Below, in pieces: positions 1 to 64,000 of a DNA stretch of 64,000 nucleotides (position 1 is the first letter of the stretch; every line of letters begins with the position of its first letter). Position numbers and translations under genes: made by a program. Below the pieces are notes generated by a model that ran no database searches, was not told the origin of the DNA, and saw only the letters and a program-made list of their open reading frames with translations. The stretch is from Rufibacter sp. XAAS-G3-1 (GTDB lineage Bacteria; Bacteroidota; Bacteroidia; Cytophagales; Hymenobacteraceae): positions 62,001 through 126,000 of the forward strand of contig NZ_JABFAM010000007.1 of the NCBI RefSeq assembly GCF_013623775.1. Direction: 5' to 3'.

Positions 1-246
1 ATGGGCCCTGGTGATATCGCAAGTTTAAGGGGTAATGTTTTTTACAACTGGCAGGTAAACAATATCAATACCGACGGTACTTGGCGGACTGTCACTCTTC
101 CGTGGGAGGATTTCTGGAAAGCGAATGGAAGCTTTGCTTATACCCCTTCCGGTTATGGTGTTTCTTTCCACTTCAGTGGCCCCAACCCAGTAAATGCAAA
201 CTTTGCCCTGGACAACATGCGGGTAGTGCCAACTATGAATCCATAA
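1..246 (+). CDS. C-terminal end of a surface glycan-binding-type protein (partial, 5' end outside window)
   Basis: Only the last 81 codons are present; the reading frame is open to the left edge, so the ATG at base 1 is probably internal. The fragment looks like the end of a beta-sandwich carbohydrate-binding module: DGTWRTVTLPWEDFW followed by a last strand ALDNMRVVP. This matches in style the last ~60 residues of the next gene (GEYTVIEVPIS ... FIDDIELI), which suggests two related cell-surface glycan-binding proteins in tandem. The gene ends 20 bases before the next start, so the two are probably in one operon upstream of the GH26 mannanase. Function is inferred from context and from this fragment; family membership is moderate confidence. 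Confidence 0.55.
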   Translation: MGPGDIASLRGNVFYNWQVNNINTDGTWRTVTLPWEDFWKANGSFAYTPSGYGVSFHFSGPNPVNANFALDNMRVVPTMNP

Positions 247-266
247 AATTTTAGAGAGCTCTGAAT

Positions 267-1820
267 ATGAAAAACCTTTATAAAGTGAGATTATTACTGG
301 TGGCGTTTCTAATGGTTTCCATTGGATTCCTCTCTTCTTGTGATGACGATGATGACGCAATGAATTCAGGTCAGGTGGAGTTGCTGAGCTTTGGGCCTAC
401 CGGGGCCAAGCATGGCGACAAAATCAAATTCATTGGCCGCAACCTAGATCAAGTGGAGTCCATCCAACTTCGGGGAGCGCTGGTTGCCAAAGCCCAATTT
501 ACTTCACAGTCTTCTGACTTGATTGAGTTAGTGGTACCAACTGCCGCCGAAGAAGGAAAAGTAACTCTGAAGTTGGCCAATGGTACCGAAATTGCTTCTA
601 AAACAGATCTGAGCTTTGAGGTTCCTGTTACGGTCACCGGTATCACGGCATCAGCAAAGCCAGGAACCAACATCACCATCACGGGTAATTACCTGAACTG
701 GGTAGACAGTCTGCAGTTTGGCGCGTTGCCTACCCGGGTAACAACCTTTGTCAGCAAATCCATGACAGAATTGGTGGTGACCGTGCCCATGGAGGCTAAA
801 TCTGGCAGCCTCATCCTATATACCGGTGGTACTGAGCCTTTGGTAGTAGAGACGGAGCAAGAGGTTGCCATTACCTTGCCCGCGGTGACAGGATTGGCTC
901 CTGCCGCTTTGAAGCATGGCGACAACCTGACCATTACCGGTACCAATCTTGATTTGGTAAGCCGCGTAAAGTTTACCGGGGTAGGAGAAGCAGTGGTTTC
1001 TGCCTTTGTGAGCAGATCAGAAGCGCAGTTGGTGGTGAAAGTGCCCGATAATGCCTCTAGCGGGAAAATCACTTTGGTGGCCCTGTCTATGGAAGAGGTA
1101 CCTAGTACCCAAACCATCGCCATTATTTTGCCGGCCATTACGGGCTTCAACCCAACTCCGGTAGAACCAGGTGCCAACCTTACAATCAACGGTACCAACC
1201 TAGACATGGTGAAAAGTATCAGTTTTACCGGTGGCGCTTCTGTGGCAACGTTCGTAAGCCAATCTCCTACCCAACTGGTGGTGAAGGTGCCAAGTGATGC
1301 TTTGAAAGGAGTGCTCACCTTTGTAACCACTAAAGACTATACCGTGAAAACGGATATGGTGTTGGATGTGAAGATAGATCGTCCGGCCTATTTCATTTAC
1401 AACGATGCCTTGAACGCTGATTGGCAGCTATGGGGTGGTTGGGGCAAAAGCTTGGAAGACATGGGCAATGCCGAGCATGTTTCCCGCGGTGCCAAAGCCA
1501 TCAAACTTAGTTACAATGACGTGTATGGCGCCATGCAGTTGCACCCCAACAAAGCCAACGTATTGGCGGGTTATACCAAGATCAAGTTCTACATTTACGG
1601 TGGAACGGGCGCTACTACCCGTTATTCAGTGTCGGCGAAGAACTTGGCCGGTGTCACGGGTGATGATTATGCGTTTGACGTGAGATCTGGAGAGTACACC
1701 GTCATTGAAGTTCCTATTAGTGCCCTAGGCGATTTGTCTGGCGGACTTGCAGAGCTTTATTTCAAAAACTACGGAACCAATCCTAATACCGTCTTCATTG
1801 ATGATATAGAATTGATCTAA
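267..1820 (+). CDS. TIG/IPT-repeat surface glycan-binding lipoprotein (SusE/SGBP-B type)
   Basis: 517 residues. An N-terminal lipoprotein signal ends in LSSC with the lipobox Cys at residue 25, followed directly by five Asp; acidic residues after the Cys are the known Bacteroidota export signal to the outer face of the outer membrane. Four IPT/TIG immunoglobulin-like repeats follow (about 37-118, 120-205, 206-290, 291-370), each with a form of HGDxxxxxGxNLDxVxSxxF. The last ~140 residues form a carbohydrate-binding-type domain rich in Trp, Tyr and Gly. This layout is typical of surface glycan-binding proteins of polysaccharide utilisation loci. With a GH26 enzyme next door the ligand is probably mannan or a mannose-containing glycan (inference). 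A T-rich hairpin terminator follows at 1839. Confidence 0.85.
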   Translation: MKNLYKVRLLLVAFLMVSIGFLSSCDDDDDAMNSGQVELLSFGPTGAKHGDKIKFIGRNLDQVESIQLRGALVAKAQFTSQSSDLIELVVPTAAEEGKVTLKLANGTEIASKTDLSFEVPVTVTGITASAKPGTNITITGNYLNWVDSLQFGALPTRVTTFVSKSMTELVVTVPMEAKSGSLILYTGGTEPLVVETEQEVAITLPAVTGLAPAALKHGDNLTITGTNLDLVSRVKFTGVGEAVVSAFVSRSEAQLVVKVPDNASSGKITLVALSMEEVPSTQTIAIILPAITGFNPTPVEPGANLTINGTNLDMVKSISFTGGASVATFVSQSPTQLVVKVPSDALKGVLTFVTTKDYTVKTDMVLDVKIDRPAYFIYNDALNADWQLWGGWGKSLEDMGNAEHVSRGAKAIKLSYNDVYGAMQLHPNKANVLAGYTKIKFYIYGGTGATTRYSVSAKNLAGVTGDDYAFDVRSGEYTVIEVPISALGDLSGGLAELYFKNYGTNPNTVFIDDIELI

Positions 1821-1838
1821 AAACTCCGTTAACCAAAC

Positions 1839-1874
1839 AAAAAAGGGAAGAGCAGAAATGTTCTTCCCTTTTTT
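1839..1874 (+). terminator. Rho-independent terminator after the TIG lipoprotein
   Basis: A 13-bp perfect stem, AAAAAAGGGAAGA with TCTTCCCTTTTTT, around a 10-base loop. The 3' arm supplies the T run. It lies 18 bases after the stop codon, so the downstream mannanase probably has its own promoter. Confidence 0.8.
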
Positions 1875-2243
1875 GTGCATCAAAGTCTTAGGCCATGTTC
1901 AACTTTTGGGTTTGCTGGCTCAGTCCGCAAGAATAAGGTTCTGCCAAAGCAATTTTTGCGCCTCGTGGCAGCGCTACGAAGGCGATAAAAGTTCTCTTTC
2001 TGGCCGTTTGCAGCGCAAAGATGAAATTTAAACATGCTCTAAAGCAATTCCCCTGGGGCAAGTGCCCGCTTTTACCGTCGTTTTTAGGCTATTTTCATAA
2101 AAACAGGCCAAAAACAAGAGGGTTGTCTGTCCACTGCCGCAGGCATTGGCTTGTGCCGTCGTTTTTAGCCTGTTTTTATGAAAACAGGTGTAAAGCTCTA
2201 AACAGCTTCCATGCTCTTAAGCTTACATCCAAATGAGTGTGTA

Positions 2244-2304
2244 GTTAACCAGAACCAAAAGTAGGTATATGGGCTATTCATTGATAAAATTGTGTTAACC
2301 AGAA
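2244..2304 (+). promoter_or_regulatory. Paired GTTAACCAGAA direct repeats upstream of the mannanase
   Basis: The 11-mer GTTAACCAGAA occurs at 2244-2254 and 2294-2304, exactly 50 bp apart (about five helical turns). A TAACTTTG at 2320-2327 fits the Bacteroidota -7 element; no good -33 element is present at the expected distance. This could be a binding site for an activator of the glycan locus. The regulator is unknown and the assignment is inference. Confidence 0.35.
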
Positions 2305-2399
2305 TGGTAGGGGTTCGCTTAACTTTGGTGAATGCTCTTTCCGTTTACAGGATGAAAGAAGTTTTTAAAGAGTTCAATGGCCAGCAAGAACCTGCATCT

Positions 2400-4055
2400 A
2401 TGAGAAAAAGCTATACCAGACTCCTTCTTCTATTATTGCCGTTTGTCTTCTCACTTCAGGCATCTGCCCAAAAATATGAAGCCGAAAACGCCACGCTGGC
2501 GGGTGGAGCCACAAAGCAGAGTTGCACTACCTGTTCCGGCGGCTTTTTTGTAGCGCAGCAAGATGGCAACCTCACTTTCAATGCCACGCCCCCTAAAGCC
2601 GGGTTTTACAATATCTACATCAGGGCGGCCTCTACGGGCGGGAGCAAGATCAATAAGTTTGAGGTAGACGGGAATACGCTGGATTTCTCCTTCTCGCAGA
2701 CCCAGTATTCCACCTTGAAATTGGTGGCCGCCCTGCAACTATCAGCGGGGCAGCACCAGGTGAAGATCATCAAGTCTTGGGGCTGGATCAATATTGACTA
2801 TCTGGAATTTGAAGAGGTAGAGGGTACTAACAGATTCAACCTGAACCAACAACTGGTTAACCCTAACCCAACCCCAGAAGCCAGAGCGTTGTATGATTTT
2901 CTGTTGGATAATTACGGCGATAAAATTATCTCTGGCGTGATGACCCTCAACAGCTTTGATGAGTCTACCTGGCTAAAACAAAATACCGGCAAAGAACCGG
3001 CGCTGTTGGGCTTAGATCTTATGCATAGCGGCAGAGGATATGCCTGGTACAATGACAAAGCCCCCATCATTGATGCCAAAACCTGGTACGAACGGAACGG
3101 CATACCTGCTATGCTGTGGCACTGGCGTGATCCTTCGCGCACCACCGAAGAATTCTATACCCGTAATACGTCCAAGCCCACCGGCACTACCTTCAATATC
3201 TCCAAAGTAGCTGACCCAAGCTCTGCGGAGTATAAAGCCATGCTGGCCGATATTGATTACATCGCTGGTATGTTGAAAGAACTCCAAAGCCAGCATGTAC
3301 CAGTCATCTGGCGGCCCTTGCACGAAGCGGCGGGCGGATGGTTTTGGTGGGGAGCCAAAGGTGGTGCGCCTTTGAAAACCCTTTGGCGTTTGATGTATGA
3401 CCGCATGGTAAACCACCATGGCCTCAAGAACCTTATCTGGGTCTGGACTCGCGAACCGAACGATGATGACTGGTACCCCGGCGATGAATATGTAGACCTG
3501 GTAGGCAGAGATGTGTACAAAGACGGCGATCACTCCTCACAGGTGCTGGAGTTCAGCGATATGAACAACCGGTACGGCGGCAAAAAGATGCTGACCTTAA
3601 GCGAAACCGGTTCTTTCCCAGAGGTAGACAACCTGGTCAAAGACGGGGCTGCCTGGTCTTGGTACATGCCTTGGTACGGCAACTATACCCGTGAAAGTAG
3701 ATATAACCCGCTTGACCTCTGGAAAAAGATGTTCGCCCATGAGTACGTCATCACGCTAGACGAAATGCCCAACCTTAGAAATTACACCAGACAAGACCAA
3801 ATAGTGACCGGTATAAAAGACATGGAAACCGATCAACGTGCTTTCACCGCTTACCCCACCCTGGTACAAGACCAACTGAGAGTGAAAGGAAGTAAGGCCA
3901 TCCAAACCATTGACGTGTATACCCAGGTCGGAAGCAGTGTACTAAAGCTAAAAACCAGCGGAAAAGAAGTAATGGTCTCCATGACAAGCCTGCGCCCAGG
4001 GTTCTACCTGGTTATAGTGAATGGCACGACTACACTCAAGATCATCAAAGAGTAG
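2400..4055 (+). CDS. Secreted GH26 beta-mannanase with N-terminal CBM and T9SS sorting domain
   Basis: 551 residues from the ATG at 2400, chosen because it gives a clean signal peptide (MRKSYTRLL ... ASAQ). The frame stays open about 36 codons upstream, but that part is not signal-like. Residues ~25-140 resemble a CBM6/CBM35-type beta-sandwich (KYEAENATLAGG...). Residues ~150-460 are glycoside hydrolase family 26: the acid/base Glu is E309 in RPLHEAAGGWFWWG and the nucleophile Glu is E402 in TLSETGSFP. The family hydrolyses beta-1,4-mannosidic bonds. The last ~70 residues (AYPTLVQDQL ... GFYLVIVNG) look like a type A T9SS C-terminal sorting domain, predicting export by the type IX system regulated by PorX (encoded at 7082). 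The gene follows the glycan-binding lipoprotein; together they form the end of a mannan-type utilisation locus. Confidence 0.92.
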   Translation: MRKSYTRLLLLLLPFVFSLQASAQKYEAENATLAGGATKQSCTTCSGGFFVAQQDGNLTFNATPPKAGFYNIYIRAASTGGSKINKFEVDGNTLDFSFSQTQYSTLKLVAALQLSAGQHQVKIIKSWGWINIDYLEFEEVEGTNRFNLNQQLVNPNPTPEARALYDFLLDNYGDKIISGVMTLNSFDESTWLKQNTGKEPALLGLDLMHSGRGYAWYNDKAPIIDAKTWYERNGIPAMLWHWRDPSRTTEEFYTRNTSKPTGTTFNISKVADPSSAEYKAMLADIDYIAGMLKELQSQHVPVIWRPLHEAAGGWFWWGAKGGAPLKTLWRLMYDRMVNHHGLKNLIWVWTREPNDDDWYPGDEYVDLVGRDVYKDGDHSSQVLEFSDMNNRYGGKKMLTLSETGSFPEVDNLVKDGAAWSWYMPWYGNYTRESRYNPLDLWKKMFAHEYVITLDEMPNLRNYTRQDQIVTGIKDMETDQRAFTAYPTLVQDQLRVKGSKAIQTIDVYTQVGSSVLKLKTSGKEVMVSMTSLRPGFYLVIVNGTTTLKIIKE

Positions 4056-5189
4056 GTGCCATCTACCCCGTTTCAAGCTTGTTTTCTGCAAAACCAGTGA
4101 AAAACGGGCAATTGATAGGGGAGGTATACTTGAGATCTAATGCCAATATCAACTCTGTGCCTTGAAGCTAACCCCTACCATGGTGCAGATTTACTTCCGT
4201 GACTTTTTCTCAGGTATTTATACCTGCTATAACGCCCTCTGGCCGGTGGTTCCCGGCGAGTCTGGAGACTCGCTTCATTCCCGGTCACGGGACTGGAGTC
4301 TCGCGCCAGTTTACTCTACACCGTGAGCACCAGTTTCCGTGATTCCGGCCTGTTTTCCGCAAAATAGCCCTAAAAGCGCATCACCAGTAAGGTTCTTCTC
4401 TCTGCGGGAGTTCGGGTTTCTCGCCCTCTCCTTGGCTTGTCCCCTGACAAGCCAAAATAGATGAATGGCAGGCTGAGACGCTTTGTTTCCGGCCTGTTGG
4501 GGGCAGGCCGGAGAAGCGGTTTCTGTGTTTTAGGCCCGTTTTCCGAAAAACAGCCCCAAAACGCATCAGCGGGGTTCCCGCTCTCTACTAGAGAGGGGGG
4601 CTAGGGACGGCTTTCTGCGGAAGTTAGATATAAGTTACGGAAGTAAATCCGCACCATAGTGCCTTAGAAAAAGGGGGGTACTTACTTTCCCTAGTTCCAG
4701 TCTTTCCCGAGCGCGCCTCGCTTTTGGCCCTGAATAGACATCAACTAAGAGCAAAGGACTTCCCAGGCCGAAAGGGCAGTGCGAGAGGGGAAGACGGGGG
4801 CCCGCGGGCGTGAGCGCATACCACCAAAGATGGAACAACACAGCACTTGCACCCACGCAACAAGCGGCCAAGCCAAGGGAACAGCAAACGGCATGCACCA
4901 TCCAATCCCACGCAAATAACAGCCAAGCCAAGGGAACAGCGAAAGGCGCACACCCGCTAACCGCATTAGCGCTCTAGTTGAGCTGGCCCAGGAAACGCGC
5001 AGCAACCTACCCCTCCCATGAAGAGATTTTCGCAATAAAAACCCCTCCCAGGCAGAAGCGCAAGAATAGACCAATAGAACTTGGGTGTGGCAAGCCAAGC
5101 GTAGTCTGGTGACCCGTTTCCAGGGTGTTTTAAGAAAAAGAGGACAGAAACTGACAGCAACCCCGCAAGATGTGGTAGGAAAAGCACCG
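4056..5189. repeat. 1.1-kb gene-free mosaic repeat island
   Basis: No supported gene. Modules in order are: a weak A-like palindrome (4070-4107); end module D forward (4178-4206, atttacttccgtgac); B dyad (4241-4310, GGTGGTTCCCGGCGAG ... CTCGCGCCAGT); A-palindrome (4341-4375); a stretch with CTTGGCTTGTCCCC...GACAAGCC and GGCAGGCTGAGACGC, which returns inverted near 55020-55110; A-palindrome (4527-4562) followed by GCATCAGC and an I module; D reversed (4630-4662); C element on the minus strand (4685-4899). The remainder (about 4900-5189) carries further C-like sequence. The open frames here are by-products of the GC-rich C element. Confidence 0.7.
4685..4899 (-). repeat. C element copy 1 (~215 bp, GC-rich dispersed repeat)
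   Basis: Read on the minus strand, the landmarks are CTTGGC, GTGGGTGCAAGTGCTGTG, GTATGCGCTCACG, CCGTCTTCCCC, TCTCGCACTGCCCTTTCGGCC, then GGCCAAAAGCGAGGCGCGCTC and AGACTGGAACTAGGG. The same order occurs at 31071, 33436, 52332, 57261 and 62735. No gene or promoter is evident inside; a structured RNA is possible but unsupported. Confidence 0.75.
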
Positions 5190-5603
5190 TTAGGCTTGCT
5201 CCACCACCGTGCTTTTCAGCCAGGCAACAGCCTCTTGTTTGTCTGTGAAAGTGCGTAAGGGAATAGGGAAACGCAGTTCTTGCCGGGCTTCCTCCACCTT
5301 GTCTTCGCGGGTAGGGTTTGGGGTAAGAAGGCGGGCCATTTTCTCCAGACGCGTTTGCATCAGGTTTTGCCCGAACTCCTTGAGAACGTCTTTGTACTCG
5401 GCACCGGGTATCTCCAGAGAGGCTTGGCTGGAGTCAATCAGGAGTTTCTTGATGTCGTAGCTTTTGATGTGGTCTACCAAGATCCGTAGCGCCTGCCTGA
5501 TCTCCAAAACCAAAAAGTCCTGCACATCGGGCCACTTAATGTAAAGTATATCAGTGGCCGGGTCATAGTCTAAGGTGATTAAGCCACTCTGGTAGATGAT
5601 CAT
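5190..5603 (-). CDS. STAS/SpoIIAA-like protein, paralogue 1
   Basis: 137 residues starting MIIYQSGLITLDYDPATDILYIKWP. The pattern is that of small STAS/SpoIIAA-like proteins of Cytophagales: a beta-rich start, a helix (QALRILVDHIKSYDIKKLLIDSS), and a C-terminal segment ending in an aromatic plus D/E-A-x-x-W-L motif (TDKQEAVAWLKS). The protein encoded at 18221-18628 has the same length and ends almost the same way (HPADALEWLNA), so I read them as distant paralogues. Such domains usually bind partner proteins; no catalytic residues are evident. It is monocistronic, 93 bases downstream of the HD gene on the same strand with an A-palindrome between. Confidence 0.6.
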   Translation of the reverse strand: MIIYQSGLITLDYDPATDILYIKWPDVQDFLVLEIRQALRILVDHIKSYDIKKLLIDSSQASLEIPGAEYKDVLKEFGQNLMQTRLEKMARLLTPNPTREDKVEEARQELRFPIPLRTFTDKQEAVAWLKSTVVEQA

Positions 5604-5649
5604 GGGGTTGGTTAGGTTGCAGGTACGTACGCTTTTATGAGTATACTCT

Positions 5650-5685
5650 GTTTTATGCCTGTTTTAGAGAAAGTAGCCGCTAAAC
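5650..5685. repeat. A-palindrome between the STAS-like and HD genes
   Basis: GTTTTATGCCTGTTTT / AGTAGCCGCTAAAC is a diverged copy with imperfect arms. It lies between two minus-strand genes, just after the HD gene stop, where it could also help end transcription. Confidence 0.55.
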
Positions 5686-5696
5686 GCCCCAGGTGA

Positions 5697-6935
5697 TCAG
5701 AGGCTCATGCGGGTGATCTCCTTGGGATAGCAGACGTAGTATTTCTCCACTTTTTTGCTCAAGGCCTGGATGCTGGGCAGGTCTGAGGCCACAGCCACAT
5801 CTACCACCAGGCTCTGTTTGGTCAATACGTTAATGTTTTCCTCGCCAGATTGATAGGCGTTGTTGCTGATGATGCCTTCCACCACCATGTAATGGGCCTC
5901 TTCTGCTGAAATGTCAAAGTGCTCCTGCGCCAATTCCCGTACGCCTACCAGAAACTCTATGTCAAAGGGCGTAGGGGAGAGCATGATCTTGAAGAGTTTG
6001 CGCTCCAGCAGGCAGGTAGAAAGATAACTCAGGATCTTGTCGGGGTGCTCGGCCCAGGCTTTGATACCGCTCCAGACGTCGTAGTCATCCAAAGAAACAA
6101 ACCGCCTCATAATGCCGGGGTCACGCTCAAAATCCAGGATGGAAAGGCTTTCGCGCAGGAAGTACTGCAGGTTGGCGCTGGCGGGTACTTCCTCACCGCG
6201 CTGGGTCAGTTCGCGGGCCCGTTGCATGATCTTCATCACCATCTGCTCAGCGCTGGTCACGGTTTTGTGCATGTACACCTGCCAGTACATGAGGCGGCGG
6301 CTCACCAGAAAGCTTTCAATGGAATAGATGCCTTTCTCTTCCACTACCAGGCGGTCTTCATGCACGTTCAGCATCTTGAGCAGGCGGTCGGCCCCAATTT
6401 TGCCCTCAGAGACGCCGGTGTAGAAACTGTCACGGTTGAGGTAGTCCAGACGGTCTACGTCCAGTTGGCTGGACACCAGTTGGTGGAAGAAATGGCGGTG
6501 GTAATTGTCGGTGAAGATGTCAATGGCCAGTTGCAGACGGCCGCCGAACTCTTGGTTCAGGAGTTCCATGAGGTGCAGCGAAATCTGCTCATGCGGCACC
6601 TGGTCAAAGATGGCCGTTTCCAGCGCGTGCGAGAAAGGGCCGTGGCCAATGTCATGCAGCAGAATGGCCGCCATAGACGCCTCGCACTCTTTGTCGGTAA
6701 TGATGTTATCTTTGCCGCTCAGGCTCTGCAGCGCGATGCTCATGAGGTGCATGGCGCCCAGCGCGTGGTGAAAACGGGTATGCAGCGCGCCGGGGTACAC
6801 AAACTCCGTAAGGCCCAACTGCTTTATCCGCCGCAGGCGCTGAAAGTACGGGTGTTGGATAATGTCAAACAGCAGGTCAGACGGAACCGTGATGAAGCCG
6901 TAAACCGGGTCGTTGAAGATTTTTTTCTTATTCAA
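5697..6935 (-). CDS. HD-superfamily phosphohydrolase (COG1078-like)
   Basis: 412 residues. The HD metal-binding set is visible: H52 and H56 in LHTRFHHALG, the H94-D95 pair in ILLHDIGHGP, and acidic D159/D161/D164 in SSQLDVDRLDYLNRD. This arrangement, with the FNDPVYGFI start, is that of COG1078 HD phosphohydrolases related to dNTP triphosphohydrolases (SamHD1-like); the substrate cannot be read from sequence. The start is TTG: upstream codons reach an in-frame TAG with no ATG, and TTG gives the expected N terminus MNKKKIFNDPVYG. It is divergent from porX with 146 bases between the starts. Confidence 0.85.
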   Translation of the reverse strand: MNKKKIFNDPVYGFITVPSDLLFDIIQHPYFQRLRRIKQLGLTEFVYPGALHTRFHHALGAMHLMSIALQSLSGKDNIITDKECEASMAAILLHDIGHGPFSHALETAIFDQVPHEQISLHLMELLNQEFGGRLQLAIDIFTDNYHRHFFHQLVSSQLDVDRLDYLNRDSFYTGVSEGKIGADRLLKMLNVHEDRLVVEEKGIYSIESFLVSRRLMYWQVYMHKTVTSAEQMVMKIMQRARELTQRGEEVPASANLQYFLRESLSILDFERDPGIMRRFVSLDDYDVWSGIKAWAEHPDKILSYLSTCLLERKLFKIMLSPTPFDIEFLVGVRELAQEHFDISAEEAHYMVVEGIISNNAYQSGEENINVLTKQSLVVDVAVASDLPSIQALSKKVEKYYVCYPKEITRMSL

Positions 6936-7007
6936 GATAACTAAGTTCTTCTAGTGTCCGTTGTCGATAAAGATGTTGGCATGCGTATATGTACGAAGAT
7001 TGCCTTG

Positions 7008-7043
7008 GTTTTAGGCCAGTTTTGCGAAAATAACGCCTAAAAC
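7008..7043. repeat. A-palindrome in the divergent HD/porX promoter region
   Basis: GTTTTAGGCCAGTTTT-GCG-AAAATAACGCCTAAAAC. It lies upstream of both divergently transcribed genes, where no transcript is expected to end, so it is unlikely to be only a terminator. Confidence 0.7.
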
Positions 7044-7081
7044 GCCAACCATCACGCACGCTATGAAACCCAATAAAAGCC

Positions 7082-8644
7082 ATGCAAAGATATAGTATTT
7101 TGTGGGCGGACGACGAGATTGACCTACTCAAGCCGCATATTCTCTTTTTAACCGAGAGAGGGTACGACATCACCCCCGTGAACAGCGGGGCCGATGCCGT
7201 AGAGAAGGTGCAGGAACAGACGTTTGACCTTGTCTTTTTAGACGAAAATATGCCCGGCCTCAGCGGCCTGGAAGCGTTGGCCGAGATCAAAGCGGCCCGT
7301 CCTACGCTGCCCGTGGTCATGATCACCAAAAGCGAGGAAGAGCACATCATGGAAGAGGCCATCGGTTCTAAAATAGCCGATTACCTCATCAAACCCATCA
7401 ACCCTAACCAAATCCTGCTTTCCGCGAAGCGGATTCTGGACAACCGCCGCCTGGTAGAGGAAAGAACCAATAGCTCGTACCAACGTGATTTCCGGACGTT
7501 GGGCATGGCCTTCGGCGAACGCCTGAGTTACCAGGAATGGGCCGATGTCTACAAGAAACTGGTGTACTGGGAGCTGGAGATCGCTGACACTGAAGGCAAG
7601 AGCATGGCCGAGGTCATCAACATGCAGAAGGATGAGGCGAACACCAACTTCGCTAAATTCATCATGGACAACTACGAGGAATGGGTGAATGATGAGACCG
7701 ATGAGATTCCGTTAATGTCGCACCGTCTGTTCAAAGACCGCGTGTTTCCCATGATGAAGGAAAGCGACGTGCCGGTGTATTTCGTCCTGATAGATAATCT
7801 GCGCTACGACCAGTGGAAAGTCTTGGAGCCTATCATCACCGACTATTTCAATGTGGAGCAGGAGGAGATGTATTACTCCATTCTGCCTACCACCACCGCC
7901 TACGCCCGTAACGCCATTTTCTCGGGCATGCTGCCCGCCGATATCGCGAAGAAGTACCCTAACCTGTGGGTGTCTGACGACGAGGAGGAAGGCAAGAATC
8001 TGCACGAAGAAGATTTCCTGCAGATTCAGTTGCAGCAGAACAAAGTGAATGAGAAGTTCAGCTATAACAAGATCACGAACAACACGGCCGGGAAAGAACT
8101 TTTGTCTAAGTTCAGTAACCTGGACAACAACAAACTGAACGTGATTGTCTACAACTTCGTGGACATGCTCTCGCACGCCCGCACTGACATGCAGATGATT
8201 CGGGAGTTAGCGGCCGACGAGGCGGCCTATCGTTCGCTCACGCGTTCGTGGTTCCTGCACTCGCCGCTGTTTGACACGCTCAAAGCCATCGCAGATAAGA
8301 AAGGCCGTCTCATCATCACCACCGACCACGGCACCGTGCGCGTGAAAAAGCCTTTCAAGATTGTGGGTGACCGCAACACCAACACCAACCTACGCTACAA
8401 GCACGGCAAGAACCTGGGCTTCACCGAGAAAGATGTGTTGGTATGCCGTAAGCCCGAGCGTTTTCACCTGCCCAAAAGCAACGTGTCTACGGCCTACGTC
8501 TTCGCCATGAACGATGACTTCTTCGCGTACCCCAACAACTACAACTACTACGTGAACCACTACAAAGACACGTTCCAGCACGGCGGCGTCTCTTTGGAAG
8601 AGTGTATTATTCCATTCATCACCCTGTCCACTAAAAATGCCTGA
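7082..8644 (+). CDS. porX: PorX: response regulator with PglZ-type phosphatase domain, T9SS regulator
   Basis: 520 residues. Residues 1-~120 are a CheY-like receiver: acidic pocket ADDEID, phospho-acceptor D54 in VFLDENMPGLSG, and the late Lys in LIKPINPNQ. The rest is a PglZ/alkaline-phosphatase-superfamily domain with metal-binding motifs VLIDNLRYDQW, LPTTTAYARNAIFSG (Thr run 270-272, where the known PorX nucleophile lies), NFVDMLSHAR and ITTDHGTVRV. PorX with PorY and SigP controls T9SS genes in Porphyromonas and Flavobacterium. It is the first gene of a tightly packed operon: tsaE starts 8 bases before its stop, and ald overlaps tsaE. No porY or sigP is in this window. Confidence 0.95.
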   Translation: MQRYSILWADDEIDLLKPHILFLTERGYDITPVNSGADAVEKVQEQTFDLVFLDENMPGLSGLEALAEIKAARPTLPVVMITKSEEEHIMEEAIGSKIADYLIKPINPNQILLSAKRILDNRRLVEERTNSSYQRDFRTLGMAFGERLSYQEWADVYKKLVYWELEIADTEGKSMAEVINMQKDEANTNFAKFIMDNYEEWVNDETDEIPLMSHRLFKDRVFPMMKESDVPVYFVLIDNLRYDQWKVLEPIITDYFNVEQEEMYYSILPTTTAYARNAIFSGMLPADIAKKYPNLWVSDDEEEGKNLHEEDFLQIQLQQNKVNEKFSYNKITNNTAGKELLSKFSNLDNNKLNVIVYNFVDMLSHARTDMQMIRELAADEAAYRSLTRSWFLHSPLFDTLKAIADKKGRLIITTDHGTVRVKKPFKIVGDRNTNTNLRYKHGKNLGFTEKDVLVCRKPERFHLPKSNVSTAYVFAMNDDFFAYPNNYNYYVNHYKDTFQHGGVSLEECIIPFITLSTKNA

Positions 8645-9083
8645 GCCTGAAGCGCGCCAGCAAACTCTTTCCATTGCAACAAAAGCGGATTTACCCCAGG
8701 CCGCCGCCGAATTATTGTCATTTATCGGGCAAAAAAAGATAATTTTGTTTGAAGGTGAGATGGCGGCCGGTAAAACCACTTTTATCAAGGCAATCTGCGC
8801 CCAAAAAGGGGTGCAGGAACCGGTCAGCAGCCCTACTTTCTCCCTCGTGAACGAGTACGAGACCGAAGACGGGGAACTCATTTACCATTTTGATTTTTAT
8901 AGGGTCGAAAACCAGGCCGAGGCACTGGACATGGGCGCGCTGGAATACTTCAGTTCGGGCAACCTGTGTCTCATTGAGTGGCCGTCTAAGGTGGCAGGCT
9001 TGCTGCCTACAGACGCGGTTGAGGTGTCTATTGAAACCGGAGAAGCCGAAGAGGCGCGTATTATTAGCATGAGAGTACTATGA
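8637..9083 (+). CDS. tsaE: TsaE, ATPase of tRNA threonylcarbamoyladenosine (t6A37) synthesis
   Basis: 148 residues. The Walker A loop is G40-E-M-A-A-G-K46-T-T, followed by the family motifs SSPTFSLVNEY and HFDFYRV and a LCLIEWPSK Walker-B-like segment. TsaE works with TsaB and TsaD to place the threonylcarbamoyl group on A37 of ANN-decoding tRNAs. It overlaps the end of porX by 8 bases and its TGA overlaps the ATG of ald, so translation is probably coupled. The first ~12 residues are less conserved, and a slightly later start is possible. Confidence 0.93.
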   Translation: MPEPEARQQTLSIATKADLPQAAAELLSFIGQKKIILFEGEMAAGKTTFIKAICAQKGVQEPVSSPTFSLVNEYETEDGELIYHFDFYRVENQAEALDMGALEYFSSGNLCLIEWPSKVAGLLPTDAVEVSIETGEAEEARIISMRVL

Positions 9084-10318
9084 TGGAGGAAATGACGGAG
9101 AAGACCGGGTTTGAGGCCCTGACCAAGGCCACCGCCCGCAGTCTGATGCCTAAAGAGTCAATGTTGGCCATAGAGACCCGCAAGCGGAATCTGTTCATTG
9201 GCATTCCCAAAGAATCTTCCCTGCAGGAAAACCGCATCGGGCTCACGCCCGAGTCTGTGAAACAACTAACCGAAAATGGGCACGAAGTCTACATTGAATC
9301 TGGGGCCGGGGCTCCCTCCAAATACTCAGACCACGAGTTCTCAGAGGCGGGCGGCGTCATTGTCTACTCCACCAAAGAAGTCTATGAAGCCGATATCGTG
9401 CTGAAAATAGCGCCGCCCACCTTAGATGAACTGGAGTTCTTCAAACCGGGCCAGACGCTTATCTCGGCCCTGCAAATTGGCTCGCTTACGGCAGAATACA
9501 TTAGTGCGCTCTGCCGCAAGAAAATCAATGCCATCTCGTTTGAGTTGCTCAAAGACAAATCAGATACCAAGCCCGTGGTGCGGGCCATGAGCGAGATTGC
9601 CGGCAGTACCGTCATGCTGATTGCCGCCGAGTACCTGAGCAGCAGCAACGAAGGCAAAGGCGTGATTTTAGGCGGAATCACCGGCGTGCCGCCCTCCAAA
9701 GTAGTCATCATCGGGGCCGGAACCGTGGCCGAATATGCGACCCGCGCCGCTTTGGGCTTGGGCGCCGAGGTAAAGGTGTTTGACGACCATCTCTACAAAC
9801 TGCGCCGCCTCAAGCAGAACGTGGGCACCCAGTTGTTTACCTCTACCTTAGACCATACCATTCTGCACCGCGAAATCCAGGGTGCCGATGTGGTGATTGG
9901 GGCCGTGACCGCGGAAGATGGTCAGGTGCCCTGCATGATTGCCGAGGAAGTGGTGGCCAAAATGGCCCCAGGTTCGGTGATTATAGACGTGAGCATTGAC
10001 GAAGGTGGTTGTTTTGAGACCTCAGAAATGACCACCCACAAGCGTCCGGTGTACCGCAAGTATGACGTCATCCATTACTGCGTGCCCAACATTCCGTCGC
10101 GCGTGCCCCGCACCGCTACCAAAGCCCTGAGCAATATTTTTACACCCATGTTCCTGGAGATTTCCAAGTACGGCGGCGTCAACGAGGCCCTCTTCACCCA
10201 TGAACATTACCGCAGCGGCGTCTACATCTACAAAGGCAGCCTCACCAACGCCTCCATCGCGAAGAAATTCAACATGCGCTACAAGGAGTTGAGCCTGATG
10301 ATTGCGGTGAGAAACTAA
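9080..10318 (+). CDS. ald: Alanine dehydrogenase (AlaDH/PNT family)
   Basis: 412 residues. Residues ~40-175 form the N-terminal AlaDH/PNT domain with the substrate-loop pattern PKESSLQENRIGLTPESV. The NAD-binding Rossmann domain has VVIIGAGTVAEYATRAALGLGAEVKVFDD, where the GxGxxA/G fingerprint is GAGTVAEYA. The C-terminal part has VIIDVSIDEGGCFETS. The enzyme interconverts L-alanine and pyruvate plus ammonia with NAD. It is ~40 residues longer at the N terminus than typical ~370-residue enzymes; this extension is common in Bacteroidota members. ATGA overlap with tsaE; a perfect hairpin terminator follows at 10347. Confidence 0.9.
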   Translation: MMEEMTEKTGFEALTKATARSLMPKESMLAIETRKRNLFIGIPKESSLQENRIGLTPESVKQLTENGHEVYIESGAGAPSKYSDHEFSEAGGVIVYSTKEVYEADIVLKIAPPTLDELEFFKPGQTLISALQIGSLTAEYISALCRKKINAISFELLKDKSDTKPVVRAMSEIAGSTVMLIAAEYLSSSNEGKGVILGGITGVPPSKVVIIGAGTVAEYATRAALGLGAEVKVFDDHLYKLRRLKQNVGTQLFTSTLDHTILHREIQGADVVIGAVTAEDGQVPCMIAEEVVAKMAPGSVIIDVSIDEGGCFETSEMTTHKRPVYRKYDVIHYCVPNIPSRVPRTATKALSNIFTPMFLEISKYGGVNEALFTHEHYRSGVYIYKGSLTNASIAKKFNMRYKELSLMIAVRN

Positions 10319-10346
10319 CAGTTCTCATCCTTACCATACGCCTACT

Positions 10347-10396
10347 AAAAAGCGTTTCGGGCCTGTTTTCCAGAAAACAGGCCCGAAACGCTTTTT
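10347..10396 (+). terminator. Perfect 23-bp hairpin terminator after ald (A-palindrome form)
   Basis: The arms AAAAAGCGTTTCGGGCC-TGTTTT and AAAACAGGCCCGAAACGCTTTTT match perfectly around a CCAG loop, and the 3' arm ends in a T run. The inner 34 bases are the A-palindrome core, and the outer 8 bp extend it into a canonical terminator. Confidence 0.9.
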
Positions 10397-10433
10397 GTTT
10401 TGTAGTCCTAATGAGGGATCAGTTTTAGTTATT

Positions 10434-10470
10434 GTTTTAAGCCTTTATTTCAAAAAACAGCCCAAAAACG
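10434..10470. repeat. A-palindrome between ald and the flavin reductase gene
   Basis: GTTTTAAGCCTTTATTTC / AAAAAACAGCCCAAAAAC, a diverged copy directly downstream (minus strand) of the convergent flavin reductase-like gene and 38 bases from the ald terminator. Confidence 0.6.
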
Positions 10471-10474
10471 GGAA

Positions 10475-11377
10475 TCAGGAATTCTCAAGCGTGAGCAATG
10501 CTTTCCAGGCTTCTGGCACGCGGCCTTCTTCCAGGAGTTTCTGGGCTAGTAAATGGAGTTGCCTTTCTAGCTCTTGAAAGTTTTGCTGATGGGTTTGGAC
10601 TAAGTAACGGTAAATGGGTTCGTTTCTGAATTCCTGAATCTCAGCCGTAGTTGGCAGTTTCTGGGTGTTTCCCAGGCGGGCGAGGTTGTTGCCGGTGAGT
10701 ACAGAACTGTTCTTGATGTGCGCGGGCAGTTGGTCAATGCCCATGCCTTTGTTCTGTAACGGTTTAGGCAGTTCAAACAGGCAATCGCCTTGGGCCCGTA
10801 GGTACCAGTCGCCGCCCAGGCGGGCCACGGCGTCCAGTTTGAACGGGTCAATGGTTTTGCCATCCGCCCCGAAAACTTCTTCCCGCACGTGCAACAAAAC
10901 TGCTTCGCAAATGACCAAGTTGGCGGCTCCGCCTTGCTCACCAATGGGTTTTACTTCCAGTACTTTGCACTCAAAGGCCACGGGAGCCTCGGCCACGCGG
11001 GGCGGTTTTACCAAGGTGGACGCCACGGGCGTAAGCCCCGCTTTCACAAATTCATTCACGCCCTTGTCGTACTCGGTGCTAGCCAAAGACATCTGCTCCA
11101 CCAAAGCGTAATTCCCGATGTTGATGACCACTTCGCCGGTTTCCAGCACGTTTTCCAGCGTGTGCTTGCCGGTATTGTCGCGTACGCGGCGGGCAGGAGA
11201 GAAAATGAGCACCGCCGGATTAGACCCGAAACAATTAAAAAAACTGAACGGACTCAGGTTCACATTGCCGTCCAGATCAACCGTGCTGGCGAATGCGATA
11301 GGCCGGGGTGCAATAGCTCCCAGCATGAGGCTATGAAACTGGCTGGTAGGTATTTCTCTGGGGTCGAAGGTTCTCAC
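10475..11377 (-). CDS. Flavin reductase-like domain protein (FMN-binding split barrel)
   Basis: 300 residues starting with GTG (MRTFDPREIP). The N-terminal ~200 residues are a flavin_Reduct domain: LGAIAPRPIAFASTVDLDGNVNLSPFSFFNCFGSNP is the characteristic FMN-binding stretch. Then come VVINIGNYALVEQMSLAS and a PVAFECKVLEV strand. The C-terminal ~90 residues are mostly helical (ELERQLHLLAQKLLEEG). The family binds FMN and transfers electrons or reacts with small substrates; the specific reaction is not known from sequence. It follows fumarylacetoacetase on the same strand, 179 bases away across a simple-repeat tract. A link to aromatic amino acid breakdown is possible (inference). Confidence 0.82.
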   Translation of the reverse strand: MRTFDPREIPTSQFHSLMLGAIAPRPIAFASTVDLDGNVNLSPFSFFNCFGSNPAVLIFSPARRVRDNTGKHTLENVLETGEVVINIGNYALVEQMSLASTEYDKGVNEFVKAGLTPVASTLVKPPRVAEAPVAFECKVLEVKPIGEQGGAANLVICEAVLLHVREEVFGADGKTIDPFKLDAVARLGGDWYLRAQGDCLFELPKPLQNKGMGIDQLPAHIKNSSVLTGNNLARLGNTQKLPTTAEIQEFRNEPIYRYLVQTHQQNFQELERQLHLLAQKLLEEGRVPEAWKALLTLENS

Positions 11378-11388
11378 GAAGCAGATTT

Positions 11389-11553
11389 GAAGATGAGAAG
11401 ATGTGGAGATGTGGAGATGAAGTAATTAGGAAATGAGAAGATGTGGAGATGAGAAGATGTAGAAATGCGATAATAGGGATTGAAATGCATCTTCAAATCT
11501 CCTAATTACTTCATCTCCACATTTTCTCATTTCCACATCTCCACATCTCCAAA
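11389..11553. repeat. Inverted pair of GAGATG/GAAGATG simple-repeat tracts
   Basis: 11389-11462 is a run of GATGTGGAGAT/GAGAAGATG units, and 11485-11553 is largely its reverse complement (CATCTCCACATTTTCTCATTTCCACATCTCC). Together they could form a long imperfect cruciform. It fills the space between the fumarylacetoacetase stop (11557) and the flavin reductase start (11377). Unit-number changes would alter the leader of the latter gene. Confidence 0.75.
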
Positions 11554-11556
11554 TTC

Positions 11557-12828
11557 CTATAAGGTAGGCAGAATCTCCGTGCGTACTTCGCCAAAACCAA
11601 CCCTGATGCCGTTCTTTTCGGCGTAGCCGCGCATGGTGATCACGTCGCCGTCATGGAGGAACCTGCGCTCGGTGCCGTTGGGAAGCTGCAAGGGGGTGGT
11701 GCCACGCCAAGTAAGCTCCAGCATAGAGCCGTAAGAAGCTGGGGTGGGGCCGCTGATGGTGCCGGAGGCGTATAGATCGCCCACTTCAATATTGCAGCCG
11801 TTACTAGTGTGGTGCGCCAGCTGTTGGTTCATGTTCCAGTACAGATGTTTGTAGTTGGAACGGCAGATAACAACTTCCTCGGGCAGGGTAGGCGCTTGCA
11901 AGGTCACCTCCAAGTTGATGTCCAGGTTCTTGTTTCCGCTGAAGTCCAGGTAGGGCAGCACCTTGGGGTCTTGTACCGGGCCAGCTACCCTGTATGGTTC
12001 CAGCGCATCCAGCGTCACCACCCACGGCGAGATGGAAGAACCAAAGTTCTTGGCTAGAAACGGGCCCAACGGCACGTATTCCCACGCCTGGATATCCCGC
12101 GCCGACCAGTCATTGAACAACACCATCCCGAAAATATATTCCTCGGCCTCTAAGGTGGTGAGCGAAGTGCCTAACTCAGTAGGCTGCCCAGTGATGAACG
12201 CCATTTCCAGCTCGAAATCCAACTGTTTGGTAGGCCCGAAAACGGGAACATCTGCGCGTTTGGTCTGGCCTTTTGGTCTTCTGATGGGTACTCCTGACGG
12301 AACAATGGAAGACGCACGGCCATGGTACCCTACCGGCAGGTGCTTCCAGTTAGGCAGCAGCGCATTGGCCGGATCGCGGAACATGGAGCCTACATTGGTG
12401 GCGTGCTCCATGCTGGAATAAAAATCGGTGTAGTTAGGCACCTGTACGGGCATGAGCATCTGCACGTCTTTCTGCTTCAGCAAGCATTCGGCCATGAGTG
12501 CCCGGTTATCTCTGATCTCTGGGTTGTCGTTGCGCAGCAGTTCTGAGATGCGGCCGCGTACCTGTCGCCAGATCACCCGTCCTAAAGCCATGAAGTCATT
12601 GAGATAAGGACGGTGGAACACAGTAGGGTCTTCCACGTCCAGCATGTCAAAAAGCCCATGTTGCGTGAGCACGTACACATCCAACACATAGTCGCCAATG
12701 GCTACGCCTACTCTCGCATCCCGGTCTTCGGTCTGAAAGATCCCGAAGGGTAGGTTCTGGATCTGAAAATCACAATCTGGCGCAATCTGAATCCAGGAAT
12801 GCAGCGATGGGTCGTTGGCGGTGAGCAT
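11557..12828 (-). CDS. fahA: Fumarylacetoacetase
   Basis: 423 residues, full length for the family. It has an N-terminal SH3-like domain (FGIFQTEDRDARVGVAIGDYVLDVYVL) and the FAH catalytic domain with YTDFYSSMEHATNVGSMFR, PVGYHGRASSIVPSG, LDFELEMAFITG and FNDWSARDIQAWEYVPLGPF, which carry the Ca/Mg ligands and active-site His/Glu. The enzyme splits fumarylacetoacetate into fumarate and acetoacetate in the last step of tyrosine/homogentisate catabolism. No other homogentisate-pathway gene is in the window. ATG start at 12828; promoter not identified. Confidence 0.95.
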   Translation of the reverse strand: MLTANDPSLHSWIQIAPDCDFQIQNLPFGIFQTEDRDARVGVAIGDYVLDVYVLTQHGLFDMLDVEDPTVFHRPYLNDFMALGRVIWRQVRGRISELLRNDNPEIRDNRALMAECLLKQKDVQMLMPVQVPNYTDFYSSMEHATNVGSMFRDPANALLPNWKHLPVGYHGRASSIVPSGVPIRRPKGQTKRADVPVFGPTKQLDFELEMAFITGQPTELGTSLTTLEAEEYIFGMVLFNDWSARDIQAWEYVPLGPFLAKNFGSSISPWVVTLDALEPYRVAGPVQDPKVLPYLDFSGNKNLDINLEVTLQAPTLPEEVVICRSNYKHLYWNMNQQLAHHTSNGCNIEVGDLYASGTISGPTPASYGSMLELTWRGTTPLQLPNGTERRFLHDGDVITMRGYAEKNGIRVGFGEVRTEILPTL

Positions 12829-12968
12829 GGCGGTAGCAGTGGGTGGTAAAACAAAGATAGAAAGCTACGTGAGAAATGGGAATGAGATTTTGTTTTCTGC
12901 CCTGCATCCTTTCAAAACGGCGGTGAATTTCTGTTTTAGGGCTCCTTTTTTGAAAATACAAAAAACAA

Positions 12969-13015
12969 AAACTCCCGTTCATCACTGGCCCTGCCTGCGT
13001 GATGAACGGGAGTTT
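12969..13015 (-). terminator. Terminator of the mrp-nifU operon
   Basis: A perfect 17-bp stem AAACTCCCGTTCATCAC / GTGATGAACGGGAGTTT with a 13-base loop, 21 bases after the NifU-like stop. On the minus strand it runs into a T-rich stretch (TTTTTGTTTTTTG). Confidence 0.88.
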
Positions 13016-13035
13016 GAAACGTATATTATTCGTGG

Positions 13036-13305
13036 TTAAACGTCCATGGGGGTGAGGTTCACCGCCTGAATGCCTTTGATTTCTGGTACGGCGCGCATGA
13101 TGGCTTGCTCAATGCCGCCCTTGAAGGTCATGGCAGACATGGGGCAAGAGCCGCAGGCACCTAACAGTTCCAGCAAAACCACCCGATCCTCGGTGATGTC
13201 CAGCACCTTTACGTCTCCGCCGTCTGTTTTCAGGTACGGGCGGATGGAGTCTAAGGCTTGCTCCACTTGCTGGATTAAAATCTCGTTTAGTGCGTTTTCT
13301 GCCAT
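13036..13305 (-). CDS. NifU-like C-terminal domain Fe-S scaffold/carrier protein
   Basis: 89 residues, a stand-alone NifU C-terminal (Nfu) domain. Motifs are IRPYLKTDGGDVKVLDI and the cluster-binding CxxC in LLGACGSCPMSAMTFKGGIEQAI. Such proteins carry a [4Fe-4S] cluster between two subunits and pass it to target enzymes. It begins 4 bases after the Mrp-family ATPase stop on the same strand, and a strong terminator follows, so the two are a two-gene operon for iron-sulfur cluster handling. Confidence 0.93.
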   Translation of the reverse strand: MAENALNEILIQQVEQALDSIRPYLKTDGGDVKVLDITEDRVVLLELLGACGSCPMSAMTFKGGIEQAIMRAVPEIKGIQAVNLTPMDV

Positions 13306-13309
13306 TATT

Positions 13310-14413
13310 TTACGCTTTAATTTCTACTACTTTGGTTTTGCCCAGACTGGCGTTCCGCACGGAAACCTGCCGGGCCACTTCCTGCGCCACTCCTTCAAAG
13401 GCCTGCGAGGCGGGAGTGCCTTCCTGCAGGATCTGCGGAGCACCCTGGTCTCCGCTTTCTCTAATGCTTTGCACCAACGGAACTTCCCCTATGAACGGAA
13501 CGCCGTAGCGCTCTGCCAGGTCACGGCCGCCGCCTTGTCCAAAGATATAGTATTTATTCTCTGGTAACTCGGCCGGGGTGAAGTACGCCATGTTTTCCAC
13601 CAATCCCAGAATAGGGACGTTGATCTGCGGCTGCCGGAACATCTGCAAACCTTTCACGGCATCGGCAATGGCCACTTTCTGCGGGGTAGTCACAATGATA
13701 GCGCCCGTTACCGGTACTGTCTGCACCAACGTCAAGTGGATGTCGCTGGTTCCCGGCGGGAGGTCAATGAGCAAATAATCCAATTCGCCCCAGTCTACCT
13801 CGGTGATAAACTGCTTCAACGCCGAACTAGCCATGGGGCCGCGCCACACCACCGCGCTCTCAGCGGGAGCCAGAAACCCGATGGACATGAGCTTGATGCC
13901 GTATTTCTCAATGGGTTCAATGAGGTTGCGGCCATCGGGCATACGGTACACTTGGGGGCGGGCGTCTTCCACTCCGAACATGGTAGGCACTGACGGGCCG
14001 GAGATATCGGCGTCTACCAAGCCAACTTTGGCCCCAGACTGCGCCAGCGCCACGGCTAAGTTGGCAGTAAGGGTAGATTTACCCACGCCACCTTTACCGG
14101 AGGCCACCGCAATAATGTTTTTCACGCCTTTCAACAGCGCCTGGTTGTCTTGGCGGGCCGAGGTCACGCGGGAGGTCATGTGCACCGTCACGTTCGCCTC
14201 TTTGTTTACCATGGTGTGGATGGCCCGGATACAGGCGTTCCGGATAAGGTCTTTGAGGGGGCACGCGGGGGTGGTCAGGATCACCGTGAAAGCCACGTCC
14301 AGACCATTTATTTGCACGTCCTCAATCATGTTCAAGGTCACCAGGTCTTTGCCTAAATCTGGCTCCTCTACATAGCTGAGGGCTTTTAATACGTCTTCTT
14401 GGGTAATTGCCAT
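13310..14413 (-). CDS. Mrp/NBP35-family P-loop ATPase (Fe-S cluster carrier)
   Basis: 367 residues from the ATG at 14413 (MAITQEDVLKAL); a 14-codon upstream extension is unlike the family. Residues 1-~80 are a MIP18/DUF59 domain with TTPACPLKDLIRNAC (C51, C61). The P-loop SGKGGVGKST (105-114) follows, with the deviant Walker A of the MinD/Mrp family, then DADISGPSVPTMFG and LLIDLPPGTSDIHLT. The ApbC/Mrp C-terminal CxxC that bridges a [4Fe-4S] cluster is missing: the usual ENMxxFxCPxCG position reads ENMAYFTPAELPENKYYIFG. This form appears typical of Bacteroidota Mrp proteins (recalled, not checked). It is in an operon with the NifU-like gene. Confidence 0.92.
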   Translation of the reverse strand: MAITQEDVLKALSYVEEPDLGKDLVTLNMIEDVQINGLDVAFTVILTTPACPLKDLIRNACIRAIHTMVNKEANVTVHMTSRVTSARQDNQALLKGVKNIIAVASGKGGVGKSTLTANLAVALAQSGAKVGLVDADISGPSVPTMFGVEDARPQVYRMPDGRNLIEPIEKYGIKLMSIGFLAPAESAVVWRGPMASSALKQFITEVDWGELDYLLIDLPPGTSDIHLTLVQTVPVTGAIIVTTPQKVAIADAVKGLQMFRQPQINVPILGLVENMAYFTPAELPENKYYIFGQGGGRDLAERYGVPFIGEVPLVQSIRESGDQGAPQILQEGTPASQAFEGVAQEVARQVSVRNASLGKTKVVEIKA

Positions 14414-14482
14414 AGGTTCTACCGCGCTAAAATTCGCTATCACAAAGATACACACTATCTGTGTAACAAGCTACCAGAAGCC

Positions 14483-14519
14483 GTTTTAAGGCTGGTTTCC
14501 TAAAAGTAAGGTCAAAACA
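14483..14519. repeat. A-palindrome in a divergent intergenic region; rest of 14414-14834 has no gene
   Basis: GTTTTAAGGCTGGTTTCC / TAAAAGTAAGGTCAAAAC lies between the divergent mrp and lipoprotein genes. The remaining 420 bases hold no ORF I can support and no second module; the final 60 bases carry the lipoprotein promoter. Confidence 0.55.
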
Positions 14520-14784
14520 GGAGTTTCAGGAAAAAGGGGGCTTTTGCCCGTGAGTTTCTCCGCTGGCGTATCTCTCAAACCTACTCACCTGAAGAGGCAA
14601 ATGCAGCGAATTGGTCATAGGAAGTCACTGCCAAACGCTACCTGTTGCCTGACTAAGCTTTTCGGCCCGTTGAAGCATAAGAGAGGAGATTATGGCTTCT
14701 TTTTAGGAAAATAGATCCAGAATGCAACTTGTAAATAGAAAGTATTCTAAATAATGACATGGAATAATAATGTTGAATACTTGC

Positions 14785-14815
14785 TTGGGAATGTTGGAAT
14801 GGGTGGTTAACTTTG
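14785..14815 (+). promoter_or_regulatory. Bacteroidota-type promoter of the 14835 lipoprotein
   Basis: TTGG at 14785-14788, a 19-base spacer, and TAACTTTG at 14808-14815. This is an exact TAnnTTTG -7 element with correct spacing from the -33 element. The start codon is 19 bases downstream, so the leader is very short. Confidence 0.75.
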
Positions 14816-14834
14816 ATTTTTTATATAATATCTC

Positions 14835-15344
14835 ATGAAACATCTGCGTGCCCTCCTTTTTTCATTGCTAGCACTCCTGTTTGTCTTTTCCTGTGAGGAA
14901 GAGGATGAACCCGCCCCAGAGAATTACTTTGTCGCAAACAAAGACGGTGTCAAATGGGAGGCCGAAAAAGTACCTGTTATTGGTTTAAGGGAGGGTGAAA
15001 ACTATAATATCGAGGATTCCCTACACATTGCAGGCTTCAGAGCAGATGGCAGGATTCACCTTTCAGTTGCATTTACCGGAGTAGGCACGTATAAACTGCC
15101 GAACAAAGGCGTGGCGCGTTATTATGAAATGGTTGGGGGTGATGTATTTATGAGCGCCTATCCGTTGGATGAAAGTGACGAGAACGCCGAGGTAGTCATT
15201 ACCGAGTGGAACCCAGACACGAAAACACTTAGAGGTACGTTCCAGTTTGTAGGTAAAAAAATAGACGCAAACGGCAATCTTACCTCAGAAATCCTCCCGT
15301 TCACCCAAGGTGAATTCCACGGGAAGGTCTCTAACCTGGATTAG
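14835..15344 (+). CDS. Acidic-anchor lipoprotein, DUF6252-like
   Basis: 169 residues. The signal peptide ends VFSC with the lipobox Cys at residue 20, followed by EEEDEP, the acidic tag that predicts outer-surface display. The mature protein starts with ENYFVANKDGVKWEAE, the 'K-D/N-G-x-x-W' opening common in Bacteroidota DUF6252-like lipoproteins, and is beta-rich (FTGVGTYKLPN, LRGTFQFVGK, TQGEFHGKV). No catalytic motif or known ligand. It is a single gene with its own promoter. Family name is a recollection of pattern, not a search result. Confidence 0.72.
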   Translation: MKHLRALLFSLLALLFVFSCEEEDEPAPENYFVANKDGVKWEAEKVPVIGLREGENYNIEDSLHIAGFRADGRIHLSVAFTGVGTYKLPNKGVARYYEMVGGDVFMSAYPLDESDENAEVVITEWNPDTKTLRGTFQFVGKKIDANGNLTSEILPFTQGEFHGKVSNLD

Positions 15345-15516
15345 CCTGTTATAAGGATTTTTTTCCAAAAAAGGCCTCAAAACGCACCATGCGCTCAGAA
15401 ACGCCAGTAAGAATTGCTGGCGTTTCTTGTTTTAAGTAAGCGGCTGAGGTAGTGGCATTGGAAATGGGCAAGGAAATATCCGCAGCCCAACCCCAGACAT
15501 CCAATCCCTAAATCTG

Positions 15517-15524
15517 TATCTTTG
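15517..15524 (+). promoter_or_regulatory. -7 element upstream of dnaG
   Basis: TATCTTTG matches TAnnTTTG, 28 bases before the ATG chosen for dnaG. There is no TTTG at the -33 position. Because it overlaps the codons upstream of 15552, it supports the later ATG as the start. Confidence 0.5.
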
Positions 15525-15551
15525 TCTACCGCCTTATTTTTCTGCGTACCC

Positions 15552-17522
15552 ATGGCCCTGATAAAGAAAGAAGTTGTTGACCAGATCATCCTGCAAGCCG
15601 ACATTGTGGAGGTAGTGGGTGATTTTGTGAGTTTGAAGAAGAAGGGCCAGAACCTGTGGGCGTGCTGCCCCTTCCACCACGAGAAATCCCCGTCGTTCAG
15701 CGTGGCGCCCAACAAAGGCATTTACAAGTGCTTCGGGTGCGGCAAGGCGGGCAACGCGGTGCAGTTCATCATGGACGTGGAGGGCACCAGCTACGTGGAG
15801 GCGCTCAAGTACCTGGCCAAAAAGTACAGCATTGACATTGCCGAAGACCAAAGCCCGGCGGCGGTGCAGGCCCAGAACGAGCGCGACAGCCTCTACATTT
15901 TATCTGACTTTGCGAAAAAGTACTTCGTAAACGCGCTTCACAAGAATGACGAGGGGCAGAGCATCGGCGCGCCGTACTTTAAACAGCGCGGACTCTCGGC
16001 GGCCACCATCCAGAAGTTTGAGCTGGGCTACAGCCTAGATAGTTGGGACGATTTCACCAAGGCGGCGCTGGAAAAAGGCTTTTTGCTGAAATACCTGGAG
16101 GAAACCGGCCTCACCATTGTCAAGCAGGAGGAAGGCAAGCAGTACGACCGCTTCCGGGGGCGCGTCATGTTCCCCATCCAGAACGTAAGCGGGCGCACCA
16201 TCGGTTTTGGAGCGCGTACGCTTAAGACCAACGACAAGAAGTCACCCAAGTACGTCAACTCGCCGGAGTCGCCTATTTACCACAAAAGTGATGTGCTGTA
16301 CGGCATGTTCCAGGCCAAGCAATCCATCCGGCAGGAAGACAACTGTTATCTGGTGGAAGGCTATCTGGATGTTTTGTCGTTGCACCAGGGCGGCATTGAG
16401 AACGTGGTGGCTTCCTCGGGCACGTCCCTCACCGAGAACCAGATCAAGCTCATCGGGCGCTACACCAAAAACATCACGGTCTTGTATGACGGTGACCCGG
16501 CCGGGATTAAGGCCTCATTGCGCGGCATCGACCTGATTCTGGAAGGCGGCCTGAACGTGAACGTGGTCTTGTTCCCGGATGGCGATGACCCAGACAGCTA
16601 TATCCGGAAGGTGGGCGATACTGCGTTCAAAGAATACCTGGAGAAGCACGCGCAGGACTTTATCTCCTTCAAATCTGAGCTGTACGCGCAGGAAGCCAAA
16701 GACAATCCGGTTAAAAAGGCCGAGGCCATCCGGGAAATGGTGGTCTCCATCGCCAAGATTCCCGATGCCATCAAGCGTTCCGTTTTCCTGAAGCAGTGCA
16801 GCCTGCAGTTCGGGATAGACGAGCAGGTGCTGATCTCGGAGTACAACAAAATCCACCTCACCGAGCAGAAGTCGCAGCGTTCACAGCCGTCGCAGAAATC
16901 ATCTTACGCCCCTGGCTCTTTTGAGGAAATGGCCGCTGAAGCCGAGGCTGCCGCTGCTGCGGAGGCCGCCCAGTACGAAGAGGAAGGCCAGCAGGAAATA
17001 GACCAGAGCAGCCTGCTCCGCACCCGCGAGCGCGAGGTCATCCGCTTTATCCTGAACTACGCCGACAAGGAGGTGGAGGAGGGGCTCACCGCCAGCCAAT
17101 TCATGCTGGGCGAGCTGGAGGACATTGAGTTTAAGACGCCCATCTACAAGAAGCTCTTCGATCTGTGCCGCCTCAAGCTGGAACAAGGGTTTCTGCCCAC
17201 CGCCTCGGAGTTCATGCAGCACGAGGAAAAGGAAGTCCGCACCGAGGTGGTAGACTTGCTCAGCGAGAAATATGAACTGAGCAAAGGTTGGGCCACCCAC
17301 GAAATCATCGTTCCCCACGAGAGCGACTTGATATCCTATGGTTCGGAGCGCGAGGTACTTCGGCTGAAATGGCGCAACGTGCAACTCATGATCAAAGACC
17401 AGATGGACACGCTTCCCCGCCTCACCTCAGACCAGGAACTGGACAAGACCCTGCGCACCATCAAAGCCCTCAAAGAGTTTGAAAAGCAGATTGCTGATCT
17501 GTTGGGTATTGTGGTAAGCTGA
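15552..17522 (+). CDS. dnaG: DNA primase DnaG
   Basis: 656 residues from the ATG at 15552 (MALIKKEVVDQII); ten upstream codons are in frame but overlap the putative promoter. The CHC2 zinc finger is C39-x2-H42 ... C60-x2-C63 (CCPFHHEKSPSFSV, YKCFGCGKAG). The primase core and TOPRIM domain follow with VEGYLDVLSLHQGG and VLYDGDPAGIKAS (the DxD acidic pair). A low-complexity Ala/Glu/Gln linker (about 440-490) separates a C-terminal helical region, the probable DnaB-interaction domain. It makes RNA primers at the replication fork. It stands alone, not in the classic rpsU-dnaG-rpoD operon. Confidence 0.96.
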   Translation: MALIKKEVVDQIILQADIVEVVGDFVSLKKKGQNLWACCPFHHEKSPSFSVAPNKGIYKCFGCGKAGNAVQFIMDVEGTSYVEALKYLAKKYSIDIAEDQSPAAVQAQNERDSLYILSDFAKKYFVNALHKNDEGQSIGAPYFKQRGLSAATIQKFELGYSLDSWDDFTKAALEKGFLLKYLEETGLTIVKQEEGKQYDRFRGRVMFPIQNVSGRTIGFGARTLKTNDKKSPKYVNSPESPIYHKSDVLYGMFQAKQSIRQEDNCYLVEGYLDVLSLHQGGIENVVASSGTSLTENQIKLIGRYTKNITVLYDGDPAGIKASLRGIDLILEGGLNVNVVLFPDGDDPDSYIRKVGDTAFKEYLEKHAQDFISFKSELYAQEAKDNPVKKAEAIREMVVSIAKIPDAIKRSVFLKQCSLQFGIDEQVLISEYNKIHLTEQKSQRSQPSQKSSYAPGSFEEMAAEAEAAAAAEAAQYEEEGQQEIDQSSLLRTREREVIRFILNYADKEVEEGLTASQFMLGELEDIEFKTPIYKKLFDLCRLKLEQGFLPTASEFMQHEEKEVRTEVVDLLSEKYELSKGWATHEIIVPHESDLISYGSEREVLRLKWRNVQLMIKDQMDTLPRLTSDQELDKTLRTIKALKEFEKQIADLLGIVVS

Positions 17523-17566
17523 GGGCTTGTTTAAGGTTGCTATCAAAGGAAACGCAGGAAGCGGTT

Positions 17567-17616
17567 GCCTTCCGTTTTGGGCCTGTTTCCATGAAAAAAG
17601 GCCCAAAACAGAAGGC
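17567..17616. terminator. Extended A-palindrome after dnaG
   Basis: GCCTTCcGTTTTGGGCCT / AGGCCCAAAACaGAAGGC with a 14-base A/T-rich centre, 45 bases after the dnaG stop. The stem is long enough to end transcription, but the T tail is weak. Confidence 0.6.
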
Positions 17617-18220
17617 GCTTTTTACTTTCTTCTTCTTTCATTAAGAACGCTGCCTTAGAACTAGACCTGCTGTTACGCCATTCTGCCGGTGGTTCCCGGC
17701 GAGGCTGGAGACTCGTTTCATCCTTTGTCACGAGACTAAAGTCTCGCGCCAGTGCTCTCTAATGTGCTGCTTCCGCGCTGCCGCTTGCTCCAAAGACCTC
17801 GTAGTGCGCACAGCTCCTATGAGTGTCTATGCCAATGCCGTTTCCGGCCCGTTTTTCCTAAAACAGCCCCGAAATGCATTGGCAAAGCCCTTGCTGTTCG
17901 GGAGTTCTACTCCCGAATCTGCCTACTCCTGAACCCGCCTGCTGCGGAGTTACCCTCGCCGGGAACCACGGGCGAAAGAGGGTATTGGAACTCCGAAAGA
18001 GCGGTGTTCACCGATTTCCGCGTTTACGGCCTGTTTTCCGCAAAACGGTTCCAAAACGCATCAGCGGGGCTCCCCTCTCCGTGGGAGAGGGGCTGGGGGT
18101 GAGGTCTACCCTGCCGTAAGTCGGCAAATGCCCGGCCCACGTGTCAAGCTTAGGGTGAAAAGGGGTGCCATCGCGCTGGTGCAGAGTGAGGGGTTGCGCA
18201 GGAAAGTAAGCGTTAGTCGC
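17617..18220. repeat. Mosaic repeat island between dnaG and STAS-like paralogue 2
   Basis: No gene. Module order: B dyad (17685-17753), G module (17786-17840, CTCCAAAGACCTCGTAGTG...), A-palindrome (17840-17875) directly abutting G, H module (about 17877-18020) with the small palindrome TTCGGGAGTtctACTCCCGAA, A-palindrome (18021-18058), then GCATCAGC and an I module (about 18055-18105, CTCCCCTCTCCGTGGGAGAGGGG). The last ~110 bases show nothing recognisable. Confidence 0.7.
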
Positions 18221-18628
18221 TCAGGTTGTCTTGGCGTTCAGCCATTCCAGGGCATCTGCCGGGTGGTTGAAATACTTCACTTCCGGTAAGCTGTTCGGGG
18301 CGGTGGGGGTGGGGAGCTCGGCATCTGCTTTCAGGATGTGGGCAATGTATCTCACCCCCAGATTCGCTGACTTCTGATCCCAATCCTCGGCCGTAAGGGT
18401 TTTGAGTACTTTGGAAGACGCATGGAAGAACTCCTGGATGTCGCTTAGAATAGACTGGCACGGGTAGGTAGAGAGCATCTGCAGCACTCCCGCGCGCACG
18501 TGGGCAATGCTTTCGGGGCTGGCGGTTCCTTTCCAGATGAGGTGCAGCGTTTGGTTGGTTTCAAGGTAGCGGATGGTGCAGTACCTGCGGCCCAGGCTGT
18601 TGGTGAAATGTAAAAAGTTCTTGTCCAT
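18221..18628 (-). CDS. STAS/SpoIIAA-like protein, paralogue 2
   Basis: 135 residues. MDKNFLHFTNSLGRRYCTIRYLETNQTLHLIWKG is an opening pair of strands. HVRAGVLQMLSTYPCQSILSDIQEF matches the helix-strand of STAS-like folds, and the end HPADALEWLNAKT resembles the end of the 5190-5603 product (KQEAVAWLKS). Length and layout agree, so both probably belong to the same Cytophagales family of small single-domain proteins. Role unknown. It is monocistronic, divergent from ribBA and next to a repeat island. Confidence 0.62.
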   Translation of the reverse strand: MDKNFLHFTNSLGRRYCTIRYLETNQTLHLIWKGTASPESIAHVRAGVLQMLSTYPCQSILSDIQEFFHASSKVLKTLTAEDWDQKSANLGVRYIAHILKADAELPTPTAPNSLPEVKYFNHPADALEWLNAKTT

Positions 18629-18746
18629 TGATCGCAGAATTCAGGCGGCTGGAAAACGTTTCCCTTAACGAGTCTGTAAGAGCATGCTCTAAATACAAAT
18701 ATAACCAAAATCATCCGTCTGGTGAGGGGTCCTTTTGGTTTGCCTT

Positions 18747-18782
18747 GTTTTGGGGGTGTTTTCCGGAAAATAGGCTCAAAAC
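18747..18782. repeat. A-palindrome between divergent STAS-like and ribBA genes
   Basis: GTTTTGGGGGTGTTTT-CCGG-AAAATAGGCTCAAAAC, in a promoter-bearing divergent region rather than behind a gene. Confidence 0.65.
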
Positions 18783-18845
18783 GCCTTGCCTTGGAGTGCG
18801 TTAGCGGTTTCCTGGCCTTGATCCCCAGAAGCTGTCAAAAACCGT

Positions 18846-18853
18846 TATCTTTG
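18846..18853 (+). promoter_or_regulatory. -7 element upstream of ribBA
   Basis: TATCTTTG fits TAnnTTTG, 48 bases before the ATG. A TTG lies upstream but at the wrong spacing. No FMN riboswitch consensus was seen in this leader. Confidence 0.45.
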
Positions 18854-18901
18854 TTTTTTCAAAGCCACCTCACCCTGTGGAGCAAACCGGCTTGATATAA
18901 A

Positions 18902-20119
18902 ATGCTCTCAACCATGCTAGACAAAATAGAAGACGCCATAGAAGACATAAAAGCCGGCAAAGTTGTGATTGTGGTAGACGATGACGACCGCGAGAACGAA
19001 GGCGACTTTATCTGCGCCGCCGAGAAAATCACTCCCGAGATCGTCAATTTCATGGCCACCCACGGCCGGGGCCTCATCTGCGCGCCGCTCACCGAGGAAC
19101 GCTGCGACGAGCTGGGCCTGGAACTGATGGTGGGCCGCAACACCGCCCTGCACGCCACCCCGTTCACCGTGTCGGTGGATTTGCTGGGTTACGGCTGCAC
19201 CACGGGCATCTCGGCCTCAGACCGCGCCAAAACCATTCTGGCGCTGGCCGATCCTAAAACCGATCCGGCCTCCTTGGGCAAGCCCGGCCATATTTTCCCG
19301 CTGCGCGCCCGCAAGGAAGGCGTGATCAGGAGGGCCGGGCACACCGAAGCGGCCGTAGATTTGGCCCAATTGGCGGGTCTGGCTCCGGCCGGCGTTCTGG
19401 TGGAGATCATGAACGAAGACGGCACCATGGCCCGCATGCCCGACCTGGAGAAAGTAGCCGAGCGCTTCGACCTCAAGCTCATCTCCATCAAAGACCTCAT
19501 CACCTACCGCCTACAGAAAGAGAGCCTCATTGAGCGCGAGATCGCCGTGGAGCTGCCCACCGATTGGGGGAATTTTGATCTGTACGCCTACACCCAGCTC
19601 AGCAACAACGCCAAGCACCTGGCCCTGGTCAAAGGCACTTGGGAAGAAGGCGAACCGGTGTTGGTGCGCGTGCACTCCTCCTGCGTGACCGGTGATATCT
19701 TCGGGTCTTGCCGCTGCGACTGCGGGCCGCAGCTGCACAAGGCCATGGAGGTGATTGAGCAAGCCGGCAAAGGCGTGATCGTGTACATGAACCAGGAAGG
19801 CCGCGGCATCGGGTTGTTGAACAAACTGAAAGCCTATAAACTGCAGGAGCAGGGACTGGACACCGTGGAAGCCAATTTGCAACTGGGTTTCGGGACTGAT
19901 GAACGGGATTACGGCGTTGGGGCGCAAATCCTCAGGGACTTAGGGGTGACCAAAATGCGGCTCCTATCCAATAATCCGCGCAAAAGAACCGGCCTGATTG
20001 GGTACGGCCTACAGATTGTAGAGCAGGTGCCCATTGAGATTACGCCCAACGAGCACAACCAACGGTACTTAACCACTAAACGAGACAAATTAGGGCACAT
20101 GATCCTGAAAAAATTATAA
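18902..20119 (+). CDS. ribBA: RibBA: 3,4-dihydroxy-2-butanone-4-phosphate synthase / GTP cyclohydrolase II
   Basis: 405 residues, two fused riboflavin-pathway enzymes. Residues ~1-205 are DHBP synthase: [16 protein letters not shown] (metal-binding acidic loop), [16 protein letters not shown] and [14 protein letters not shown]. Residues ~210-405 are GTP cyclohydrolase II, with zinc Cys residues in [35 protein letters not shown] and [12 protein letters not shown]. The two parts supply both precursors of riboflavin. The start is ATG at 18902, or ATG at 18914 four codons in. A perfect terminator overlaps the stop codon. Confidence 0.96.
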
Positions 20120-20160
20120 AAGCAAAAAGGCGGAGGTTTTACTTCCGCCTTTTTGCTTTT
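20118..20160 (+). terminator. Terminator of ribBA
   Basis: A perfect 17-bp stem AAAAGCAAAAAGGCGGA / TCCGCCTTTTTGCTTTT with a 9-base loop. Its 5' arm begins within the TAA stop codon of ribBA. Confidence 0.9.
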
Positions 20161-20383
20161 ATTGAATACAGAGCTACTTCTATTTACCTTTTTGAGTATA
20201 TTTCCTGAAGCTGATTCTGGAGAGAAACCAGGAAGGGAGCAACCCTCCAAGACAAGAGCCCAAGACACACGAAAATACCTGGCATCTACGTTGTAAAGTA
20301 CTGGGAATTAGACAACCTTCTCAGGATTTTTGAAGTATCTTTTTTAAAGAACCTTGTTGTATTATAGTAAGAGGAACATAAAG

Positions 20384-21088
20384 ATGAAGACGATGGTAAG
20401 AAAAGCGGGAGGGCTTTTGGTAGTACTGTTTTTATGGGCAGCCAACACCATGGCGCAGTCTACCGGGCTGGTTGATGAGTGGCCGATGGGCAGGGTGTAT
20501 TTGGCCTCGGGCGACTCCGTGAACGGAAAAATCACCTATCACCGGTCAGAGGATATGGTCAGGATCAACAAGCCCGATGGTTCGGTGGTGGCGTTTTCGC
20601 CCATTGCGGTGCGCGGTTTCGAGGGCTTGGACAATGAAGGACGCTACCGCCGGGTGTTCGTGACCCAACGCTGGAACTTCGGGAATGACTACAGCGACTT
20701 TCTGGCGCCGGCTTTTTTTGAGCAGATTGTGATTGGAAACTACGGCCTGCTCAAGCGCGAAACCATGACCCGCCGCGACATAAGCCGTGACCCCATGTAC
20801 CGTAGCAGCAGGTATTATTATCCGTACGGAAATTACCCGGTGGGTGGCCCCATGTACGTGGAGCAGCGGTTAGAGAATTTCTTTATCCTGCTGCCCAACG
20901 GCAAGGTGAAAGAGCTGCGGAACGTGAAGAAAGACCTGGAGGTCATCTACGGTAAGAAAGAAAACGTGATGAAGGACTACATCAAGCAAAACAAGCTCAA
21001 ATACACCAGCCTGCCAGACTTAGCCAAGATTGTGAGTTATTTGGGGGCCATTTCCCAGCCAGAAGTGAAAACCACTTCGGTAGACTAA
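20384..21088 (+). CDS. Secreted protein of unknown function
   Basis: 234 residues from the ATG at 20384; a TTG start 10 codons earlier would spoil the signal peptide. A signal peptide (MKTMVRKAGGLLVVLFLWAANTMAQ) is followed by a mature region with WPMGRVYLASGDSVNGKITYHRSEDMVRI, a pattern seen in Bacteroidota secreted or periplasmic proteins that start with a small beta domain. A Tyr-rich patch (RSSRYYYPYGNYPVGGPMY) lies in the middle and a basic C-terminal helix (ENVMKDYIKQNKLKYTS) near the end. I do not recognise the family. It is a single gene between two strong terminators. Confidence 0.72.
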   Translation: MKTMVRKAGGLLVVLFLWAANTMAQSTGLVDEWPMGRVYLASGDSVNGKITYHRSEDMVRINKPDGSVVAFSPIAVRGFEGLDNEGRYRRVFVTQRWNFGNDYSDFLAPAFFEQIVIGNYGLLKRETMTRRDISRDPMYRSSRYYYPYGNYPVGGPMYVEQRLENFFILLPNGKVKELRNVKKDLEVIYGKKENVMKDYIKQNKLKYTSLPDLAKIVSYLGAISQPEVKTTSVD

Positions 21089-21114
21089 ATTAGCCTAACG
21101 GGAGAACTCGTTTT

Positions 21115-21162
21115 AAAGCAGAAGGCCCGCTGGCGTGAGTTTAGCGGGCCTTCTGCTTTTTT
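21115..21162 (+). terminator. Terminator after the secreted protein gene
   Basis: AAAGCAGAAGGCCCGCT / AGCGGGCCTTCTGCTTT is a 17-bp perfect stem with a T run, 27 bases after the stop. Confidence 0.9.
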
Positions 21163-21164
21163 CC

Positions 21165-21431
21165 GTTTTATGCCTTCTTTCTTGAAAACAGGCTTAAATC
21201 AGATGCCAGGTTGTTGGTGAGTTATCTTGTAAAGTGACCCCCCCCACGCCCAAGAGGGGAATTTTTCTAACAGAGTTCTTCAAAAACCCTTGCTGTTTGG
21301 GAGTAGAACTCCGGAAGAGCGGGCTCAGGGAAGCTTTGTTTCGCTTTAGGTAGTTCGGGATTGGAAATCCCGAACAGCGTCAGTAATTCTATTCTGTTTT
21401 GAGGCTGTTTTTCAGAAAATAAGCCTAAAAC
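21165..21431. repeat. Small repeat island: A-palindrome, H module, A-palindrome
   Basis: A-palindromes at 21165-21198 and 21396-21431 flank an H-type stretch (about 21275-21395). The H stretch contains GGGAGTAGAACTCC and the hairpin TTCGGGATtggaAATCCCGAA (21353-21376). The layout H-then-A resembles 17877-18058. No gene is supported. Confidence 0.65.
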
Positions 21432-21436
21432 ACCCT

Positions 21437-22210
21437 CTACAGATCGCGGGAGCGGAGCAACTGGTAGGAGAGAAAACAGAAAAGGGTGATGTAGAGAACA
21501 ACTGGGGCCAAGGCCTGTAGGGGTGTGAGAACATCGGTGATGCCCAGCATGAGTTGTTCCATTTCGGCGTGAGGGCTGGGCGTAAGGGCACCCAAGACTT
21601 TCATGGGGAAATATTTGTCTATGGCATCTGGAGTTTGCCAATGAATCAGGCGTTCTATCACCAGGGTGTACGCCATAAACACCATAATGCCCAAGCCTGT
21701 CTTCCTGACCAGAAACGCGACCAGCATGGCGAAGGTCATGTAACCCACCAACTGCACCAGATAATAGAAAACGTACTGCGCGTCTGTGAACACAGCCGTG
21801 CCTGCGGTATTTTCTCCGTAGTACAGCCCGAAGCCCAAGCCCAGCATGAGCACGTAGGCTGCCAAAAGAAACGCCAGCAGCAGAATGACCGTGTATTTGC
21901 TTTGCACCAGGGTAGCGCGGGAGAACCCGTCAATCACCTGTTGCCGCAACGTCCGGAAGGTGTATTCATCAGAAACCAGGATAATCATGAGAATGCCCGG
22001 AATCAGGTTCAGGAAGCTGGAGATGTAGGTGAGGTGCATCCAGAGCTTCGGGAATTGGTACAGTTCTGCCCCGGCCATTTTCCCGTTGATAAGGATGTGG
22101 CCGCGGGCGTAGAAGAAGATAAACACAAGACTGCACTGCAGCAGCAGAAGCACCCAAAAGGTGGAGTAGGGCAGGAGCTTACGGAGCTCTATGCGTAGGA
22201 GTGAGGTCAT
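21437..22210 (-). CDS. ABC-2-type transporter permease
   Basis: 257 residues with six or so hydrophobic segments (FWVLLLLQCSLVFIFFYA, YISSFLNLIPGILMIILV, YTVILLLAFLLAAYVLMLG, FYYLVQLVGYMTFAMLVAFLV and others), the usual size and layout of an ABC-2 permease. SDEYTFRTLRQQVIDGFSR is the conserved cytoplasmic loop between TM2 and TM3 that meets the ATPase. Its start overlaps the end of the ATPase gene by 4 bases. Substrate unknown; bacitracin/lantibiotic-export-like subfamilies have this architecture. Confidence 0.9.
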   Translation of the reverse strand: MTSLLRIELRKLLPYSTFWVLLLLQCSLVFIFFYARGHILINGKMAGAELYQFPKLWMHLTYISSFLNLIPGILMIILVSDEYTFRTLRQQVIDGFSRATLVQSKYTVILLLAFLLAAYVLMLGLGFGLYYGENTAGTAVFTDAQYVFYYLVQLVGYMTFAMLVAFLVRKTGLGIMVFMAYTLVIERLIHWQTPDAIDKYFPMKVLGALTPSPHAEMEQLMLGITDVLTPLQALAPVVLYITLFCFLSYQLLRSRDL

Positions 22211-23109
22211 ACAGAATCGGCTTTGATGATTTCCAGGAACTGGCTTTCCAGGCTTTTCTTGCGCACCACCAGTTGGCCCAGCGCAATGCCCTGGGCGAAG
22301 AAGGCGCGGTTCAGTTCTGAACTGTCGGTCTCAGGTTTTAGGGCGAGTTGAATTTGCTGGTTTATTTGGCGGGCTTCTGTCACGAACGGCAACGTACGGG
22401 CGATCTGCAAAAGGGCTTCCAGCGGGGCTCCGCCGGAGATAAACACCAGGTCAGAAGTTGCCATAATGGAGGAAACCGGGCCTTCGGCTTTCAGCTTGCC
22501 GTTGCGCAGCACGGCCATGTGGGTGCAGACTTTTTCCACCTCGTCCAGTAAGTGGCTGGCCAGAATGATGGTTTTGCCCTGCGCCGCAATCTGCTGAATC
22601 AATTGACGCACCTCCACAATGCCTTCGGGGTCTAGTCCATTGGTGGGCTCGTCCAGCACCAGCACTTCGGGGTCGCCCAACAGCGCGGCTCCAATGGCCA
22701 AACGTTGTTTCATGCCCAGCGAGTAGCCCTTGAACTTGTAGTCTTTGCGCTGCGCCAAGCCTACCGTCTCCAGTACCGCTGGAATGCGGGCGTGGTCTGT
22801 GCGCTTCACATCGGCGGTCACGCGCAGGTTTTCTTCGCCGGTTAGGTATGGGTAGAAGTTTGGGGTCTCCAGCAGCGCACCCAGGCGGCGTTTGGTGCTT
22901 TTGGACGAGGGCTGCCCAAACCACTGGAAAGTGCCGGCGCTGGCATTGATGACGTCCAGCACAATGCCCAGGGTGGTGGTTTTGCCGCTGCCGTTGGGGC
23001 CCAGCAATCCGTAGATGCTGCCTTCGGGCACCTTGATGCTCAATTGATCCAGGGCCTGCACGCTGCCGTAGCGCTTGCTCAATCCCTGAATGTCTAATAC
23101 GTTTGCCAA
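22207..23109 (-). CDS. ABC transporter ATP-binding protein (BcrA/CcmA-like)
   Basis: 300 residues, apparently from a TTG codon (MANVLDIQGLSKRYG). Walker A is GPNGSGKTTT, the ABC signature has the YSLGMKQRL form typical of BcrA-type exporters, Walker B is VLVLDEPTNGLDPEG, and the H-loop is ILASHLLDE. The C-terminal ~90 residues are the usual accessory domain. With the overlapping permease it forms one exporter; the ATP-binding subunits dimerise on the inner face of the membrane. Cargo cannot be read from sequence. Confidence 0.93.
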   Translation of the reverse strand: MANVLDIQGLSKRYGSVQALDQLSIKVPEGSIYGLLGPNGSGKTTTLGIVLDVINASAGTFQWFGQPSSKSTKRRLGALLETPNFYPYLTGEENLRVTADVKRTDHARIPAVLETVGLAQRKDYKFKGYSLGMKQRLAIGAALLGDPEVLVLDEPTNGLDPEGIVEVRQLIQQIAAQGKTIILASHLLDEVEKVCTHMAVLRNGKLKAEGPVSSIMATSDLVFISGGAPLEALLQIARTLPFVTEARQINQQIQLALKPETDSSELNRAFFAQGIALGQLVVRKKSLESQFLEIIKADSV

Positions 23110-23230
23110 ATCTGTTTTTGGTTAGAGAATGGCTTTGCAGCCTGTGTACAAAGCTAGAAGGATTTGGCAGAATTACGAGTTTCCCTAACTCGTCTAAAAA
23201 CAGAAAGCCCGCTACTGGGGCGGGATTTCT

Positions 23231-23265
23231 GTTTTGGGCCTCTTTTCGCGAAAGGAAGCCAAAAT
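23231..23265. repeat. A-palindrome abutting the M56 gene end
   Basis: GTTTTGGGCCTCTTTT-CGC-GAAAGGAAGCCAAAAT. It ends one base before the stop codon (minus strand) of the M56 gene. Confidence 0.6.
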
Positions 23266-24618
23266 CTACTTACTTGTTTTCCGGACAGGCGGCGGCGGAG
23301 GTGGCATAGGGCCGTACTTTTTCTCAAAAGCGGTTAATCCTGCCGGAGTAGTGTCGAAACTCTCTACTTCTCCGTCTTTAAAGACGACGTATAAACTTCC
23401 CTCGCTCACGCTTAGCCCTTTTACTGTAGGGTTGCGCTTTTGGAATTCTTCGGGCAAATCTATGTTAACCGGAGGTGGCGGCGGAGGCGGAGCCAATGCG
23501 GCTTCTTCCGGGGGGGGTGGGAACATTGGTTCTGTGGGCAGGTTGGGGTACTTTTTCTGGGCGGCGGCCATGCCCTGCGGCGTGCGGGGGTACTTTTCCG
23601 TCTCGCCAGATACCAGGTGCAGCATTAAAGTGTCAGGATACCAGGTCAATTTCATAACTTTCTGGTATTTTAAAAGAAAGGCTTTGTACTGTTCCTGAGG
23701 GTCTAGAAAACCTTCTTTTGCCGCAGTAGATTCTGTCATCAAAGGCGGAGAAGGTTCTACAATGGTATGGCACGCCAGCAAAGACACGAATAGCAAGGGA
23801 GTAGCCGCCAGAAAGCGAAGCCGCTGCACCCTGGCCGATGGAGTTTTGTTCATCATCATGATGCGGTGTTTAAGGGAGTGGTAACTAAATGAAGCTGACA
23901 AAGAGAAAGGCGAGGCCCCAGCCGTTTGCAGCAGCGAGAATTGGTACCGTTTCCGGTCAATGCCTGCCGCTACCGTTTGCTGGTCTGTGAGGAATTCCAG
24001 GTTTTGTTTGAGGGCTTTGCGCAAAAGCCACACCACAGGGTTAAACCAATGGACGAGCGTGACAAACTCTACCAGCAGAATATCCAGCGTATGCCCTTGC
24101 CGCACGTGCGTGTATTCATGCCGAAGAATAGGCAACCAGTCTTCCTGCGGATGCCGCTGCGAATTGAAATAGATAGTGTTCCCGAAGGAAAAAGGCGGCA
24201 AGCTCTGCCGCACCTCCCTGAAAGGGATCCCTTGGAAACTACTTGGCCGTGACCTACGGTGAATGGAATACAAAGAAGCCAACTGCACGCAGAACCTTGC
24301 CGCCATCACACCCAACCCCAGCCAAAACACGGCCACCGGAATCTGCCAGACATCAAACGCAGCATCTGCCGAAGACGGCACTTCCAGAGGTTGCCAGTTA
24401 GACGAGTACCTGGAGATGGTTTGGTACAGCTGCGGTTTCTCAGGCAACAGCCCAGAGAAGCCAACCAACGGGAATCCCGTGGCCAGCCCCAAGCCCACCA
24501 GCAGAAACCAGCGGTTCCAGGTGTAGAAAGTAGTCTGCCGCAGGGCCGCCTGATACAGAAGGTACAGCAGCCCCAAGCCCACGTTCACTTGCAGAAGATA
24601 CAAAAGGAGCGCTGGCAT
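23266..24618 (-). CDS. BlaR1-like M56-family membrane metallopeptidase, proline-rich C terminus
   Basis: 450 residues from the ATG at 24618 (MPALLLYLLQVN), one base after the BlaI stop. There are four hydrophobic segments; between the third and fourth lies the zinc-protease motif in LRHEYTHVRQGHTLDIL (HExxH) with a downstream E (NLEFLTDQQTV). After the last membrane segment (~residue 290) there is no penicillin-binding sensor. Instead there are ~150 residues with two small repeated domains (YQKVMKLTWYPDTLMLH ... AAQKKYPN and VKGLSVSEGSLYVVF ... AFEKKYG) linked by runs of 4-7 Pro. The family normally cleaves the partner repressor upon a signal. What this one senses is unknown. Confidence 0.88.
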   Translation of the reverse strand: MPALLLYLLQVNVGLGLLYLLYQAALRQTTFYTWNRWFLLVGLGLATGFPLVGFSGLLPEKPQLYQTISRYSSNWQPLEVPSSADAAFDVWQIPVAVFWLGLGVMAARFCVQLASLYSIHRRSRPSSFQGIPFREVRQSLPPFSFGNTIYFNSQRHPQEDWLPILRHEYTHVRQGHTLDILLVEFVTLVHWFNPVVWLLRKALKQNLEFLTDQQTVAAGIDRKRYQFSLLQTAGASPFSLSASFSYHSLKHRIMMMNKTPSARVQRLRFLAATPLLFVSLLACHTIVEPSPPLMTESTAAKEGFLDPQEQYKAFLLKYQKVMKLTWYPDTLMLHLVSGETEKYPRTPQGMAAAQKKYPNLPTEPMFPPPPEEAALAPPPPPPPVNIDLPEEFQKRNPTVKGLSVSEGSLYVVFKDGEVESFDTTPAGLTAFEKKYGPMPPPPPPVRKTSK

Positions 24619-24619
24619 G

Positions 24620-24985
24620 CTATTCAGGCTTTTGGTTTTCAATCATGTCCATAATCTCCTTCAGTTCCTCTGGGCTGAGTTGTTTCTCCTTCACAAAGAA
24701 GGCTACCAGTTCTTTGTAGGAGTTCTGGAAGTAATTGCCCACAAAGCCCTTCATGAATTTCTTCTTGTACTCCTCGGCTTTAATGAGCGGCGAGTAGCGG
24801 TAAGTGTTGCCAAGTTTCTGCGCTTCCACGAAGCCCTTTTTCTCCAGGTTCTTCACCGTGGAAGCCAGCGTAGTGTAAGGCGGTTTAGGCTCCGGTAGTT
24901 TCTCCAGGAAATCCTTGATAAAGCCACCTCCCGTTTCCCAAATGACCTGCATGGCATCTTCCTCTTGTTGGGTCAGTTTCTCCAT
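24620..24985 (-). CDS. BlaI/MecI/CopY-family transcriptional repressor
   Basis: 121 residues. The N-terminal winged helix has LTQQEEDAMQVIWETGGGFIKDFLEKL and PPYTTLASTVKNLEKKGFVEA, the standard BlaI recognition-helix region, followed by a dimerising C-terminal helix pair (YKKKFMKGFVGNYFQ...LAFFVKEKQLSPEELKEIMDMIENQ). The partner M56 protease gene starts directly after its stop. A palindromic operator candidate lies 19-48 bases upstream of the start, consistent with autorepression. Confidence 0.93.
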   Translation of the reverse strand: MEKLTQQEEDAMQVIWETGGGFIKDFLEKLPEPKPPYTTLASTVKNLEKKGFVEAQKLGNTYRYSPLIKAEEYKKKFMKGFVGNYFQNSYKELVAFFVKEKQLSPEELKEIMDMIENQKPE

Positions 24986-25003
24986 AGGCTGGTGTTTACG
25001 ATG

Positions 25004-25033
25004 TATTCGTAATACTACGAAAATTTCGTAATA
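25004..25033 (-). promoter_or_regulatory. Candidate BlaI operator (TACGAAA-T-TTTCGTA dyad)
   Basis: On the minus strand, TACGAAA-T-TTTCGTA is a perfect 7-bp dyad, and a third half-site ATTACGAA lies immediately downstream. It sits between the M14 gene and the BlaI start and overlaps the expected promoter. Assignment to BlaI is inference from position and symmetry; the sequence differs from the staphylococcal TACA/TGTA operator. Confidence 0.6.
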
Positions 25034-25072
25034 AGATGTGTCTCAGGTCGAATTATTTTTTCACCTAGAAGC

Positions 25073-25105
25073 AAAAGCCTCTTTCTGATGGAGAAAGAGG
25101 CTTTT
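25073..25105 (-). terminator. Terminator downstream of the M14 carboxypeptidase gene
   Basis: AAAAGCCTCTTTCT-gatg-GAGAAAGAGGCTTTT is a near-perfect hairpin, followed on the minus strand by a T-rich run. A second GC-rich hairpin, CCCTCGCTCGC-gggac-GCGAGCGAGGG, lies at 25147-25173, and a diverged A-palindrome at 25211-25244. Confidence 0.75.
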
Positions 25106-25210
25106 GAGATGTAGTTTTCTTTCTAAACCTAGAGAAGGAATGATTTCCCTCGCTCGCGGGACGCGAGCGAGGGCTCTGTTTCAGACTACCATTATTATCC
25201 AGAAATGTCT

Positions 25211-25244
25211 CTTTTAACCTGTTTTTAAGAAATCAGCCCTATAA
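25211..25244. repeat. A-palindrome after the M14 gene
   Basis: CTTTTAACCTGTTTTT / AGAAATCAGCCCTATAAC is a weak copy ending eight bases before the M14 stop codon. Confidence 0.45.
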
Positions 25245-25251
25245 CATGAGC

Positions 25252-27003
25252 TTACTGAATGGGTAAAGCTCCGCCTTGCCAGCGGGCCACCGGGTACCGC
25301 TGGTGCGTGTTCTCGTAATGCGGGGTGTTCCGGTAGATGAAGTTGAGTTGAGCCTGGGCGCTTTTTGCCAGGCTAGGGTCTTTGGCTTTGGCTTCCTCCA
25401 GAGCCGCTCTTAATTTAGGGTCTTGTTTCAGGTACTGGGCCGCCAAGTCTTCAAACACGTAAGCCGAAAAATGCTCTTTCTGACCCAGCACAGAGTCAAA
25501 GAAGTTCCAGGCGAAATACGAGTCGGGCGCTTGGGGCTCTAATACCTCTACCAAAAAGCGGTTGCTGACCTGGTTTAAATACACCACGTAATCACCGGCG
25601 AAATACTGGATGGGCTGCTGCACTTTCCTGACTTGTACCTCACTGTGCAGGTAATGGCCTTCATACGGACGCGGGGCGGTTTTGTAGTCGCTGATGTAGT
25701 AGGTCTCGGGGGTGAGGACGGTGTCTTTGCTCAGGCGTTTCAGTTCTACCTGGTTTTGCTGCAGCCGTTCAATGACCTCGCTCCAGGCTTGCGGAATGAG
25801 ATAGGCTACCGGTTTGGTAACTGTAAGCGTAGGGCGGAAGGTGTCAAAGAACTTCACGGGCCGGGTGAACGGCGCTTTGCGGTCATAGTACAGCCGCTGC
25901 TGGCCGCTCACCTGGCTGGGTTTGTATTTGGCCTCGTAACCCTTGAATTGGATGGTTTCTACCTGCGTGGTATCCGGGGCCCAGTTCAAAACAAATTCCT
26001 GTTGGGTTTGCAGAGCGGCGCGGTCTTTCTGGCGGGCGGCCTGAATGGCTTTGCCGTTTTTGGCGGTGTAGTCCAGGAACTCCAGCATAAGGTCATAGGT
26101 AGACTCTACCCGTTTGTCAAATGGTTTGAGCATGTGCGTCTCGGGGATGAAGCCCAGCGTCTGAAATAGTGTAGTGTACCCAGAGGCGTAGCGGGGCAAA
26201 TCGGCGAAGCCGAAGATGCCGGTCTCCGGAGTTTCGCCGCGGGAGTTCACGTAGGGCACCAGCGGCCATTTGCGTTTCTCCATGCCCTTGTACAGCGCCG
26301 GAATCATCTGCTGTTTCAATAAAGTGCCCAACGCGCCGCCCAGTTTGTTGTGCTGCGTGGGAATGAGCGTCATGGTGTACTGGTAATCGGCGCCGTTGCT
26401 GGTGTGGTTGTCCACGAACACCTCGGGATCCCAAGTCCGGAAGATGGTGGCGAAGGCCTTGGCGTTCTTAGAGTCTTCCTTGATGAAGTCGCGGTTGAGA
26501 TCCAGGTTGCGGGCATTGCCTCTAAAGCCGTAACTCTCCGGCCCGTTCTGGTTGGTGCGGGTGTGGCTGTTTCGGTTAAGCGCTCCGCCGATATTGTACA
26601 CGGGAATAATCACCAGCACCACGTTGTCTAGTTGCGCGCGCAGTTTCTTGTTCTGCACCAAGTCGCGCGTGAGCATCATGGTGGCGTCTATGCCCTCGGG
26701 CTCACCCGGATGGATGCCGTTCTGCACCAGCAATACCGTTTTGCCTTTGCGGTGGAGGGAAGCCGGGTCAAAATCACCATCGGTGGAAATGACCACCGTG
26801 TGCAGCGGTTTTCCGGCATCGGTCATGCCCACGGGTGTCATCTTGATTTCTGGATACGCCTGGTCTAAGCGCTGATAGTAGTCAATGCACTCGTAGTAAG
26901 TGGCGGTCTGGTGGCGGTTACTTTTCTCGTAAGGTGTCTGCCAGTCTGGCGCGGGAGAAGTAAGAAAAAGGGTACCTAGGGTAGAGAGGAGGGTCAGGAG
27001 CAT
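25252..27003 (-). CDS. M14-family zinc carboxypeptidase, secreted
   Basis: 583 residues with an N-terminal signal-like segment (MLLTLLSTLGTLFLTS). Zinc ligands are H98 and E101 in NGIHPGEPEGID and H200 in VDNHTSNGADYQ, giving the HxxE...H set of M14 peptidases. RGNARNLDLNRDF carries the substrate-carboxylate-binding Arg region. The C-terminal ~250 residues form an additional beta-rich part typical of long Bacteroidota members. It probably acts in the periplasm or outside the cell on peptides; substrate unknown. Confidence 0.9.
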   Translation of the reverse strand: MLLTLLSTLGTLFLTSPAPDWQTPYEKSNRHQTATYYECIDYYQRLDQAYPEIKMTPVGMTDAGKPLHTVVISTDGDFDPASLHRKGKTVLLVQNGIHPGEPEGIDATMMLTRDLVQNKKLRAQLDNVVLVIIPVYNIGGALNRNSHTRTNQNGPESYGFRGNARNLDLNRDFIKEDSKNAKAFATIFRTWDPEVFVDNHTSNGADYQYTMTLIPTQHNKLGGALGTLLKQQMIPALYKGMEKRKWPLVPYVNSRGETPETGIFGFADLPRYASGYTTLFQTLGFIPETHMLKPFDKRVESTYDLMLEFLDYTAKNGKAIQAARQKDRAALQTQQEFVLNWAPDTTQVETIQFKGYEAKYKPSQVSGQQRLYYDRKAPFTRPVKFFDTFRPTLTVTKPVAYLIPQAWSEVIERLQQNQVELKRLSKDTVLTPETYYISDYKTAPRPYEGHYLHSEVQVRKVQQPIQYFAGDYVVYLNQVSNRFLVEVLEPQAPDSYFAWNFFDSVLGQKEHFSAYVFEDLAAQYLKQDPKLRAALEEAKAKDPSLAKSAQAQLNFIYRNTPHYENTHQRYPVARWQGGALPIQ

Positions 27004-27657
27004 GGGTGCGAGCTAAATAAAGAAGTAATGTTAGGGAATCTGCAGGAAAAAAGGAAAATCAATCCGCCCGCCTCTGTTAAAGAAAAGCCCGAAACCCAAA
27101 AACTGCGGGTAGGAATTAACTTGAAAGTAGCTGCTATCTGGCATTCTACTTTCCCCCTGTTTTTCTGAAAAGAGGCTATAATCACCACAAAAGGCATCAC
27201 TTCATACCTGACGTCACGCCCTCTTGCCGGTGGTTCCCGGCGAGTCTGGAGACTCGCTTCCTCCCATGTCACGAGACGGGAGTCTCGCGCCAGTACTTTC
27301 TAAACCTGTGAGGTCTCCAAGATCACAGGTTTTTGCGTTTCCAGCCTGTTGTCCGCAATACTGCCCGCTCCAAAGACCTCGTAGTGTGCGTAGCTCCTAC
27401 GAGTGTCTGGGCCAATGCCGTTTCTGGCCCGTTTTCCGCAAAACAGCCCCAAAGCGCTGGGGCGAAGGGAGGGTGTCTGCACCCGCAGAAAAGACCAACC
27501 ATAGAAAGCAATGCGTGCCGGAGACAAGGCAGTGCCTGGTCTCTATAGATATCTAATAACTCCGGTTTCCGCGTTTACAGCCTGTTTCCTGCAAAACAGC
27601 CCCGAAACGCATCAGCAAAACTCCCCTCTCCGGATCTCTCTCCCACGGGGAGGGGAG
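27004..27657. repeat. Mosaic repeat island before the 27658 lipoprotein
   Basis: No gene. Order: weak A-like stretch (~27150-27185), B dyad (27226-27294), F palindrome (27302-27332), weak A-like stretch (27335-27365), G module (27367-27420), A-palindrome (27420-27455) abutting G, A-palindrome (27572-27609), then GCATCAGC and an I module to ~27657 (CTCCCCTCTCC...). B-F-A here is the reverse order of A-F-B at 49286 and 55124. Confidence 0.7.
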
Positions 27658-28380
27658 TTAATAAAGCATCACGCCAGATACCAACGTAGAGTTAGGGACG
27701 TCTTTCACCTGCAGATTGGCCCAACGGGTGGATGGGATGCCCCGCATGTCCAGCACGAAACTCATTCTGGAATCCTCAGAGATGGCCACAAAATTGCCTT
27801 CGCCGGTACCCACGCGGGTAATGTTGATGCTTTTCTTCAGGTCTCCCAGGGTGCTGCCAATGCCCAATCCGTTAGAGGTTTTGAAGGCGGGGTTGAGCAC
27901 CGTAATGCGGGATACTTTGCAGGCGGCACCCGCGCATTCCTGCTCCACGCGCAGGTCGGGGCGGTGGCGTTCGCCCAGCACTTCATAGGCCTTGGTGGTG
28001 GTGCCTTCCAGCGTATGGTCTATTTCCCGAAGTTTGTTCTGTCCGTAGGCTTTTCTCAGTTCGTCTATGGACATGCCAATTTTCACGGCCCCCGCCTGTC
28101 CGCTTTGCAGGGTCAGGTTAAAGAGCGGGTTGGCGGTAGAGGGCGGGGTAGAGGCGGTAGAGGTGGCACCGGGCAGCGGCTCTTCAGACATGGGCTCTGA
28201 CGGGGCGGGGGCGGGCATGGAGCCATCGGGGCTTTCCGAAGCGGTTTCCGTGGCATCGGTGGAAATGTCGCCGGCGGCTTCTTCTATCTGGGTGTCGTGG
28301 GCATTGTCTGCCGTAGGGGCGTCTTGCTTGCAGGCGGCCAGCGCCACCAGTGCGCTAAACAAAAGGATGGTCTTTTTCAT
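27658..28380 (-). CDS. Lipoprotein of unknown function with low-complexity linker
   Basis: 240 residues. The lipobox is LAAC with Cys17. Residues ~18-85 are a Ser/Thr/Pro/Glu/Asp-rich linker. The folded part starts at FNLTLQSGQAGAVKIGMSIDELRKAYG, resembling the repeated 'G-M-s-i-d-e-l-r-k-a-Y' motif of small Bacteroidota lipoproteins; a second copy is GIGSTLGDLKKSINI. Two Cys (VEQECAGAACKVS) may form a disulfide. It probably sits in the periplasm or on the outer membrane. I do not recognise a named family with confidence. The promoter region lies between it and the divergent surE. Confidence 0.78.
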   Translation of the reverse strand: MKKTILLFSALVALAACKQDAPTADNAHDTQIEEAAGDISTDATETASESPDGSMPAPAPSEPMSEEPLPGATSTASTPPSTANPLFNLTLQSGQAGAVKIGMSIDELRKAYGQNKLREIDHTLEGTTTKAYEVLGERHRPDLRVEQECAGAACKVSRITVLNPAFKTSNGLGIGSTLGDLKKSINITRVGTGEGNFVAISEDSRMSFVLDMRGIPSTRWANLQVKDVPNSTLVSGVMLY

Positions 28381-28514
28381 GGGCTTAGCGGTTTTAGAAC
28401 GGCATAGGTACTGCTTCTTCCCGCATAACGCAAGCCGTGGTTTGAAGTTGCTCCAATTCTATTTGACAATGGCGCGTATACAACCTAATTTGGCTTTAAA
28501 CTTTTGAACGGATT

Positions 28515-29348
28515 ATGGCGAAGAAGCCCTTGATTTTAGTGTCTAACGACGATGGTATCACCGCGCCCGGTATTCATACGCTGGTGAAGGTGATGCAGAG
28601 AATAGGTGAGGTAGTGGTGGTGGCCCCAGACGGGCCGCAATCTGGCATGGGGCACGCCATCACCATCGGGAATACGCTGCGGTTGGACAGGTCGCTGGCC
28701 TTTGACACGGTGGAATCATACGAGTGCTCCGGCACGCCCGCCGATTGCGTGAAACTGGCCAAACACCATGTGCTCAAAGACCGCAAACCAGATTTGGTGG
28801 TGAGCGGCATCAACCACGGCTCCAATTCCAGCATCAGCGTGCTGTATTCCGGCACCATGTCGGCGGCCATTGAGGCGGCCATAGAGGGACTGCCCGCCAT
28901 CGGGTTCTCGCTCTGTGACTACGGCCATGACATTGATTTCTCCCACACCGAAGAATACGTAGAGTTGATTACCCGTCAGGCCCTGGAGCATGGTATTCCG
29001 GCCGGAGTAGCCCTGAACGTGAACTTCCCTAAAAAATCTGACACGCCCATTGCCGGCATAAAGGTGTGCCGCCAAGCCCGCGCCAAGTGGGAAGAGGAAT
29101 TTGACGAACGCAAAGATCCCCGCGGCCGCACCTACTTCTGGCTCACCGGCAATTTCGTGAACCATGACAAAGGCGAGGACACCGATGAGGCGGCCCTGGC
29201 CCAGAATTACGTATCTGTAGTGCCCTGCCAGTTTGATATGACCGCCAACTACGCCATGAGCCTGCTGAACAACGACTGGAACCTGAACCCGGGTGTGAAA
29301 CCACCCGTCGGCACCAAAACCTTAGAAAGCGGAATAGCCGAGGGGTAA
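28515..29348 (+). CDS. surE: SurE 5'/3'-nucleotidase (survival protein)
   Basis: 277 residues. The N-terminal metal site is VSNDDGITAPGI (D12, D13), followed by VVVAPDGPQSGMGHAIT, ECSGTPADCVKLA and VSGINHGSNSSISVLYSGTMSAAIEA, the SurE signature. The family dephosphorylates nucleoside 5'- and 3'-monophosphates with a divalent metal. The length is slightly above the ~250 average because of a C-terminal tail. Single gene; ends at a bidirectional hairpin shared with the convergent PorT-like gene. Confidence 0.95.
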   Translation: MAKKPLILVSNDDGITAPGIHTLVKVMQRIGEVVVVAPDGPQSGMGHAITIGNTLRLDRSLAFDTVESYECSGTPADCVKLAKHHVLKDRKPDLVVSGINHGSNSSISVLYSGTMSAAIEAAIEGLPAIGFSLCDYGHDIDFSHTEEYVELITRQALEHGIPAGVALNVNFPKKSDTPIAGIKVCRQARAKWEEEFDERKDPRGRTYFWLTGNFVNHDKGEDTDEAALAQNYVSVVPCQFDMTANYAMSLLNNDWNLNPGVKPPVGTKTLESGIAEG

Positions 29349-29351
29349 GTT

Positions 29352-29387
29352 GTTTTCCCCTTGTTTTTGCCAAAACAGCCCGAAAAC
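29352..29387. repeat. A-palindrome directly after surE
   Basis: GTTTTCCCCTTGTTTTT / CCAAAACAGCCCGAAAAC starts 4 bases after the surE stop. Its 3' arm is also the 5' arm of the next terminator hairpin, giving two mutually exclusive folds. Confidence 0.65.
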
Positions 29388-29408
29388 GCAAGTCATTTTC
29401 GGGCTGTT
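29374..29408. terminator. Bidirectional terminator between surE and the PorT-like gene
   Basis: AACAGCCCGAAAA / TTTTCGGGCTGTT is a 13-bp perfect stem with a 9-base loop between convergent genes. Its left arm overlaps the right arm of the A-palindrome 29352-29387. Confidence 0.8.
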
Positions 29409-29428
29409 ATATTGGCTTTGCTAAAGCT

Positions 29429-30154
29429 TTAAAAAAGAGAAGTGTTCAACGGGAAAGCATACCCAACTGAGAAACTAAGTACTCTGCTTTTATGGTCGGC
29501 TTCTAAGGGAATATCCGCCACGAAGGGTTCTTCTTCAGGAAGGGTAATGTTTATGGTAGTAGTATGAGCCTTATGAAGGGGTGTTAATCCCAAACTATAG
29601 CGGGCATCTAGAAATAAAGTGCCACGCCCTATTGCCCTCCCTAAGCCCAAACCAGCCTGAGCACTAAGTTCCAGTCTATTACTATGGGTGAAATCAGTGT
29701 TTTCCTCAAGATTGCCTGATGTATGCTTTCCGGCAACTGCGTACCCAATAGCTGGGCCAGCATTCCCGTATCCAAGCCATTTTCCTTTTGTCAGGGTCGC
29801 TTTCACAAGAATAGGAATCTCTACATAGGTTAGGGTTCTGCTGGTCTTATGAAACCAAACGTCTGCTTCTACAGGGTAAGGGATAGTGAAATAGCTTTGA
29901 GAAGTATACTTCTTTTGCATGTATATGAGTTCGGGCTGAACTGATAACCACGGCAGTTTGGAAAAGGGCTGATTAAGGGCTACTCCTGCCATGATGCCCG
30001 GTTCATTGAACTTCTTTGTTTTGTTGCCAAACGTGTTCACTAGTTTATAGTCGCTGAAACTTAGGCCAGCTTTAGGAATAAGGGTAGCCTGTGCCGTGGC
30101 GCCGCCAATAGTGAGTGCTAGATAAAGTAAAAGGAGGGTAAATCTTTTGTTCAT
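29429..30154 (-). CDS. PorT-family outer-membrane beta-barrel protein
   Basis: 241 residues. A signal peptide (MNKRFTLLLLYLALTIGGATAQ) is followed by ATLIPKAGLSFSDYKL and alternating amphipathic strands (WLSVQPELIYMQKKY, LTYVEIPILVKATL, FLDARYSLGLTPLH), ending with SFSVGYAFPL. This is the pattern of the small Bacteroidota PorT-like barrels (outer_membrane beta-barrel, DUF-type). PorT itself is a T9SS component, but this is a broad family and a T9SS role should not be assumed. A hairpin terminator lies on each side. Confidence 0.82.
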   Translation of the reverse strand: MNKRFTLLLLYLALTIGGATAQATLIPKAGLSFSDYKLVNTFGNKTKKFNEPGIMAGVALNQPFSKLPWLSVQPELIYMQKKYTSQSYFTIPYPVEADVWFHKTSRTLTYVEIPILVKATLTKGKWLGYGNAGPAIGYAVAGKHTSGNLEENTDFTHSNRLELSAQAGLGLGRAIGRGTLFLDARYSLGLTPLHKAHTTTINITLPEEEPFVADIPLEADHKSRVLSFSVGYAFPLNTSLF

Positions 30155-30200
30155 AAAGTAAGGTAGGGTGGGCTCTCGCAGATGTTTAGCGGCGGTTCTA

Positions 30201-30236
30201 AAGAAAAGCCCTTCTGGTTAGGGAAGGGCTTTTCTT
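30201..30236 (-). terminator. Terminator downstream of the 98-residue protein gene
   Basis: AAGAAAAGCCCTT / AAGGGCTTTTCTT hairpin, 107 bases beyond the stop on the minus strand, between two minus-strand genes. An A-palindrome (30255-30290) lies closer to the gene. Confidence 0.65.
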
Positions 30237-30254
30237 ATGTTGCTTCTATTGGTG

Positions 30255-30290
30255 GTTTTAAGGCTGTTTTCCTAAAAGCCTCCTATAAAC
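30255..30290. repeat. A-palindrome between the PorT-like and 98-residue genes
   Basis: GTTTTAAGGCTGTTTT-CC-TAAAAGCCTCCTATAAAC is a moderately diverged copy. Confidence 0.55.
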
Positions 30291-30342
30291 CAACTTCCAT
30301 TGAAATTGATGCGCAAGAATGGCAAGTAAAAACCGAAATGAA

Positions 30343-30639
30343 CTACGCCTGAAAAGCGATTTTCTTCTTGTCAAAGTTCTGGATGGGGCCGTACTGGGCT
30401 TTCTTGATGGTGATGCCAGCTATTCTTAACTGTACTTCTACCGGAGCCAGCTTTCTTGTAAATTCAGAAGAAACCACTTTGCCGTAGAATGCTTTCGCTT
30501 CTTTAGAGGCACCTTTGTCAAAGGAGTGGGTAGATAACTTTTTAGTGATGGGTAAACCAGGAATAATCTGGTAAGTGGTGCAAACTACCTGGTAAGACGG
30601 CAGGAAAGGAGTAATCGCTTTTTTAAGTAAACGTTTCAT
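30343..30639 (-). CDS. Small protein of unknown function
   Basis: 98 residues, basic: MKRLLKKAITPFLPSYQVVCTTYQIIP ... SFDKGASKEAKAFYGKVV ... APVEVQLRIAGITIKKAQYG. It has an ATG start, about 130 bases of AT-rich upstream DNA, and a terminator downstream, which support a real gene. There is no signal peptide or membrane segment. The pattern 'K-E-A-x-x-F-Y-x-x-V' followed by a beta-rich half is compatible with a small cytoplasmic alpha/beta protein. I do not recognise the family. Confidence 0.55.
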   Translation of the reverse strand: MKRLLKKAITPFLPSYQVVCTTYQIIPGLPITKKLSTHSFDKGASKEAKAFYGKVVSSEFTRKLAPVEVQLRIAGITIKKAQYGPIQNFDKKKIAFQA

Positions 30640-31370
30640 CTTATAGTTATATTTTTAGAATGGTTTTGCTGGAATTGTAGCAAATATATCCATTATTTGG
30701 TTATCTCTAAGTAAAACATACTTCATGTGAAAAAAAATAATTTCATTTGTGGTGAACATAAAATAGTGAAATAAACTAAAAGGAAAGGCAGTGTCACTCT
30801 TCGAGCTTGCTATTTGCCAATAAAGTGACGGGAAGAAGTTGTCTGGGCTGAAAGTGATTGAGCTAAAAACAGCATTATACCGCTATAGAGCGAGTGGTGC
30901 GCCTTTGGAGGAGATGGTGGAGCGCCAGAGCTTACTTCTGCCCTTCCCAGGCTAATCTTGTAAAGATAGTCCTAGCACTCTTGCTATGACTGCAAAAAGT
31001 CACGGAAGTAAATCCGCACCATAGTAAGTCCAATTAAAAATAACAAGAGCTCACCTGCAAACCTCTGCTACTTTCCCCCGTTCCAGTCTTCCCCGAGCGC
31101 GCCTCGCTTTTGGCCATAGATAAGCAAAACTAAGAGAGACAAACGGCTCAGGCCGAAAGGGCAGTGCGAGAGGGGAAGACGGGGCCCCGCGGCCGTGAGC
31201 GCATACCGCCAGAGATGAAGCAATACAGCACTTGCACCCCCGCAGGGAACGGACAAGCCAAGGGAACAGCAAACCGCGTGCACCTGCCAAACTCTCCAAA
31301 GAAGCCAGATGCAACCCCAAAAAAGAGCAGATTCCTTTCTTGTTGTTTTCAGCCTGATTTCCCGAAAATA
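30640..31370. repeat. Gene-free region with C element copy 2 and D module
   Basis: 30640-30990 is AT-rich and shows no gene or module. A D end module (minus orientation) is at about 30998-31029. The stretch 31030-31070 (ccaattaaaaataacaagagctcacctgcaaacc) is shared in reverse with the DNA after the C copy at 62735. C element copy 2 (minus) spans 31071-31283, and an A-palindrome is at 31345-31380. Confidence 0.65.
31071..31283 (-). repeat. C element copy 2
   Basis: Same landmarks as the 4685-4899 copy, on the minus strand. Together with its flanking D module it matches the copy at 62735-63064 over about 300 bp, so D appears to be one end of a larger unit. Confidence 0.75.
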
Positions 31371-31379
31371 GCCCTAAAA

Positions 31380-31416
31380 CAGAACTGCCCCTGAGCTAAG
31401 ACCAGGGGCAGTTCTG
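31380..31416 (-). terminator. Terminator of the S8 protease gene
   Basis: CAGAACTGCCCCTG / CAGGGGCAGTTCTG is a perfect 14-bp stem with a 9-base loop, 29 bases beyond the stop. Its outer arm overlaps the end of the A-palindrome 31345-31380. Confidence 0.75.
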
Positions 31417-31444
31417 AAGAATGTTATCGAGAAAAAGGGGAAGG

Positions 31445-33115
31445 TTAGCTTTTGCTTTTCTTCTGGGAAACGGTTTTCTCGGCTAATACCAAGGCATTGT
31501 ACGCATTCACAATTCCGCCGGTGCTGGACAGATCCGTGAATTTCGCTTTATTACGGGATGATTCACCTCCCGAACTCGGATAGAGCACGGTTTCTTTGGG
31601 GTACACCGTAGCCGATTTCAGGATGATTTCTTTCAACTCGGCCGCCGTTAGCTCAGGGTAATGCGACCACACCAACGCCGCCACGCCGCTCACCACGGGA
31701 CTCGAAAAGCTGGTGCCATCCATTTTGCCATACTTGTTTTCCGGGGCCAGAGAAACGATGTCTACACCCGGCGCGAAAAGGTCTACCGTCTGCTTGCCGT
31801 AGTTGGAGAACACGCCCACAATATCTTTGCCCAGCATTCTGGACGAGGCACCCACTTCAATCCAGGTTTTGATCTGGCTTCCGTCATTCAAAACTCTGCT
31901 GGGGTAATGCGTCACTTTGTCGTTGTCGGTGGCTTCGTTTCCGGCGGCGTGCACCAGCAACACGTTCTTAGACTCAGCGTATTTCACGGCCTCATCCACA
32001 AACGATTTCTGCGGCGAGAAGCTCTTCCCGAAGCTCATGTTGATGATGTTGGCACCGTTGTCTACCGCGTAGCGGATGGCCAGCGCGATGTCTTTATCGC
32101 GCTCGTCGCCCTCGGGCACGGCCCGCAAGGCCATGATCTGCACATCTTCGGCAATGCCGTCAATGCCCAGGTTGTTCCCGCGCAGGCCGGCAATCAAGCC
32201 AGACACCGGGGTGCCGTGGGTTGGTCTGGGGCCAACTACATCGCTGTTGCCGTATTGGGTATCAGTAATAGATTCTGGGTTGTCTGCGATGACGGCCCTC
32301 GGGTTGAATTCCAGGTTCAGGTGCTTCTCCAGGAACGTATCTGTATGCTCTTTGTATTTGAGGAACGACTCTACCGTCAGCCCTTGGCTGTACCTGCTGA
32401 TTAACCAGGCGCGCGCATTCATCACGTTCTGGTCTGGGGTGGAGATGCGCTGCACGTCTTGCAGCGTGTATTCTTTGGTTTGCAGATGTGTGGCCAGTAC
32501 GTTCTGTACCCGAACCAGGACTTCCTCAAAAGCGGCGAGGGTTTGCTTGGTTTCCTTGTATTTGGCCAATTCTTTGTCATAGGCCTGTTTGGCCAGCAGG
32601 TACGTTTTGTATTCGGGTTGCTGGGCCAGCGGTACTTCTTTGATAGAAGAAACGTTCTGGTAGGCCGGGGCCAGTTTTCTTAGCAGCCGTACGTATTCAT
32701 AGGTTTCGTACCGTATGTTCTCGCCTTTGGCGTTGCCCAGGAAACCCCAGCCGTGCATATCGTCTACGTACCCGTTCTGGTCATCGTCCTGGCCGTTGCC
32801 CGCTACTTCCTTTTGGTTAGTCCAGATCTTGCCTTTCAGGTCTTCGTGGAAAATATCTATCCCGCTGTCAATCACCGCCACCACAATGGTTTTCTTGGTT
32901 TTTTTGTTGGCTAGCAGCTCTTTGTACGCTTTGTTCACACTTATGCCCTGGATTCTGTCCTGTGTAGGATCCAGGTTGTGCCAGTTCACGTACGTCTGGT
33001 CTAACTCTGCAACGGAGGCTACCGGATCATCTTGCGCCAGTACCGGGAACATAGAAAAGCCAGCCAGGAGCAGGCTGGCCGAGGCTCTTTGTATCGTTTT
33101 CTTAAGAATAGTCAT
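31445..33115 (-). CDS. S8 family serine peptidase (subtilase) with long insertion
   Basis: 556 residues with signal peptide (...LLLAGFSMFPVLAQ). The catalytic triad is D83 in VAVIDSGID, H300 in PTHGTPVSGL and S469 in DGTSFSSPVVSG; the oxyanion Asn is N392 in HAAGNE. The Asp-His spacing of about 217 residues is far longer than the usual ~35-60. The insertion (about 130-285) is charged and mainly helical (KQAYDKELAKYKETKQTLAAFEEVL), coiled-coil-like. NGQDDDQNGYVDDMHGW is a family-typical Ca-binding-like segment. A short Lys/Ser tail ends the protein with no T9SS sorting domain, so it is probably periplasmic or outer-membrane associated. Confidence 0.93.
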   Translation of the reverse strand: MTILKKTIQRASASLLLAGFSMFPVLAQDDPVASVAELDQTYVNWHNLDPTQDRIQGISVNKAYKELLANKKTKKTIVVAVIDSGIDIFHEDLKGKIWTNQKEVAGNGQDDDQNGYVDDMHGWGFLGNAKGENIRYETYEYVRLLRKLAPAYQNVSSIKEVPLAQQPEYKTYLLAKQAYDKELAKYKETKQTLAAFEEVLVRVQNVLATHLQTKEYTLQDVQRISTPDQNVMNARAWLISRYSQGLTVESFLKYKEHTDTFLEKHLNLEFNPRAVIADNPESITDTQYGNSDVVGPRPTHGTPVSGLIAGLRGNNLGIDGIAEDVQIMALRAVPEGDERDKDIALAIRYAVDNGANIINMSFGKSFSPQKSFVDEAVKYAESKNVLLVHAAGNEATDNDKVTHYPSRVLNDGSQIKTWIEVGASSRMLGKDIVGVFSNYGKQTVDLFAPGVDIVSLAPENKYGKMDGTSFSSPVVSGVAALVWSHYPELTAAELKEIILKSATVYPKETVLYPSSGGESSRNKAKFTDLSSTGGIVNAYNALVLAEKTVSQKKSKS

Positions 33116-33435
33116 AGTTGCAAAACGGCAAAAACCATTCCAAGCGTATGTATTGGGAAGGGTGTGCCTTGAAGGAAAGGTTCTTTTTTGAAAAGGTACA
33201 CATTTTTCATAAATCCCATGTCTCTGGCAGGTTCTTTCTTTTGGGGCTACGGTTTTAAGGCTGATTTTAGAAAAGAAGGGTCAAAATGCCTGAGCGGGCA
33301 AACAGCAGAGAATAAGTAGCCGGTGGCGATTAGGGTGTGTTTTCTATCGTCTTGGAAAGATCTTGTACCCCTATTGGTTCCTTTCTGAACCTTGGCTTCT
33401 GCGCTTTAACTGGCTTCTATTGAGAGATTGGTAGG

Positions 33436-33650
33436 TATGCACATTTCTGCTGTTCCCTTGGCTTTTCTGCTTTTTACGTGGGTGCAAGTGCTGTATTGTT
33501 TCATTTCTGGCGGTATGCGCTCACGGCCGCGGGGCCCCGTCTTCCCCTCCCGCACTGCCCTTTCGGCCTGAGAAGATATTCGCTCTTAGTTTCTGTTTAT
33601 CTATGGCCAAAAGCGAGGCGCGCTCGGGGAAGACTGGAACTGGGGAAAGG
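33436..33650 (+). repeat. C element copy 3
   Basis: Plus-strand copy: TGTTCCCTTGGC, GTGGGTGCAAGTGCTG, GTATGCGCTCACGGCC, CCGTCTTCCCC, GGCCAAAAGCGAGGCGCGCTC, AGACTGGAACTGGGG. It is not followed by the K-G-A modules seen at copies 5 and 6. Confidence 0.75.
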
Positions 33651-34235
33651 AGCAGTAATAATAGAACCTGTAGAGACCAGGCACTGTCTTGTCTCTACCA
33701 CGCATTCCCATCTCCTGCAAAGATTCATTCCCCTCCTGGGAGGGGTTGGGGTGGGTTCTGGCGTTCCACCAACTCCTTATCATAGCGAAGTAAGCTTTGA
33801 AAAGCGATGTTGTCGTTCACCCCAAGATTCTTTCAGGAGGATAAAGGAAGTAGGTATCTTTCCTTGTTCTTAGAAAGAGGGCAAACCGTTGCTATTTTCG
33901 CCCTCTTTAATAGGATAGTCCTTGAAAAGTAATGATGTTACTCGCTCGCCTCCGGCGTCCCGCCATTTTGCGAATGCTTCACAATATAGTAGGAAGCGGC
34001 CAGAGACCGCAGGTAACCCACACTCGCCAGAGGCGAGCGAATGTTTGGTTTCGTTGATCATTATTTTTGCAGGGCTACCTTTATGAGATCGTTTCTGGCG
34101 TGTTTTGCTGAAAACAAGCCAGAAATGGAGCCAAATATGAGAGGTTGGTGTTGCATTGTTTTCCTGCGGAATTATGCCCGCATGTTCCACGCCTTCTGGG
34201 GTTTTTCAGGTGCGGGGCAATCAGGGAAATCCTAG

Positions 34236-34243
34236 TATCTTTG
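34236..34243 (+). promoter_or_regulatory. -7 element of the ABC-F gene
   Basis: TATCTTTG matches TAnnTTTG, 21 bases before the ATG at 34265. It lies inside the frame upstream of that ATG and so argues for 34265 as the start. Confidence 0.5.
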
Positions 34244-34264
34244 TGTTCTAATCGTAAACGCACC

Positions 34265-35911
34265 ATGATTTCAGTTGATTCGGTCGCCGTTGAATTTAAC
34301 GGCTCGGCTCTTTTTAGTAACGTCACCTTCAACATCAATGAAACCGACCGCATCGCCCTCATGGGGAAGAACGGCGCCGGAAAATCGACCCTGCTCAAGA
34401 TCATTGCCGGGGCCAACAAACCCACCAAAGGCAAAGTATCGGCGCCCAAAGAGGCGGTGATTGCGTATTTGCCGCAGCACCTGCTCACCAAAGACGAAAG
34501 CACCGTGTTTGCCGAAGCGTCCAAAGCTTTCGGGCAGATTTTGGAGATGAAAGCCCAAATGGACGAGCTCAACAGCCAGCTGGAAACCCGCACCGACTAC
34601 GAATCTGATGCCTACATGAAGCTGATTGAGGACGTATCTGAACTCAGCGAGAAATATTATTCCATTGAGGAAATCAACTTTGACGCCGAGGTGGAAAAGA
34701 CGCTTTTAGGATTGGGCTTCCTGCGCGCAGACTTTAACCGCAATACCAGTGAGTTCTCCGGCGGCTGGCGCATGCGCATTGAACTGGCCAAAATCCTACT
34801 CCAGAAACCAGACCTGATTCTGCTGGATGAGCCCACCAACCACCTGGACATCGAGTCGGTGCAGTGGCTGGAGGATTTTCTGGTGAACAACGCCAAAGCC
34901 GTCATCGTGATTTCGCACGACAAGACCTTCGTGGACAACATCACCAACCGCACCATTGAGGTGACCATGGGCCGTATCTACGACTATAAAGTCAACTACT
35001 CGCAGTACTTGCAGTTGCGCAAAGAGCGCCGCGAGCAGCAGCAGCGCCAGTTTGACGACCAGCAGAAAGAGATTGCCGACATTCAGGCGTTTATTGACCG
35101 TTTCAAAGGAACCTACTCCAAAACGCTGCAGGTACAGTCGCGCGTGAAAATGCTGGAGAAGATTGAGATCATTCAGGTAGACGAAGTAGACACCTCGGCG
35201 TTGAACCTGAAGTTTCCGCCCGCGCCCCGTTCCGGCAACTACCCGGTTATTGTGGAAGGACTCACCAAGAAGTACGGCGACCACACTGTGTTCAAAGACG
35301 CGTCTTTGACGATTGAGCGCGGCCAGAAAGTAGCCTTTGTAGGCAAGAACGGCGAAGGAAAGTCCACGCTCATCAAAGCCATTATGGGCGAGATTGACTA
35401 TGACGGCAAACTCCAACTGGGGCACAATTCCATGATTGGCTACTTCGCGCAGAACCAGGCTTCATTGTTGGACGAGGAACTGACCGTTTTCCAGACCATT
35501 GACCAGATTGCCGTAGGCGACATGCGCACCCGCATCAAAGACATTCTGGGCGCCTTCATGTTCAGTGGCGATACCGTGGAGAAGAAAGTGAAAATGCTGT
35601 CTGGCGGTGAGAAAACCCGTCTGGCCATGATCAAACTGCTCTTGCAACCGGTGAACCTGCTCATTCTGGATGAGCCCACCAACCACCTGGACATCAAAAC
35701 CAAGGACATCCTGAAAGACGCCCTCAAAGCCTTTGACGGCACGTTGATTTTAGTTTCCCACGACCGTGACTTCCTGGACGGCCTCGCCGAAAAAGTGTTT
35801 GAATTCGGGAACAAGCGCATCAAAGAGCACTTTGAGGACATCAACGGTTTCCTGCGCAACAAGAAAATGGAAAACCTGCGGGAGATTGAGCGCAAAGTAG
35901 TGACCGGCTAG
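34265..35911 (+). CDS. ABC-F family ATPase
   Basis: 548 residues from the ATG at 34265. Two ABC cassettes in one chain without membrane segments: Walker A 1 at 34-42 (GKNGAGKST), signature SGGWRMRIELAK, Walker B LILLDEPTNHLD; Walker A 2 at 360-368 (GKNGEGKST), signature SGGEKTRLAMIK, Walker B LLILDEPTNHLD. A charged coiled-coil linker (LRKERREQQQRQFDDQQKEIADIQ) joins them. ABC-F proteins act on the ribosome, mostly helping translation; some protect against antibiotics. The chain has no long C-terminal domain, which makes a housekeeping role more likely than resistance (inference). Confidence 0.93.
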   Translation: MISVDSVAVEFNGSALFSNVTFNINETDRIALMGKNGAGKSTLLKIIAGANKPTKGKVSAPKEAVIAYLPQHLLTKDESTVFAEASKAFGQILEMKAQMDELNSQLETRTDYESDAYMKLIEDVSELSEKYYSIEEINFDAEVEKTLLGLGFLRADFNRNTSEFSGGWRMRIELAKILLQKPDLILLDEPTNHLDIESVQWLEDFLVNNAKAVIVISHDKTFVDNITNRTIEVTMGRIYDYKVNYSQYLQLRKERREQQQRQFDDQQKEIADIQAFIDRFKGTYSKTLQVQSRVKMLEKIEIIQVDEVDTSALNLKFPPAPRSGNYPVIVEGLTKKYGDHTVFKDASLTIERGQKVAFVGKNGEGKSTLIKAIMGEIDYDGKLQLGHNSMIGYFAQNQASLLDEELTVFQTIDQIAVGDMRTRIKDILGAFMFSGDTVEKKVKMLSGGEKTRLAMIKLLLQPVNLLILDEPTNHLDIKTKDILKDALKAFDGTLILVSHDRDFLDGLAEKVFEFGNKRIKEHFEDINGFLRNKKMENLREIERKVVTG

Positions 35912-35934
35912 GTAGTATCTTCGTTTATATTGAG

Positions 35935-35972
35935 AATCCCCGCCAGCAAAAAAAGGCGGTGGGGATTTTTTA
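35935..35972 (+). terminator. Terminator of the ABC-F gene
   Basis: AATCCCCGCC / GGCGGTGGGGATT stem with one small bulge, followed by a T run; 23 bases after the stop. Confidence 0.75.
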
Positions 35973-36046
35973 TGCTGATGTTCCAGCTTACTAGAAGAAT
36001 AGCGCTTCAACCTTCATTTCCAGGAAATAGGCTCGAAACAGGAAAA

Positions 36047-36202
36047 TGTAGCGTCGTTACCCTGTAACGACGCGCCCCCATGAAACGGGAAAGCCTCTGC
36101 CAGAGAAAACCTTTCAAGGATTTTGTTGCATAGGCGGTTCCTTGGTTAGGAGGAGCGGTTCTGCTGCGTAGAGCTACGTCGTTACAGGGTAACGACGCTA
36201 CA
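36047..36202 (+). repeat. REP pair (BIME) upstream of the RAYT gene
   Basis: A 156-bp unit bounded by two REP hairpins, GTCGTTAC-CCT-GTAACGAC at its left end and its inverse at its right end, each continuing into TGTAGC / GCTACA. The interior contains ATGAAACGGGAAAGCCTCTGC and GAGGAGCGGTTCTGC. The whole unit recurs inverted at 36851-37004. No other REP hairpin of this sequence occurs in the window. Confidence 0.9.
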
Positions 36203-36267
36203 TTTATATTCGAAACAGATAGTTGGCCTTTTCGTTTAGAAGGAGCGCCTGGATTTGCCATAACCCT

Positions 36268-36831
36268 ATGTCAAAACATGATGCCTTCACCAAAAAAGCC
36301 CGTCGCCTCACCGGTTATGATTACCGGCTAGGAGGTATGTATTTCATCACCATCTGCACGCAAGACCGTTATCCTTTCTTTGGCGAAGTAGTGAACGGAG
36401 AAATGGTCTTGTCTGATGAGGGCCAAATTGCCCATGATTACTGGCTGGAGCTGGAACATCACTGGCTCCGCCTTTTTCTAGGCGAATTTATAGTCATGCC
36501 CAACCATGTGCATGGCATTATTGGGTTGGAGGGAACGGTTCGTAATGATTCGGTTTTAGGGGACGAGTTGGCAGTATCCAGTAACGCCGCTACGGGAAAA
36601 GATGAATACATGACCTCCATATCGCCAAAGGCGGGCTCGGTGTCTCATATTATTGGCTTTTACAAGTCTATTTGTACAAAAATGATCAGGAGCGTGAGCA
36701 CCGAGCCCTTCGGTTGGCAACCCAGGTTCCATGACCGCATCATCAGAAACCAGCCCGAATTGGTGCACATTGAGAAGTACATTCTCTCCAATCCCGTCAA
36801 CTGGCAAGGAGACCGATTCTATAAACCCTGA
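36268..36831 (+). CDS. REP-associated tyrosine transposase (RAYT, Y1_Tnp/IS200-like)
   Basis: 187 residues from the ATG at 36268 (MSKHDAFTKKARRLTGYDY). The single-strand transposase signature is complete: the HUH pair H80-V-H82 in FIVMPNHVHGIIG and catalytic Y171 in VHIEKYILSNPVNW, plus GGMYFITICTQDR at the start, the usual RAYT opening. These enzymes nick and join REP hairpins as single-stranded DNA. The gene lies between two inverted copies of a REP pair, 65 bases after the first and 19 before the second, so enzyme and substrate form one unit. No mutation of the catalytic residues is seen. Confidence 0.95.
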   Translation: MSKHDAFTKKARRLTGYDYRLGGMYFITICTQDRYPFFGEVVNGEMVLSDEGQIAHDYWLELEHHWLRLFLGEFIVMPNHVHGIIGLEGTVRNDSVLGDELAVSSNAATGKDEYMTSISPKAGSVSHIIGFYKSICTKMIRSVSTEPFGWQPRFHDRIIRNQPELVHIEKYILSNPVNWQGDRFYKP

Positions 36832-36850
36832 GTCTCCCCCTTCCTCTATC

Positions 36851-37004
36851 TGTAGCGTCGTTACCCTGTAACGACATGGTTCTACGCAGCAGAACCGCTC
36901 CTCCTAACCAGGAAGCGCCTATGCAACAAAGTCCTTGAAAGGTTTTCTCTGGCAGAGGCTTTCCCGTTTCATGGAGCCACGTCGTTACAGGGTAACGACG
37001 CTAC
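36851..37004 (-). repeat. REP pair (BIME) downstream of the RAYT gene, inverted copy
   Basis: A 154-bp reverse-complement copy of 36047-36202 with a few substitutions (for example AACCAGGAAGCGCC for the AACCAAGGAACCGCC of the other). Both ends again carry the GTCGTTAC/GTAACGAC hairpin. The two copies could pair into one very large stem with the RAYT gene in its loop. Confidence 0.9.
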
Positions 37005-37071
37005 CAAGCAGAGTGTAAATCCACAGTTGAATTTCAGTATCTTTCACATCTGTTTACTTAGAAATTACTTC

Positions 37072-38067
37072 ATGAAAAAGCTTTTAATGCTATTTGGCCT
37101 CGGCACTTTAGCTCTTGCCCAACCGGCTACGGCGCAGGTCTATAAACCCCAGGAACCCTTCGCCCATACTTATTCCATTGTGGCCCGTGACCCCAAAACC
37201 GGCGAGATGGCGGTGGCCGTGCAAAGCCATTGGTTCTCGGTGGGTGCCTCAGTGAGTTGGGGCGAGGCTGGCGTGGGCGTGGTGGCCACCCAGTCGTTCA
37301 CGAACAAATCCTTCGGGCTGCGTGGCTTGGCGCTGATGAAACAGGGGAAATCCGCGGAGGAAACGCTGAAGATTCTGCTGTCCAATGATATCGGGCGCGA
37401 GGTGCGCCAGGTGGCGATTCTGGACGCCAAAGGCGGTGTAGCCACGCACACCGGCAAGAAATGCGTTACCTACGCCGGGCACATCACAGGCAAGAACTTC
37501 TCGGTGCAAGCCAACATGATGCTGAATGAGACGGTATGGCCCGCCATGGCGAAGGCGTTTGAACAGAATGCCCATTTGCCGTTAGCCGAGCGGATGCTGG
37601 CCGTGCTGGATGCCGCCGAAGCGCAAGGTGGAGACATCAGGGGAAGACAATCGGCGGCCTTGCTGGTGGTGCCGGGCAAAAGCAACAAAAAGCCCTGGGA
37701 CGAGCGGCTGGTGGATTTGCGGGTAGATGACCACGAGGTGCCCTTACAGGAACTCCGCCGGCTGCTTACCGTGCAGCGCGCCTACGAGCACATGAACAAC
37801 GGCGACCTGGCCGTGGAGAAAAACGACATGGCCCTGGCCATGCAAGAATACAGCGCCGCCGAACGGCTGCAACCCAACAACCTGGAGATGCAGTACTGGC
37901 ACGGCATCACGCTGGCGAACACCGGTAAAGTAGATGAGGCCATCAAAATCCTGGAACCCGTTTTCAAAGCCGATAAGAACTGGCGCACCCTCACCGAACG
38001 CCTCCCGCCGGTAGGATTGCTGACCGTTTCAGCGGCAGATTTGAAGAAAATCCTCGGAACCAGGTAA
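37072..38067 (+). CDS. DUF1028 domain protein (Ntn-hydrolase-like) with C-terminal TPR-like region, secreted
   Basis: 331 residues from the ATG at 37072, which starts a clear signal peptide (MKKLLMLFGLGTLALAQPATAQ). The DUF1028 part (about 28-235) has HTYSIVARDPKTGEMAVAVQSHWFSVG, GVGVVATQSFTN, AILDAKGGVATHTGKKC and DIRGRQSAALLVV. The fold is related to N-terminal nucleophile hydrolases, but no activity is established for the family. Residues ~240-310 contain one or two TPR-like helices (LAVEKNDMALAMQEYSAAERLQPNN ... HGITLANTGKVDEAIKILEP). It may work with the neighbouring M28 peptidase, 106 bases downstream. Confidence 0.88.
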   Translation: MKKLLMLFGLGTLALAQPATAQVYKPQEPFAHTYSIVARDPKTGEMAVAVQSHWFSVGASVSWGEAGVGVVATQSFTNKSFGLRGLALMKQGKSAEETLKILLSNDIGREVRQVAILDAKGGVATHTGKKCVTYAGHITGKNFSVQANMMLNETVWPAMAKAFEQNAHLPLAERMLAVLDAAEAQGGDIRGRQSAALLVVPGKSNKKPWDERLVDLRVDDHEVPLQELRRLLTVQRAYEHMNNGDLAVEKNDMALAMQEYSAAERLQPNNLEMQYWHGITLANTGKVDEAIKILEPVFKADKNWRTLTERLPPVGLLTVSAADLKKILGTR

Positions 38068-38173
38068 CCGCTTTCTCCGGCAAAACGACTGCTGAAAATT
38101 CAGCGCATTATTTTCCTTTCTGCGCGGTGGGTTGTAACTCGCAGCTTAGAAATTACCCAACCCTACAAACAAC

Positions 38174-39559
38174 ATGCTTCGCTCCCTCAAAAAGATCACC
38201 CTAGCAGTCGCCCTCAGTCTTCCGCTGGCGGGCAGTGCTCAGAACCAGGACTCCCTACACATCCGCAAGATTTATGACATGGCGCTTACCCAAGGCCAGA
38301 GCTATGAACAACTGCGCTACCTCACCAGCCACATCGGGGCCCGGTTGAGCGGTTCACCGCAAGCTGCGGCTGCCGTAGAATGGGCCCGGCAGGAGATGAG
38401 TAAAATGGGTCTAGACCGCGTGTATCTGCAGGAAGTGATGGTGCCGCATTGGGTACGGGGCGAGAAGGAATACGCCGCCATCGTGAACTCAAAAATTACC
38501 CCCACGCGGGAAGTGAACGTGCTGGCCCTAGGCGGCTCCGTAGCCACGCCGGCCAACGGACTCACCGCCGAAGTGATTGAGGTAAACGGCCTGGATGAAC
38601 TCAAGAAACTGGGCAAGCGGAAAGTGCAGGGCAAGATTGTGTTTTTCAACCGGGGCTTTGACCAAACCCACATTATCACCGGACACGCCTACCGGGGGGC
38701 CGTAGACCAGCGCTCCAGCGGGCCCTCAGAGGCCGGTCGCCTAGGCGCGGTAGGCGTGGTGGTGCGTTCCATGGCTTCCAACACCGATGATTTTCCGCAC
38801 ACCGGCGGTTTGCGCTACGCCGAGGATGCGCCCAGAATCCCGGCGGTCGCCATCAGTACCAAAGGCGCCGATTTGCTGAGCAAGTTGCTGAAAGAAGACG
38901 AGAAGCTGCAGTTCCACCTGCGCATGAACCCGCAGTGGCTGCCCGATGTGCTCAGCTACAACGTCATCGGGGAAATCAAAGGCTCTGAGAAACCCGACGA
39001 GATTATTGTGGTAGGCGGCCACCTGGACAGCTGGGACATTGGCGAAGGCGCGCATGACGACGGCACCGGTTGCGTGCAATCCATGGAAGTGCTGCGCCTG
39101 ATGCGCGCCATGAACTACAAACCCAAGCGCACCATTAGGGCCGTCATGTACATGAACGAGGAGAACGGCCTACGCGGCGGCACCAAATACGCCGAGGTCG
39201 CCAAGAAACAGGGCGAGAAACACCTTGCCGCCATTGAGTCAGATGCCGGTGGGTTCACGCCGCGCGGCTTCGGGATTGCCACCACCACCGAGGCCGCTTT
39301 CCAGAAAGCGTTCGCCTGGAAGCCGCTGCTGGCTCCCTACGGCCTCCACGACATTGACCGCAACGGCGGCGGGGCCGACATTGGGCCGCTCAAAGATGAC
39401 CGCGTCGCCCTCATCGGCTTCCGGCCAGACTCCCAGCGCTACTTTGACATCCACCACACCGCCAACGACACCTTTGACAAAGTAAACCGCCGCGAACTGG
39501 AATTAGGCGGTGCCTCCATGGCCGCCTTGGTGTATTTGATTGACAAGTACGGGTTATAA
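38174..39559 (+). CDS. M28-family metallopeptidase (carboxypeptidase Q/PGCP-like), secreted
   Basis: 461 residues. A signal peptide (...LALSLPLAGSAQ) is followed by a split M28 peptidase with a PA-like insert (about 120-250: TAEVIEVNGLDELKKLGKRKVQGKIVFFN). Two-zinc site: H283 and the DD pair in VGGHLDSWDIGEGAHDDGTG, the catalytic EE of MYMNEENGLRGG, the Asp in ESDAGG, and the His in DIHHTANDTFD. The layout fits carboxypeptidase Q/plasma glutamate carboxypeptidase homologues that trim dipeptides. It probably acts in the periplasm or outside the cell. A terminator hairpin follows at 39581. Confidence 0.93.
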   Translation: MLRSLKKITLAVALSLPLAGSAQNQDSLHIRKIYDMALTQGQSYEQLRYLTSHIGARLSGSPQAAAAVEWARQEMSKMGLDRVYLQEVMVPHWVRGEKEYAAIVNSKITPTREVNVLALGGSVATPANGLTAEVIEVNGLDELKKLGKRKVQGKIVFFNRGFDQTHIITGHAYRGAVDQRSSGPSEAGRLGAVGVVVRSMASNTDDFPHTGGLRYAEDAPRIPAVAISTKGADLLSKLLKEDEKLQFHLRMNPQWLPDVLSYNVIGEIKGSEKPDEIIVVGGHLDSWDIGEGAHDDGTGCVQSMEVLRLMRAMNYKPKRTIRAVMYMNEENGLRGGTKYAEVAKKQGEKHLAAIESDAGGFTPRGFGIATTTEAAFQKAFAWKPLLAPYGLHDIDRNGGGADIGPLKDDRVALIGFRPDSQRYFDIHHTANDTFDKVNRRELELGGASMAALVYLIDKYGL

Positions 39560-39580
39560 AAAATGCTCAGCCCTGTTTTG

Positions 39581-39610
39581 AAAAGCCTGTGATGAAAGTC
39601 ATAGGCTTTT
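39581..39610 (+). terminator. Terminator of the M28 peptidase gene
   Basis: AAAAGCCTGTGA / TCATAGGCTTTT hairpin ending in a T run, 21 bases after the stop. A GC-rich dyad CTGGCGCGAG-cttgc-CGCTCGCGCCAG (about 39641-39668), a partial B module, follows, then an A-palindrome at 39681-39718. Confidence 0.75.
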
Positions 39611-39680
39611 CTGTTTTAGAAGGATTACTTTGGTAAACTGCTGGCGCGAGCTTGCCGCTCGCGCCAGCGGAGAGGCTTTC

Positions 39681-39718
39681 CGTTTCAGGGCCGTTTTGTG
39701 GGAATGATGCCCAAAACG
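39681..39718. repeat. A-palindrome before the GT9 gene
   Basis: CGTTTCAGGGCCGTTTT / GGAATGATGCCCAAAACG, arms imperfect. It lies upstream of the GT9 gene, next to a partial B dyad. Confidence 0.6.
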
Positions 39719-39761
39719 TTATGACGCAATGCTGATAGATGCTCTCTGATTGGCCTTAGGA

Positions 39762-40850
39762 ATGGCGCAGGAAATCTCCCCCGCAACCCGTACCTTTGCC
39801 GAAGGTCTAAACGGCGATTCCTTGAAAAAGATCCTCATCATCCGGTTCTCCTCCATTGGCGATATTGTGCTCACCACGCCGGTCATTAGGTGCGTGAAAG
39901 AACAGGTGCCGGAGGCCGAAGTGCATTTCTGCACGAAGGCCGCGTTCCGGAACATCATCGCCAGCAACCCGTACGTGGACAAAGTGTTTTGCCTGGAGAC
40001 CTCTCTGAAAGACCTGCTGCGCCAACTGCAAGCCGAGAACTATGATCTGGTGCTGGATCTGCATAACAACCTGCGCACCCGCATTTTGAAGACCCGCCTG
40101 GGTCGCCCTAGCCGAAGCTTCGACAAACTGAATTACCGCAAATGGCTGCTGGTGAAGTTCAAGATAGACCAAATGCCAGACGTGCACATCGTAGACCGCT
40201 ACCTGGCCACGGCAGCGGCTCTGGCGGTGACCAACGATGGGCGAGGGTTAGACTATTTCATTCCGGAGAAAGACAAAGTAGACCTGTCCACTTTGCCCGC
40301 ATCGCACCACAATGGTTACTACGCCATCGCGATAGGGGCGCAGCATTACACCAAACGCCTGCCGGTAGACCGGTTGATAGAGCTCTGCGAGAAGATAAAC
40401 GGCCCAATTGTGTTGCTGGGTGGCAAAGAGGATGCCGCAGTAGCCCGCATGATAGAGATGTACTTCACCTCAGAGCCTTACTTTTCGAGCGAATCTCCCC
40501 GCCCCACGCACCGGACGGTCATTTACGACGCCTGCGGAAAGTACAACCTCAACGGCTCAGCTTCTCTGGTACGGCAGGCGCAGGCGGTCTTCAGCCATGA
40601 CACTGGTCTCATGCACATTGCGGCGGCTTTTCAGAAGAAGATTTACAGCATTTGGGGCAACACCGTGCCCGCCTTCGGGATGTACCCTTACACCCAGGAT
40701 TTTGAGGTGCTGGAAGTGAAGAACCTGTATTGCCGCCCGTGCTCTAAAATCGGTTACTCCAAATGTCCGGAGCGCCACTTCCGGTGCATGCGCGAAATCA
40801 AATTCGATTTCCAGTTGCCCGTCCTGGATCAGTCTGCCTCCTCTCTTTAA
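39762..40850 (+). CDS. Glycosyltransferase family 9 (heptosyltransferase-like)
   Basis: 362 residues from the ATG at 39762. The GT9 pattern is KKILIIRFSSIGDIVLTTPVIRCVKEQ near the N terminus, VDKVFCLETSLKDLLRQL, AIAIGAQHYTKRLP, GPIVLLGGKEDAAVA, and the donor-binding AVFSHDTGLMHIAAAFQKKIYSIWGNT. The family adds ADP-heptose or similar sugars to LPS core or other envelope glycans; the acceptor is unknown. Start uncertainty: a TTG at 39822 would give the family-typical LKKILIIRFSSIGD start, and a -7-like TACCTTTG at 39791-39798 lies between the two candidates. Confidence 0.88.
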   Translation: MAQEISPATRTFAEGLNGDSLKKILIIRFSSIGDIVLTTPVIRCVKEQVPEAEVHFCTKAAFRNIIASNPYVDKVFCLETSLKDLLRQLQAENYDLVLDLHNNLRTRILKTRLGRPSRSFDKLNYRKWLLVKFKIDQMPDVHIVDRYLATAAALAVTNDGRGLDYFIPEKDKVDLSTLPASHHNGYYAIAIGAQHYTKRLPVDRLIELCEKINGPIVLLGGKEDAAVARMIEMYFTSEPYFSSESPRPTHRTVIYDACGKYNLNGSASLVRQAQAVFSHDTGLMHIAAAFQKKIYSIWGNTVPAFGMYPYTQDFEVLEVKNLYCRPCSKIGYSKCPERHFRCMREIKFDFQLPVLDQSASSL

Positions 40851-40859
40851 GGCGAAGTC

Positions 40860-40895
40860 GTTTTCAGCCTGTTTTCTGGGAAAGACGTAGAAAAC
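40860..40895. repeat. A-palindrome between GT9 and the glutaredoxin-like gene
   Basis: GTTTTCAGCCTGTTTT-CTGGG-AAAGACGTAGAAAAC is a weakly paired copy in the 66-base gap between two co-directional genes. Confidence 0.55.
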
Positions 40896-40916
40896 GGCAG
40901 ACCAACAAATACTATT

Positions 40917-41165
40917 ATGGCTGCCAAACCCCTTCTATACGGTGCCGATTGGTGCAAGAAAACCATCGCGATCCAAGACTACTTCAAAACCCATGACGTG
41001 GCCTACGACTACCTCAACGTAGAGCAAAGCGACGAAGCCATGCAGGCCATCCAGGACATGAACCGCGGCCGAGTCCGCTTCCCAATGGTGGTAATTGGAG
41101 AGCAGAAGCCCCTAAAAAATCCCTCGCCGGAAGAGTTACATGTCGCCTTGGCGGATAACCAGTAA
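40917..41165 (+). CDS. Glutaredoxin/mycoredoxin-like protein with monothiol site
   Basis: 82 residues with a thioredoxin-fold pattern: strand KPLLYGADWCKKTIAIQDYF, VAYDYLNVEQSDEAMQAIQDMN, then the cis-Pro segment RVRFPMVVIGEQKPLKNPSPEELHVAL. The usual CxxC active site is reduced to C-K-K-T, a monothiol form. It resembles the short glutaredoxin-like proteins of actinobacteria and Bacteroidota that reduce mixed disulfides or carry a cluster. It lies 66 bases after the GT9 gene; co-transcription is possible but a functional link is not obvious. Confidence 0.75.
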   Translation: MAAKPLLYGADWCKKTIAIQDYFKTHDVAYDYLNVEQSDEAMQAIQDMNRGRVRFPMVVIGEQKPLKNPSPEELHVALADNQ

Positions 41166-41733
41166 AAACCAAGAGCTGGTTTTGGGCTTTGTTGGTGAAA
41201 ATAGGCTTGAAACGGGAGGATTTGGTTTTGCCTTAGAAAGTGATTGTTAAAATACGAAGACCAGTAATGCGTCTGTCGCGCTGCACGGTAGACACGAATC
41301 GGAGACTCGCGCCAGCGGTTCTTTATTAACGATTCCTTTGTATTGAGCAGCCCGTTAAAGCAGCCAGCGCTTACTTAACCTGCTTACTCCCAGGTATTTC
41401 TATTTACAGCCTTTCGCTTGAGCGCCTAGAGTTCGACCACCTCTGAGCGTTAGCGATGCAGGTGAGGAGAAATTACAGCGCGAGGGCGGAAGGCGGGGCC
41501 TCGCGGCCGTGAGCGCTCGGAGGGAAACCATGCAACAACCAAGCATAAGGGCACCGCATCAACCATCCGCCACGCTAGCAATGGCAAACTGCATGCACTT
41601 CTAGGTTTCCAAAGAAGAGATAAATCAAATCTGGGAACGCCATTTAAATGGCCAAAAAGGAGAAGACGTTTCAAGCCCGTTTTACTTAAAACAGACCTGA
41701 AATGCCTTTTCAATCCTTGAAAGGAAAACTTCG
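41166..41733. repeat. Gene-free region with two A-palindromes and a degenerate C element
   Basis: A-palindromes at 41179-41213 and 41668-41703, a partial B dyad (about 41291-41320, ACGAATCGGAGACTCGCGCCAG), and a degenerate C element on the minus strand at about 41457-41560 (GGCGGGGCCTCGCGGCCGTGAGCGC). No gene is supported. Confidence 0.55.
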
Positions 41734-43011
41734 CTATTTGGTAATCATCTCAAACCCAAGGTAAGCGTGCAAGGCCTGCGGTAACTTAATTCCTTCCGGC
41801 GTCTGGTTGTTCTCCAGCAATGCGGCCACAATACGCGGCAAGGCCAGGGCACTGCCATTCAAGGTGTGCAGCAGCTGCGGTTTCCCACCCTCGGTACGTT
41901 GACGCAGTTTCAACCGGTTGGCCTGGTAGGTTTCAAAGTTAGAGACGGAACTGACTTCCAGCCATCGGCCTTGGGCCGCGGAATACACTTCCATGTCATA
42001 GGTGAGGGCCGAGGTGAAGCCCATGTCGCCGCCGCAGAGGCGGAGCACGCGGTAGGGAAGTTCCAGTTTCTGGAGTAGACCCTGGATGTACTGGCTCATT
42101 TCCTCTAACGCCTGGTAGGATTTTTCCGGGGTTTGGATCTGCACGATCTCTACTTTGTCGAACTGGTGCAGGCGGTTCAAACCCCGCACATCTGCCCCCC
42201 AGGAACCGGCCTCTCTTCTGAAACAAGGCGTGTAGCCCACGTTTTTGATGGGAAGTTTGCCTTCGGCAATGATCTCGTCGCGGTAGAGGTTGGTGATGGG
42301 CACCTCGGCGGTAGGGATCAGGTAGAGGTTGTCGGCGGTGGCGTGGTACATCTGGCCTTCCTTGTCGGGGAGTTGGCCGGTGCCGTAGCCCGAGGCTTCG
42401 TTCACCACAATGGGGGGCTGCACTTCGGTGTAACCGGCTTTCATGGCTTCGTCCAGGAAGAAGTTGATGAGCGCGCGCTGCAGACGGGCGCCCTGGCCTT
42501 TGTACACGGGAAATCCGGCCCCGGCTATTTTGATACCTAATTCAAAGTCAATGATGTCATACTGCTTGATGAGTTCCCAGTGGGGTTGCGCGCCTGCGGA
42601 CAGTTGCGGGATAGAACCATGTTCCAGTACCACTTCGTTGTCCTCGGCAGACCGGCCGGCGGGCACGCTGCTATGCGGAATGTTGGGAATTTTGTAGAGT
42701 CCCTGCTGCAGGGCTTGCTCCAGACTCTGTACTTCCTCGTCCAGGGCTTTGGTGCGTAGCTTCAGGTCGGCGGTTTCGGTTTTGAGGGCCTCGGCCTGGT
42801 CTTTCTGGCCGCTTTTCATGAGGCCGCCTATTTCCTTGGCCAAGGCGTTGGCCCGGCCCAGGAGCTCGTCACGCTCGGTTTGCAGGGTGCGGCGTTTCTG
42901 ATCCAAGTCCAGCAAAGCCTGTACTTCCTGGGCGGCGTTAGGGAAGTTTCTTTTCTGCAGGCCAGCAAGAACAAGATCGGTATGCTCGCGTAAAACGGGT
43001 ATCTGTAACAT
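41734..43011 (-). CDS. serS: Seryl-tRNA synthetase
   Basis: 425 residues, full length. The N-terminal antiparallel coiled coil (about 30-105, LLDLDQKRRTLQTERDELLGRANALAKE) binds tRNA-Ser. Class II motifs follow: motif 1 around GYTEVQPPIVVNEASGYGTGQLP, motif 2 in YTPCFRREAGSWGADVRGLNRLHQFDKVE, and motif 3 in LNGSALALPRIVAALLENNQ. It charges tRNA-Ser. A minus-strand TATTTTTG (43041-43034) fits a -7 element 23 bases before the start. Confidence 0.97.
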   Translation of the reverse strand: MLQIPVLREHTDLVLAGLQKRNFPNAAQEVQALLDLDQKRRTLQTERDELLGRANALAKEIGGLMKSGQKDQAEALKTETADLKLRTKALDEEVQSLEQALQQGLYKIPNIPHSSVPAGRSAEDNEVVLEHGSIPQLSAGAQPHWELIKQYDIIDFELGIKIAGAGFPVYKGQGARLQRALINFFLDEAMKAGYTEVQPPIVVNEASGYGTGQLPDKEGQMYHATADNLYLIPTAEVPITNLYRDEIIAEGKLPIKNVGYTPCFRREAGSWGADVRGLNRLHQFDKVEIVQIQTPEKSYQALEEMSQYIQGLLQKLELPYRVLRLCGGDMGFTSALTYDMEVYSAAQGRWLEVSSVSNFETYQANRLKLRQRTEGGKPQLLHTLNGSALALPRIVAALLENNQTPEGIKLPQALHAYLGFEMITK

Positions 43012-43033
43012 GGTGCGTCTGGTTATGTGTACG

Positions 43034-43041
43034 CAAAAATA
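43034..43041 (-). promoter_or_regulatory. -7 element of serS
   Basis: TATTTTTG on the minus strand fits TAnnTTTG. A -33 TTTG is not seen at 19 bases; an ATTG occurs at a spacer of about 22. The remaining ~250 bases up to rho carry no gene and may form a long rho leader. Confidence 0.4.
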
Positions 43042-43290
43042 GAATATTTTGGATAGGCTGCGGCAATAGGCAGGTTTTTGTGAAAATTTGTGTAACTTTA
43101 TATATTAATTTTCTCGTATTGCTTGTAAAATAGAACAAGGCTGTCTAACATTGCAGTACATTTTCTGAACGACCGTCATCCGGGTTCTCCAGTACGTCTT
43201 ACACACCAATTTTTTCCTGTTTTAATCCGTCTGCCTGTTGCGCTCTGCAACCGCTATGCATTTAAACCGAATAGCTAATTAATTCAATTT

Positions 43291-45288
43291 ATGTACAACA
43301 TTGACGAGTTGAAGGATTCTCTTCTTTCAGAACTCAAAGAGATTGCTGAGAACCTCGGCGTCACGAACTTCAAGAAGCTCAGCAAACAAGACCTGATCTA
43401 CAAAATCCTGGATCAGCAAGCCGTTACCCCCCTTGAGAATCTCCCCAAAAAATATAAAAAAACATCTAAGAAGGCAGACGAACAGACCGATGCTGCGGTA
43501 GCGGTAGCGGATGTGCCCGTTCCGGAGACGGTGGTGGACAACGCCCCTGTTGCCATGCCAGCACCAGTGCAGGAAACACCGGTGCAAGCTGTCCCGGAAG
43601 ATGTTCCGGCAGCTGCTCCGGCCCGTGGCCGAACCAGAACTACCTCTGCTGAGCGTCCCGTGAGAGCAGAACGTGCCCCGGCAACGGTGCGGGAAGACAG
43701 ACTCCATGCGCCGCAGGCCCTGCGCCCCGACATTCGCGAAGCACGGGAACTGTCCCGTTCTGAAGGAAGGGAGCCCCAGCCCCGCGAAAGCCGTCCTGAG
43801 CCCCGCGAGAACCGCCCGCAGCCGCGTGATCTTCAACCGCAACCACGCGAACCACGTGAACAACGGGAGCCCCGGGAACAGAGAGAGCCTGCCCCACGGG
43901 TGCCGCGTGAACCCAGAGAGCAGCGGGAGCCAAGGGAACTCCAGGCCCGTGAGCCTCGGGAAAATACCACCCGGGAGCCAAGAGAAAACGCCCCCAGAGA
44001 ACCTAGGGAGAACGCGCCCAGAGAACCACGCGAGCCAAGGGAAAATACCCCCCGTGAGCCACGCGATAACAATAACAACCCCAACTGGCAAAACCGCCGC
44101 GAGCCCAATCAGCAGAGCCAGCCCAGGCCGCAGCAACAACAGAATAACGCTAATAGCGCCAATTACCGCGAGTTTGACGGCGTTATTGCGAACGAAGGCG
44201 TGCTGGAGTTGATGCAGGACGGCTACGGCTTCCTGCGCTCTGCCCACTACCATTACCTGGCCAGCCCAGATGATATCTATGTGTCACCGTCGCAGATTAA
44301 GTTGTTTGGTTTGAAAACCGGCGACAGCGTGAAAGGCACCGTGCGGGCACCCAAAGAAGGCGAGAAATATTTCGCGTTGCTGAAGGTAGACTCCGTGAAC
44401 GGCCGTACCACCGAGGAAATCAGAGATCGCATTCCGTTCCAGCATTTAACGCCTCTTTTTCCGGAAGAACGCCTGAAACTGACCACCCGCTCCAGCCAGT
44501 ACTCTACCCGCATCATGGATTTGTTCGCCCCCATAGGGAAAGGACAGCGTGGTTTGATTGTGGCCCAACCCAAAACCGGTAAAACAGTATTGCTGAAGGA
44601 GATAGCGAACGCCATCACTGAAAACCACCCCGAAGTGTACCTCATGATCCTGTTGATTGATGAGCGCCCCGAGGAGGTAACCGACATGGCCCGTAGCGTA
44701 AAAGCCGAGGTGATTGCCTCTACCTTTGACGAACAGGCCGAGCGCCACGTGAAAATCTCCAGCATTGTGCTGGACAAAGCCAAGCGCATGGTAGAGTGCG
44801 GCCATGATGTGGTTATTCTGCTAGATTCTATCACTCGTCTGGCCCGGGCGTACAACACCGTGGTTCCTTCTTCCGGTAAAATCCTATCTGGTGGGGTGGA
44901 TGCCAATGCGTTACACAAACCGAAGCGCTTCTTCGGGGCGGCCCGTAACGTGGAGAACGGCGGCTCTTTGACCATCATCGCCACGGCTTTGATTGACACT
45001 GGTTCTAAGATGGACGAGGTAATCTTCGAGGAATTCAAAGGAACCGGCAACATGGAACTCCAGTTGGATCGCAAACTGGCCAACAAGCGCGTGTACCCAG
45101 CCATCGACGTTCCGGCTTCCGGTACCCGCCGCGAAGACCTGCTCATGGATCGCGACGAACTCAGCCGTGTTTGGATCCTGCGTAAATTCATGTCTGACAT
45201 GAACTCCGTAGAGGCCATGGAATTCCTGAAAGACCGCATGAAAGGCACCAAAGACAACGACGAGTTCCTGATCTCCATGAATAGTTAG
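43291..45288 (+). CDS. rho: Transcription termination factor Rho with long Arg/Pro/Glu-rich disordered insert
   Basis: 665 residues, about 250 longer than E. coli Rho. Residues 1-45 are the Rho_N helical domain ([37 protein letters not shown]). Residues ~60-290 are a low-complexity insert, first Ala/Val/Pro-rich and then dominated by REPREN/PREPRE repeats and finally Asn/Gln. The RNA-binding cold-shock-like domain ([21 protein letters not shown]) is ~300-370, and the RecA-like motor follows with P-loop P427-K-T-G-K-T432 and [16 protein letters not shown]. The hexamer ends untranslated transcripts. Bacteroidota Rho inserts have been linked to phase separation in Bacteroides. Strong terminator right after the gene. 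Confidence 0.97.
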
Positions 45289-45309
45289 TCTTTAGAATAT
45301 ACTTGACAA

Positions 45310-45350
45310 CAAGAAGGCCCCGCAGATTTCTGTGGGGCCTTCTTGTTTTT
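45310..45350 (+). terminator. Terminator of rho
   Basis: CAAGAAGGCCCCGCAG / TGTGGGGCCTTCTTG with a 5-base loop and a T run. Its last bases begin the next A-palindrome (45345-45380). Confidence 0.9.
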
Positions 45351-45746
45351 GGCCTGTTTTCAGAAAAGTAAGCGCAAAACAGCCTGAATTAAATCACCTG
45401 GCGCGAGACTCCAGTCCCGTGCGTACGGATGAAATGAGGCTCCAGGCTCGCCGGGAGCCGAAAGCGGAGAAGCTATTGGCTCAGACGCTCGCAGGTCTTC
45501 CAGACGCTACGAGGTCTTTGGAGTAAATGATAAGTAGCAGCAAGCAGAAACTCCCTCCTAGTTTAGGAGAGGTGCCCGAAGGGCGGGGTGGTAAATAGGG
45601 GTAACCGGAGCAACAAGCGTTGCTTCTCAGCAATGCGTACTCTCGCTGCAAGGCAGCGAGAGTAGTCAGAGACTACCCATCATCCCTAGACACGAGTCAG
45701 AGACTCGCGCCAGAGGGAACACTGAAAACTGAAAACTACCAACCAG
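45345..45746. repeat. Repeat island after rho: A, B, reversed G, partial B
   Basis: A-palindrome 45345-45380; B dyad 45398-45460 with mismatching inner arms; G module reversed at 45482-45522 (GACGCTACGAGGTCTTTGGAG); small dyads AGTAGTCagAGACTACT-like near 45660-45675; partial B 45690-45713 (CACGAGTCAGAGACTCGCGCCAG). No gene. Confidence 0.6.
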
Positions 45747-46343
45747 CTAGCCGCCAAAACTCCCGTACCGAACTGCTTTTTTCTTTTCAGGATCATAGAC
45801 CAGTAGCCGTCCGTCTTCTTTGCCTAAGAGGTATTTAAACCCGATGGCTTTGGGGTTGGCTTGAATGCGTTTCCAGGTGCTTTCATTCACAAAGGAAGCC
45901 TGTACTGGGGCGTTGGGGGCAATGGCCGGCGAAACAAAGTCAGCGGGCTGCACAAAATTGTCCATGCGTTTGATGATGTAGGCTTCGCGCTCAGAATTGG
46001 TGGCGGTGGGCGTTTTCATCTCGTAGACCAGGCTGGCCTCTAAATCGGCGGCAGGAAAGCTTTCTTCGTAGATTTTCTGGCCGTCCTGGGTGGTGATGGT
46101 GAATTCTACCTCGCCCTCAGAAATGGAGGTGCCGTGCAGGGACAACCGGAAATAGTCGGGTCTCTGGTCTGAGGAGAACAGATGGGTGCGTTGCACAATG
46201 TGTTGCACGGGCAGTTTTGTATCGGTCTTATCCTTTTCTGAGGAGGTGGAGGTTCCGGCGGAAGTGGAAGTAGTAGTTTCTTCTGAAGAAGATTGGCAAC
46301 TGAACAGGAAGGCCAGTACCGCTACCCAATAAGTTTTGTGCAT
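45747..46343 (-). CDS. Lipoprotein of unknown function
   Basis: 198 residues from the ATG at 46343 (MHKTYWVAVLAFLFSC); 7 further upstream codons are in frame but would break the signal. The lipobox Cys is residue 16. A Ser/Thr/Glu-rich spacer (SSSEETTTSTSAGTSTSSEKDK) leads to a folded part with DYFRLSLHGTSISEGEVEFTITTQDGQKIYEESF and KAIGFKYLLGKEDGRLLVYDPEKKKAVRYG. The C-terminal half resembles no enzyme I know. It is 60 bases downstream of the UbiA gene on the same strand; it may be the last gene of that transcript. Confidence 0.75.
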   Translation of the reverse strand: MHKTYWVAVLAFLFSCQSSSEETTTSTSAGTSTSSEKDKTDTKLPVQHIVQRTHLFSSDQRPDYFRLSLHGTSISEGEVEFTITTQDGQKIYEESFPAADLEASLVYEMKTPTATNSEREAYIIKRMDNFVQPADFVSPAIAPNAPVQASFVNESTWKRIQANPKAIGFKYLLGKEDGRLLVYDPEKKKAVRYGSFGG

Positions 46344-46403
46344 GTTTTCAGAGAGTTGGCCCAAAAAAGGTGTACGTGCCGCACCAGCCAGAGTTCGCGC
46401 GTT

Positions 46404-47282
46404 TTAAGTCCAGAGTTGCCAGAATACAATCAGCCCGAACGAAAAGCTCATGCACAGGGAAGAGACCTTGTTCATGCGCATGGTATTCTCAAAGTTTGCC
46501 GCCGAAGGGGTACGCCTCACCTGTAAAAGCCACTGACTGAAAACCACCAACACCGGCCCGGTACCCACCAGAAAAAAGAGACTGTGCCACCCTTCGTCGC
46601 GCCGCCAATAGGTGTAAAAAAGCAGGGCCGTGGCTACCAACAGGCTACTAGCGGCAAAAAGAAACGTTCCCCACAAACCCAGTTTCAGACTCAATGTTTG
46701 ATCTCCGCGCCGGGCATCCTCCTCGTGCTGGTACACCTGCGTGAGTGGGTAAGAGCCGCACAGAAACAAAGAACTCACCAGCGCCAGCAGCAGATTATTG
46801 GTGCTTAGCAGAATGTCATCGGCCACGCCGATGCCTTTCTGCACCATGGCAAACGTGAACGCCCCCTGGAATACCACCACTACCAAGGTGCTCAGGATTG
46901 GGTACTTTTTGAGCCGGATCCCCTCATAGCTGTACGCCTTTGACACCAACAGATACAGCAACACCATGGCCGCAAAATACCAGGAAAGCAGCGCCGAAAG
47001 CACCACCGCCAGCACATCAAACCCCCACACCAGCCAGTAGAGAGACTTGGTGACTTTGGGCGGATGTTTGAGGCCGCCAATGCTGCCCTCGTCGCGGTCA
47101 TAGTACGAGTTGTAGCCGTTGCTGGCGGGATAAACCAAGAGGTGCAGAATCAGAAACACGGCCACGGTTCTCCAGAATGACACCTCTGGTTCGGCGCTCA
47201 GCGCGAACCAGAAAATAGGCATCAGGAACAAGGAAAACGGGATGCGGAGCAAGCGCCAGGCATCTGACCAGGAGGAGTTCAT
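46404..47282 (-). CDS. UbiA-family prenyltransferase
   Basis: 292 residues with about eight membrane segments. The first Asp-rich motif is NGYNSYYDRDEGSIGG (N55-D64), a form of NxxxDxxxD; the second conserved region is SKAYSYEGIRLKKYPILS. UbiA enzymes attach isoprenoid chains to aromatic or other acceptors in the membrane (quinones, heme, chlorophyll and others). The gene starts 9 bases after the stop of a membrane-bound methyltransferase-like gene, so the two may modify the same small lipid or quinone. No menaquinone genes are nearby; the product is unknown. Confidence 0.88.
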   Translation of the reverse strand: MNSSWSDAWRLLRIPFSLFLMPIFWFALSAEPEVSFWRTVAVFLILHLLVYPASNGYNSYYDRDEGSIGGLKHPPKVTKSLYWLVWGFDVLAVVLSALLSWYFAAMVLLYLLVSKAYSYEGIRLKKYPILSTLVVVVFQGAFTFAMVQKGIGVADDILLSTNNLLLALVSSLFLCGSYPLTQVYQHEEDARRGDQTLSLKLGLWGTFLFAASSLLVATALLFYTYWRRDEGWHSLFFLVGTGPVLVVFSQWLLQVRRTPSAANFENTMRMNKVSSLCMSFSFGLIVFWQLWT

Positions 47283-47291
47283 GGCTACAGT

Positions 47292-48074
47292 TTACGAAGG
47301 ATATCCTATTAAGTACAACACGCCGGTGCCGCTCCAATGCCGCGCCCGCCCAATGTGCCAGGTGTACTGCGGCGCGTTTATCGCGGCCACCATTTTCTCT
47401 AAGTGCGCCGGCGTGTACATGCGCAGCAAAGAAACGGTGCCGTCCCAGACGGTTCCCAGGGGGATGAGGGGAATGAGGTACGTGAAAAACAAGCGGCTCC
47501 AGGTAAACGGCCTAATGAAAGGGGTAATCAAAAGAATGAGCCACGGGAAAACGAACCACACCAGCAGTAACTCATGCCAGCGCTTTCCGGCCCCTTCAAA
47601 TACGCCAATGCCCTGGTTTTGCCGCACCGCATCAGCAAGAATGGCGGTGGCCGTTTCTGGCCTGAAATGGTGAAAAGCCGAGAAAACGGTTCTGAAGCCC
47701 GGCAGGTCATCTGGTACGGCGGTCGCATCTACGGGGGCTTTCTCAAATTGCAGGGCGCCGTTGCTTTGGGTTGCCAGAAATTGGTAGGCCTCTACGTTGG
47801 GGTACTTATCTGTAAGGGTAATGGAAATCTGGTGGCCGGCCTGTTTTTCCAACTCCTGCCAGATCTGCTGAATGCCGCCCCCGGCCCCGGAGCAAAGGTC
47901 TACCAAATGCGTCTGGCGGGTGTGGGCCAGCGCTTGCCGCAGGAGCGGGACAATGGGTTTGTAAATGCCCAGGGCCGTGATCAGGAACCGCAGCACATCC
48001 ATCATGCCCTGCCGCACCACGTGCGGAAACCAAGGCTGGTCTTCCAGTTCAAACAGGTGCAGACGGAATTTCAT
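47292..48074 (-). CDS. SAM-dependent methyltransferase-like protein with C-terminal membrane segments
   Basis: 260 residues. The Rossmann motif I is HLVDLCSGAGGG (57-67), followed by ISITLTDKYPNVEAY (acidic ribose-binding end of strand 2) and FRTVFSAFHHFRPETATAI (motif post-II). Residues ~160-210 are strongly hydrophobic (LLLVWFVFPWLILLITPFI, FFTYLIPLIPLGTVW), so the protein is membrane attached. The pairing with UbiA suggests action on a prenylated or lipidic product. In some Bacteroidota such pairs accompany type III polyketide synthases, but none is present here. Confidence 0.82.
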   Translation of the reverse strand: MKFRLHLFELEDQPWFPHVVRQGMMDVLRFLITALGIYKPIVPLLRQALAHTRQTHLVDLCSGAGGGIQQIWQELEKQAGHQISITLTDKYPNVEAYQFLATQSNGALQFEKAPVDATAVPDDLPGFRTVFSAFHHFRPETATAILADAVRQNQGIGVFEGAGKRWHELLLVWFVFPWLILLITPFIRPFTWSRLFFTYLIPLIPLGTVWDGTVSLLRMYTPAHLEKMVAAINAPQYTWHIGRARHWSGTGVLYLIGYPS

Positions 48075-48182
48075 GGGGCGTGTAAAGGAACCTCGGGTTA
48101 ATGATACGTTTTTTGAAATTCAGGCGCAAACCACCGTTGTATACGGCAATCAGCAATTTTAACCAGTAGCCCGAAAAAGGCA

Positions 48183-48215
48183 AAAAAGAGCCCACCCAAA
48201 TGAGTTTGAGTGGGC
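48183..48215 (-). terminator. Terminator of the lipocalin-like gene
   Basis: AGCCCACCCAAA / TTTGAGTGGGCT (one mismatch) with a short loop; on the minus strand it continues into CTTTTTTG. It lies 22 bases after the stop. Confidence 0.75.
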
Positions 48216-48237
48216 TTTCTTCTAAGGCCAGGCGGGT

Positions 48238-48663
48238 TTACTCAGCTTTCAAGGTAAGGGTAGAACCGTCTGGGGCCTGTAGTTTCAGGTCGTCGTCGTC
48301 CAGTTCCGTCACGGTGAAGTTCTCGCTCACGTTGTTGTTGGCGTACGTCAGGCTCAGGGTCTTGTTGGGCGCACTGTACACCCAGGTGCCGTTCGCCGAA
48401 GCCGTTTCAGAGGTCTGGGTGAAGTTGCCGTTGGCGAAGAACTGGATCTGCTCCTGTTTCTCTTCTGAGGTGAGTTTGTCTTTGTCGCCGGAGGCGGTGG
48501 TTTCTTTGCTGGCTTTCCAGATTTTGCTGGTAGTGCCGGAAATCATCTGGGAGTTGCCGCCGTCCTCTGCCTTGTTGCCACAGCTGAAGGAGAAGGCACT
48601 TAGCCAAACCAGGCAAACAAGCGTGAACAACCGAGTGGCCGGTAATGCAATTTTCATTTTCAT
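48238..48663 (-). CDS. Lipocalin-like lipoprotein
   Basis: 141 residues. The lipobox is FSFSC with Cys28. The mature part has SGTTSKIWKASKETT, FFANGNFTQTSETASANGTWVY and LSLTYANNNVSENFTVTELDDDDLKLQAPDGSTLTLKAE. The order 'W-K ... F-x-x-x-G-x-F ... G-x-W ... L-x-L ... I/L-x-x-L-x-x-x-x-L' is that of small Bacteroidota lipocalin-like proteins. Role unknown, probably envelope. ATG at 48663 or 48657 (MKMK). Confidence 0.75.
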   Translation of the reverse strand: MKMKIALPATRLFTLVCLVWLSAFSFSCGNKAEDGGNSQMISGTTSKIWKASKETTASGDKDKLTSEEKQEQIQFFANGNFTQTSETASANGTWVYSAPNKTLSLTYANNNVSENFTVTELDDDDLKLQAPDGSTLTLKAE

Positions 48664-48849
48664 AGTTTTAAGATTGGTTCAGGGTTCTACGTATTCGCCG
48701 CAGGCAAACACGGTTTTTCATACGTGGGTTTTTACGCACAGTTCTATTAAAATAAACAAACTTATCTAAGAAGGGCGCGTAGAAATTAGCCTGTATGCCA
48801 GTTGCATACTTTTATTGAAAGAAGACAGCTTAACCAAAAAAATATAACT

Positions 48850-49146
48850 ATGGGATTATTTGATTTTCTGAAAAAAGGGGAGGAGAAGCCGGTACAGAAG
48901 CCCGTGGCCCAACCCGTAGCAAAGCCCGCGGCTCCTGCGCAACCGGTTGCCGCCCCACCAGCCGCCGCTCCCCAACCGGCTTTTGACACGTACACCGTGA
49001 AAGGCGGAGATTCCCTCTCCAAAATCGCCAAGAACTTCTACGGCGATGCCCAGCAGTGGCATAAGATACACCAGGCCAATCTGGACAAAATCAAGAACCC
49101 CGATCTCATTGAAGTGGGGTGGCAACTCAAAATCCCGAAGGCCTAA
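48850..49146 (+). CDS. Short LysM-domain protein
   Basis: 98 residues from the ATG at 48850 (MGLFDFLKKGEEKP). An Ala/Pro/Val-rich linker (about 15-45) precedes one LysM domain: DTYTVKGGDSLSKIAKNFYGDAQQWHKIHQANLDKIKNPDLIEVGWQLKIP. No signal peptide is evident, which matches the BON/LysM-like family (YgaU/Kbp type) found inside cells, where Kbp binds K+. Here the BON domain is absent and replaced by a Pro-Ala linker. Function is inferred only. A long perfect hairpin follows. Confidence 0.85.
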   Translation: MGLFDFLKKGEEKPVQKPVAQPVAKPAAPAQPVAAPPAAAPQPAFDTYTVKGGDSLSKIAKNFYGDAQQWHKIHQANLDKIKNPDLIEVGWQLKIPKA

Positions 49147-49165
49147 AAGCCGCTCGGGAGAGCTT

Positions 49166-49220
49166 CTTTAAACAGGAAAGAGAGTTTGCCATGGTGGCGG
49201 GCTCTCTTTCCTGTTTAAAG
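49166..49220 (+). terminator. Long hairpin after the LysM gene
   Basis: CTTTAAACAGGAAAGAGAG / CTCTCTTTCCTGTTTAAAG is a perfect 19-bp stem with a 17-base loop, 20 bases after the stop. It has no T tail beyond the arm, so it may act in both directions. Confidence 0.8.
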
Positions 49221-49660
49221 GCATGTTTACATGTTGCCTTTGCCGTACATAGAGAAGAATTCAAACATGCTTTAGCTTATTAACTGGCGTTTAGGGGCTG
49301 TTTTAGGGAAAACGGGCCCTAAACGCCTAAACCTGTAAGGTCTCCAAGACCTCACAGGTTTAGAGTGAACTGGCGCGAGACTTTAGTCTCGTGACTTAGG
49401 ATGAAGCGAGTCTCCAGACTCGCCGGGAACCACCGGCAGGATTGGGTAAGGCCATTTAAGTCCTGAAGGCACCGCTCTTACGGAGTTCCACTCAGGAAGC
49501 AACCGGGTGGGGAGTTCTATTCCCCTTCTTTGCCCGTGGTTCCCGGCGGAGTGGAACTCCGCAGCAGGCAGGTTCGGGAGTAGAACTCCCGAACAGTAAG
49601 AGTGCAGGATTGGGTAAGGCCATTTAAATCCTGAAGGCTCTTTTTCTGTTTTCTAAAAAT
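49221..49660. repeat. Repeat island: A-F-B plus H modules
   Basis: No gene. The start carries an E-like end (about 49219-49272, GCATGTTTACATG...AAACATGC). Then A-palindrome 49286-49327, F palindrome 49329-49361 and B dyad 49371-49437 run almost without spacers, then H-type stretches with TTCGGGAGTAGAACTCCCGAA (49573-49594) and the direct repeat AGGATTGGGTAAGGCCATTTAA (about 49438 and 49606). Confidence 0.7.
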
Positions 49661-49671
49661 ACTAAAGTCAA

Positions 49672-49741
49672 GTTAAGGGCTATTTTCGCCAAAACAGCCC
49701 CTAAACAGGAACGGCGGGTAAAGTACCTGCCGTTCCTGTTT
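49672..49741. terminator. Overlapping hairpins (A-palindrome and perfect 18-bp stem) before the GNAT gene end
   Basis: The A-palindrome 49672-49706 (GTTAAGGGCTATTTT / AAAACAGCCCCTAAAC) is directly followed by AAACAGGAACGGCGGGTA / TACCTGCCGTTCCTGTTT (49703-49741). A further A copy is at 49799-49832, nearest the stop of the minus-strand GNAT gene. Confidence 0.65.
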
Positions 49742-49835
49742 AAGTTTAAAGCTGTAGGGGATTTTGAGGGGCCGCACGCAAGCCTTGGCCGCGCCGCTGT
49801 TAGGGCTACTTTCCAGAAAACAGGCCCAAAAAGGC

Positions 49836-50099
49836 TTACTGCGGGTGCCGTTCCAGGTAACTTGCCACGGCCTGGCAGGTGGCGCGCACTTCCAATCCCT
49901 TTGAGGATGCATAGTCTAAGCCGTGTTTGATGAGTTGGTCGGCGTAGCCTTTGCCGCGGTGTTCTGCTTCAATGAAGGTATGCTGGAAATCTATGGTGCC
50001 TTCGTCTGGAAGGGCATAGGCCAGTTCTCCAATATCTTCGTTGTCCAGCAGGGCGGTAAACTGCTGGGCCTCTTGGTCGTGTTCAAAGTTTAGGTTCAT
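49836..50099 (-). CDS. Small GNAT-family N-acetyltransferase (YjdJ-like)
   Basis: 87 residues. It has the short GNAT core used by the YjdJ/GtlB group: IGELAYALPDEGTIDFQHTFIEAEHRGKGYADQLIKHGLDYASSKGLEVRATCQAVASYLERHP. The acetyl-CoA loop R/Q-x-x-G-x-A/G is HRGKGYA, and the conserved C-terminal Cys and 'Y-L-x-x-H-P' are present. The target is unknown. Single gene close to the acs gene, which lies downstream on the minus strand of a different transcript. Confidence 0.88.
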   Translation of the reverse strand: MNLNFEHDQEAQQFTALLDNEDIGELAYALPDEGTIDFQHTFIEAEHRGKGYADQLIKHGLDYASSKGLEVRATCQAVASYLERHPQ

Positions 50100-50210
50100 G
50101 GGATAAGGAATTTAGAGTCAGATCCATGGTTTCTGAAAGTGAAACCAGTTCTATTCTTTACTTATCCCTAGCTTAAAAGGTTGATTTTACTTTTGCATGG
50201 GAAAAGAAAA

Positions 50211-50231
50211 AAGGGGCCTATAAGGCCCCTT
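50211..50231 (-). terminator. Terminator overlapping the acs stop codon
   Basis: AAGGGGCCT-ata-AGGCCCCTT with the acs TAA stop inside the hairpin; on the minus strand a T-rich run (TTTTCTTTTCCC) follows. Translation to the stop codon would cover half of the stem. Confidence 0.8.
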
Positions 50232-52116
50232 GGGTAATCTCCTCCACCACATCTGGGTCAAGTAACGTACTGGTATCGCCCAGGTTGGAGATGTCGCCCT
50301 CAGCCACCTTGCGCAGGATGCGGCGCATGATTTTCCCGGAACGGGTTTTGGGTAGGCCACTCACAATCTGGATTTTGTCTGGCTTCGCGATTTTTCCGAT
50401 CTGGTCAACCACGGTTTCAATGACCTCAGCGCGCAGGTTCTCCGGATTGCCCGGCACCGCGTCGCCGCAGACCACAAACGCGTAGATGCCCTGGCCCTTT
50501 ACGGGGTGCGGGTACGCCACCACGGCGCTTTCCACAATGTGCTTGTTCTGGTTGATGGCATTCTCAATCTCGGCGGTGCCGAAGCGGTGCCCAGATACGT
50601 TGATCACGTCGTCTACCCGGCCAATGATGCGCCACAGACCATCGGCATCGCGTTTGGCGCCGTCGCCGGTGAAATACAGGCCTTTGTAGGCCGTGAAGTA
50701 GCTTAGGCGGCAGCGCTCGTGGTCGCCGTAGGTGGTTCTAATGATGCCCGGCCAGGGGAACTTCATGCACAGGTAGCCTTCTTTCTCGTTCTCGGTCATC
50801 TCGTCGCCGTTCTGGTCTACCAGCAACGGCTGGATGCCGGGCAGTGCGTAGCCCGCGTGGCTGGGTTTCATGGGCGTGACTCCGGCCAGCGAGGTCAGCA
50901 TGATGCCGCCCGTCTCGGTCTGCCACCAGGTGTCTACCACCGGGCAGCGCTCTTTGCCCACGTGGATGTGGTACCAGTGCCAGGCCTCCTCATTGATGGG
51001 CTCGCCCACCGATCCTAATACCTTGAGCGAGTCCAAGCTGTACGAAAGCACGTGGTCTAAACCGGCCGCCATGAGCGAACGGATGGCCGTGGGCGCGGTA
51101 TAGAAGATGTTCACGCCAAATTTGTCAATCACTTGCCAGAAGCGGCCCGGATCTGGGAAAGACGGTACGCCCTCGAACATCAGCGACGTAGCCCCTGACA
51201 GCAACGGGCCGTACAGCAGGTAGGAGTGGCCGGTAATCCAGCCAATGTCGGCGGTGCACCAGTAAATGTCGCTCTCATCGTACTGGAACACGTTCCGGAA
51301 GGTATAGTCGGTGTAGACCATGTAGCCGCCGCAGGTGTGCACCACGCCTTTGGGTTTGCCGGTAGAGCCGGAGGTGTACAGGATGAAGAGCATGTCCTCA
51401 GAATCCATTTCCTCGGCGGGGCAGTTTTTGTCTACGTGCTGGAGTTCCTCATGGTACCAGACATCGCGGCCTTCCACCATGTTCACGGCCCAACCCACGC
51501 GGTCTACCACAATCACTTTCTGTACGCTGGTGCAGTCTTCCAGGGCCTCGTCTACCACCCGCTTCACAGGGATCTGCTTGGGGCCACGGTTCAGTCCGTC
51601 TGAGGTCAGGACTACTTTGGCCTGGGCGTCGTTGATTCTATCGGCCATGGCCGTGTGCGAGAAACCCGCGAAGATCACTGAGTGCACGGCCCCAATGCGG
51701 GCGCAGGCCAGCACGCTGAACGCCAGTTCGGGGATCATGGGCATGTAGATGCACACACGGTCGCCTTTCTGCACGCCGTTGCGCTTGAGGATGTTGGCCA
51801 TCAGGCAGACTTTCTCGTGCAACTCGCGGTACGTGAACCGGATGAAGCGTTCCTTGGGGTCATTGGGTTCCCAGATGAGGGCCAGTTTGTTTCCGCGTTT
51901 CTCCAGGTGGCGATCCAGGCAGTTCTCGGTGATGTTGAGTTTGCCGTTCACGAACCATTTCACGTTGGGCTCCTCAAAATTCCAGTCCAGTACTTTGTCC
52001 CACTTTTTTCGCCAGGTGAAGTTCTCGGCTATGCCGGCCCAAAACTCCTCGGGCTGCTCTACGCTTTTCTTATAGGTGTCCTGGTACTCTTCAAATGATT
52101 TTATGCGGTAATCCAT
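50218..52116 (-). CDS. acs: Acetyl-CoA synthetase (AMP-forming)
   Basis: 632 residues from the ATG at 52116 (MDYRIKSFEEYQ); the frame continues 19 codons upstream without resembling the family. Adenylation motifs are YTSGSTGKPKGVVHT (P-loop), WWQTETGG, GDGAKRDADGLWRIIGRVDDVINVSGHR, and the catalytic Lys in SGLPKTRSGKIMRRILRKV, the residue that protein acetylation switches off. It converts acetate, ATP and CoA to acetyl-CoA. The actP and DUF485 genes lie upstream on the same strand but are separated by a 680-bp repeat island. A TATATTTA upstream may be its -7. Confidence 0.97.
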   Translation of the reverse strand: MDYRIKSFEEYQDTYKKSVEQPEEFWAGIAENFTWRKKWDKVLDWNFEEPNVKWFVNGKLNITENCLDRHLEKRGNKLALIWEPNDPKERFIRFTYRELHEKVCLMANILKRNGVQKGDRVCIYMPMIPELAFSVLACARIGAVHSVIFAGFSHTAMADRINDAQAKVVLTSDGLNRGPKQIPVKRVVDEALEDCTSVQKVIVVDRVGWAVNMVEGRDVWYHEELQHVDKNCPAEEMDSEDMLFILYTSGSTGKPKGVVHTCGGYMVYTDYTFRNVFQYDESDIYWCTADIGWITGHSYLLYGPLLSGATSLMFEGVPSFPDPGRFWQVIDKFGVNIFYTAPTAIRSLMAAGLDHVLSYSLDSLKVLGSVGEPINEEAWHWYHIHVGKERCPVVDTWWQTETGGIMLTSLAGVTPMKPSHAGYALPGIQPLLVDQNGDEMTENEKEGYLCMKFPWPGIIRTTYGDHERCRLSYFTAYKGLYFTGDGAKRDADGLWRIIGRVDDVINVSGHRFGTAEIENAINQNKHIVESAVVAYPHPVKGQGIYAFVVCGDAVPGNPENLRAEVIETVVDQIGKIAKPDKIQIVSGLPKTRSGKIMRRILRKVAEGDISNLGDTSTLLDPDVVEEITQGAL

Positions 52117-52193
52117 TTTGTCTGTTGGTTCGGTTTGCGGCCTTAAATATAGAAATTCTGGGGAAGGAGCCAAGAAATGAGGGGAGGTATTCC

Positions 52194-52229
52194 GTTTTTA
52201 GTGGGTTTTTTGGAAAGTAGGCGGTAAAT
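52194..52229. repeat. A-palindrome upstream of acs
   Basis: GTTTTTAGTGGGTTTTTT / GGAAAGTAGGCGGTAAAT, a weak copy 78 bases before the acs start. Confidence 0.45.
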
Positions 52230-52331
52230 GGTGGGGTGCTGCAGTTTGCTATTCTCTGCTGCCGGGCGGTGGCTTTTGTGCACGCTGGTTGTTTTTGCTG
52301 GCGTAGTGGCTTTGTGCATGCTGTTTGTTTT

Positions 52332-52720
52332 TGCACGCCTTTTGCTGTTCCCTGGGCTTGGCTGTTTTTGCGTGGGTGCAGGTGCTGCGTTGTTTCATCT
52401 TAGACGGTAAGCGCTCACGGCCGCGGGGCCCCGTCTTCCCCTCTCGCACTGCCTTTTCGGCCTAAGAAGTCTTTCTCTCTTAGCTGATGTCTATTCAGGG
52501 CCAAAAGCGAGGCGCGCTCGGGAAAGACTGGAACTGGGGAAAGGAGCAGAGAGTATTGGCTGAACTCTACCTCTAGTATTGACCCTTCTAAAGCAGATAC
52601 TTCCCCTTTGAAGGGGGATGTTTACACCTGCTGATCCACGTATTGCTGGTACTAACGCAATGCCGCCCCCTCCAAAGACCTTGTAGCGTCTTCAGAGCTG
52701 CGAGCGTCTACGCCAATGCC
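52332..52720 (+). repeat. Composite island C(copy 5)-K-G between actP and acs
   Basis: C element copy 5 (52332-52544), K module (52587-52655, GATACTTCCCCTTTG ... GATCCACGTATTGCTGGTACT), G module (52668-52720, CTCCAAAGACCTTGTAGCGTC), followed by the A-form terminator 52735-52780. The same order appears at 57261-57692. No gene. Confidence 0.75.
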
Positions 52721-52734
52721 ATTCCCTGTTTCAA

Positions 52735-52780
52735 CATGCGTTTTGAGGCTGTTTTCTTAAAAATAACCTCAAAACGCATG
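52735..52780 (-). terminator. Extended A-palindrome behind actP
   Basis: CATGCGTTTTGAGG-CTGTTTT / AAAAATAACCTCAAAACGCATG, 15 bases beyond the actP stop. The outer 13 bp are perfectly paired. It is also the last module of the C-K-G-A composite. Confidence 0.7.
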
Positions 52781-52794
52781 TGAACAGGAGCAGA

Positions 52795-54369
52795 TTACTC
52801 CGCGCCTACGCCCAGGTATGTCCTGAGCTTTTCAGACTCAAACTTAGCGGCGGCGGCGGGTTCCGGTTGCAGTAGGGAAACGATGATCCCCACCAGAAAC
52901 GCCCCGGACATAGACACCAGCGCCGGGTTCTTCAGCGGGAAAATGGCCTCGTCATAGCCCATGATGTCTACCATGATGGTGGGGCTTAGCACAATCAAAA
53001 CCAGGGAAAGGAAAGCGCCGGTGGCGATGCTCCAGACCGCTCCTTTGGTGGTGAACTTTTTCCAGATGATGGACATGAGCAGGGCCGGGAAGTTGGCGCT
53101 GGCGGCAATGGAGAACGCCAGCCCCACCATGAACGCCACGTTTTGGCCTTTGAATACCAGGCCCAGCAGAATAGAGAGAATACCCAGCGCTACGGTGGCC
53201 CGCCTGGCTACTTTCATCTCGCCTTTCTCGTCAGAGACTCCGTTTTTGAATACGTGCACGTACAAATCATGCGAAATGCTGGAAGCCCCAGATAGCGTTA
53301 ACCCGGCCACTACGGCCAGAATGGTCGCGAACGCCACGGCGGCAATGAAGCCCAGAAAGGCCGTGCCGCCGGTTTGTTCGGCCAGGAGCAGGGCCGCCAT
53401 GTTGCCTCCTTTGTCAATGCCCTCAATAGCCGGCTTGCCCACCAACGCCATGGCCGAGAACCCGATCAGGAACGTGAGCAAGTAAAAATACCCGATGAAT
53501 CCCGTAGCCACAAACACCGATTTACGGGCGGCCTTGGCATCTGGCACGGTGTAGAAGCGCATGAGAATGTGCGGCAGTCCGGCGGTGCCCAGCATGAGGG
53601 CCAGTCCCAGCGAAAGCGCATCAAACGGATTGGTGATGTAACCGCCCGGCGACAGCATCTCTTGCCCGTATTGGGTGCTTACCGCTTCCAGCAGGTTGCC
53701 GGGGCTAAAGCCGAACTTGGCCAGCGACAGCAGCACCAACACCGTAGCCCCGCTCAACAGCAGCACCGCTTTGATGATCTGCACCCAGGTGGTGGCAATC
53801 ATGCCGCCAAACAGTACATACAGGGTCATCACGCAGCCTACCACCACCACGGCAATCTCATAGTCCAGCCCGAAGAGCGTTTTGATCAAGCCCCCGGCAC
53901 CCACCATTTGGGCAATCAGATAGAAAGCGATGGTCAGCAAAGAGCCCACCGAAGACACGATCCGGATGGGACGCTGCCGCAGCCGGAAGGCCACCACATC
54001 GGCGAAGGTGTATTTGCCCAGGTTCCGGAGGGGTTCGGCAATGAGGAACATGATGAGCGGCCAGCCTACCAGAAACCCGATGGAGTAAATAAGACCGTCG
54101 TAGCCTTTGGTGGCCACCATGCCCGCAATGCCCAGGAAAGAGGCGGCGCTCATGTAATCACCGGCCAGGGCCAGGCCATTCTGGAAACCCGAGATGCTTC
54201 GGCCCGCGGCGTAGAACTCAGAACCGGTTTTGGTTTTCTTGGCCGCCCAATACGTGATGTAGAGCGTAACGGCCACAAACAGAAAGAACATGCCAATGGA
54301 GACCGGGTTGGCGGTGCCCAGCGTGGATGTGCTGGGAGTGGCCTGTAACAGAAGGAAAGACAGGAGCAT
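52795..54369 (-). CDS. actP: Cation/acetate symporter (ActP, SSS family)
   Basis: 524 residues, about 13 membrane segments. The sodium:solute symporter pattern is clear: [75 protein letters not shown], then [20 protein letters not shown] and [20 protein letters not shown]. The family imports acetate and other short carboxylates with Na+. It follows the DUF485 gene by 37 bases, the usual yjcH-actP pair. Start is ATG at 54369. Confidence 0.95.
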
Positions 54370-54406
54370 AGTGCTAGTTGATGTCAGTTAGCGAGGAGAA
54401 AGGATA

Positions 54407-54724
54407 CTAAGAGATTCTGTTTTTCAGGTTCTGGACTGAAGTGTCATAGTCGCTGTTGGCCCAGAAAACATAGATGCCCGTGAGAACCCAGGCGAACAGG
54501 ATAATGCCCAGGCCAATGGGAATGGCCAGCGTGGTGTACTCCCCAATTCTGGTAGCCAGCACTTGTTTGTTGAACGCCACCAGCAACAGAAACCCAAAAT
54601 ACACTACCAGCATGGTGAAAGTGAGAATGAGAGAAACCGACCACCGTTTCTTGACCAGTTTCTTGAAATCGGGACTTTCTAAAATCTCATGGGGCTTCTG
54701 CGCAGGTTGTTTTCTTTCTTGCAT
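54407..54724 (-). CDS. DUF485 (YjcH-like) small inner-membrane protein
   Basis: 105 residues from the ATG at 54724 (MQERKQPAQKPHEILESPDFKKLVKKRW); upstream codons are not family-like. There are two membrane helices (SVSLILTFTMLVVYFGFLLLVAF and YTTLAIPIGLGIILFAWVLTGIYVFWAN) and the motif DFKKLVKKRWSVSLILT of DUF485. These proteins are nearly always encoded next to ActP/DctP-like symporters and are probably accessory subunits. Together with actP and acs it forms the acetate-use set. Confidence 0.92.
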   Translation of the reverse strand: MQERKQPAQKPHEILESPDFKKLVKKRWSVSLILTFTMLVVYFGFLLLVAFNKQVLATRIGEYTTLAIPIGLGIILFAWVLTGIYVFWANSDYDTSVQNLKNRIS

Positions 54725-55422
54725 AGGTTTCCAATTTAAGGAATAGGGGCACAGCCGATGGCAGCTATTTGCCAGTATCAAGCTAAACAGCAATATATTC
54801 AACTTCTAAATATGCTGTTTTTTTCTTAAAAGGTACTGTCGCCTCTCAAAATAATCTGGCAAGGAAGGTATGTCTTTTGTTTTCTTTTTAAGGAACCCGT
54901 CTAAAGTTTGCCATTTTATTAGCGCCGCAAGCGTCTGCCTGGGCCTGTTTGGAAATAGACTTCTAACTGCCCTTGCGCTGGGAGAGAGACGTTTAGCGGC
55001 TGTTTTCCCACTTCCCCGGCTGTCTCCCGACAGGACGGCAGAAAAGCGTCTCAGCCTGCCACTCTATATATTGGCTTGAGGGGACAAGCCAAGGAAAGCA
55101 GAGAGGCCTTCCAGCCCCGCTGTGCGTTTTGGGGCTATTTTTCGGAAAACGGGCCCAAAACGCGCGAACCTGTGAGGTCTCCAAGACCTCACAGGTTTAG
55201 AACCAACTGGCGCGAGACTTCAGTCTCGTGACATGGGGAGTGAAGCGAGTCTCCAGACTCGCCGGGAACCACCAGCAAGATTGCGTAACCGCAGTAAATA
55301 ACCCTTCATAGGTTCAAGGCATGCGTGGGCACCTGCTAAGAATAAGAGCCTGGGAAACAAGCTCTTATTCTTTTCCTGAAAAAGTTTATCTTGGTGCGTC
55401 TTTGAAGTAGATTTATCCTGGT
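54725..55422. repeat. Gene-free region with A-F-B composite
   Basis: 54725-54985 shows no gene. 54990-55110 contains a half A-palindrome and a stretch shared, inverted, with 4420-4510 (GGCTTGAGGGGACAAGCC ... CTTCCAGCC). Then A-palindrome 55124-55163, F palindrome 55167-55198 and B dyad 55207-55275 are contiguous, in the same order as 49286-49437. The last 100 bases are probably promoter DNA. Confidence 0.65.
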
Positions 55423-56379
55423 ATGTCACATGTTGCCCACAAAAAGTTCTTGGTTTGCCCCAACTGCCACTACTCTTTTAAAGATGCCGATAATTTTTGC
55501 CCCAACTGCGGCCAGGAAAACCATGATTTCCGGTTGCCGGCCAAGCATCTGTTTTTAGAACTGCTGGAGAATACGCTGCATTTCGACTCTAAATTCTTCA
55601 AGACAATGGGTTTGCTGCTGGCCAAGCCCGGGAGATTGACGGAGGAGTTTGTCCAGAACCGGCGGGTTGCGTATGTGCCACCCTTCAGGCTGTACGTGTT
55701 CATCAGTTTCTTCTTTTTTCTGATTGTGTCGTTCTTTACGGGCCATCCGGGAACACCGGAGCAACCGGGCAAACCATTGTCTTCCATACAAGACCTGAAG
55801 CCCGGCGAAAAAGGAGCCCGGAGTATATTCTTCGGACTTATCACCTTTGATTTCGAGAGGGATGCAGACCCAGGGGAAAGGGGCAGCCCTGGTACCCCCC
55901 AGACCCAAGCCTCACCTGGAGTTCTGGGTGAAACTCACCGCAAATATGATAAGTTCATGGAAAGGCAGGAGGAAGAGTTCCTCACCAAAACCGATGAGGA
56001 AATAGACCAGAAGATCTTGAAAACGCTCTCTTTCCTGATGTTTCTGCTAATGCCGTTTTTTGCGCTTATCCTAAAAGGTTTTTACCTAAGGCAGAAGAGG
56101 CTTTACGTAGAGCACCTGATTTTCTCCATCCATTTCCATTGTTTTGCTTTCATCATTCTCGCGCTCTCAGCTCTGCTGTCAAACGTCATCTCAGCGTCTT
56201 TTCTTAACCTTACCAGTTTCCTTCTAATCCTACTGTATTTGTTTCTGGCGCTGCGCCACTTCTTTAGGCAAGGAGTTTGGAAGAGCCTGGGCAAGGCCGT
56301 TTTTGTGCAGGCGATGTACGTAGTGGTATTATTGACTTTCTTGGTTTTTGCCGTATTCATAAACTTCCTTATCGTGTGA
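55423..56379 (+). CDS. DUF3667 membrane protein with zinc ribbon
   Basis: 318 residues. The N-terminal zinc ribbon has two CPNC pairs (VCPNCHYSFKDADNFCPNCGQEN). Then comes the DUF3667 core, HFDSKFFKTMGLLLAKPGRLTEEFVQNRRVAYVPPFRLYVFISFFFFL. A charged loop (residues ~110-195) separates the first membrane helix from a C-terminal cluster of about four (SFLMFLLMPFFALILKGF, LIFSIHFHCFAFIILALSALL and others). The family is frequent in Bacteroidota; its function is unknown. Single gene, transcribed toward rnhB. Confidence 0.9.
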   Translation: MSHVAHKKFLVCPNCHYSFKDADNFCPNCGQENHDFRLPAKHLFLELLENTLHFDSKFFKTMGLLLAKPGRLTEEFVQNRRVAYVPPFRLYVFISFFFFLIVSFFTGHPGTPEQPGKPLSSIQDLKPGEKGARSIFFGLITFDFERDADPGERGSPGTPQTQASPGVLGETHRKYDKFMERQEEEFLTKTDEEIDQKILKTLSFLMFLLMPFFALILKGFYLRQKRLYVEHLIFSIHFHCFAFIILALSALLSNVISASFLNLTSFLLILLYLFLALRHFFRQGVWKSLGKAVFVQAMYVVVLLTFLVFAVFINFLIV

Positions 56380-56498
56380 TTTGGCATTTCTGAAGTTTTG
56401 GGAAAACGGCGGGAGAAACTTTGTCAGAAACAGGAAACAGAATTTTTTTGCCTTCTTTGTCTGTTTCATATAGGAAATCAAACAAGCCAAGAGTAAAC

Positions 56499-57110
56499 AT
56501 GCTCATCGCAAACCATAGCGGAAAACTGCTGGAAGTAGGATTGGACGAAGCCGGGCGCGGGTGCCTGGCCGGGCCCGTAGTGGCGGGTGCCGTGGTGCTG
56601 CCCCCAGATTACTTTCACCCCCTGCTCACCGATTCAAAATTGCTGAGCGCCAAACAGCGGGATCAGCTGCGTGAGGAAATCTGCCGCGAGGCGCTGCATT
56701 GGGCCGTGGCCGAGGTGAGCCCGCGGGAGATTGACCAGATCAATATCCTGAACGCCTCTTTTCTGGCCATGCACCGCGCCCTAGATCTGCTGCCTATCAC
56801 GCCAGAATATTTATTGGTAGACGGGAACCGGTTTACGCCCTACAAAGACGTGCCGCACGCCTGCATGGTGAAAGGAGATAGCCGGTTCTTCCATATTGCG
56901 GCGGCTTCTGTTCTGGCTAAAACCCACCGCGATGAACGGATGATCAGGTTAGGAGCTGAATTTCCGGAGTACAAATGGGAACAGAACGCCGGGTATCCTA
57001 CCAAAGTCCACCGAAATGCGATCAGGGAATATGGCGCTTCGCCGCACCATAGAATGACGTTTAGGTTATTGCCGGAAGCAGAGTCTGCGAGAGTAAGGAA
57101 GTCCGTTTAA
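56499..57110 (+). CDS. rnhB: Ribonuclease HII
   Basis: 203 residues from the ATG at 56499 ([21 protein letters not shown]); a longer frame upstream is not family-like. The acidic catalytic set is D16-E17 in [19 protein letters not shown], the Asp in YLLVDGN, and the Asp in [35 protein letters not shown] is the conserved substrate-binding segment. It removes ribonucleotides from DNA and RNA of RNA-DNA hybrids. It follows the DUF3667 gene by 119 bases on the same strand. Confidence 0.96.
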
Positions 57111-57770
57111 GAGGGTTCGCAGAAAAAGATTATACCCTTATTGGTTTATTTCTGCGCTTTGGCATTTGTCTGGAAGTGGCTTTGGTAGAGTGATTAGTTT
57201 GTGCACGTCTTTCGCTGTTTGTTTCCTTGGCTTTTCTGTTTGTTGCGTGGGTACTTAGCAGGTGCACGCCATACGGTGTTCCCTTGGCTTGTCCGTTTGT
57301 TCCGTGGGTGCAGGTGCTGTATTGTTTCATTTTATGCGGTATGCGCTCACGGCCGCGAGGCCCCGTCTTCCCCTCTCGCACTGCCCTTTTGGCCTGCACA
57401 GTTTATTTCTCTTAGTTGGTGTTGGTCTATGGCCAAAAGCGAGGCGCGCTCGGGAAAGACTGGAAATGGGGAAAGTTGTAGAGCCCATATCCATTAGTTC
57501 GATACTTTTGCTTTCTAAAACAGATACTCCCCCTTTGAAGGGGGCGAAGGGGGATGTTTACACCTGCTGATCCACGTATTGCTGGTACTTCCGCAATACC
57601 GCCTGCTCCAAAGACCTCGTAGTGTCTTTAGACTTACGAGTGTCTGTGCCGATGCCGTTTAGATCCTATTTTCCGCAAAACAGCTCAAAAACGCACCAGC
57701 ATGGCTCCGTGGGAGAGGGGGGTGAGAGGCTATCTCCCGCGGAAGGTAAGATTGGTTTACACGAGTCCAG
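57111..57770 (+). repeat. Composite island C(copy 6)-K-G-A-I
   Basis: After ~150 bases of C-like spacer: C element copy 6 (57261-57475), K module (57513-57590), G module (57604-57657), A-palindrome (57657-57692) abutting G, then GCACCAGC and a shortened I module (to ~57735). Module order and spacing match 52332-52780. No gene. Confidence 0.75.
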
Positions 57771-57834
57771 AAAAGCCGTGGGGCGTTTAGGGGCAGTTTT
57801 TAGAAAAACAAACCCTAAACGCCCCACGGCTTTT
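57771..57834 (-). terminator. Extended A-palindrome terminator of the response regulator gene
   Basis: AAAAGCCGTGGGGCGTTTAG / CTAAACGCCCCACGGCTTTT is a perfect 20-bp outer stem enclosing the A-palindrome centre. It lies 21 bases after the stop on the minus strand, with T-rich ends in both directions. Confidence 0.88.
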
Positions 57835-57855
57835 TACTGGCTTTTGGAAGGATTC

Positions 57856-58296
57856 TTATGGTTTCAGTTTCAGCAGATCCAGGAAAAGGCTGAAGCTGTC
57901 CAGGCTGGAGGCGCCGTCGTTGAAAGTGTCAAAGGTGAGGGGTTTCACAATGTAGCCGCTCACCTGCAGGTTTTTGGCTGCGTGGCGGTCTGAGTCTTCG
58001 TTGGAGGTAGTCATGATGAACACGCTCAGGTGCGAAAGGTAAGGGTCGCGGCGTAGCTCTTCCAGAAACTCTATTCCGTTCATCTTAGGCATGTTAATGT
58101 CTAAGAGGATGAGATTGGGCAGTGGGTCTAACTTGGGGGTACCAGGTTCGCCCCGCAGCATGGCCAGGGCCTCGCGTCCGTTCTTGGCTTTGTGTAGCGG
58201 CACCATTACCTTGATTTTTCGTAGCTCACGTTCCACGCTCATGGCATCAAGATAATCGTCTTCCACTAACAAAATACTCGTCTGCGAATCACTCAT
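57856..58296 (-). CDS. Single-domain response regulator (Rcp1-like)
   Basis: 146 residues, receiver domain only: acidic pocket LVEDDYLDAMSVERELRK, phospho-acceptor D66 in LILLDINMPKMNG, switch FIMTTSNEDSD and conserved Lys in GYIVKPLTFD. The extended LRGEPGTPKLDPLPN loop before the phospho-acceptor strand is typical of Rcp1-type regulators that work with phytochrome-like kinases. It starts 42 bases after the histidine kinase stop on the same strand; the two are almost surely a cognate pair. No output domain. Confidence 0.92.
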   Translation of the reverse strand: MSDSQTSILLVEDDYLDAMSVERELRKIKVMVPLHKAKNGREALAMLRGEPGTPKLDPLPNLILLDINMPKMNGIEFLEELRRDPYLSHLSVFIMTTSNEDSDRHAAKNLQVSGYIVKPLTFDTFNDGASSLDSFSLFLDLLKLKP

Positions 58297-58338
58297 GGTT
58301 CTTTTGAAATATTGGTAAACGTCAAAGATAGTAGGTAA

Positions 58339-59832
58339 TCAGGCTTCAACCAAAGTGAGAATGGGCCAGGTAAAGGTGAAAACAGATCCTTTGCCCAGGG
58401 TAGAGGTAACCCAAATGGAGCCTCCGCGGCGTTCAATGATCTTTTTCACAATGGCCAGACCAACCCCCGTACTCTCTACGGCATCCCGTTCCTGCAGGGT
58501 TTGGAAAAGTAGGAAAATACGGTCGTGGTACTCTTTTTCAATGCCCGGGCCGTCATCTATCACTGAGAACTCATGCTGGTCTTCTATCTGCTGGTAGGCA
58601 ATGGTCACGTTGCCGGCGGCGGCGTGGTGGTACTTGAGGGCGTTGCTGATGAGGTTGGAGAAAACCTGCTGCAACTCTACTTTGGCGGCCTGTACGGTGG
58701 GCAACTGCTCTGGAATATGGATCTTGAAACCCACCGGCGGATTAAGCATGTCTACAATCTCATAGAGCAGGGCCTGCACGTCTACTTGTTCCTCCTCCAG
58801 GTTAGAGCGGCCAATGCGGGCCAGCGCCAGAATACCGTTAATGAGGTTTTCCATGCGGTGCACCCGTATGCGCATCATCATGAGGTATTCCTGAATGTGG
58901 CCCGGAAGCTCTTTGCCCATGTCTTCCTCTACCCAGCGTGAGGCGTTCTCAATTCCGCGCAGCGGGGCTTTCAGGTCATGGGACACCACGTAGGCAAACT
59001 GGTCTAGTTCCTTGTTTTTGCTGTCCAGTTCGGTAAACGTCTTGTCAATGGTGGCGGCCATGCGGTTCAGCGAGTCGGTGAGGCGGGTGAGCTCGTCGTG
59101 GGCATCGTCCTCAATCTGGGTTTTGTATTCGCCGTGCGATATTTTGTCGGCCAGGTGAACCATTTTCATGATGCGGCGCGAGATGAGGCGCGTAATGTAG
59201 TAGGCCCAGCCCAGCCCCAGCAGTACCGAGATGACCGTGAGCGTGGTGGAGATACGGCGGGTGTTGGCAATACTTTCCTCTAACCGCTTTCTGCGTACAT
59301 CCCGCACCTTGTACTCAATGGCGTTAAAGTCTTTGAAGTACACCCGCATCTGGTCGGTGAGGCGTTTCCCTTCCTCGTTCAAGACCAGAAAGCCGTGATC
59401 CAGGGCATGGATGCCGCGCGTGGGGTTTCCTTTGGTGTTTTCCTTTTTCTTCTCTGCAATGAGCAGCTCGGCAAACTCGTTGCGCCACTTAGAATGCAGG
59501 TCTTCAATCTCCCGTATGCGTTTGATCTGCTCGGGCTTCTCCTTCATGTATTCCCTGAGCAGGTTGAACTGGCTGGGTAGCAGGGGTTCGGCAGAATAGT
59601 AAGGCGCCAGAAAGGTTTCGTTCCCGGTCAGAAGAAAGCCCCGCATCCCGGTTTCCATGTCTATCAGGTTCCTTTGCAGCGAGGCCGAAGTACGGGTAAT
59701 GTTCTGGGAGTCGGTCACAAAGTTGGAGTTGGAGATCACATCCTCAGACAACCGGTAATTGACAATGGCCACCGAGGTGAACAGAAACGAAATAAGAACG
59801 AAGCCGGCGAAGAGCTTGGTTGAAAGATTCAT
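58339..59832 (-). CDS. Sensor histidine kinase with CHASE3 and HAMP domains
   Basis: 497 residues from the ATG at 59832 (MNLSTKLFAGFVLISFLFTS). TM1 is ~8-26. A CHASE3-type periplasmic domain (NLIDMETGMRGFLLTGNETFLAPYYSAEP) extends to ~190, with TM2 ~195-213 and HAMP ~215-268. HisKA has phospho-acceptor H285 in FAYVVSHDLKAPLRGIEN. HATPase_c has the N box NLISNALKYHH, G1 DDGPGIEKEYHDRIF and G2 GVGLAIVKKIIERRGG. The signal is unknown. It forms a two-gene operon with the receiver protein downstream. Confidence 0.95.
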   Translation of the reverse strand: MNLSTKLFAGFVLISFLFTSVAIVNYRLSEDVISNSNFVTDSQNITRTSASLQRNLIDMETGMRGFLLTGNETFLAPYYSAEPLLPSQFNLLREYMKEKPEQIKRIREIEDLHSKWRNEFAELLIAEKKKENTKGNPTRGIHALDHGFLVLNEEGKRLTDQMRVYFKDFNAIEYKVRDVRRKRLEESIANTRRISTTLTVISVLLGLGWAYYITRLISRRIMKMVHLADKISHGEYKTQIEDDAHDELTRLTDSLNRMAATIDKTFTELDSKNKELDQFAYVVSHDLKAPLRGIENASRWVEEDMGKELPGHIQEYLMMMRIRVHRMENLINGILALARIGRSNLEEEQVDVQALLYEIVDMLNPPVGFKIHIPEQLPTVQAAKVELQQVFSNLISNALKYHHAAAGNVTIAYQQIEDQHEFSVIDDGPGIEKEYHDRIFLLFQTLQERDAVESTGVGLAIVKKIIERRGGSIWVTSTLGKGSVFTFTWPILTLVEA

Positions 59833-60310
59833 ATCGCGTGCGCTAGGAGAAGCGGAACCCACTTCCCGAATGAAAGACAGAAACAGCCGCCCGTTCTCTT
59901 TTCAGAAACCCGGGGCTACAAAAGTAGAATTTTTGCTCTACTTATAGCACCCTTGATTTGGAGCGGTGCGCTTTCAGCTAGTCACGTTTTGGCAGACTTT
60001 TAAGCAAAACAGGCCAAAAACGGCCTGGGGGCTTCCTCATTGGGGGCCTGACTTCCACAAGAGTGTTTTTACCCTCTTTTCTTTAAAACAGCCTTAAAGC
60101 ATGTTTAGATTTGAGGTTTGCAGGCTCAACTACCCAGAGAAAGGTTCTGCGGAAGCGTTTTTTGAGGGGCTAAGCAGCGCTACGGGGCGACGCAACCGCG
60201 ACCGCAGGTACTTTTTCTGGTTGTTTGCAGCGCAAAGATGAAATGTAAACAAGCTCTTAAAACCGCTTTTGGCGTAAGGTATTTGGCAAGGCAAAGAGCA
60301 GGGCAGAAGG
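59833..60310. repeat. Gene-free divergent region with two A-palindromes and E element copy 2
   Basis: A-palindromes at 59985-60022 and 60064-60099 lie between the divergent kinase and gcvT genes. E element copy 2 (60100-60258) abuts the second. E copies have terminal inverted repeats of the type ATGTTTAnATTTGAGGTTTGC / GCGCAAAnnTGAAATGTAAAC. No gene. Confidence 0.7.
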
Positions 60311-60341
60311 TTTAGAAACCCGCCTGAATTTTGTATTTTTG
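60311..60341 (+). promoter_or_regulatory. Promoter of gcvT
   Basis: TTTA at 60311-60314, a 19-base spacer, and TATTTTTG at 60334-60341. This is a good Bacteroidota -33/-7 pair with correct spacing, 34 bases before the ATG. Confidence 0.7.
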
Positions 60342-60375
60342 CCTTTCTTAACCCAGCTTCTTAAATCACAGCTAT

Positions 60376-61470
60376 ATGGAATTGAAGAAAATTGCCCTCA
60401 ATGATGTGCACGAAGCACTGGGCGCGAAGATGGTGCCTTTTGCCGGCTACAACATGCCCGTACGCTACAGTTCAGACCTGGATGAGCACCACACCGTGCG
60501 CAAAGCCGTAGGTATTTTTGACGTGTCGCACATGGGCGAGTTTCTGGTTTCGGGCCCCCAGGCCCTGGACTTGCTCCAGCGCGTGACCACCAATGATGCC
60601 TCTAAACTAACCCCCGGCAAAATCCAGTACTCTTGCCTGCCCAACACCCAAGGCGGCATTGTGGATGACCTGCTGGTGTATTGCCTGGCTCCCCAGGAAT
60701 ACATGCTGGTGGTCAACGCCTCCAACATTGAAAAAGACTGGAACTGGATCAGCCAGTTCAATACCCACGGGGCCGAGCTGAAGAACGTCTCAGACGAGAT
60801 GTCTCTGTTTGCCGTGCAAGGCCCCAAAGCCATTGAAGCCCTGCAACCGCTCACCTCCGTTGACCTGGCCTCTATGGTGTACTACACCTTTGACAAAGGC
60901 CAGTTCGCCGGTCAGCCCGACGTGATCATCTCGGCCACCGGTTACACCGGCGCGGGCGGCTTTGAAATCTACGTGCCCAACCAGAGCGCCAAAGAAGTTT
61001 TCCAGAAGATCATGGAAGCCGGTGCCCCCGTGGGCATCAAACCCATTGGCCTGGGTGCCCGCGACACCCTGCGCCTGGAAATGGGCTTCTGCCTCTACGG
61101 CAACGACATCAGCGATACTACCTCGCCGCTGGAGGCCGGGCTGGGCTGGATCACCAAATTCAACAAAGACTTCACCAACGCCCCCGCGCTCAAAGCCCAG
61201 AAAGAGCAAGGCGTGCGCCGCAAACTCATCGGCTTTGAGATGATGGAGCAGGGTATTCCGCGCAGCCACTACGAGATCGTGAACGCCGAGGGTGCCCCCA
61301 TTGGCGAAGTAACCTCCGGTACCATGTCGCCCTCTTTGGGCAAAGGCATTGGCCTGGGCTATCTGCAAAATGAATACACCGCCCCCGGCACCGAGATTCT
61401 CATCAAAGTACGGAACAAGCAACTCAAAGCCCAGGTAGTGAAACTGCCGTTTTATAAACCTACGGTTTAG
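60376..61470 (+). CDS. gcvT: Glycine cleavage system aminomethyltransferase (T protein)
   Basis: 364 residues, full length. The N-terminal folate-binding pattern is [42 protein letters not shown]. Then come [13 protein letters not shown], the catalytic-Asp region in GTRDTLR-like form ([19 protein letters not shown]), and the C-terminal domain [17 protein letters not shown]. It transfers the aminomethyl group from H protein to tetrahydrofolate, releasing ammonia. The gcvH and gcvP genes are not in this window. Confidence 0.97.
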
Positions 61471-61673
61471 AGTTCTGAGTCAATGTAACGGAGTTCTGAG
61501 TCTTGAGTCCAGAGTCCTGAGTTGGAAACGTGAATTTTTCGGCTCAAGACGCAGAACCTTTGTTGGCGTTTAGGGGCTGTTTTTGAGAAAATAGCCCCTA
61601 AACGCCAAATTTTTTCATCTAAATCAGCACTCTTTCCATTCACTCAAGACTCAGCACTCAAGACTCAGAACTC
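61470..61673. repeat. GAGTTCTGAGTC simple repeats flanking an A-palindrome, before comB
   Basis: GAGTTCTGAGTC units at 61470-61523 and the inverse units GACTCAGAACTC/CACTCAAGACTC at 61641-61673 face each other across an extended A-palindrome (61563-61608, TTGGCGTTTAGGGGCT / AGCCCCTAAACGCCAA). The second tract ends five bases before the comB ATG. It could fold as a long cruciform. Confidence 0.75.
61563..61608 (+). terminator. Extended A-palindrome after gcvT
   Basis: TTGGCGTTTAGGGGCT / AGCCCCTAAACGCCAA pair perfectly around a TTTT-rich centre, 92 bases after the gcvT stop. Confidence 0.6.
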
Positions 61674-61678
61674 TTTTT

Positions 61679-62386
61679 ATGCCTTCCCTAGACGTTTGCT
61701 TCAGCCCAGAGCTGTTGCCCTTGTATAATTTAACCGGAAAGATTGCCGTAGCCGTAGATGTGTTGCGCGCCACCTCCAGCATGGTGACCGCCCTGGCCAA
61801 CGGCATCACCCACATTGCGCCCGTGAGTGAACTGGAAGCCTGCCTCGCCTACCGCGACCTGGGCTATCTGGTGGCCGCCGAGCGGGACGGCGTCAAAGCC
61901 GAAGGGTTTGATTTGGGCAACTCGCCCTTACACTATTTAGAGGAAGACCGCACCGGCCGTCTGCTCGCTATTACCACCACCAACGGCACCCAGGCCATCC
62001 GGCTTTCCCGCGCTGCGGATGAAGTACTGGTGGGCGCTTTCCTCAACGTGGGAGCCGTCGCCGACTATCTGCGCAAAGCCAATAAAGACGTAGTCGTGGT
62101 CTGTGCGGGCTGGAAAGGCCTGTTCAACCTGGAAGACACCCTTTTTGCCGGTGCCCTGGCTGAACGCCTGGAGGGCGATTTCGAGTTAAACCATGACGCC
62201 ACGCTGGCCGCCTACCACCTTTACCGAACCGCCAAACCAGACCTGCTGGGTTTCCTCTCCAAATCATCGCACGTGCAGCGGTTGGAACGCCTCCACATCT
62301 TAAAAGACATTGAATTCTGCCTGCAGGAAGATACCTACACCGTAGTGCCGGTCTTGAAAGAAGATTTTTTGGTGCCGGCGGAGTAA
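61679..62386 (+). CDS. comB: ComB-like 2-phosphosulfolactate phosphatase
   Basis: 235 residues. Motifs: VAVDVLRATSSMVTALANG (conserved Asp-Arg-Ala), AERDGVKAEGFDLGNSPLHY, ITTTNGTQAIRLSR, VVCAGWKGLFNLEDTLFAGAL. The family hydrolyses 2-phosphosulfolactate to sulfolactate with Mg2+, known from coenzyme M synthesis in methanogens; in bacteria it may serve sulfonate or sulfonolipid chemistry. No comA is nearby. Bacteroidota make sulfonolipids (capnine), but that route is thought to start from cysteate, so a link is speculative. Confidence 0.9.
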   Translation: MPSLDVCFSPELLPLYNLTGKIAVAVDVLRATSSMVTALANGITHIAPVSELEACLAYRDLGYLVAAERDGVKAEGFDLGNSPLHYLEEDRTGRLLAITTTNGTQAIRLSRAADEVLVGAFLNVGAVADYLRKANKDVVVVCAGWKGLFNLEDTLFAGALAERLEGDFELNHDATLAAYHLYRTAKPDLLGFLSKSSHVQRLERLHILKDIEFCLQEDTYTVVPVLKEDFLVPAE

Positions 62387-63229
62387 GGTTCGGCTAAGCG
62401 CATGTTTACATTTGAGGTTTGCCGGCTCAACTAACCAGAGAAAGGTTCTGCGGAAGCGTTTTTTGAGCCGCGTAGCAGTGTTACGGGGCGACTTAACCGC
62501 GAACGCAGGTTCTTTTTATGGCCGTTTGCAGCGCAAACCTGAAATGTAAACAAGCTCTAAAAGCGAAAGCCTGTTTTGCGGCCTTTTTGGGTGAATTACC
62601 TGTAAAACGGGTGCATCCCGGGAGAGTGGGGTACGTGCGTCTTCCCGTCGCTAGAAGGATGAAGCGTAAGTGAGTAATACCACTATTGGTTCCTTTCTGC
62701 GCTTTGATTTGGCTTCTTTGGAGAGATGAGGGGGGCATGGAATATGCTGTTCCCTTGGCTTGTCCGCTTTTTACGTGGGTGCAGGTGCGGCTCTTTGCAT
62801 AGCTTCCGCTAAGCGCTCACGGCCGCGGGGCCCCGCCTTCCCCTCTCGCACTGCCCTTTCGGCCTGAGAAGTTCTCTTCTCTTAGCTGATGTTTTTTCAG
62901 GGCCAAAAGCGAGGCGCGCTCGGGGAAGACTGGAACTGGGGAAAGGAACAGAGGTTTGCAGGTGAGCTCTTTTTATTTTAATTGGACTTACCATGGCGCG
63001 GATTTACTTGCGTGACTCTTGGTGTGACTGCAATAAGCCACGGAAGTAAATACGCGCCATGGTAGCGGTTATTGGTTGTATTGCCTCCTATCCCCAACAA
63101 AGGCGTATTCCCCCCGCGGAGGGGTAGGTTTCGGCGCATCAATCATTCAATAGGGGTATAAGCAAGTTTCCCTAACTCGGCCAGAGGCCGATGGTAACCC
63201 ACACACGCGGGACGCGAGCGAGAGAAATC
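62387..63229. repeat. Gene-free region with E copy 3, C copy 7 and a D hairpin
   Basis: E element copy 3 (62401-62558) starts 14 bases after the comB stop. After ~170 bases without a module, C element copy 7 (62735-62946, plus) follows, then sequence shared with 31030-31070, then two D end modules facing each other (62989-63064). 63065-63229 has short dyads (CGCGGGACGCGAGCGAG type) but no gene. Confidence 0.7.
62989..63064. repeat. D module inverted pair (long hairpin)
   Basis: TACCATGGCGCGGATTTACT and AGTAAATACGCGCCATGGTA face each other with ~33 bases between. Single D copies occur at 4178-4206, 4630-4662 and 30998-31029, each beside a C or B module. Confidence 0.75.
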
Positions 63230-63285
63230 AAAGGCTTCCGTTTAGCGGCCGTTTCTTAAAAACAGCCGCTAAACGGAAGCCTTTT
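63230..63285 (-). terminator. Extended A-palindrome terminator of the MazG-like gene
   Basis: AAAGGCTTCCGTTTAGCGGC / GCCGCTAAACGGAAGCCTTT is a 20-bp perfect outer stem, 13 bases after the stop. The core changes GGCC to GCGG on one arm and CCGC on the other, a clear compensated substitution. Confidence 0.88.
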
Positions 63286-63297
63286 GTTTTAGAAGAG

Positions 63298-63624
63298 CTA
63301 CCGCAGCTTGGGGTTGTTCTGGTGGCGGTCTTTGTCGCGGGAAGTGCGTTTCTCCATGCCTTTGGCGAAGGCTTCCGTTAGGTTCACGCCCGTCTGGTTC
63401 GCCAGCGCGATGAGCACAAACAGCACATCGGCCATTTCTGCCCCCAGGTCTACCTCTTCATCACTTTTCTTGAACGACTGGTCGCCGTAGCGCCGGGCGA
63501 TGATGCGGGCCACTTCGCCTACTTCCTCGGTGAGGATGGCCAGGTTGGTCAGTTCAGAGAAATACCGGACGCCTACGTCTTTGATCCAGGTATCTACGGC
63601 TTGTTGGGCTTCTTCTAGGGTCAT
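63298..63624 (-). CDS. MazG-like nucleotide pyrophosphohydrolase
   Basis: 108 residues from the ATG at 63624 (MTLEEAQQAVDTW); the upstream in-frame codons come from a GAGTTCTGAGTC repeat tract and are unlikely to be coding. The metal-binding EExxE...ExxD set is LTEEVGEVARIIARR ... EEVDLGAEMADVLFVLIALA. The all-alpha NTP pyrophosphatase family splits NTPs or dNTPs to NMP plus PPi and cleans the nucleotide pool. It lies just downstream of the dtd gene on the same strand, separated by a repeat tract. Confidence 0.92.
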   Translation of the reverse strand: MTLEEAQQAVDTWIKDVGVRYFSELTNLAILTEEVGEVARIIARRYGDQSFKKSDEEVDLGAEMADVLFVLIALANQTGVNLTEAFAKGMEKRTSRDKDRHQNNPKLR

Positions 63625-63631
63625 CTTTTTT

Positions 63632-63664
63632 AGTTCTGAGTTCTGAGTCAGGAGTTCTGAGTCC
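63632..63664. repeat. GAGTTCTGAGTC tract upstream of the MazG-like gene
   Basis: Units of TTCTGAGTTCTGAGTC in tandem, eight bases upstream (minus strand) of the ATG. Same unit as at 61470-61523. Confidence 0.7.
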
Positions 63665-63719
63665 AATTTTTACTCTACAATTCTAATCACTAACAACCAA
63701 TCACTGTCAACTGACCCGC

Positions 63720-64000
63720 TTACTCCCGGTTCTGCGAGTCAATGGTGATGGTGATGGGGCCGTCGTTGACGAGGGCCACTTTCATATCGGCGCCGAAGAT
63801 GCCGGTGGGCACGGGTTTGCCTAGTTCCTGCGCCAGTAGTTGGTGAAACTGTTCGTAGAGCGGGATGGCCACGGCGGGCGGGGCGGCGTTGAGGTAGGAG
63901 GGGCGGTTGCCTTTCTTGGTGAGCGCATACAGCGTGAACTGGCTAATGAGCAGGATGCCGCCGTTCACGTCTTGCACGCTCAGGTTCATCTTGTCCTCGG
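63720..64000 (-). CDS. dtd: D-aminoacyl-tRNA deacylase (partial, 5' end outside window)
   Basis: The last ~93 codons are present; the frame runs off the right edge, and the ATG at 63989 is the internal Met of DKMNLSV. The DTD signatures are visible: MNLSVQDVNGGILLISQFTLYA (with the catalytic-site Ser-Gln-Phe-Thr) and FGADMKVALVNDGPITITIDS, a variant of the Gly-cisPro motif (DGPIT, usually NGPVT). The enzyme removes D-amino acids from mischarged tRNA. It probably shares a transcript with the MazG-like gene. Confidence 0.93.
   Translation of the reverse strand, partial: EDKMNLSVQDVNGGILLISQFTLYALTKKGNRPSYLNAAPPAVAIPLYEQFHQLLAQELGKPVPTGIFGADMKVALVNDGPITITIDSQNRE

What the first reader, a model, noticed from the sequence alone, without database searches (positions are those of the whole stretch)
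2080..63285. A-palindrome: 41 copies of one compact intergenic inverted repeat in 64 kb, with compensated arm changes
A ~36-bp unit, GTTTnnGGCnnGTTTT - 3-5 nt loop - AAAACnGnCnnnAAAC, recurs at 2080, 2161, 4341, 4527, 5650, 7008, 10347, 10434, 14483, 17567, 17840, 18021, 18747, 21165, 21396, 23231, 25211, 27420, 27572, 29352, 30255, 31345, 33252, 34091, 39681, 40860, 41179, 41668, 45345, 49286, 49672, 49799, 52194, 52735, 55124, 57657, 57771, 59985, 60064, 61563 and 63230. All lie outside genes. The middle of the arm varies while its partner changes with it: CGGGC/GCCCG at 10347, AGCGG/CCGCT at 63230, AGGGG/CCCCT at 61563, GAGG/CCTC at 52735, CTGGC/GCCAG at 34091. Some copies are extended into perfect terminators, but others (7008, 14483, 18747, 33252, 59985, 60064) sit between divergent genes where nothing needs terminating. 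That density (about one per 1.5 kb) and paired change suggest selection on a structure: a dispersed RNA hairpin, a protein-binding dyad, or a spreading element whose mobiliser is elsewhere.
Basis: seen in the sequence. Interest (0 to 1): 0.78.

Follow-up and report, generated by a model that had tools for sequence, protein, structure and literature searches.

The report
Conserved gene-boundary palindrome of Rufibacter
A 36-letter symmetrical DNA mark sits between genes in thousands of copies (estimated) in one bacterial genus, usually once between genes that point at each other, and it looks more like a landing site for an unidentified protein that separates neighbouring genes than like the RNA hairpin or jumping sequence first suspected.

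Summary
The repeat is real. A gapless 36-bp matrix finds all 41 listed copies plus 13 more at 14 bits or above; Markov shuffles give none. It is a dyad of four boxes, GTTTT-N6-GTTTT-N4-AAAAC-N6-AAAAC, found in 16 of 16 genomes of the window's genus (Rufibacter, inferred) and nearly absent from 43 others.

The paired-change claim holds for a minority. Copies whose outer flanks also pair (12% and 20% in two large samples) look like terminator hairpins. In copies without paired flanks the arms vary almost independently, with no sense-strand G-U excess over A-C. That fits a double-stranded DNA dyad better than an RNA hairpin.

Intergenic occupancy is conserved across 11 species. Convergent regions of 100-300 bp keep it in 306 of 306 pairwise comparisons, drawn from at most 8 loci per species. 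No convincing empty site was seen. Copies change in place into species dialects.

Best reading: a genus-wide transcription-unit boundary element bound by an unknown dimeric or tetrameric protein, acting as a bidirectional roadblock or insulator. The protein and its action are inferred, not shown.

The parts
2080..2115 (.). dyad copy
   Evidence: matrix 47 bits
2161..2196 (.). dyad copy
   Evidence: matrix 42 bits
   Evidence: matrix 33 bits
4341..4376 (.). dyad copy
   Evidence: matrix 41 bits
4527..4562 (.). dyad copy
   Evidence: matrix 49 bits
   Evidence: matrix 35 bits
5650..5685 (.). dyad copy
   Evidence: matrix 39 bits
7008..7043 (.). dyad copy, divergent genes
   Evidence: matrix 40 bits
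10354..10389 (.). dyad copy inside an extended terminator-like hairpin, convergent genes
   Evidence: 16/16 arm pairs plus 7 outer pairs
10434..10469 (.). dyad copy
   Evidence: matrix 43 bits
14483..14518 (.). dyad copy, divergent genes
   Evidence: matrix 37 bits
   Evidence: matrix 27 bits
   Evidence: matrix 33 bits
17574..17609 (.). dyad copy
   Evidence: matrix 46 bits
17840..17875 (.). dyad copy
   Evidence: matrix 38 bits
18022..18057 (.). dyad copy
   Evidence: matrix 38 bits
18747..18782 (.). dyad copy, divergent genes
   Evidence: matrix 47 bits
21165..21200 (.). dyad copy
   Evidence: matrix 40 bits
21396..21431 (.). dyad copy
   Evidence: matrix 47 bits
23231..23266 (.). dyad copy, overlaps a predicted gene by one base
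   Evidence: matrix 36 bits
25210..25245 (.). dyad copy
   Evidence: matrix 31 bits
   Evidence: matrix 31 bits
27420..27455 (.). dyad copy
   Evidence: matrix 43 bits
27573..27608 (.). dyad copy
   Evidence: matrix 41 bits
29352..29387 (.). dyad copy
   Evidence: matrix 38 bits
30255..30290 (.). dyad copy
   Evidence: matrix 35 bits
31345..31380 (.). dyad copy
   Evidence: matrix 44 bits
33252..33287 (.). dyad copy, divergent genes
   Evidence: matrix 38 bits
34091..34126 (.). dyad copy, divergent genes
   Evidence: matrix 37 bits, 14/16 arm pairs, 1 outer pair
   Evidence: matrix 29 bits
39682..39717 (.). dyad copy
   Evidence: matrix 36 bits
40860..40895 (.). dyad copy
   Evidence: matrix 36 bits; a closely similar copy lies at R. 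glacialis L003 20703, within the syntenic stretch
41178..41213 (.). dyad copy
   Evidence: matrix 32 bits
41668..41703 (.). dyad copy
   Evidence: matrix 35 bits
45345..45380 (.). dyad copy downstream of rho, convergent genes
   Evidence: matrix 47 bits
   Evidence: matrix 25 bits
   Evidence: matrix 20 bits
49289..49324 (.). dyad copy
   Evidence: matrix 42 bits
49671..49706 (.). dyad copy
   Evidence: matrix 37 bits
49797..49832 (.). dyad copy
   Evidence: matrix 37 bits
52194..52229 (.). dyad copy
   Evidence: matrix 30 bits
52740..52775 (.). dyad copy inside an extended hairpin
   Evidence: 14/16 arm pairs plus 6 outer pairs
55126..55161 (.). dyad copy
   Evidence: matrix 50 bits
57657..57692 (.). 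dyad copy
   Evidence: matrix 39 bits
57785..57820 (.). dyad copy inside an extended terminator-like hairpin
   Evidence: 13/16 arm pairs plus 14 outer pairs; R. glacialis has an extended copy in the corresponding place, L003 5257
59986..60021 (.). dyad copy, divergent genes
   Evidence: matrix 34 bits
60065..60100 (.). dyad copy, divergent genes
   Evidence: matrix 38 bits
61568..61603 (.). dyad copy inside an extended hairpin
   Evidence: 15/16 arm pairs plus 5 outer pairs
   Evidence: matrix 26 bits
63240..63274 (.). 35-bp (N3) dyad copy inside an extended terminator-like hairpin (63230-63285)
   Evidence: sequence read; N3 spacing class seen

Best explanation
The repeat is a genus-wide, ancestral, functional double-stranded DNA element: a binding dyad of two 16-bp half-sites, each with two GTTTT boxes 11 bp apart (about one helical turn), separated by 4 bp. 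Shown by comparison: fixed spacing, strong conservation of presence and of the box positions, near-independent half-sites in copies without paired flanks, placement soon after stop codons, a copy in most convergent intergenic regions, species dialects. Inferred: an unidentified homodimeric or tetrameric protein of the genus binds each copy and holds transcription units apart as a bidirectional roadblock or insulator that stops or marks polymerase leaving either gene. A minority of copies (12% and 20% in the two large samples) has been merged with an intrinsic terminator: the near-palindrome became the tip of a longer hairpin, and base pairing itself appears to be selected mainly there.
For: Fixed geometry: spacing N4 836, N3 86, all other lengths 56 together against 40 in shuffles. 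In copies without paired flanks arm matches are close to the independence expectation at most positions (525 copies, 11 species). Sense-strand G-U 334 v A-C 353 in those copies, 71 v 46 in extended copies. No preferred orientation in tandem regions: 69/65 and 42/33. Occupancy of orthologous intergenic regions over 11 species: with element in A, B has it in 1744 of 1916; without it in A, B has it in 167 of 1016 (ordered pairs, not independent). At 100-300 bp: convergent 306/306 (at most 8 loci per species; 61 of 65 such regions occupied), tandem 282/334 v 53/253, divergent 33/65 v 29/366. Kept more often than a substitutions-only neutral model predicts: 0.71-1.00 v 0.24-0.46. Convergent regions of every length class carry one in 82-93%. 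Tandem single-copy regions: median 35 nt from the upstream stop, 80% nearer the stop than the next start.
Against: No binding protein was found; ParB-like proteins, the one non-transposase family I tried, show no extra copy in the genus. Divergent regions also carry it (40-48% at 150-500 bp, 76% at 500 bp or more), where no gene needs terminating. Residual pairing exists in non-extended copies: pair 6-31 has z 3.0, and between orthologs double changes exceed independence, 273 v 188, 149 of them restoring a pair; dialect shifts and unequal divergence could cause this, but I did not separate them. A crude scan found separate intrinsic terminators equally often in tandem regions with and without the element (43 of 218 v 35 of 172), and in convergent regions in 35 of 119 with and 8 of 16 without, so it does not clearly replace them. 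The 306/306 figure rests on few loci. The neutral comparison counts any element in the region, which favours retention. Gene calls are my own hexamer caller. No RNA-seq or binding data.
Confidence: 0.5

Rival explanations
1. Nucleoid or topology site: the dyad is bound by an architectural protein or attracts a topoisomerase between transcription units, absorbing supercoils (most between convergent genes), and has little to do with termination.
For: Occupancy convergent > tandem > divergent follows where positive supercoils meet; divergent copies fit better than under termination; A/T boxes are 11 bp apart. Gyrase binding of enterobacterial REP/BIME is recalled.
Against: Median distances of 26-35 nt from stop codons look more local than topology would need; genus restriction is odd for a conserved topoisomerase.
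Confidence: 0.2
2. RNA-level element: every copy is a transcribed hairpin working as an intrinsic terminator or 3'-end stabiliser.
For: Extended copies show strong covariation, G-U excess on the sense strand 71 v 46 and more T-runs nearby (33 of 57 v 105 of 310); covariation score of 47 window copies 0.175 v 0.135 in shuffles; excess double changes between orthologs.
Against: Copies without paired flanks: near-independent arms, no G-U preference. All copies: spacing almost only N4 or N3, no orientation bias in tandem regions.
Confidence: 0.12
3. DNA uptake or self-recognition sequence: copies accumulate because DNA bearing them is preferentially taken up and recombined, giving in-place dialects.
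For: Thousands of copies (estimated), species dialects in place, scarcity on two plasmid-like contigs, presence in terminator hairpins. For Neisseriaceae DUS, thousands of copies, dialects and accumulation in the core genome are described in PMC3630211, and co-option in terminators in PMC1852404 (passages).
Against: Rare in coding sequence; mostly one per intergenic region; 36 bp and degenerate instead of a short, highly conserved core of about 9-12 nt; no uptake assay.
Confidence: 0.1
4. REP-like selfish palindrome moved by a Y1 (RAYT-type) transposase and lately quiescent.
For: Size, intergenic location near 3' ends and high copy number match REPs (PMC3733652 section 15); Y1 transposase homologs in 15 of 16 genus genomes; species dialects.
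Against: G007 has no PF01797 match and still carries copies; vertical occupancy and no convincing empty sites; no conserved terminal tag in the flanks of window copies; hairpin pairing not maintained in most copies; few low-scoring copies, 22 of 259 between 12 and 20 bits in 400 kb.
Confidence: 0.08

Closest known systems
REP elements (GTAG-/CGTC-tagged repetitive extragenic palindromes)
   Same: 20-40 bp palindromes, high copy, intergenic, mostly between convergent or co-directional genes close to 3' ends (PMC3733652, passages and section 15)
   Different: no terminal tag seen, no obligatory RAYT, arms vary nearly independently in most copies, occupancy conserved between species at about 80-87% nucleotide identity
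DNA uptake sequences of Neisseriaceae and Pasteurellaceae
   Same: thousands of copies, lineage-restricted, species dialects, part of some terminator hairpins; core-genome accumulation in Neisseria and scarcity on two plasmid-like contigs here (PMC3630211, PMC1852404, passages)
   Different: 36-bp degenerate dyad, mostly confined to intergenic DNA, usually one per region; uptake not tested
Intrinsic (Rho-independent) terminators
   Same: extended copies are long, covarying hairpins, more often with a T-run nearby
   Different: most copies have no extended stem; copies without paired flanks show almost no covariation and no G-U preference
Protein-bound roadblock or insulator sites (yeast Reb1-type termination; recalled, not looked up)
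   Same: a bound double-stranded site between transcription units, active from either side
   Different: no protein known here; I recall no bacterial case at nearly every convergent gene pair, and one library search with roadblock terms (listing only) showed none by title and abstract

Membership tests
REP/RAYT palindromes | short, high-copy, extragenic palindrome | tested here: met
   36 bp, 248 hits of 16 bits or more per 400 kb in G000, mostly intergenic
REP/RAYT palindromes | terminal GTAG or CGTC tag | tested here: not met
   flank columns of 54 window hits show no fixed tag, only weak C/T before and G/A after; flanks in other genomes not tabulated
REP/RAYT palindromes | cognate Y1 transposase in the same genome | tested here: not met
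   15 of 16 genus genomes have a PF01797 match, G007 none, yet G007 carries copies (114 exact-pattern matches on both strands; 8 matrix hits in 20 kb); flanks of the transposase genes were not examined
REP/RAYT palindromes | mobility: insertion polymorphism or empty sites | tested here: inconclusive
   126 present/absent cases, 11 with the element mostly gapped; none of the 22 printed alignments is a clean insertion; one genome per species, so strain-level mobility was not tested
DNA uptake sequence | about a thousand or more near-identical short cores per genome | tested here: not met
   copies are degenerate; 8 of 36 positions reach 94% identity between orthologs
DNA uptake sequence | species dialects and scarcity outside the core genome | tested here: inconclusive
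   dialects seen; two large plasmid-like contigs depleted, but a 7.5-kb contig has 3 hits, about chromosomal density
DNA uptake sequence | biases DNA uptake through a receptor | not testable with these tools
   needs transformation assays
Intrinsic terminator | RNA hairpin kept by compensatory change, followed by a U-run | tested here: inconclusive
   pairing met in the extended minority (12% G000, 20% G006), not clearly in copies without paired flanks; T-run near 33 of 57 extended copies
Protein-binding dyad | fixed half-site spacing, symmetric independent half-sites, no strand preference | tested here: met
   slight residual pairing at one position, and excess double changes between orthologs
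Protein-binding dyad | a cognate DNA-binding protein | not testable with these tools
   ParB-like family has no genus-specific extra copy; others not tried
Rfam RNA families | match at gathering threshold in the window | tested here: not met
   0 matches

The most novel reading that the evidence does not exclude
Rufibacter has a genus-specific bacterial boundary system: one protein-bound DNA dyad at nearly every convergent gene pair and most transcription-unit ends, thousands per chromosome, with the protein's specificity and all its sites drifting together into species dialects, so that transcription-unit separation rests on a bound protein beside hairpins and Rho.
Probability: 0.35. Interest if true: 0.9.

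Novelty: new variant of a known kind. Interest (0 to 1): 0.72.

Why it matters
Bacterial transcription-unit ends are usually explained by RNA hairpins and Rho. A conserved DNA dyad in most convergent intergenic regions of a whole genus, with near-independent half-sites and species dialects, would be a DNA-level boundary and a case of thousands of sites co-evolving with one factor. It also shows that compensated arms in a subset can mislead: splitting copies by flank pairing and counting G-U against A-C on the sense strand separates hairpins from double-stranded sites.

Tried and rejected
Strand polarity along the chromosome: the first 40 hits listed for G006 were all on +, but reading 400 kb showed both strands (72 of 137 on +); a listing artefact. 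Copy-number bursts: exact-pattern counts range from 3 to 667 per genus genome (both strands, palindromic copies counted twice), but matrix density is 4-8 per 10 kb in stretches from 15 of the 16 genus genomes (3.4 in 400 kb of G006); the spread reflects dialects and sharpness. An equivalent dyad in other genera: a de novo search for fixed inverted word pairs in 80 kb from each of 5 genera and in Pontibacter and Hymenobacter loci found none comparable, and 0 matrix hits. Among 79 named loci other than R. glacialis, 8 have one or two hits of 14 bits or more, one of them a hit of 20 or more. ParB or Noc-like factor, because the core resembles parS (recalled): one ParB-family match per genus genome, as in the sister genera searched. 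Rfam: nothing.

Literature: Rufibacter with palindrom (2 papers) and Rufibacter with intergenic (1 paper), listings only, none on topic by title and abstract; general searches, listings only; a REP survey has no Rufibacter, Hymenobacter or Pontibacter in its main text (PMC12306157, term search). A candidate binding protein was not pursued further because genome-wide gene comparison is not practical with these tools.

Limits of counts: ordered species pairs are not independent; convergent comparisons rest on at most 8 loci per species; regions include orthologous stretches, cap counts at 3 copies, and short regions have little room for two copies, so low variance there says little. The dialect counts compare 24 distinct G005 copies and 9 distinct G012 copies with many partners, with marker letters chosen after seeing the copies. 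Gene calls are from my own script. Rows dropped before counts: copies with N or too near a contig end, and copies with exactly 4 of 8 paired flank positions (neither class). Model R1 was scored on at most 109 candidates per genome and counts both strands of a palindromic site, so its numbers are not site counts. The 47 copies used for A1/R1 leave out 7 of 54 window hits. The output was cut, so I saw only part of those alignments.

Full report
What is there. The 41 listed copies are all present. A gapless 36-column matrix finds 54 sites at 14 bits or more in the window and none, on average, in 10 Markov shuffles. The consensus is about GTTTTNNGSCTGTTTT-N4-AAAACAGSCNNAAAAC. It can be read as four GTTTT boxes, two direct at 11 bp in each half and the halves inverted around N4. 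The 47 copies aligned come out without gaps. Over 14 genomes and 1.67 Mb the half-site spacing is N4 in 836 sites and N3 in 86; the other eleven spacings tested give 56 together against 40 in shuffles, N5 being highest with 12 against 3. The copy at 63240 is an N3 copy.

Where it occurs. The window is part of a 5.30-Mb assembly in 73 contigs. In 400 kb of the own genome there are 248 sites at 16 bits or more (shuffle 0), which extrapolates to about 3,300 per genome; in 400 kb of G006 there are 137. Density is 4-8 per 10 kb in syntenic stretches from 15 of the 16 genus genomes and 3.4 in the 400 kb of G006. The exact core pattern occurs in 16 of 16 genus genomes and 0 of 43 others; the pattern read backwards occurs in none of the 59. 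A sequence-only model gives about 109 matches, its scoring limit and with both strands counted, in 16 of 16 genus genomes, and 0 to 6 in the 43 others, 10 of which have any. A de novo search for fixed dyads in five sister genera found no equivalent. In 100 kb each of two plasmid-like contigs it is scarce: 5 on G012 C2 against 54 in 100 kb of chromosome, and 3 on G009 C2 against 41 in 60 kb; but the 7.5-kb contig G009 C3 has 3. That these contigs are plasmids is a guess from size. The eleven element-free stretches over 9 kb in the two 400-kb samples have G+C of 0.38-0.48 against 0.50 and 0.51 for the samples.

Hairpin or double-stranded site. For the 47 aligned copies, pairing and covariation exceed column shuffles: 77.9% against 75.3% paired and score 0.175 against 0.135. 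Splitting copies by how many of the 8 outer flank positions pair, which does not look inside the element, separates two classes. Extended copies (5 or more; 34 of 287 in G000, 33 of 163 in G006) covary strongly at several variable arm positions and in the flanks. Non-extended copies (3 or fewer; 217 and 109) show arm matches close to the independence expectation. Pooled over 525 such copies from 11 species, pair 6-31 is slightly above (z 3.0), and pairs 12-25 (z -2.9) and 18-19 (z -4.5) are below. On the sense strand of tandem regions, G-U and A-C are equal in non-extended copies (334 and 353 in 285 copies), while extended copies have more G-U (71 against 46 in 77 copies). T-runs lie near 33 of 57 extended and 105 of 310 non-extended copies. 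So the extended minority look like terminator hairpins, and the non-extended copies behave like a double-stranded dyad. Against this, orthologous non-extended copies show more double changes than independence predicts (273 against 188, 149 restoring a pair); dialect shifts that change both halves could produce this, but I did not separate the causes.

Evolution. For eight directed species comparisons, an intergenic region with an element keeps one in 71-100% of cases (16 to 26 regions each), against 24-46% expected under a substitutions-only neutral model at the measured intergenic identity; regions without one rarely have one in the other species (0-22%). The observed side counts any element in the region, which favours retention. 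Over all ordered pairs of 11 species the table is +/+ 1744, +/- 172, -/+ 167, -/- 849. With region length held to 100-300 bp, convergent regions keep it in 306 of 306 comparisons, tandem in 282 of 334 (against 53 of 253 where the first species lacks it), divergent in 33 of 65 (against 29 of 366). The convergent figure comes from 65 regions, 1 to 8 per species, of which 61 carry an element. Within orthologous copies, positions 3, 4, 14, 15, 22, 23, 33 and 34 are 94-98% identical while flanks are 29-55% in a gapless comparison; requiring a matrix hit in both inflates the box values. No convincing empty site was seen: of 126 present/absent cases 11 have the element mostly gapped, and none of the 22 alignments printed, many from the same few loci, is a clean 36-bp insertion. 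One set of orthologous sequences shows the element in the same region in 13 of 13 species (IGR 2).

Dialects. Several genomes have their own version. G005 uses GTTTAGGGGCTCTTTT-TCCA-AAAACAGCCCCTAAAC and G012 uses GTTTTCGGGCTCATTT-CTGG-AAATGAGCCCGAAAAC. The change is in place: in 142 orthologous pairs G005 carries at least one of its two marker letters in 140 against 24 in the partner, and in 59 pairs G012 in 59 against 14. These pairs use 24 distinct G005 and 9 distinct G012 copies. Averaged over species pairs, orthologous copies are more alike at variable positions (0.476) than unrelated copies (0.375), but in some pairs, such as G005 with G014, there is no difference (0.333 and 0.333), while copies within G005 resemble each other (0.613).

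Placement. Convergent regions of every length class from 60 bp up carry an element in 82-93% of cases, at 100-150 bp none/one/two = 7/48/0. Tandem regions carry it in 29-35% below 150 bp and 61-71% above; divergent regions in 0-4% below 150 bp, 40-48% at 150-500 bp and 76% at 500 bp or more. Variance is below the mean in the classes that hold elements, but short regions have little room for two copies, so this says most for regions above 150 bp. In regions with a single copy, convergent copies lie a median 26 nt from the nearer stop (109 regions); tandem copies 35 nt from the upstream stop, 80% nearer the stop than the next start (234); divergent copies 84 nt from the nearer start (81). Orientation relative to genes is even (69/65 and 42/33). 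Separate intrinsic terminators, by a crude scan, are found in 43 of 218 tandem regions with and 35 of 172 without the element, and in 35 of 119 convergent regions with and 8 of 16 without.

How it most likely works. Shown by comparison: a conserved element of double-stranded character, with fixed spacing, at transcription-unit boundaries. Inferred: a dimeric or tetrameric protein of the genus binds it and separates units from both sides, as a roadblock for polymerase or an insulator. The divergent copies and the presence of separate terminators are easier to explain with insulation than with pure termination. The extended minority shows how a near-palindrome can be absorbed into an intrinsic terminator. 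The protein is unknown: ParB-like proteins have no genus-specific extra copy, and Y1 transposases are found in only 15 of 16 genomes.

Known relatives. REPs share size, copy number and a preference for convergent and co-directional 3' ends (PMC3733652, passages and section 15), but not the tag, obligatory transposase, hairpin constraint in most copies or cross-species occupancy seen here. Uptake sequences share thousands of copies, dialects and presence in terminators, and in Neisseria accumulation in the core genome (PMC3630211 and PMC1852404, passages), but not the size, near-exclusion from coding sequence or the usual one per region. Two searches of the paper library for Rufibacter with palindrom and with intergenic returned no report of it by title and abstract; that library lacks most subscription papers.

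Noticed in passing
window about 4690-4818, 31077-31203, 33489-33713, 41476-41595, 52411-52541, 57342-57473, 62795-62956; L003 9566-9696: A second dispersed repeat of about 130 bp, at several places in the window and also in R. glacialis.
   Followed up: no
window about 17781-18060, 27355-27610, 57590-57690: Similar composite modules that include one or two copies of the dyad together with shared flanking sequence, as if larger blocks had been duplicated (by eye).
   Followed up: no
G003, G004 and G006 IGR 24 (L129-L132, L152-L158): A MITE-like inverted repeat (TGTAGGGGCAATCCCTTGTGGTTGCCC and its complement; a diverged form in G003) present in three of the eight species shown and not seen in the others at the same place: a presence/absence repeat, unlike the dyad.
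   Followed up: no
IGR 2, several species: Variable runs of a GAGTTCTGAGTCTTGAGT-like short repeat flank the dyad in one intergenic region and differ in length between species.
   Followed up: no
G000:C13 gaps 160-181 kb and 310-322 kb; G006:C1 gaps 88-101, 175-194, 272-289 and 372-391 kb: Stretches of about 12-21 kb without any dyad, G+C 0.38-0.48, possibly acquired islands; the dyad could serve as a marker of long-resident DNA.
   Followed up: partly
window 43291-45288: rho encodes a 665-aa protein with about 257 residues between the Rho_N match and the RNA-binding domain match.
   Followed up: no
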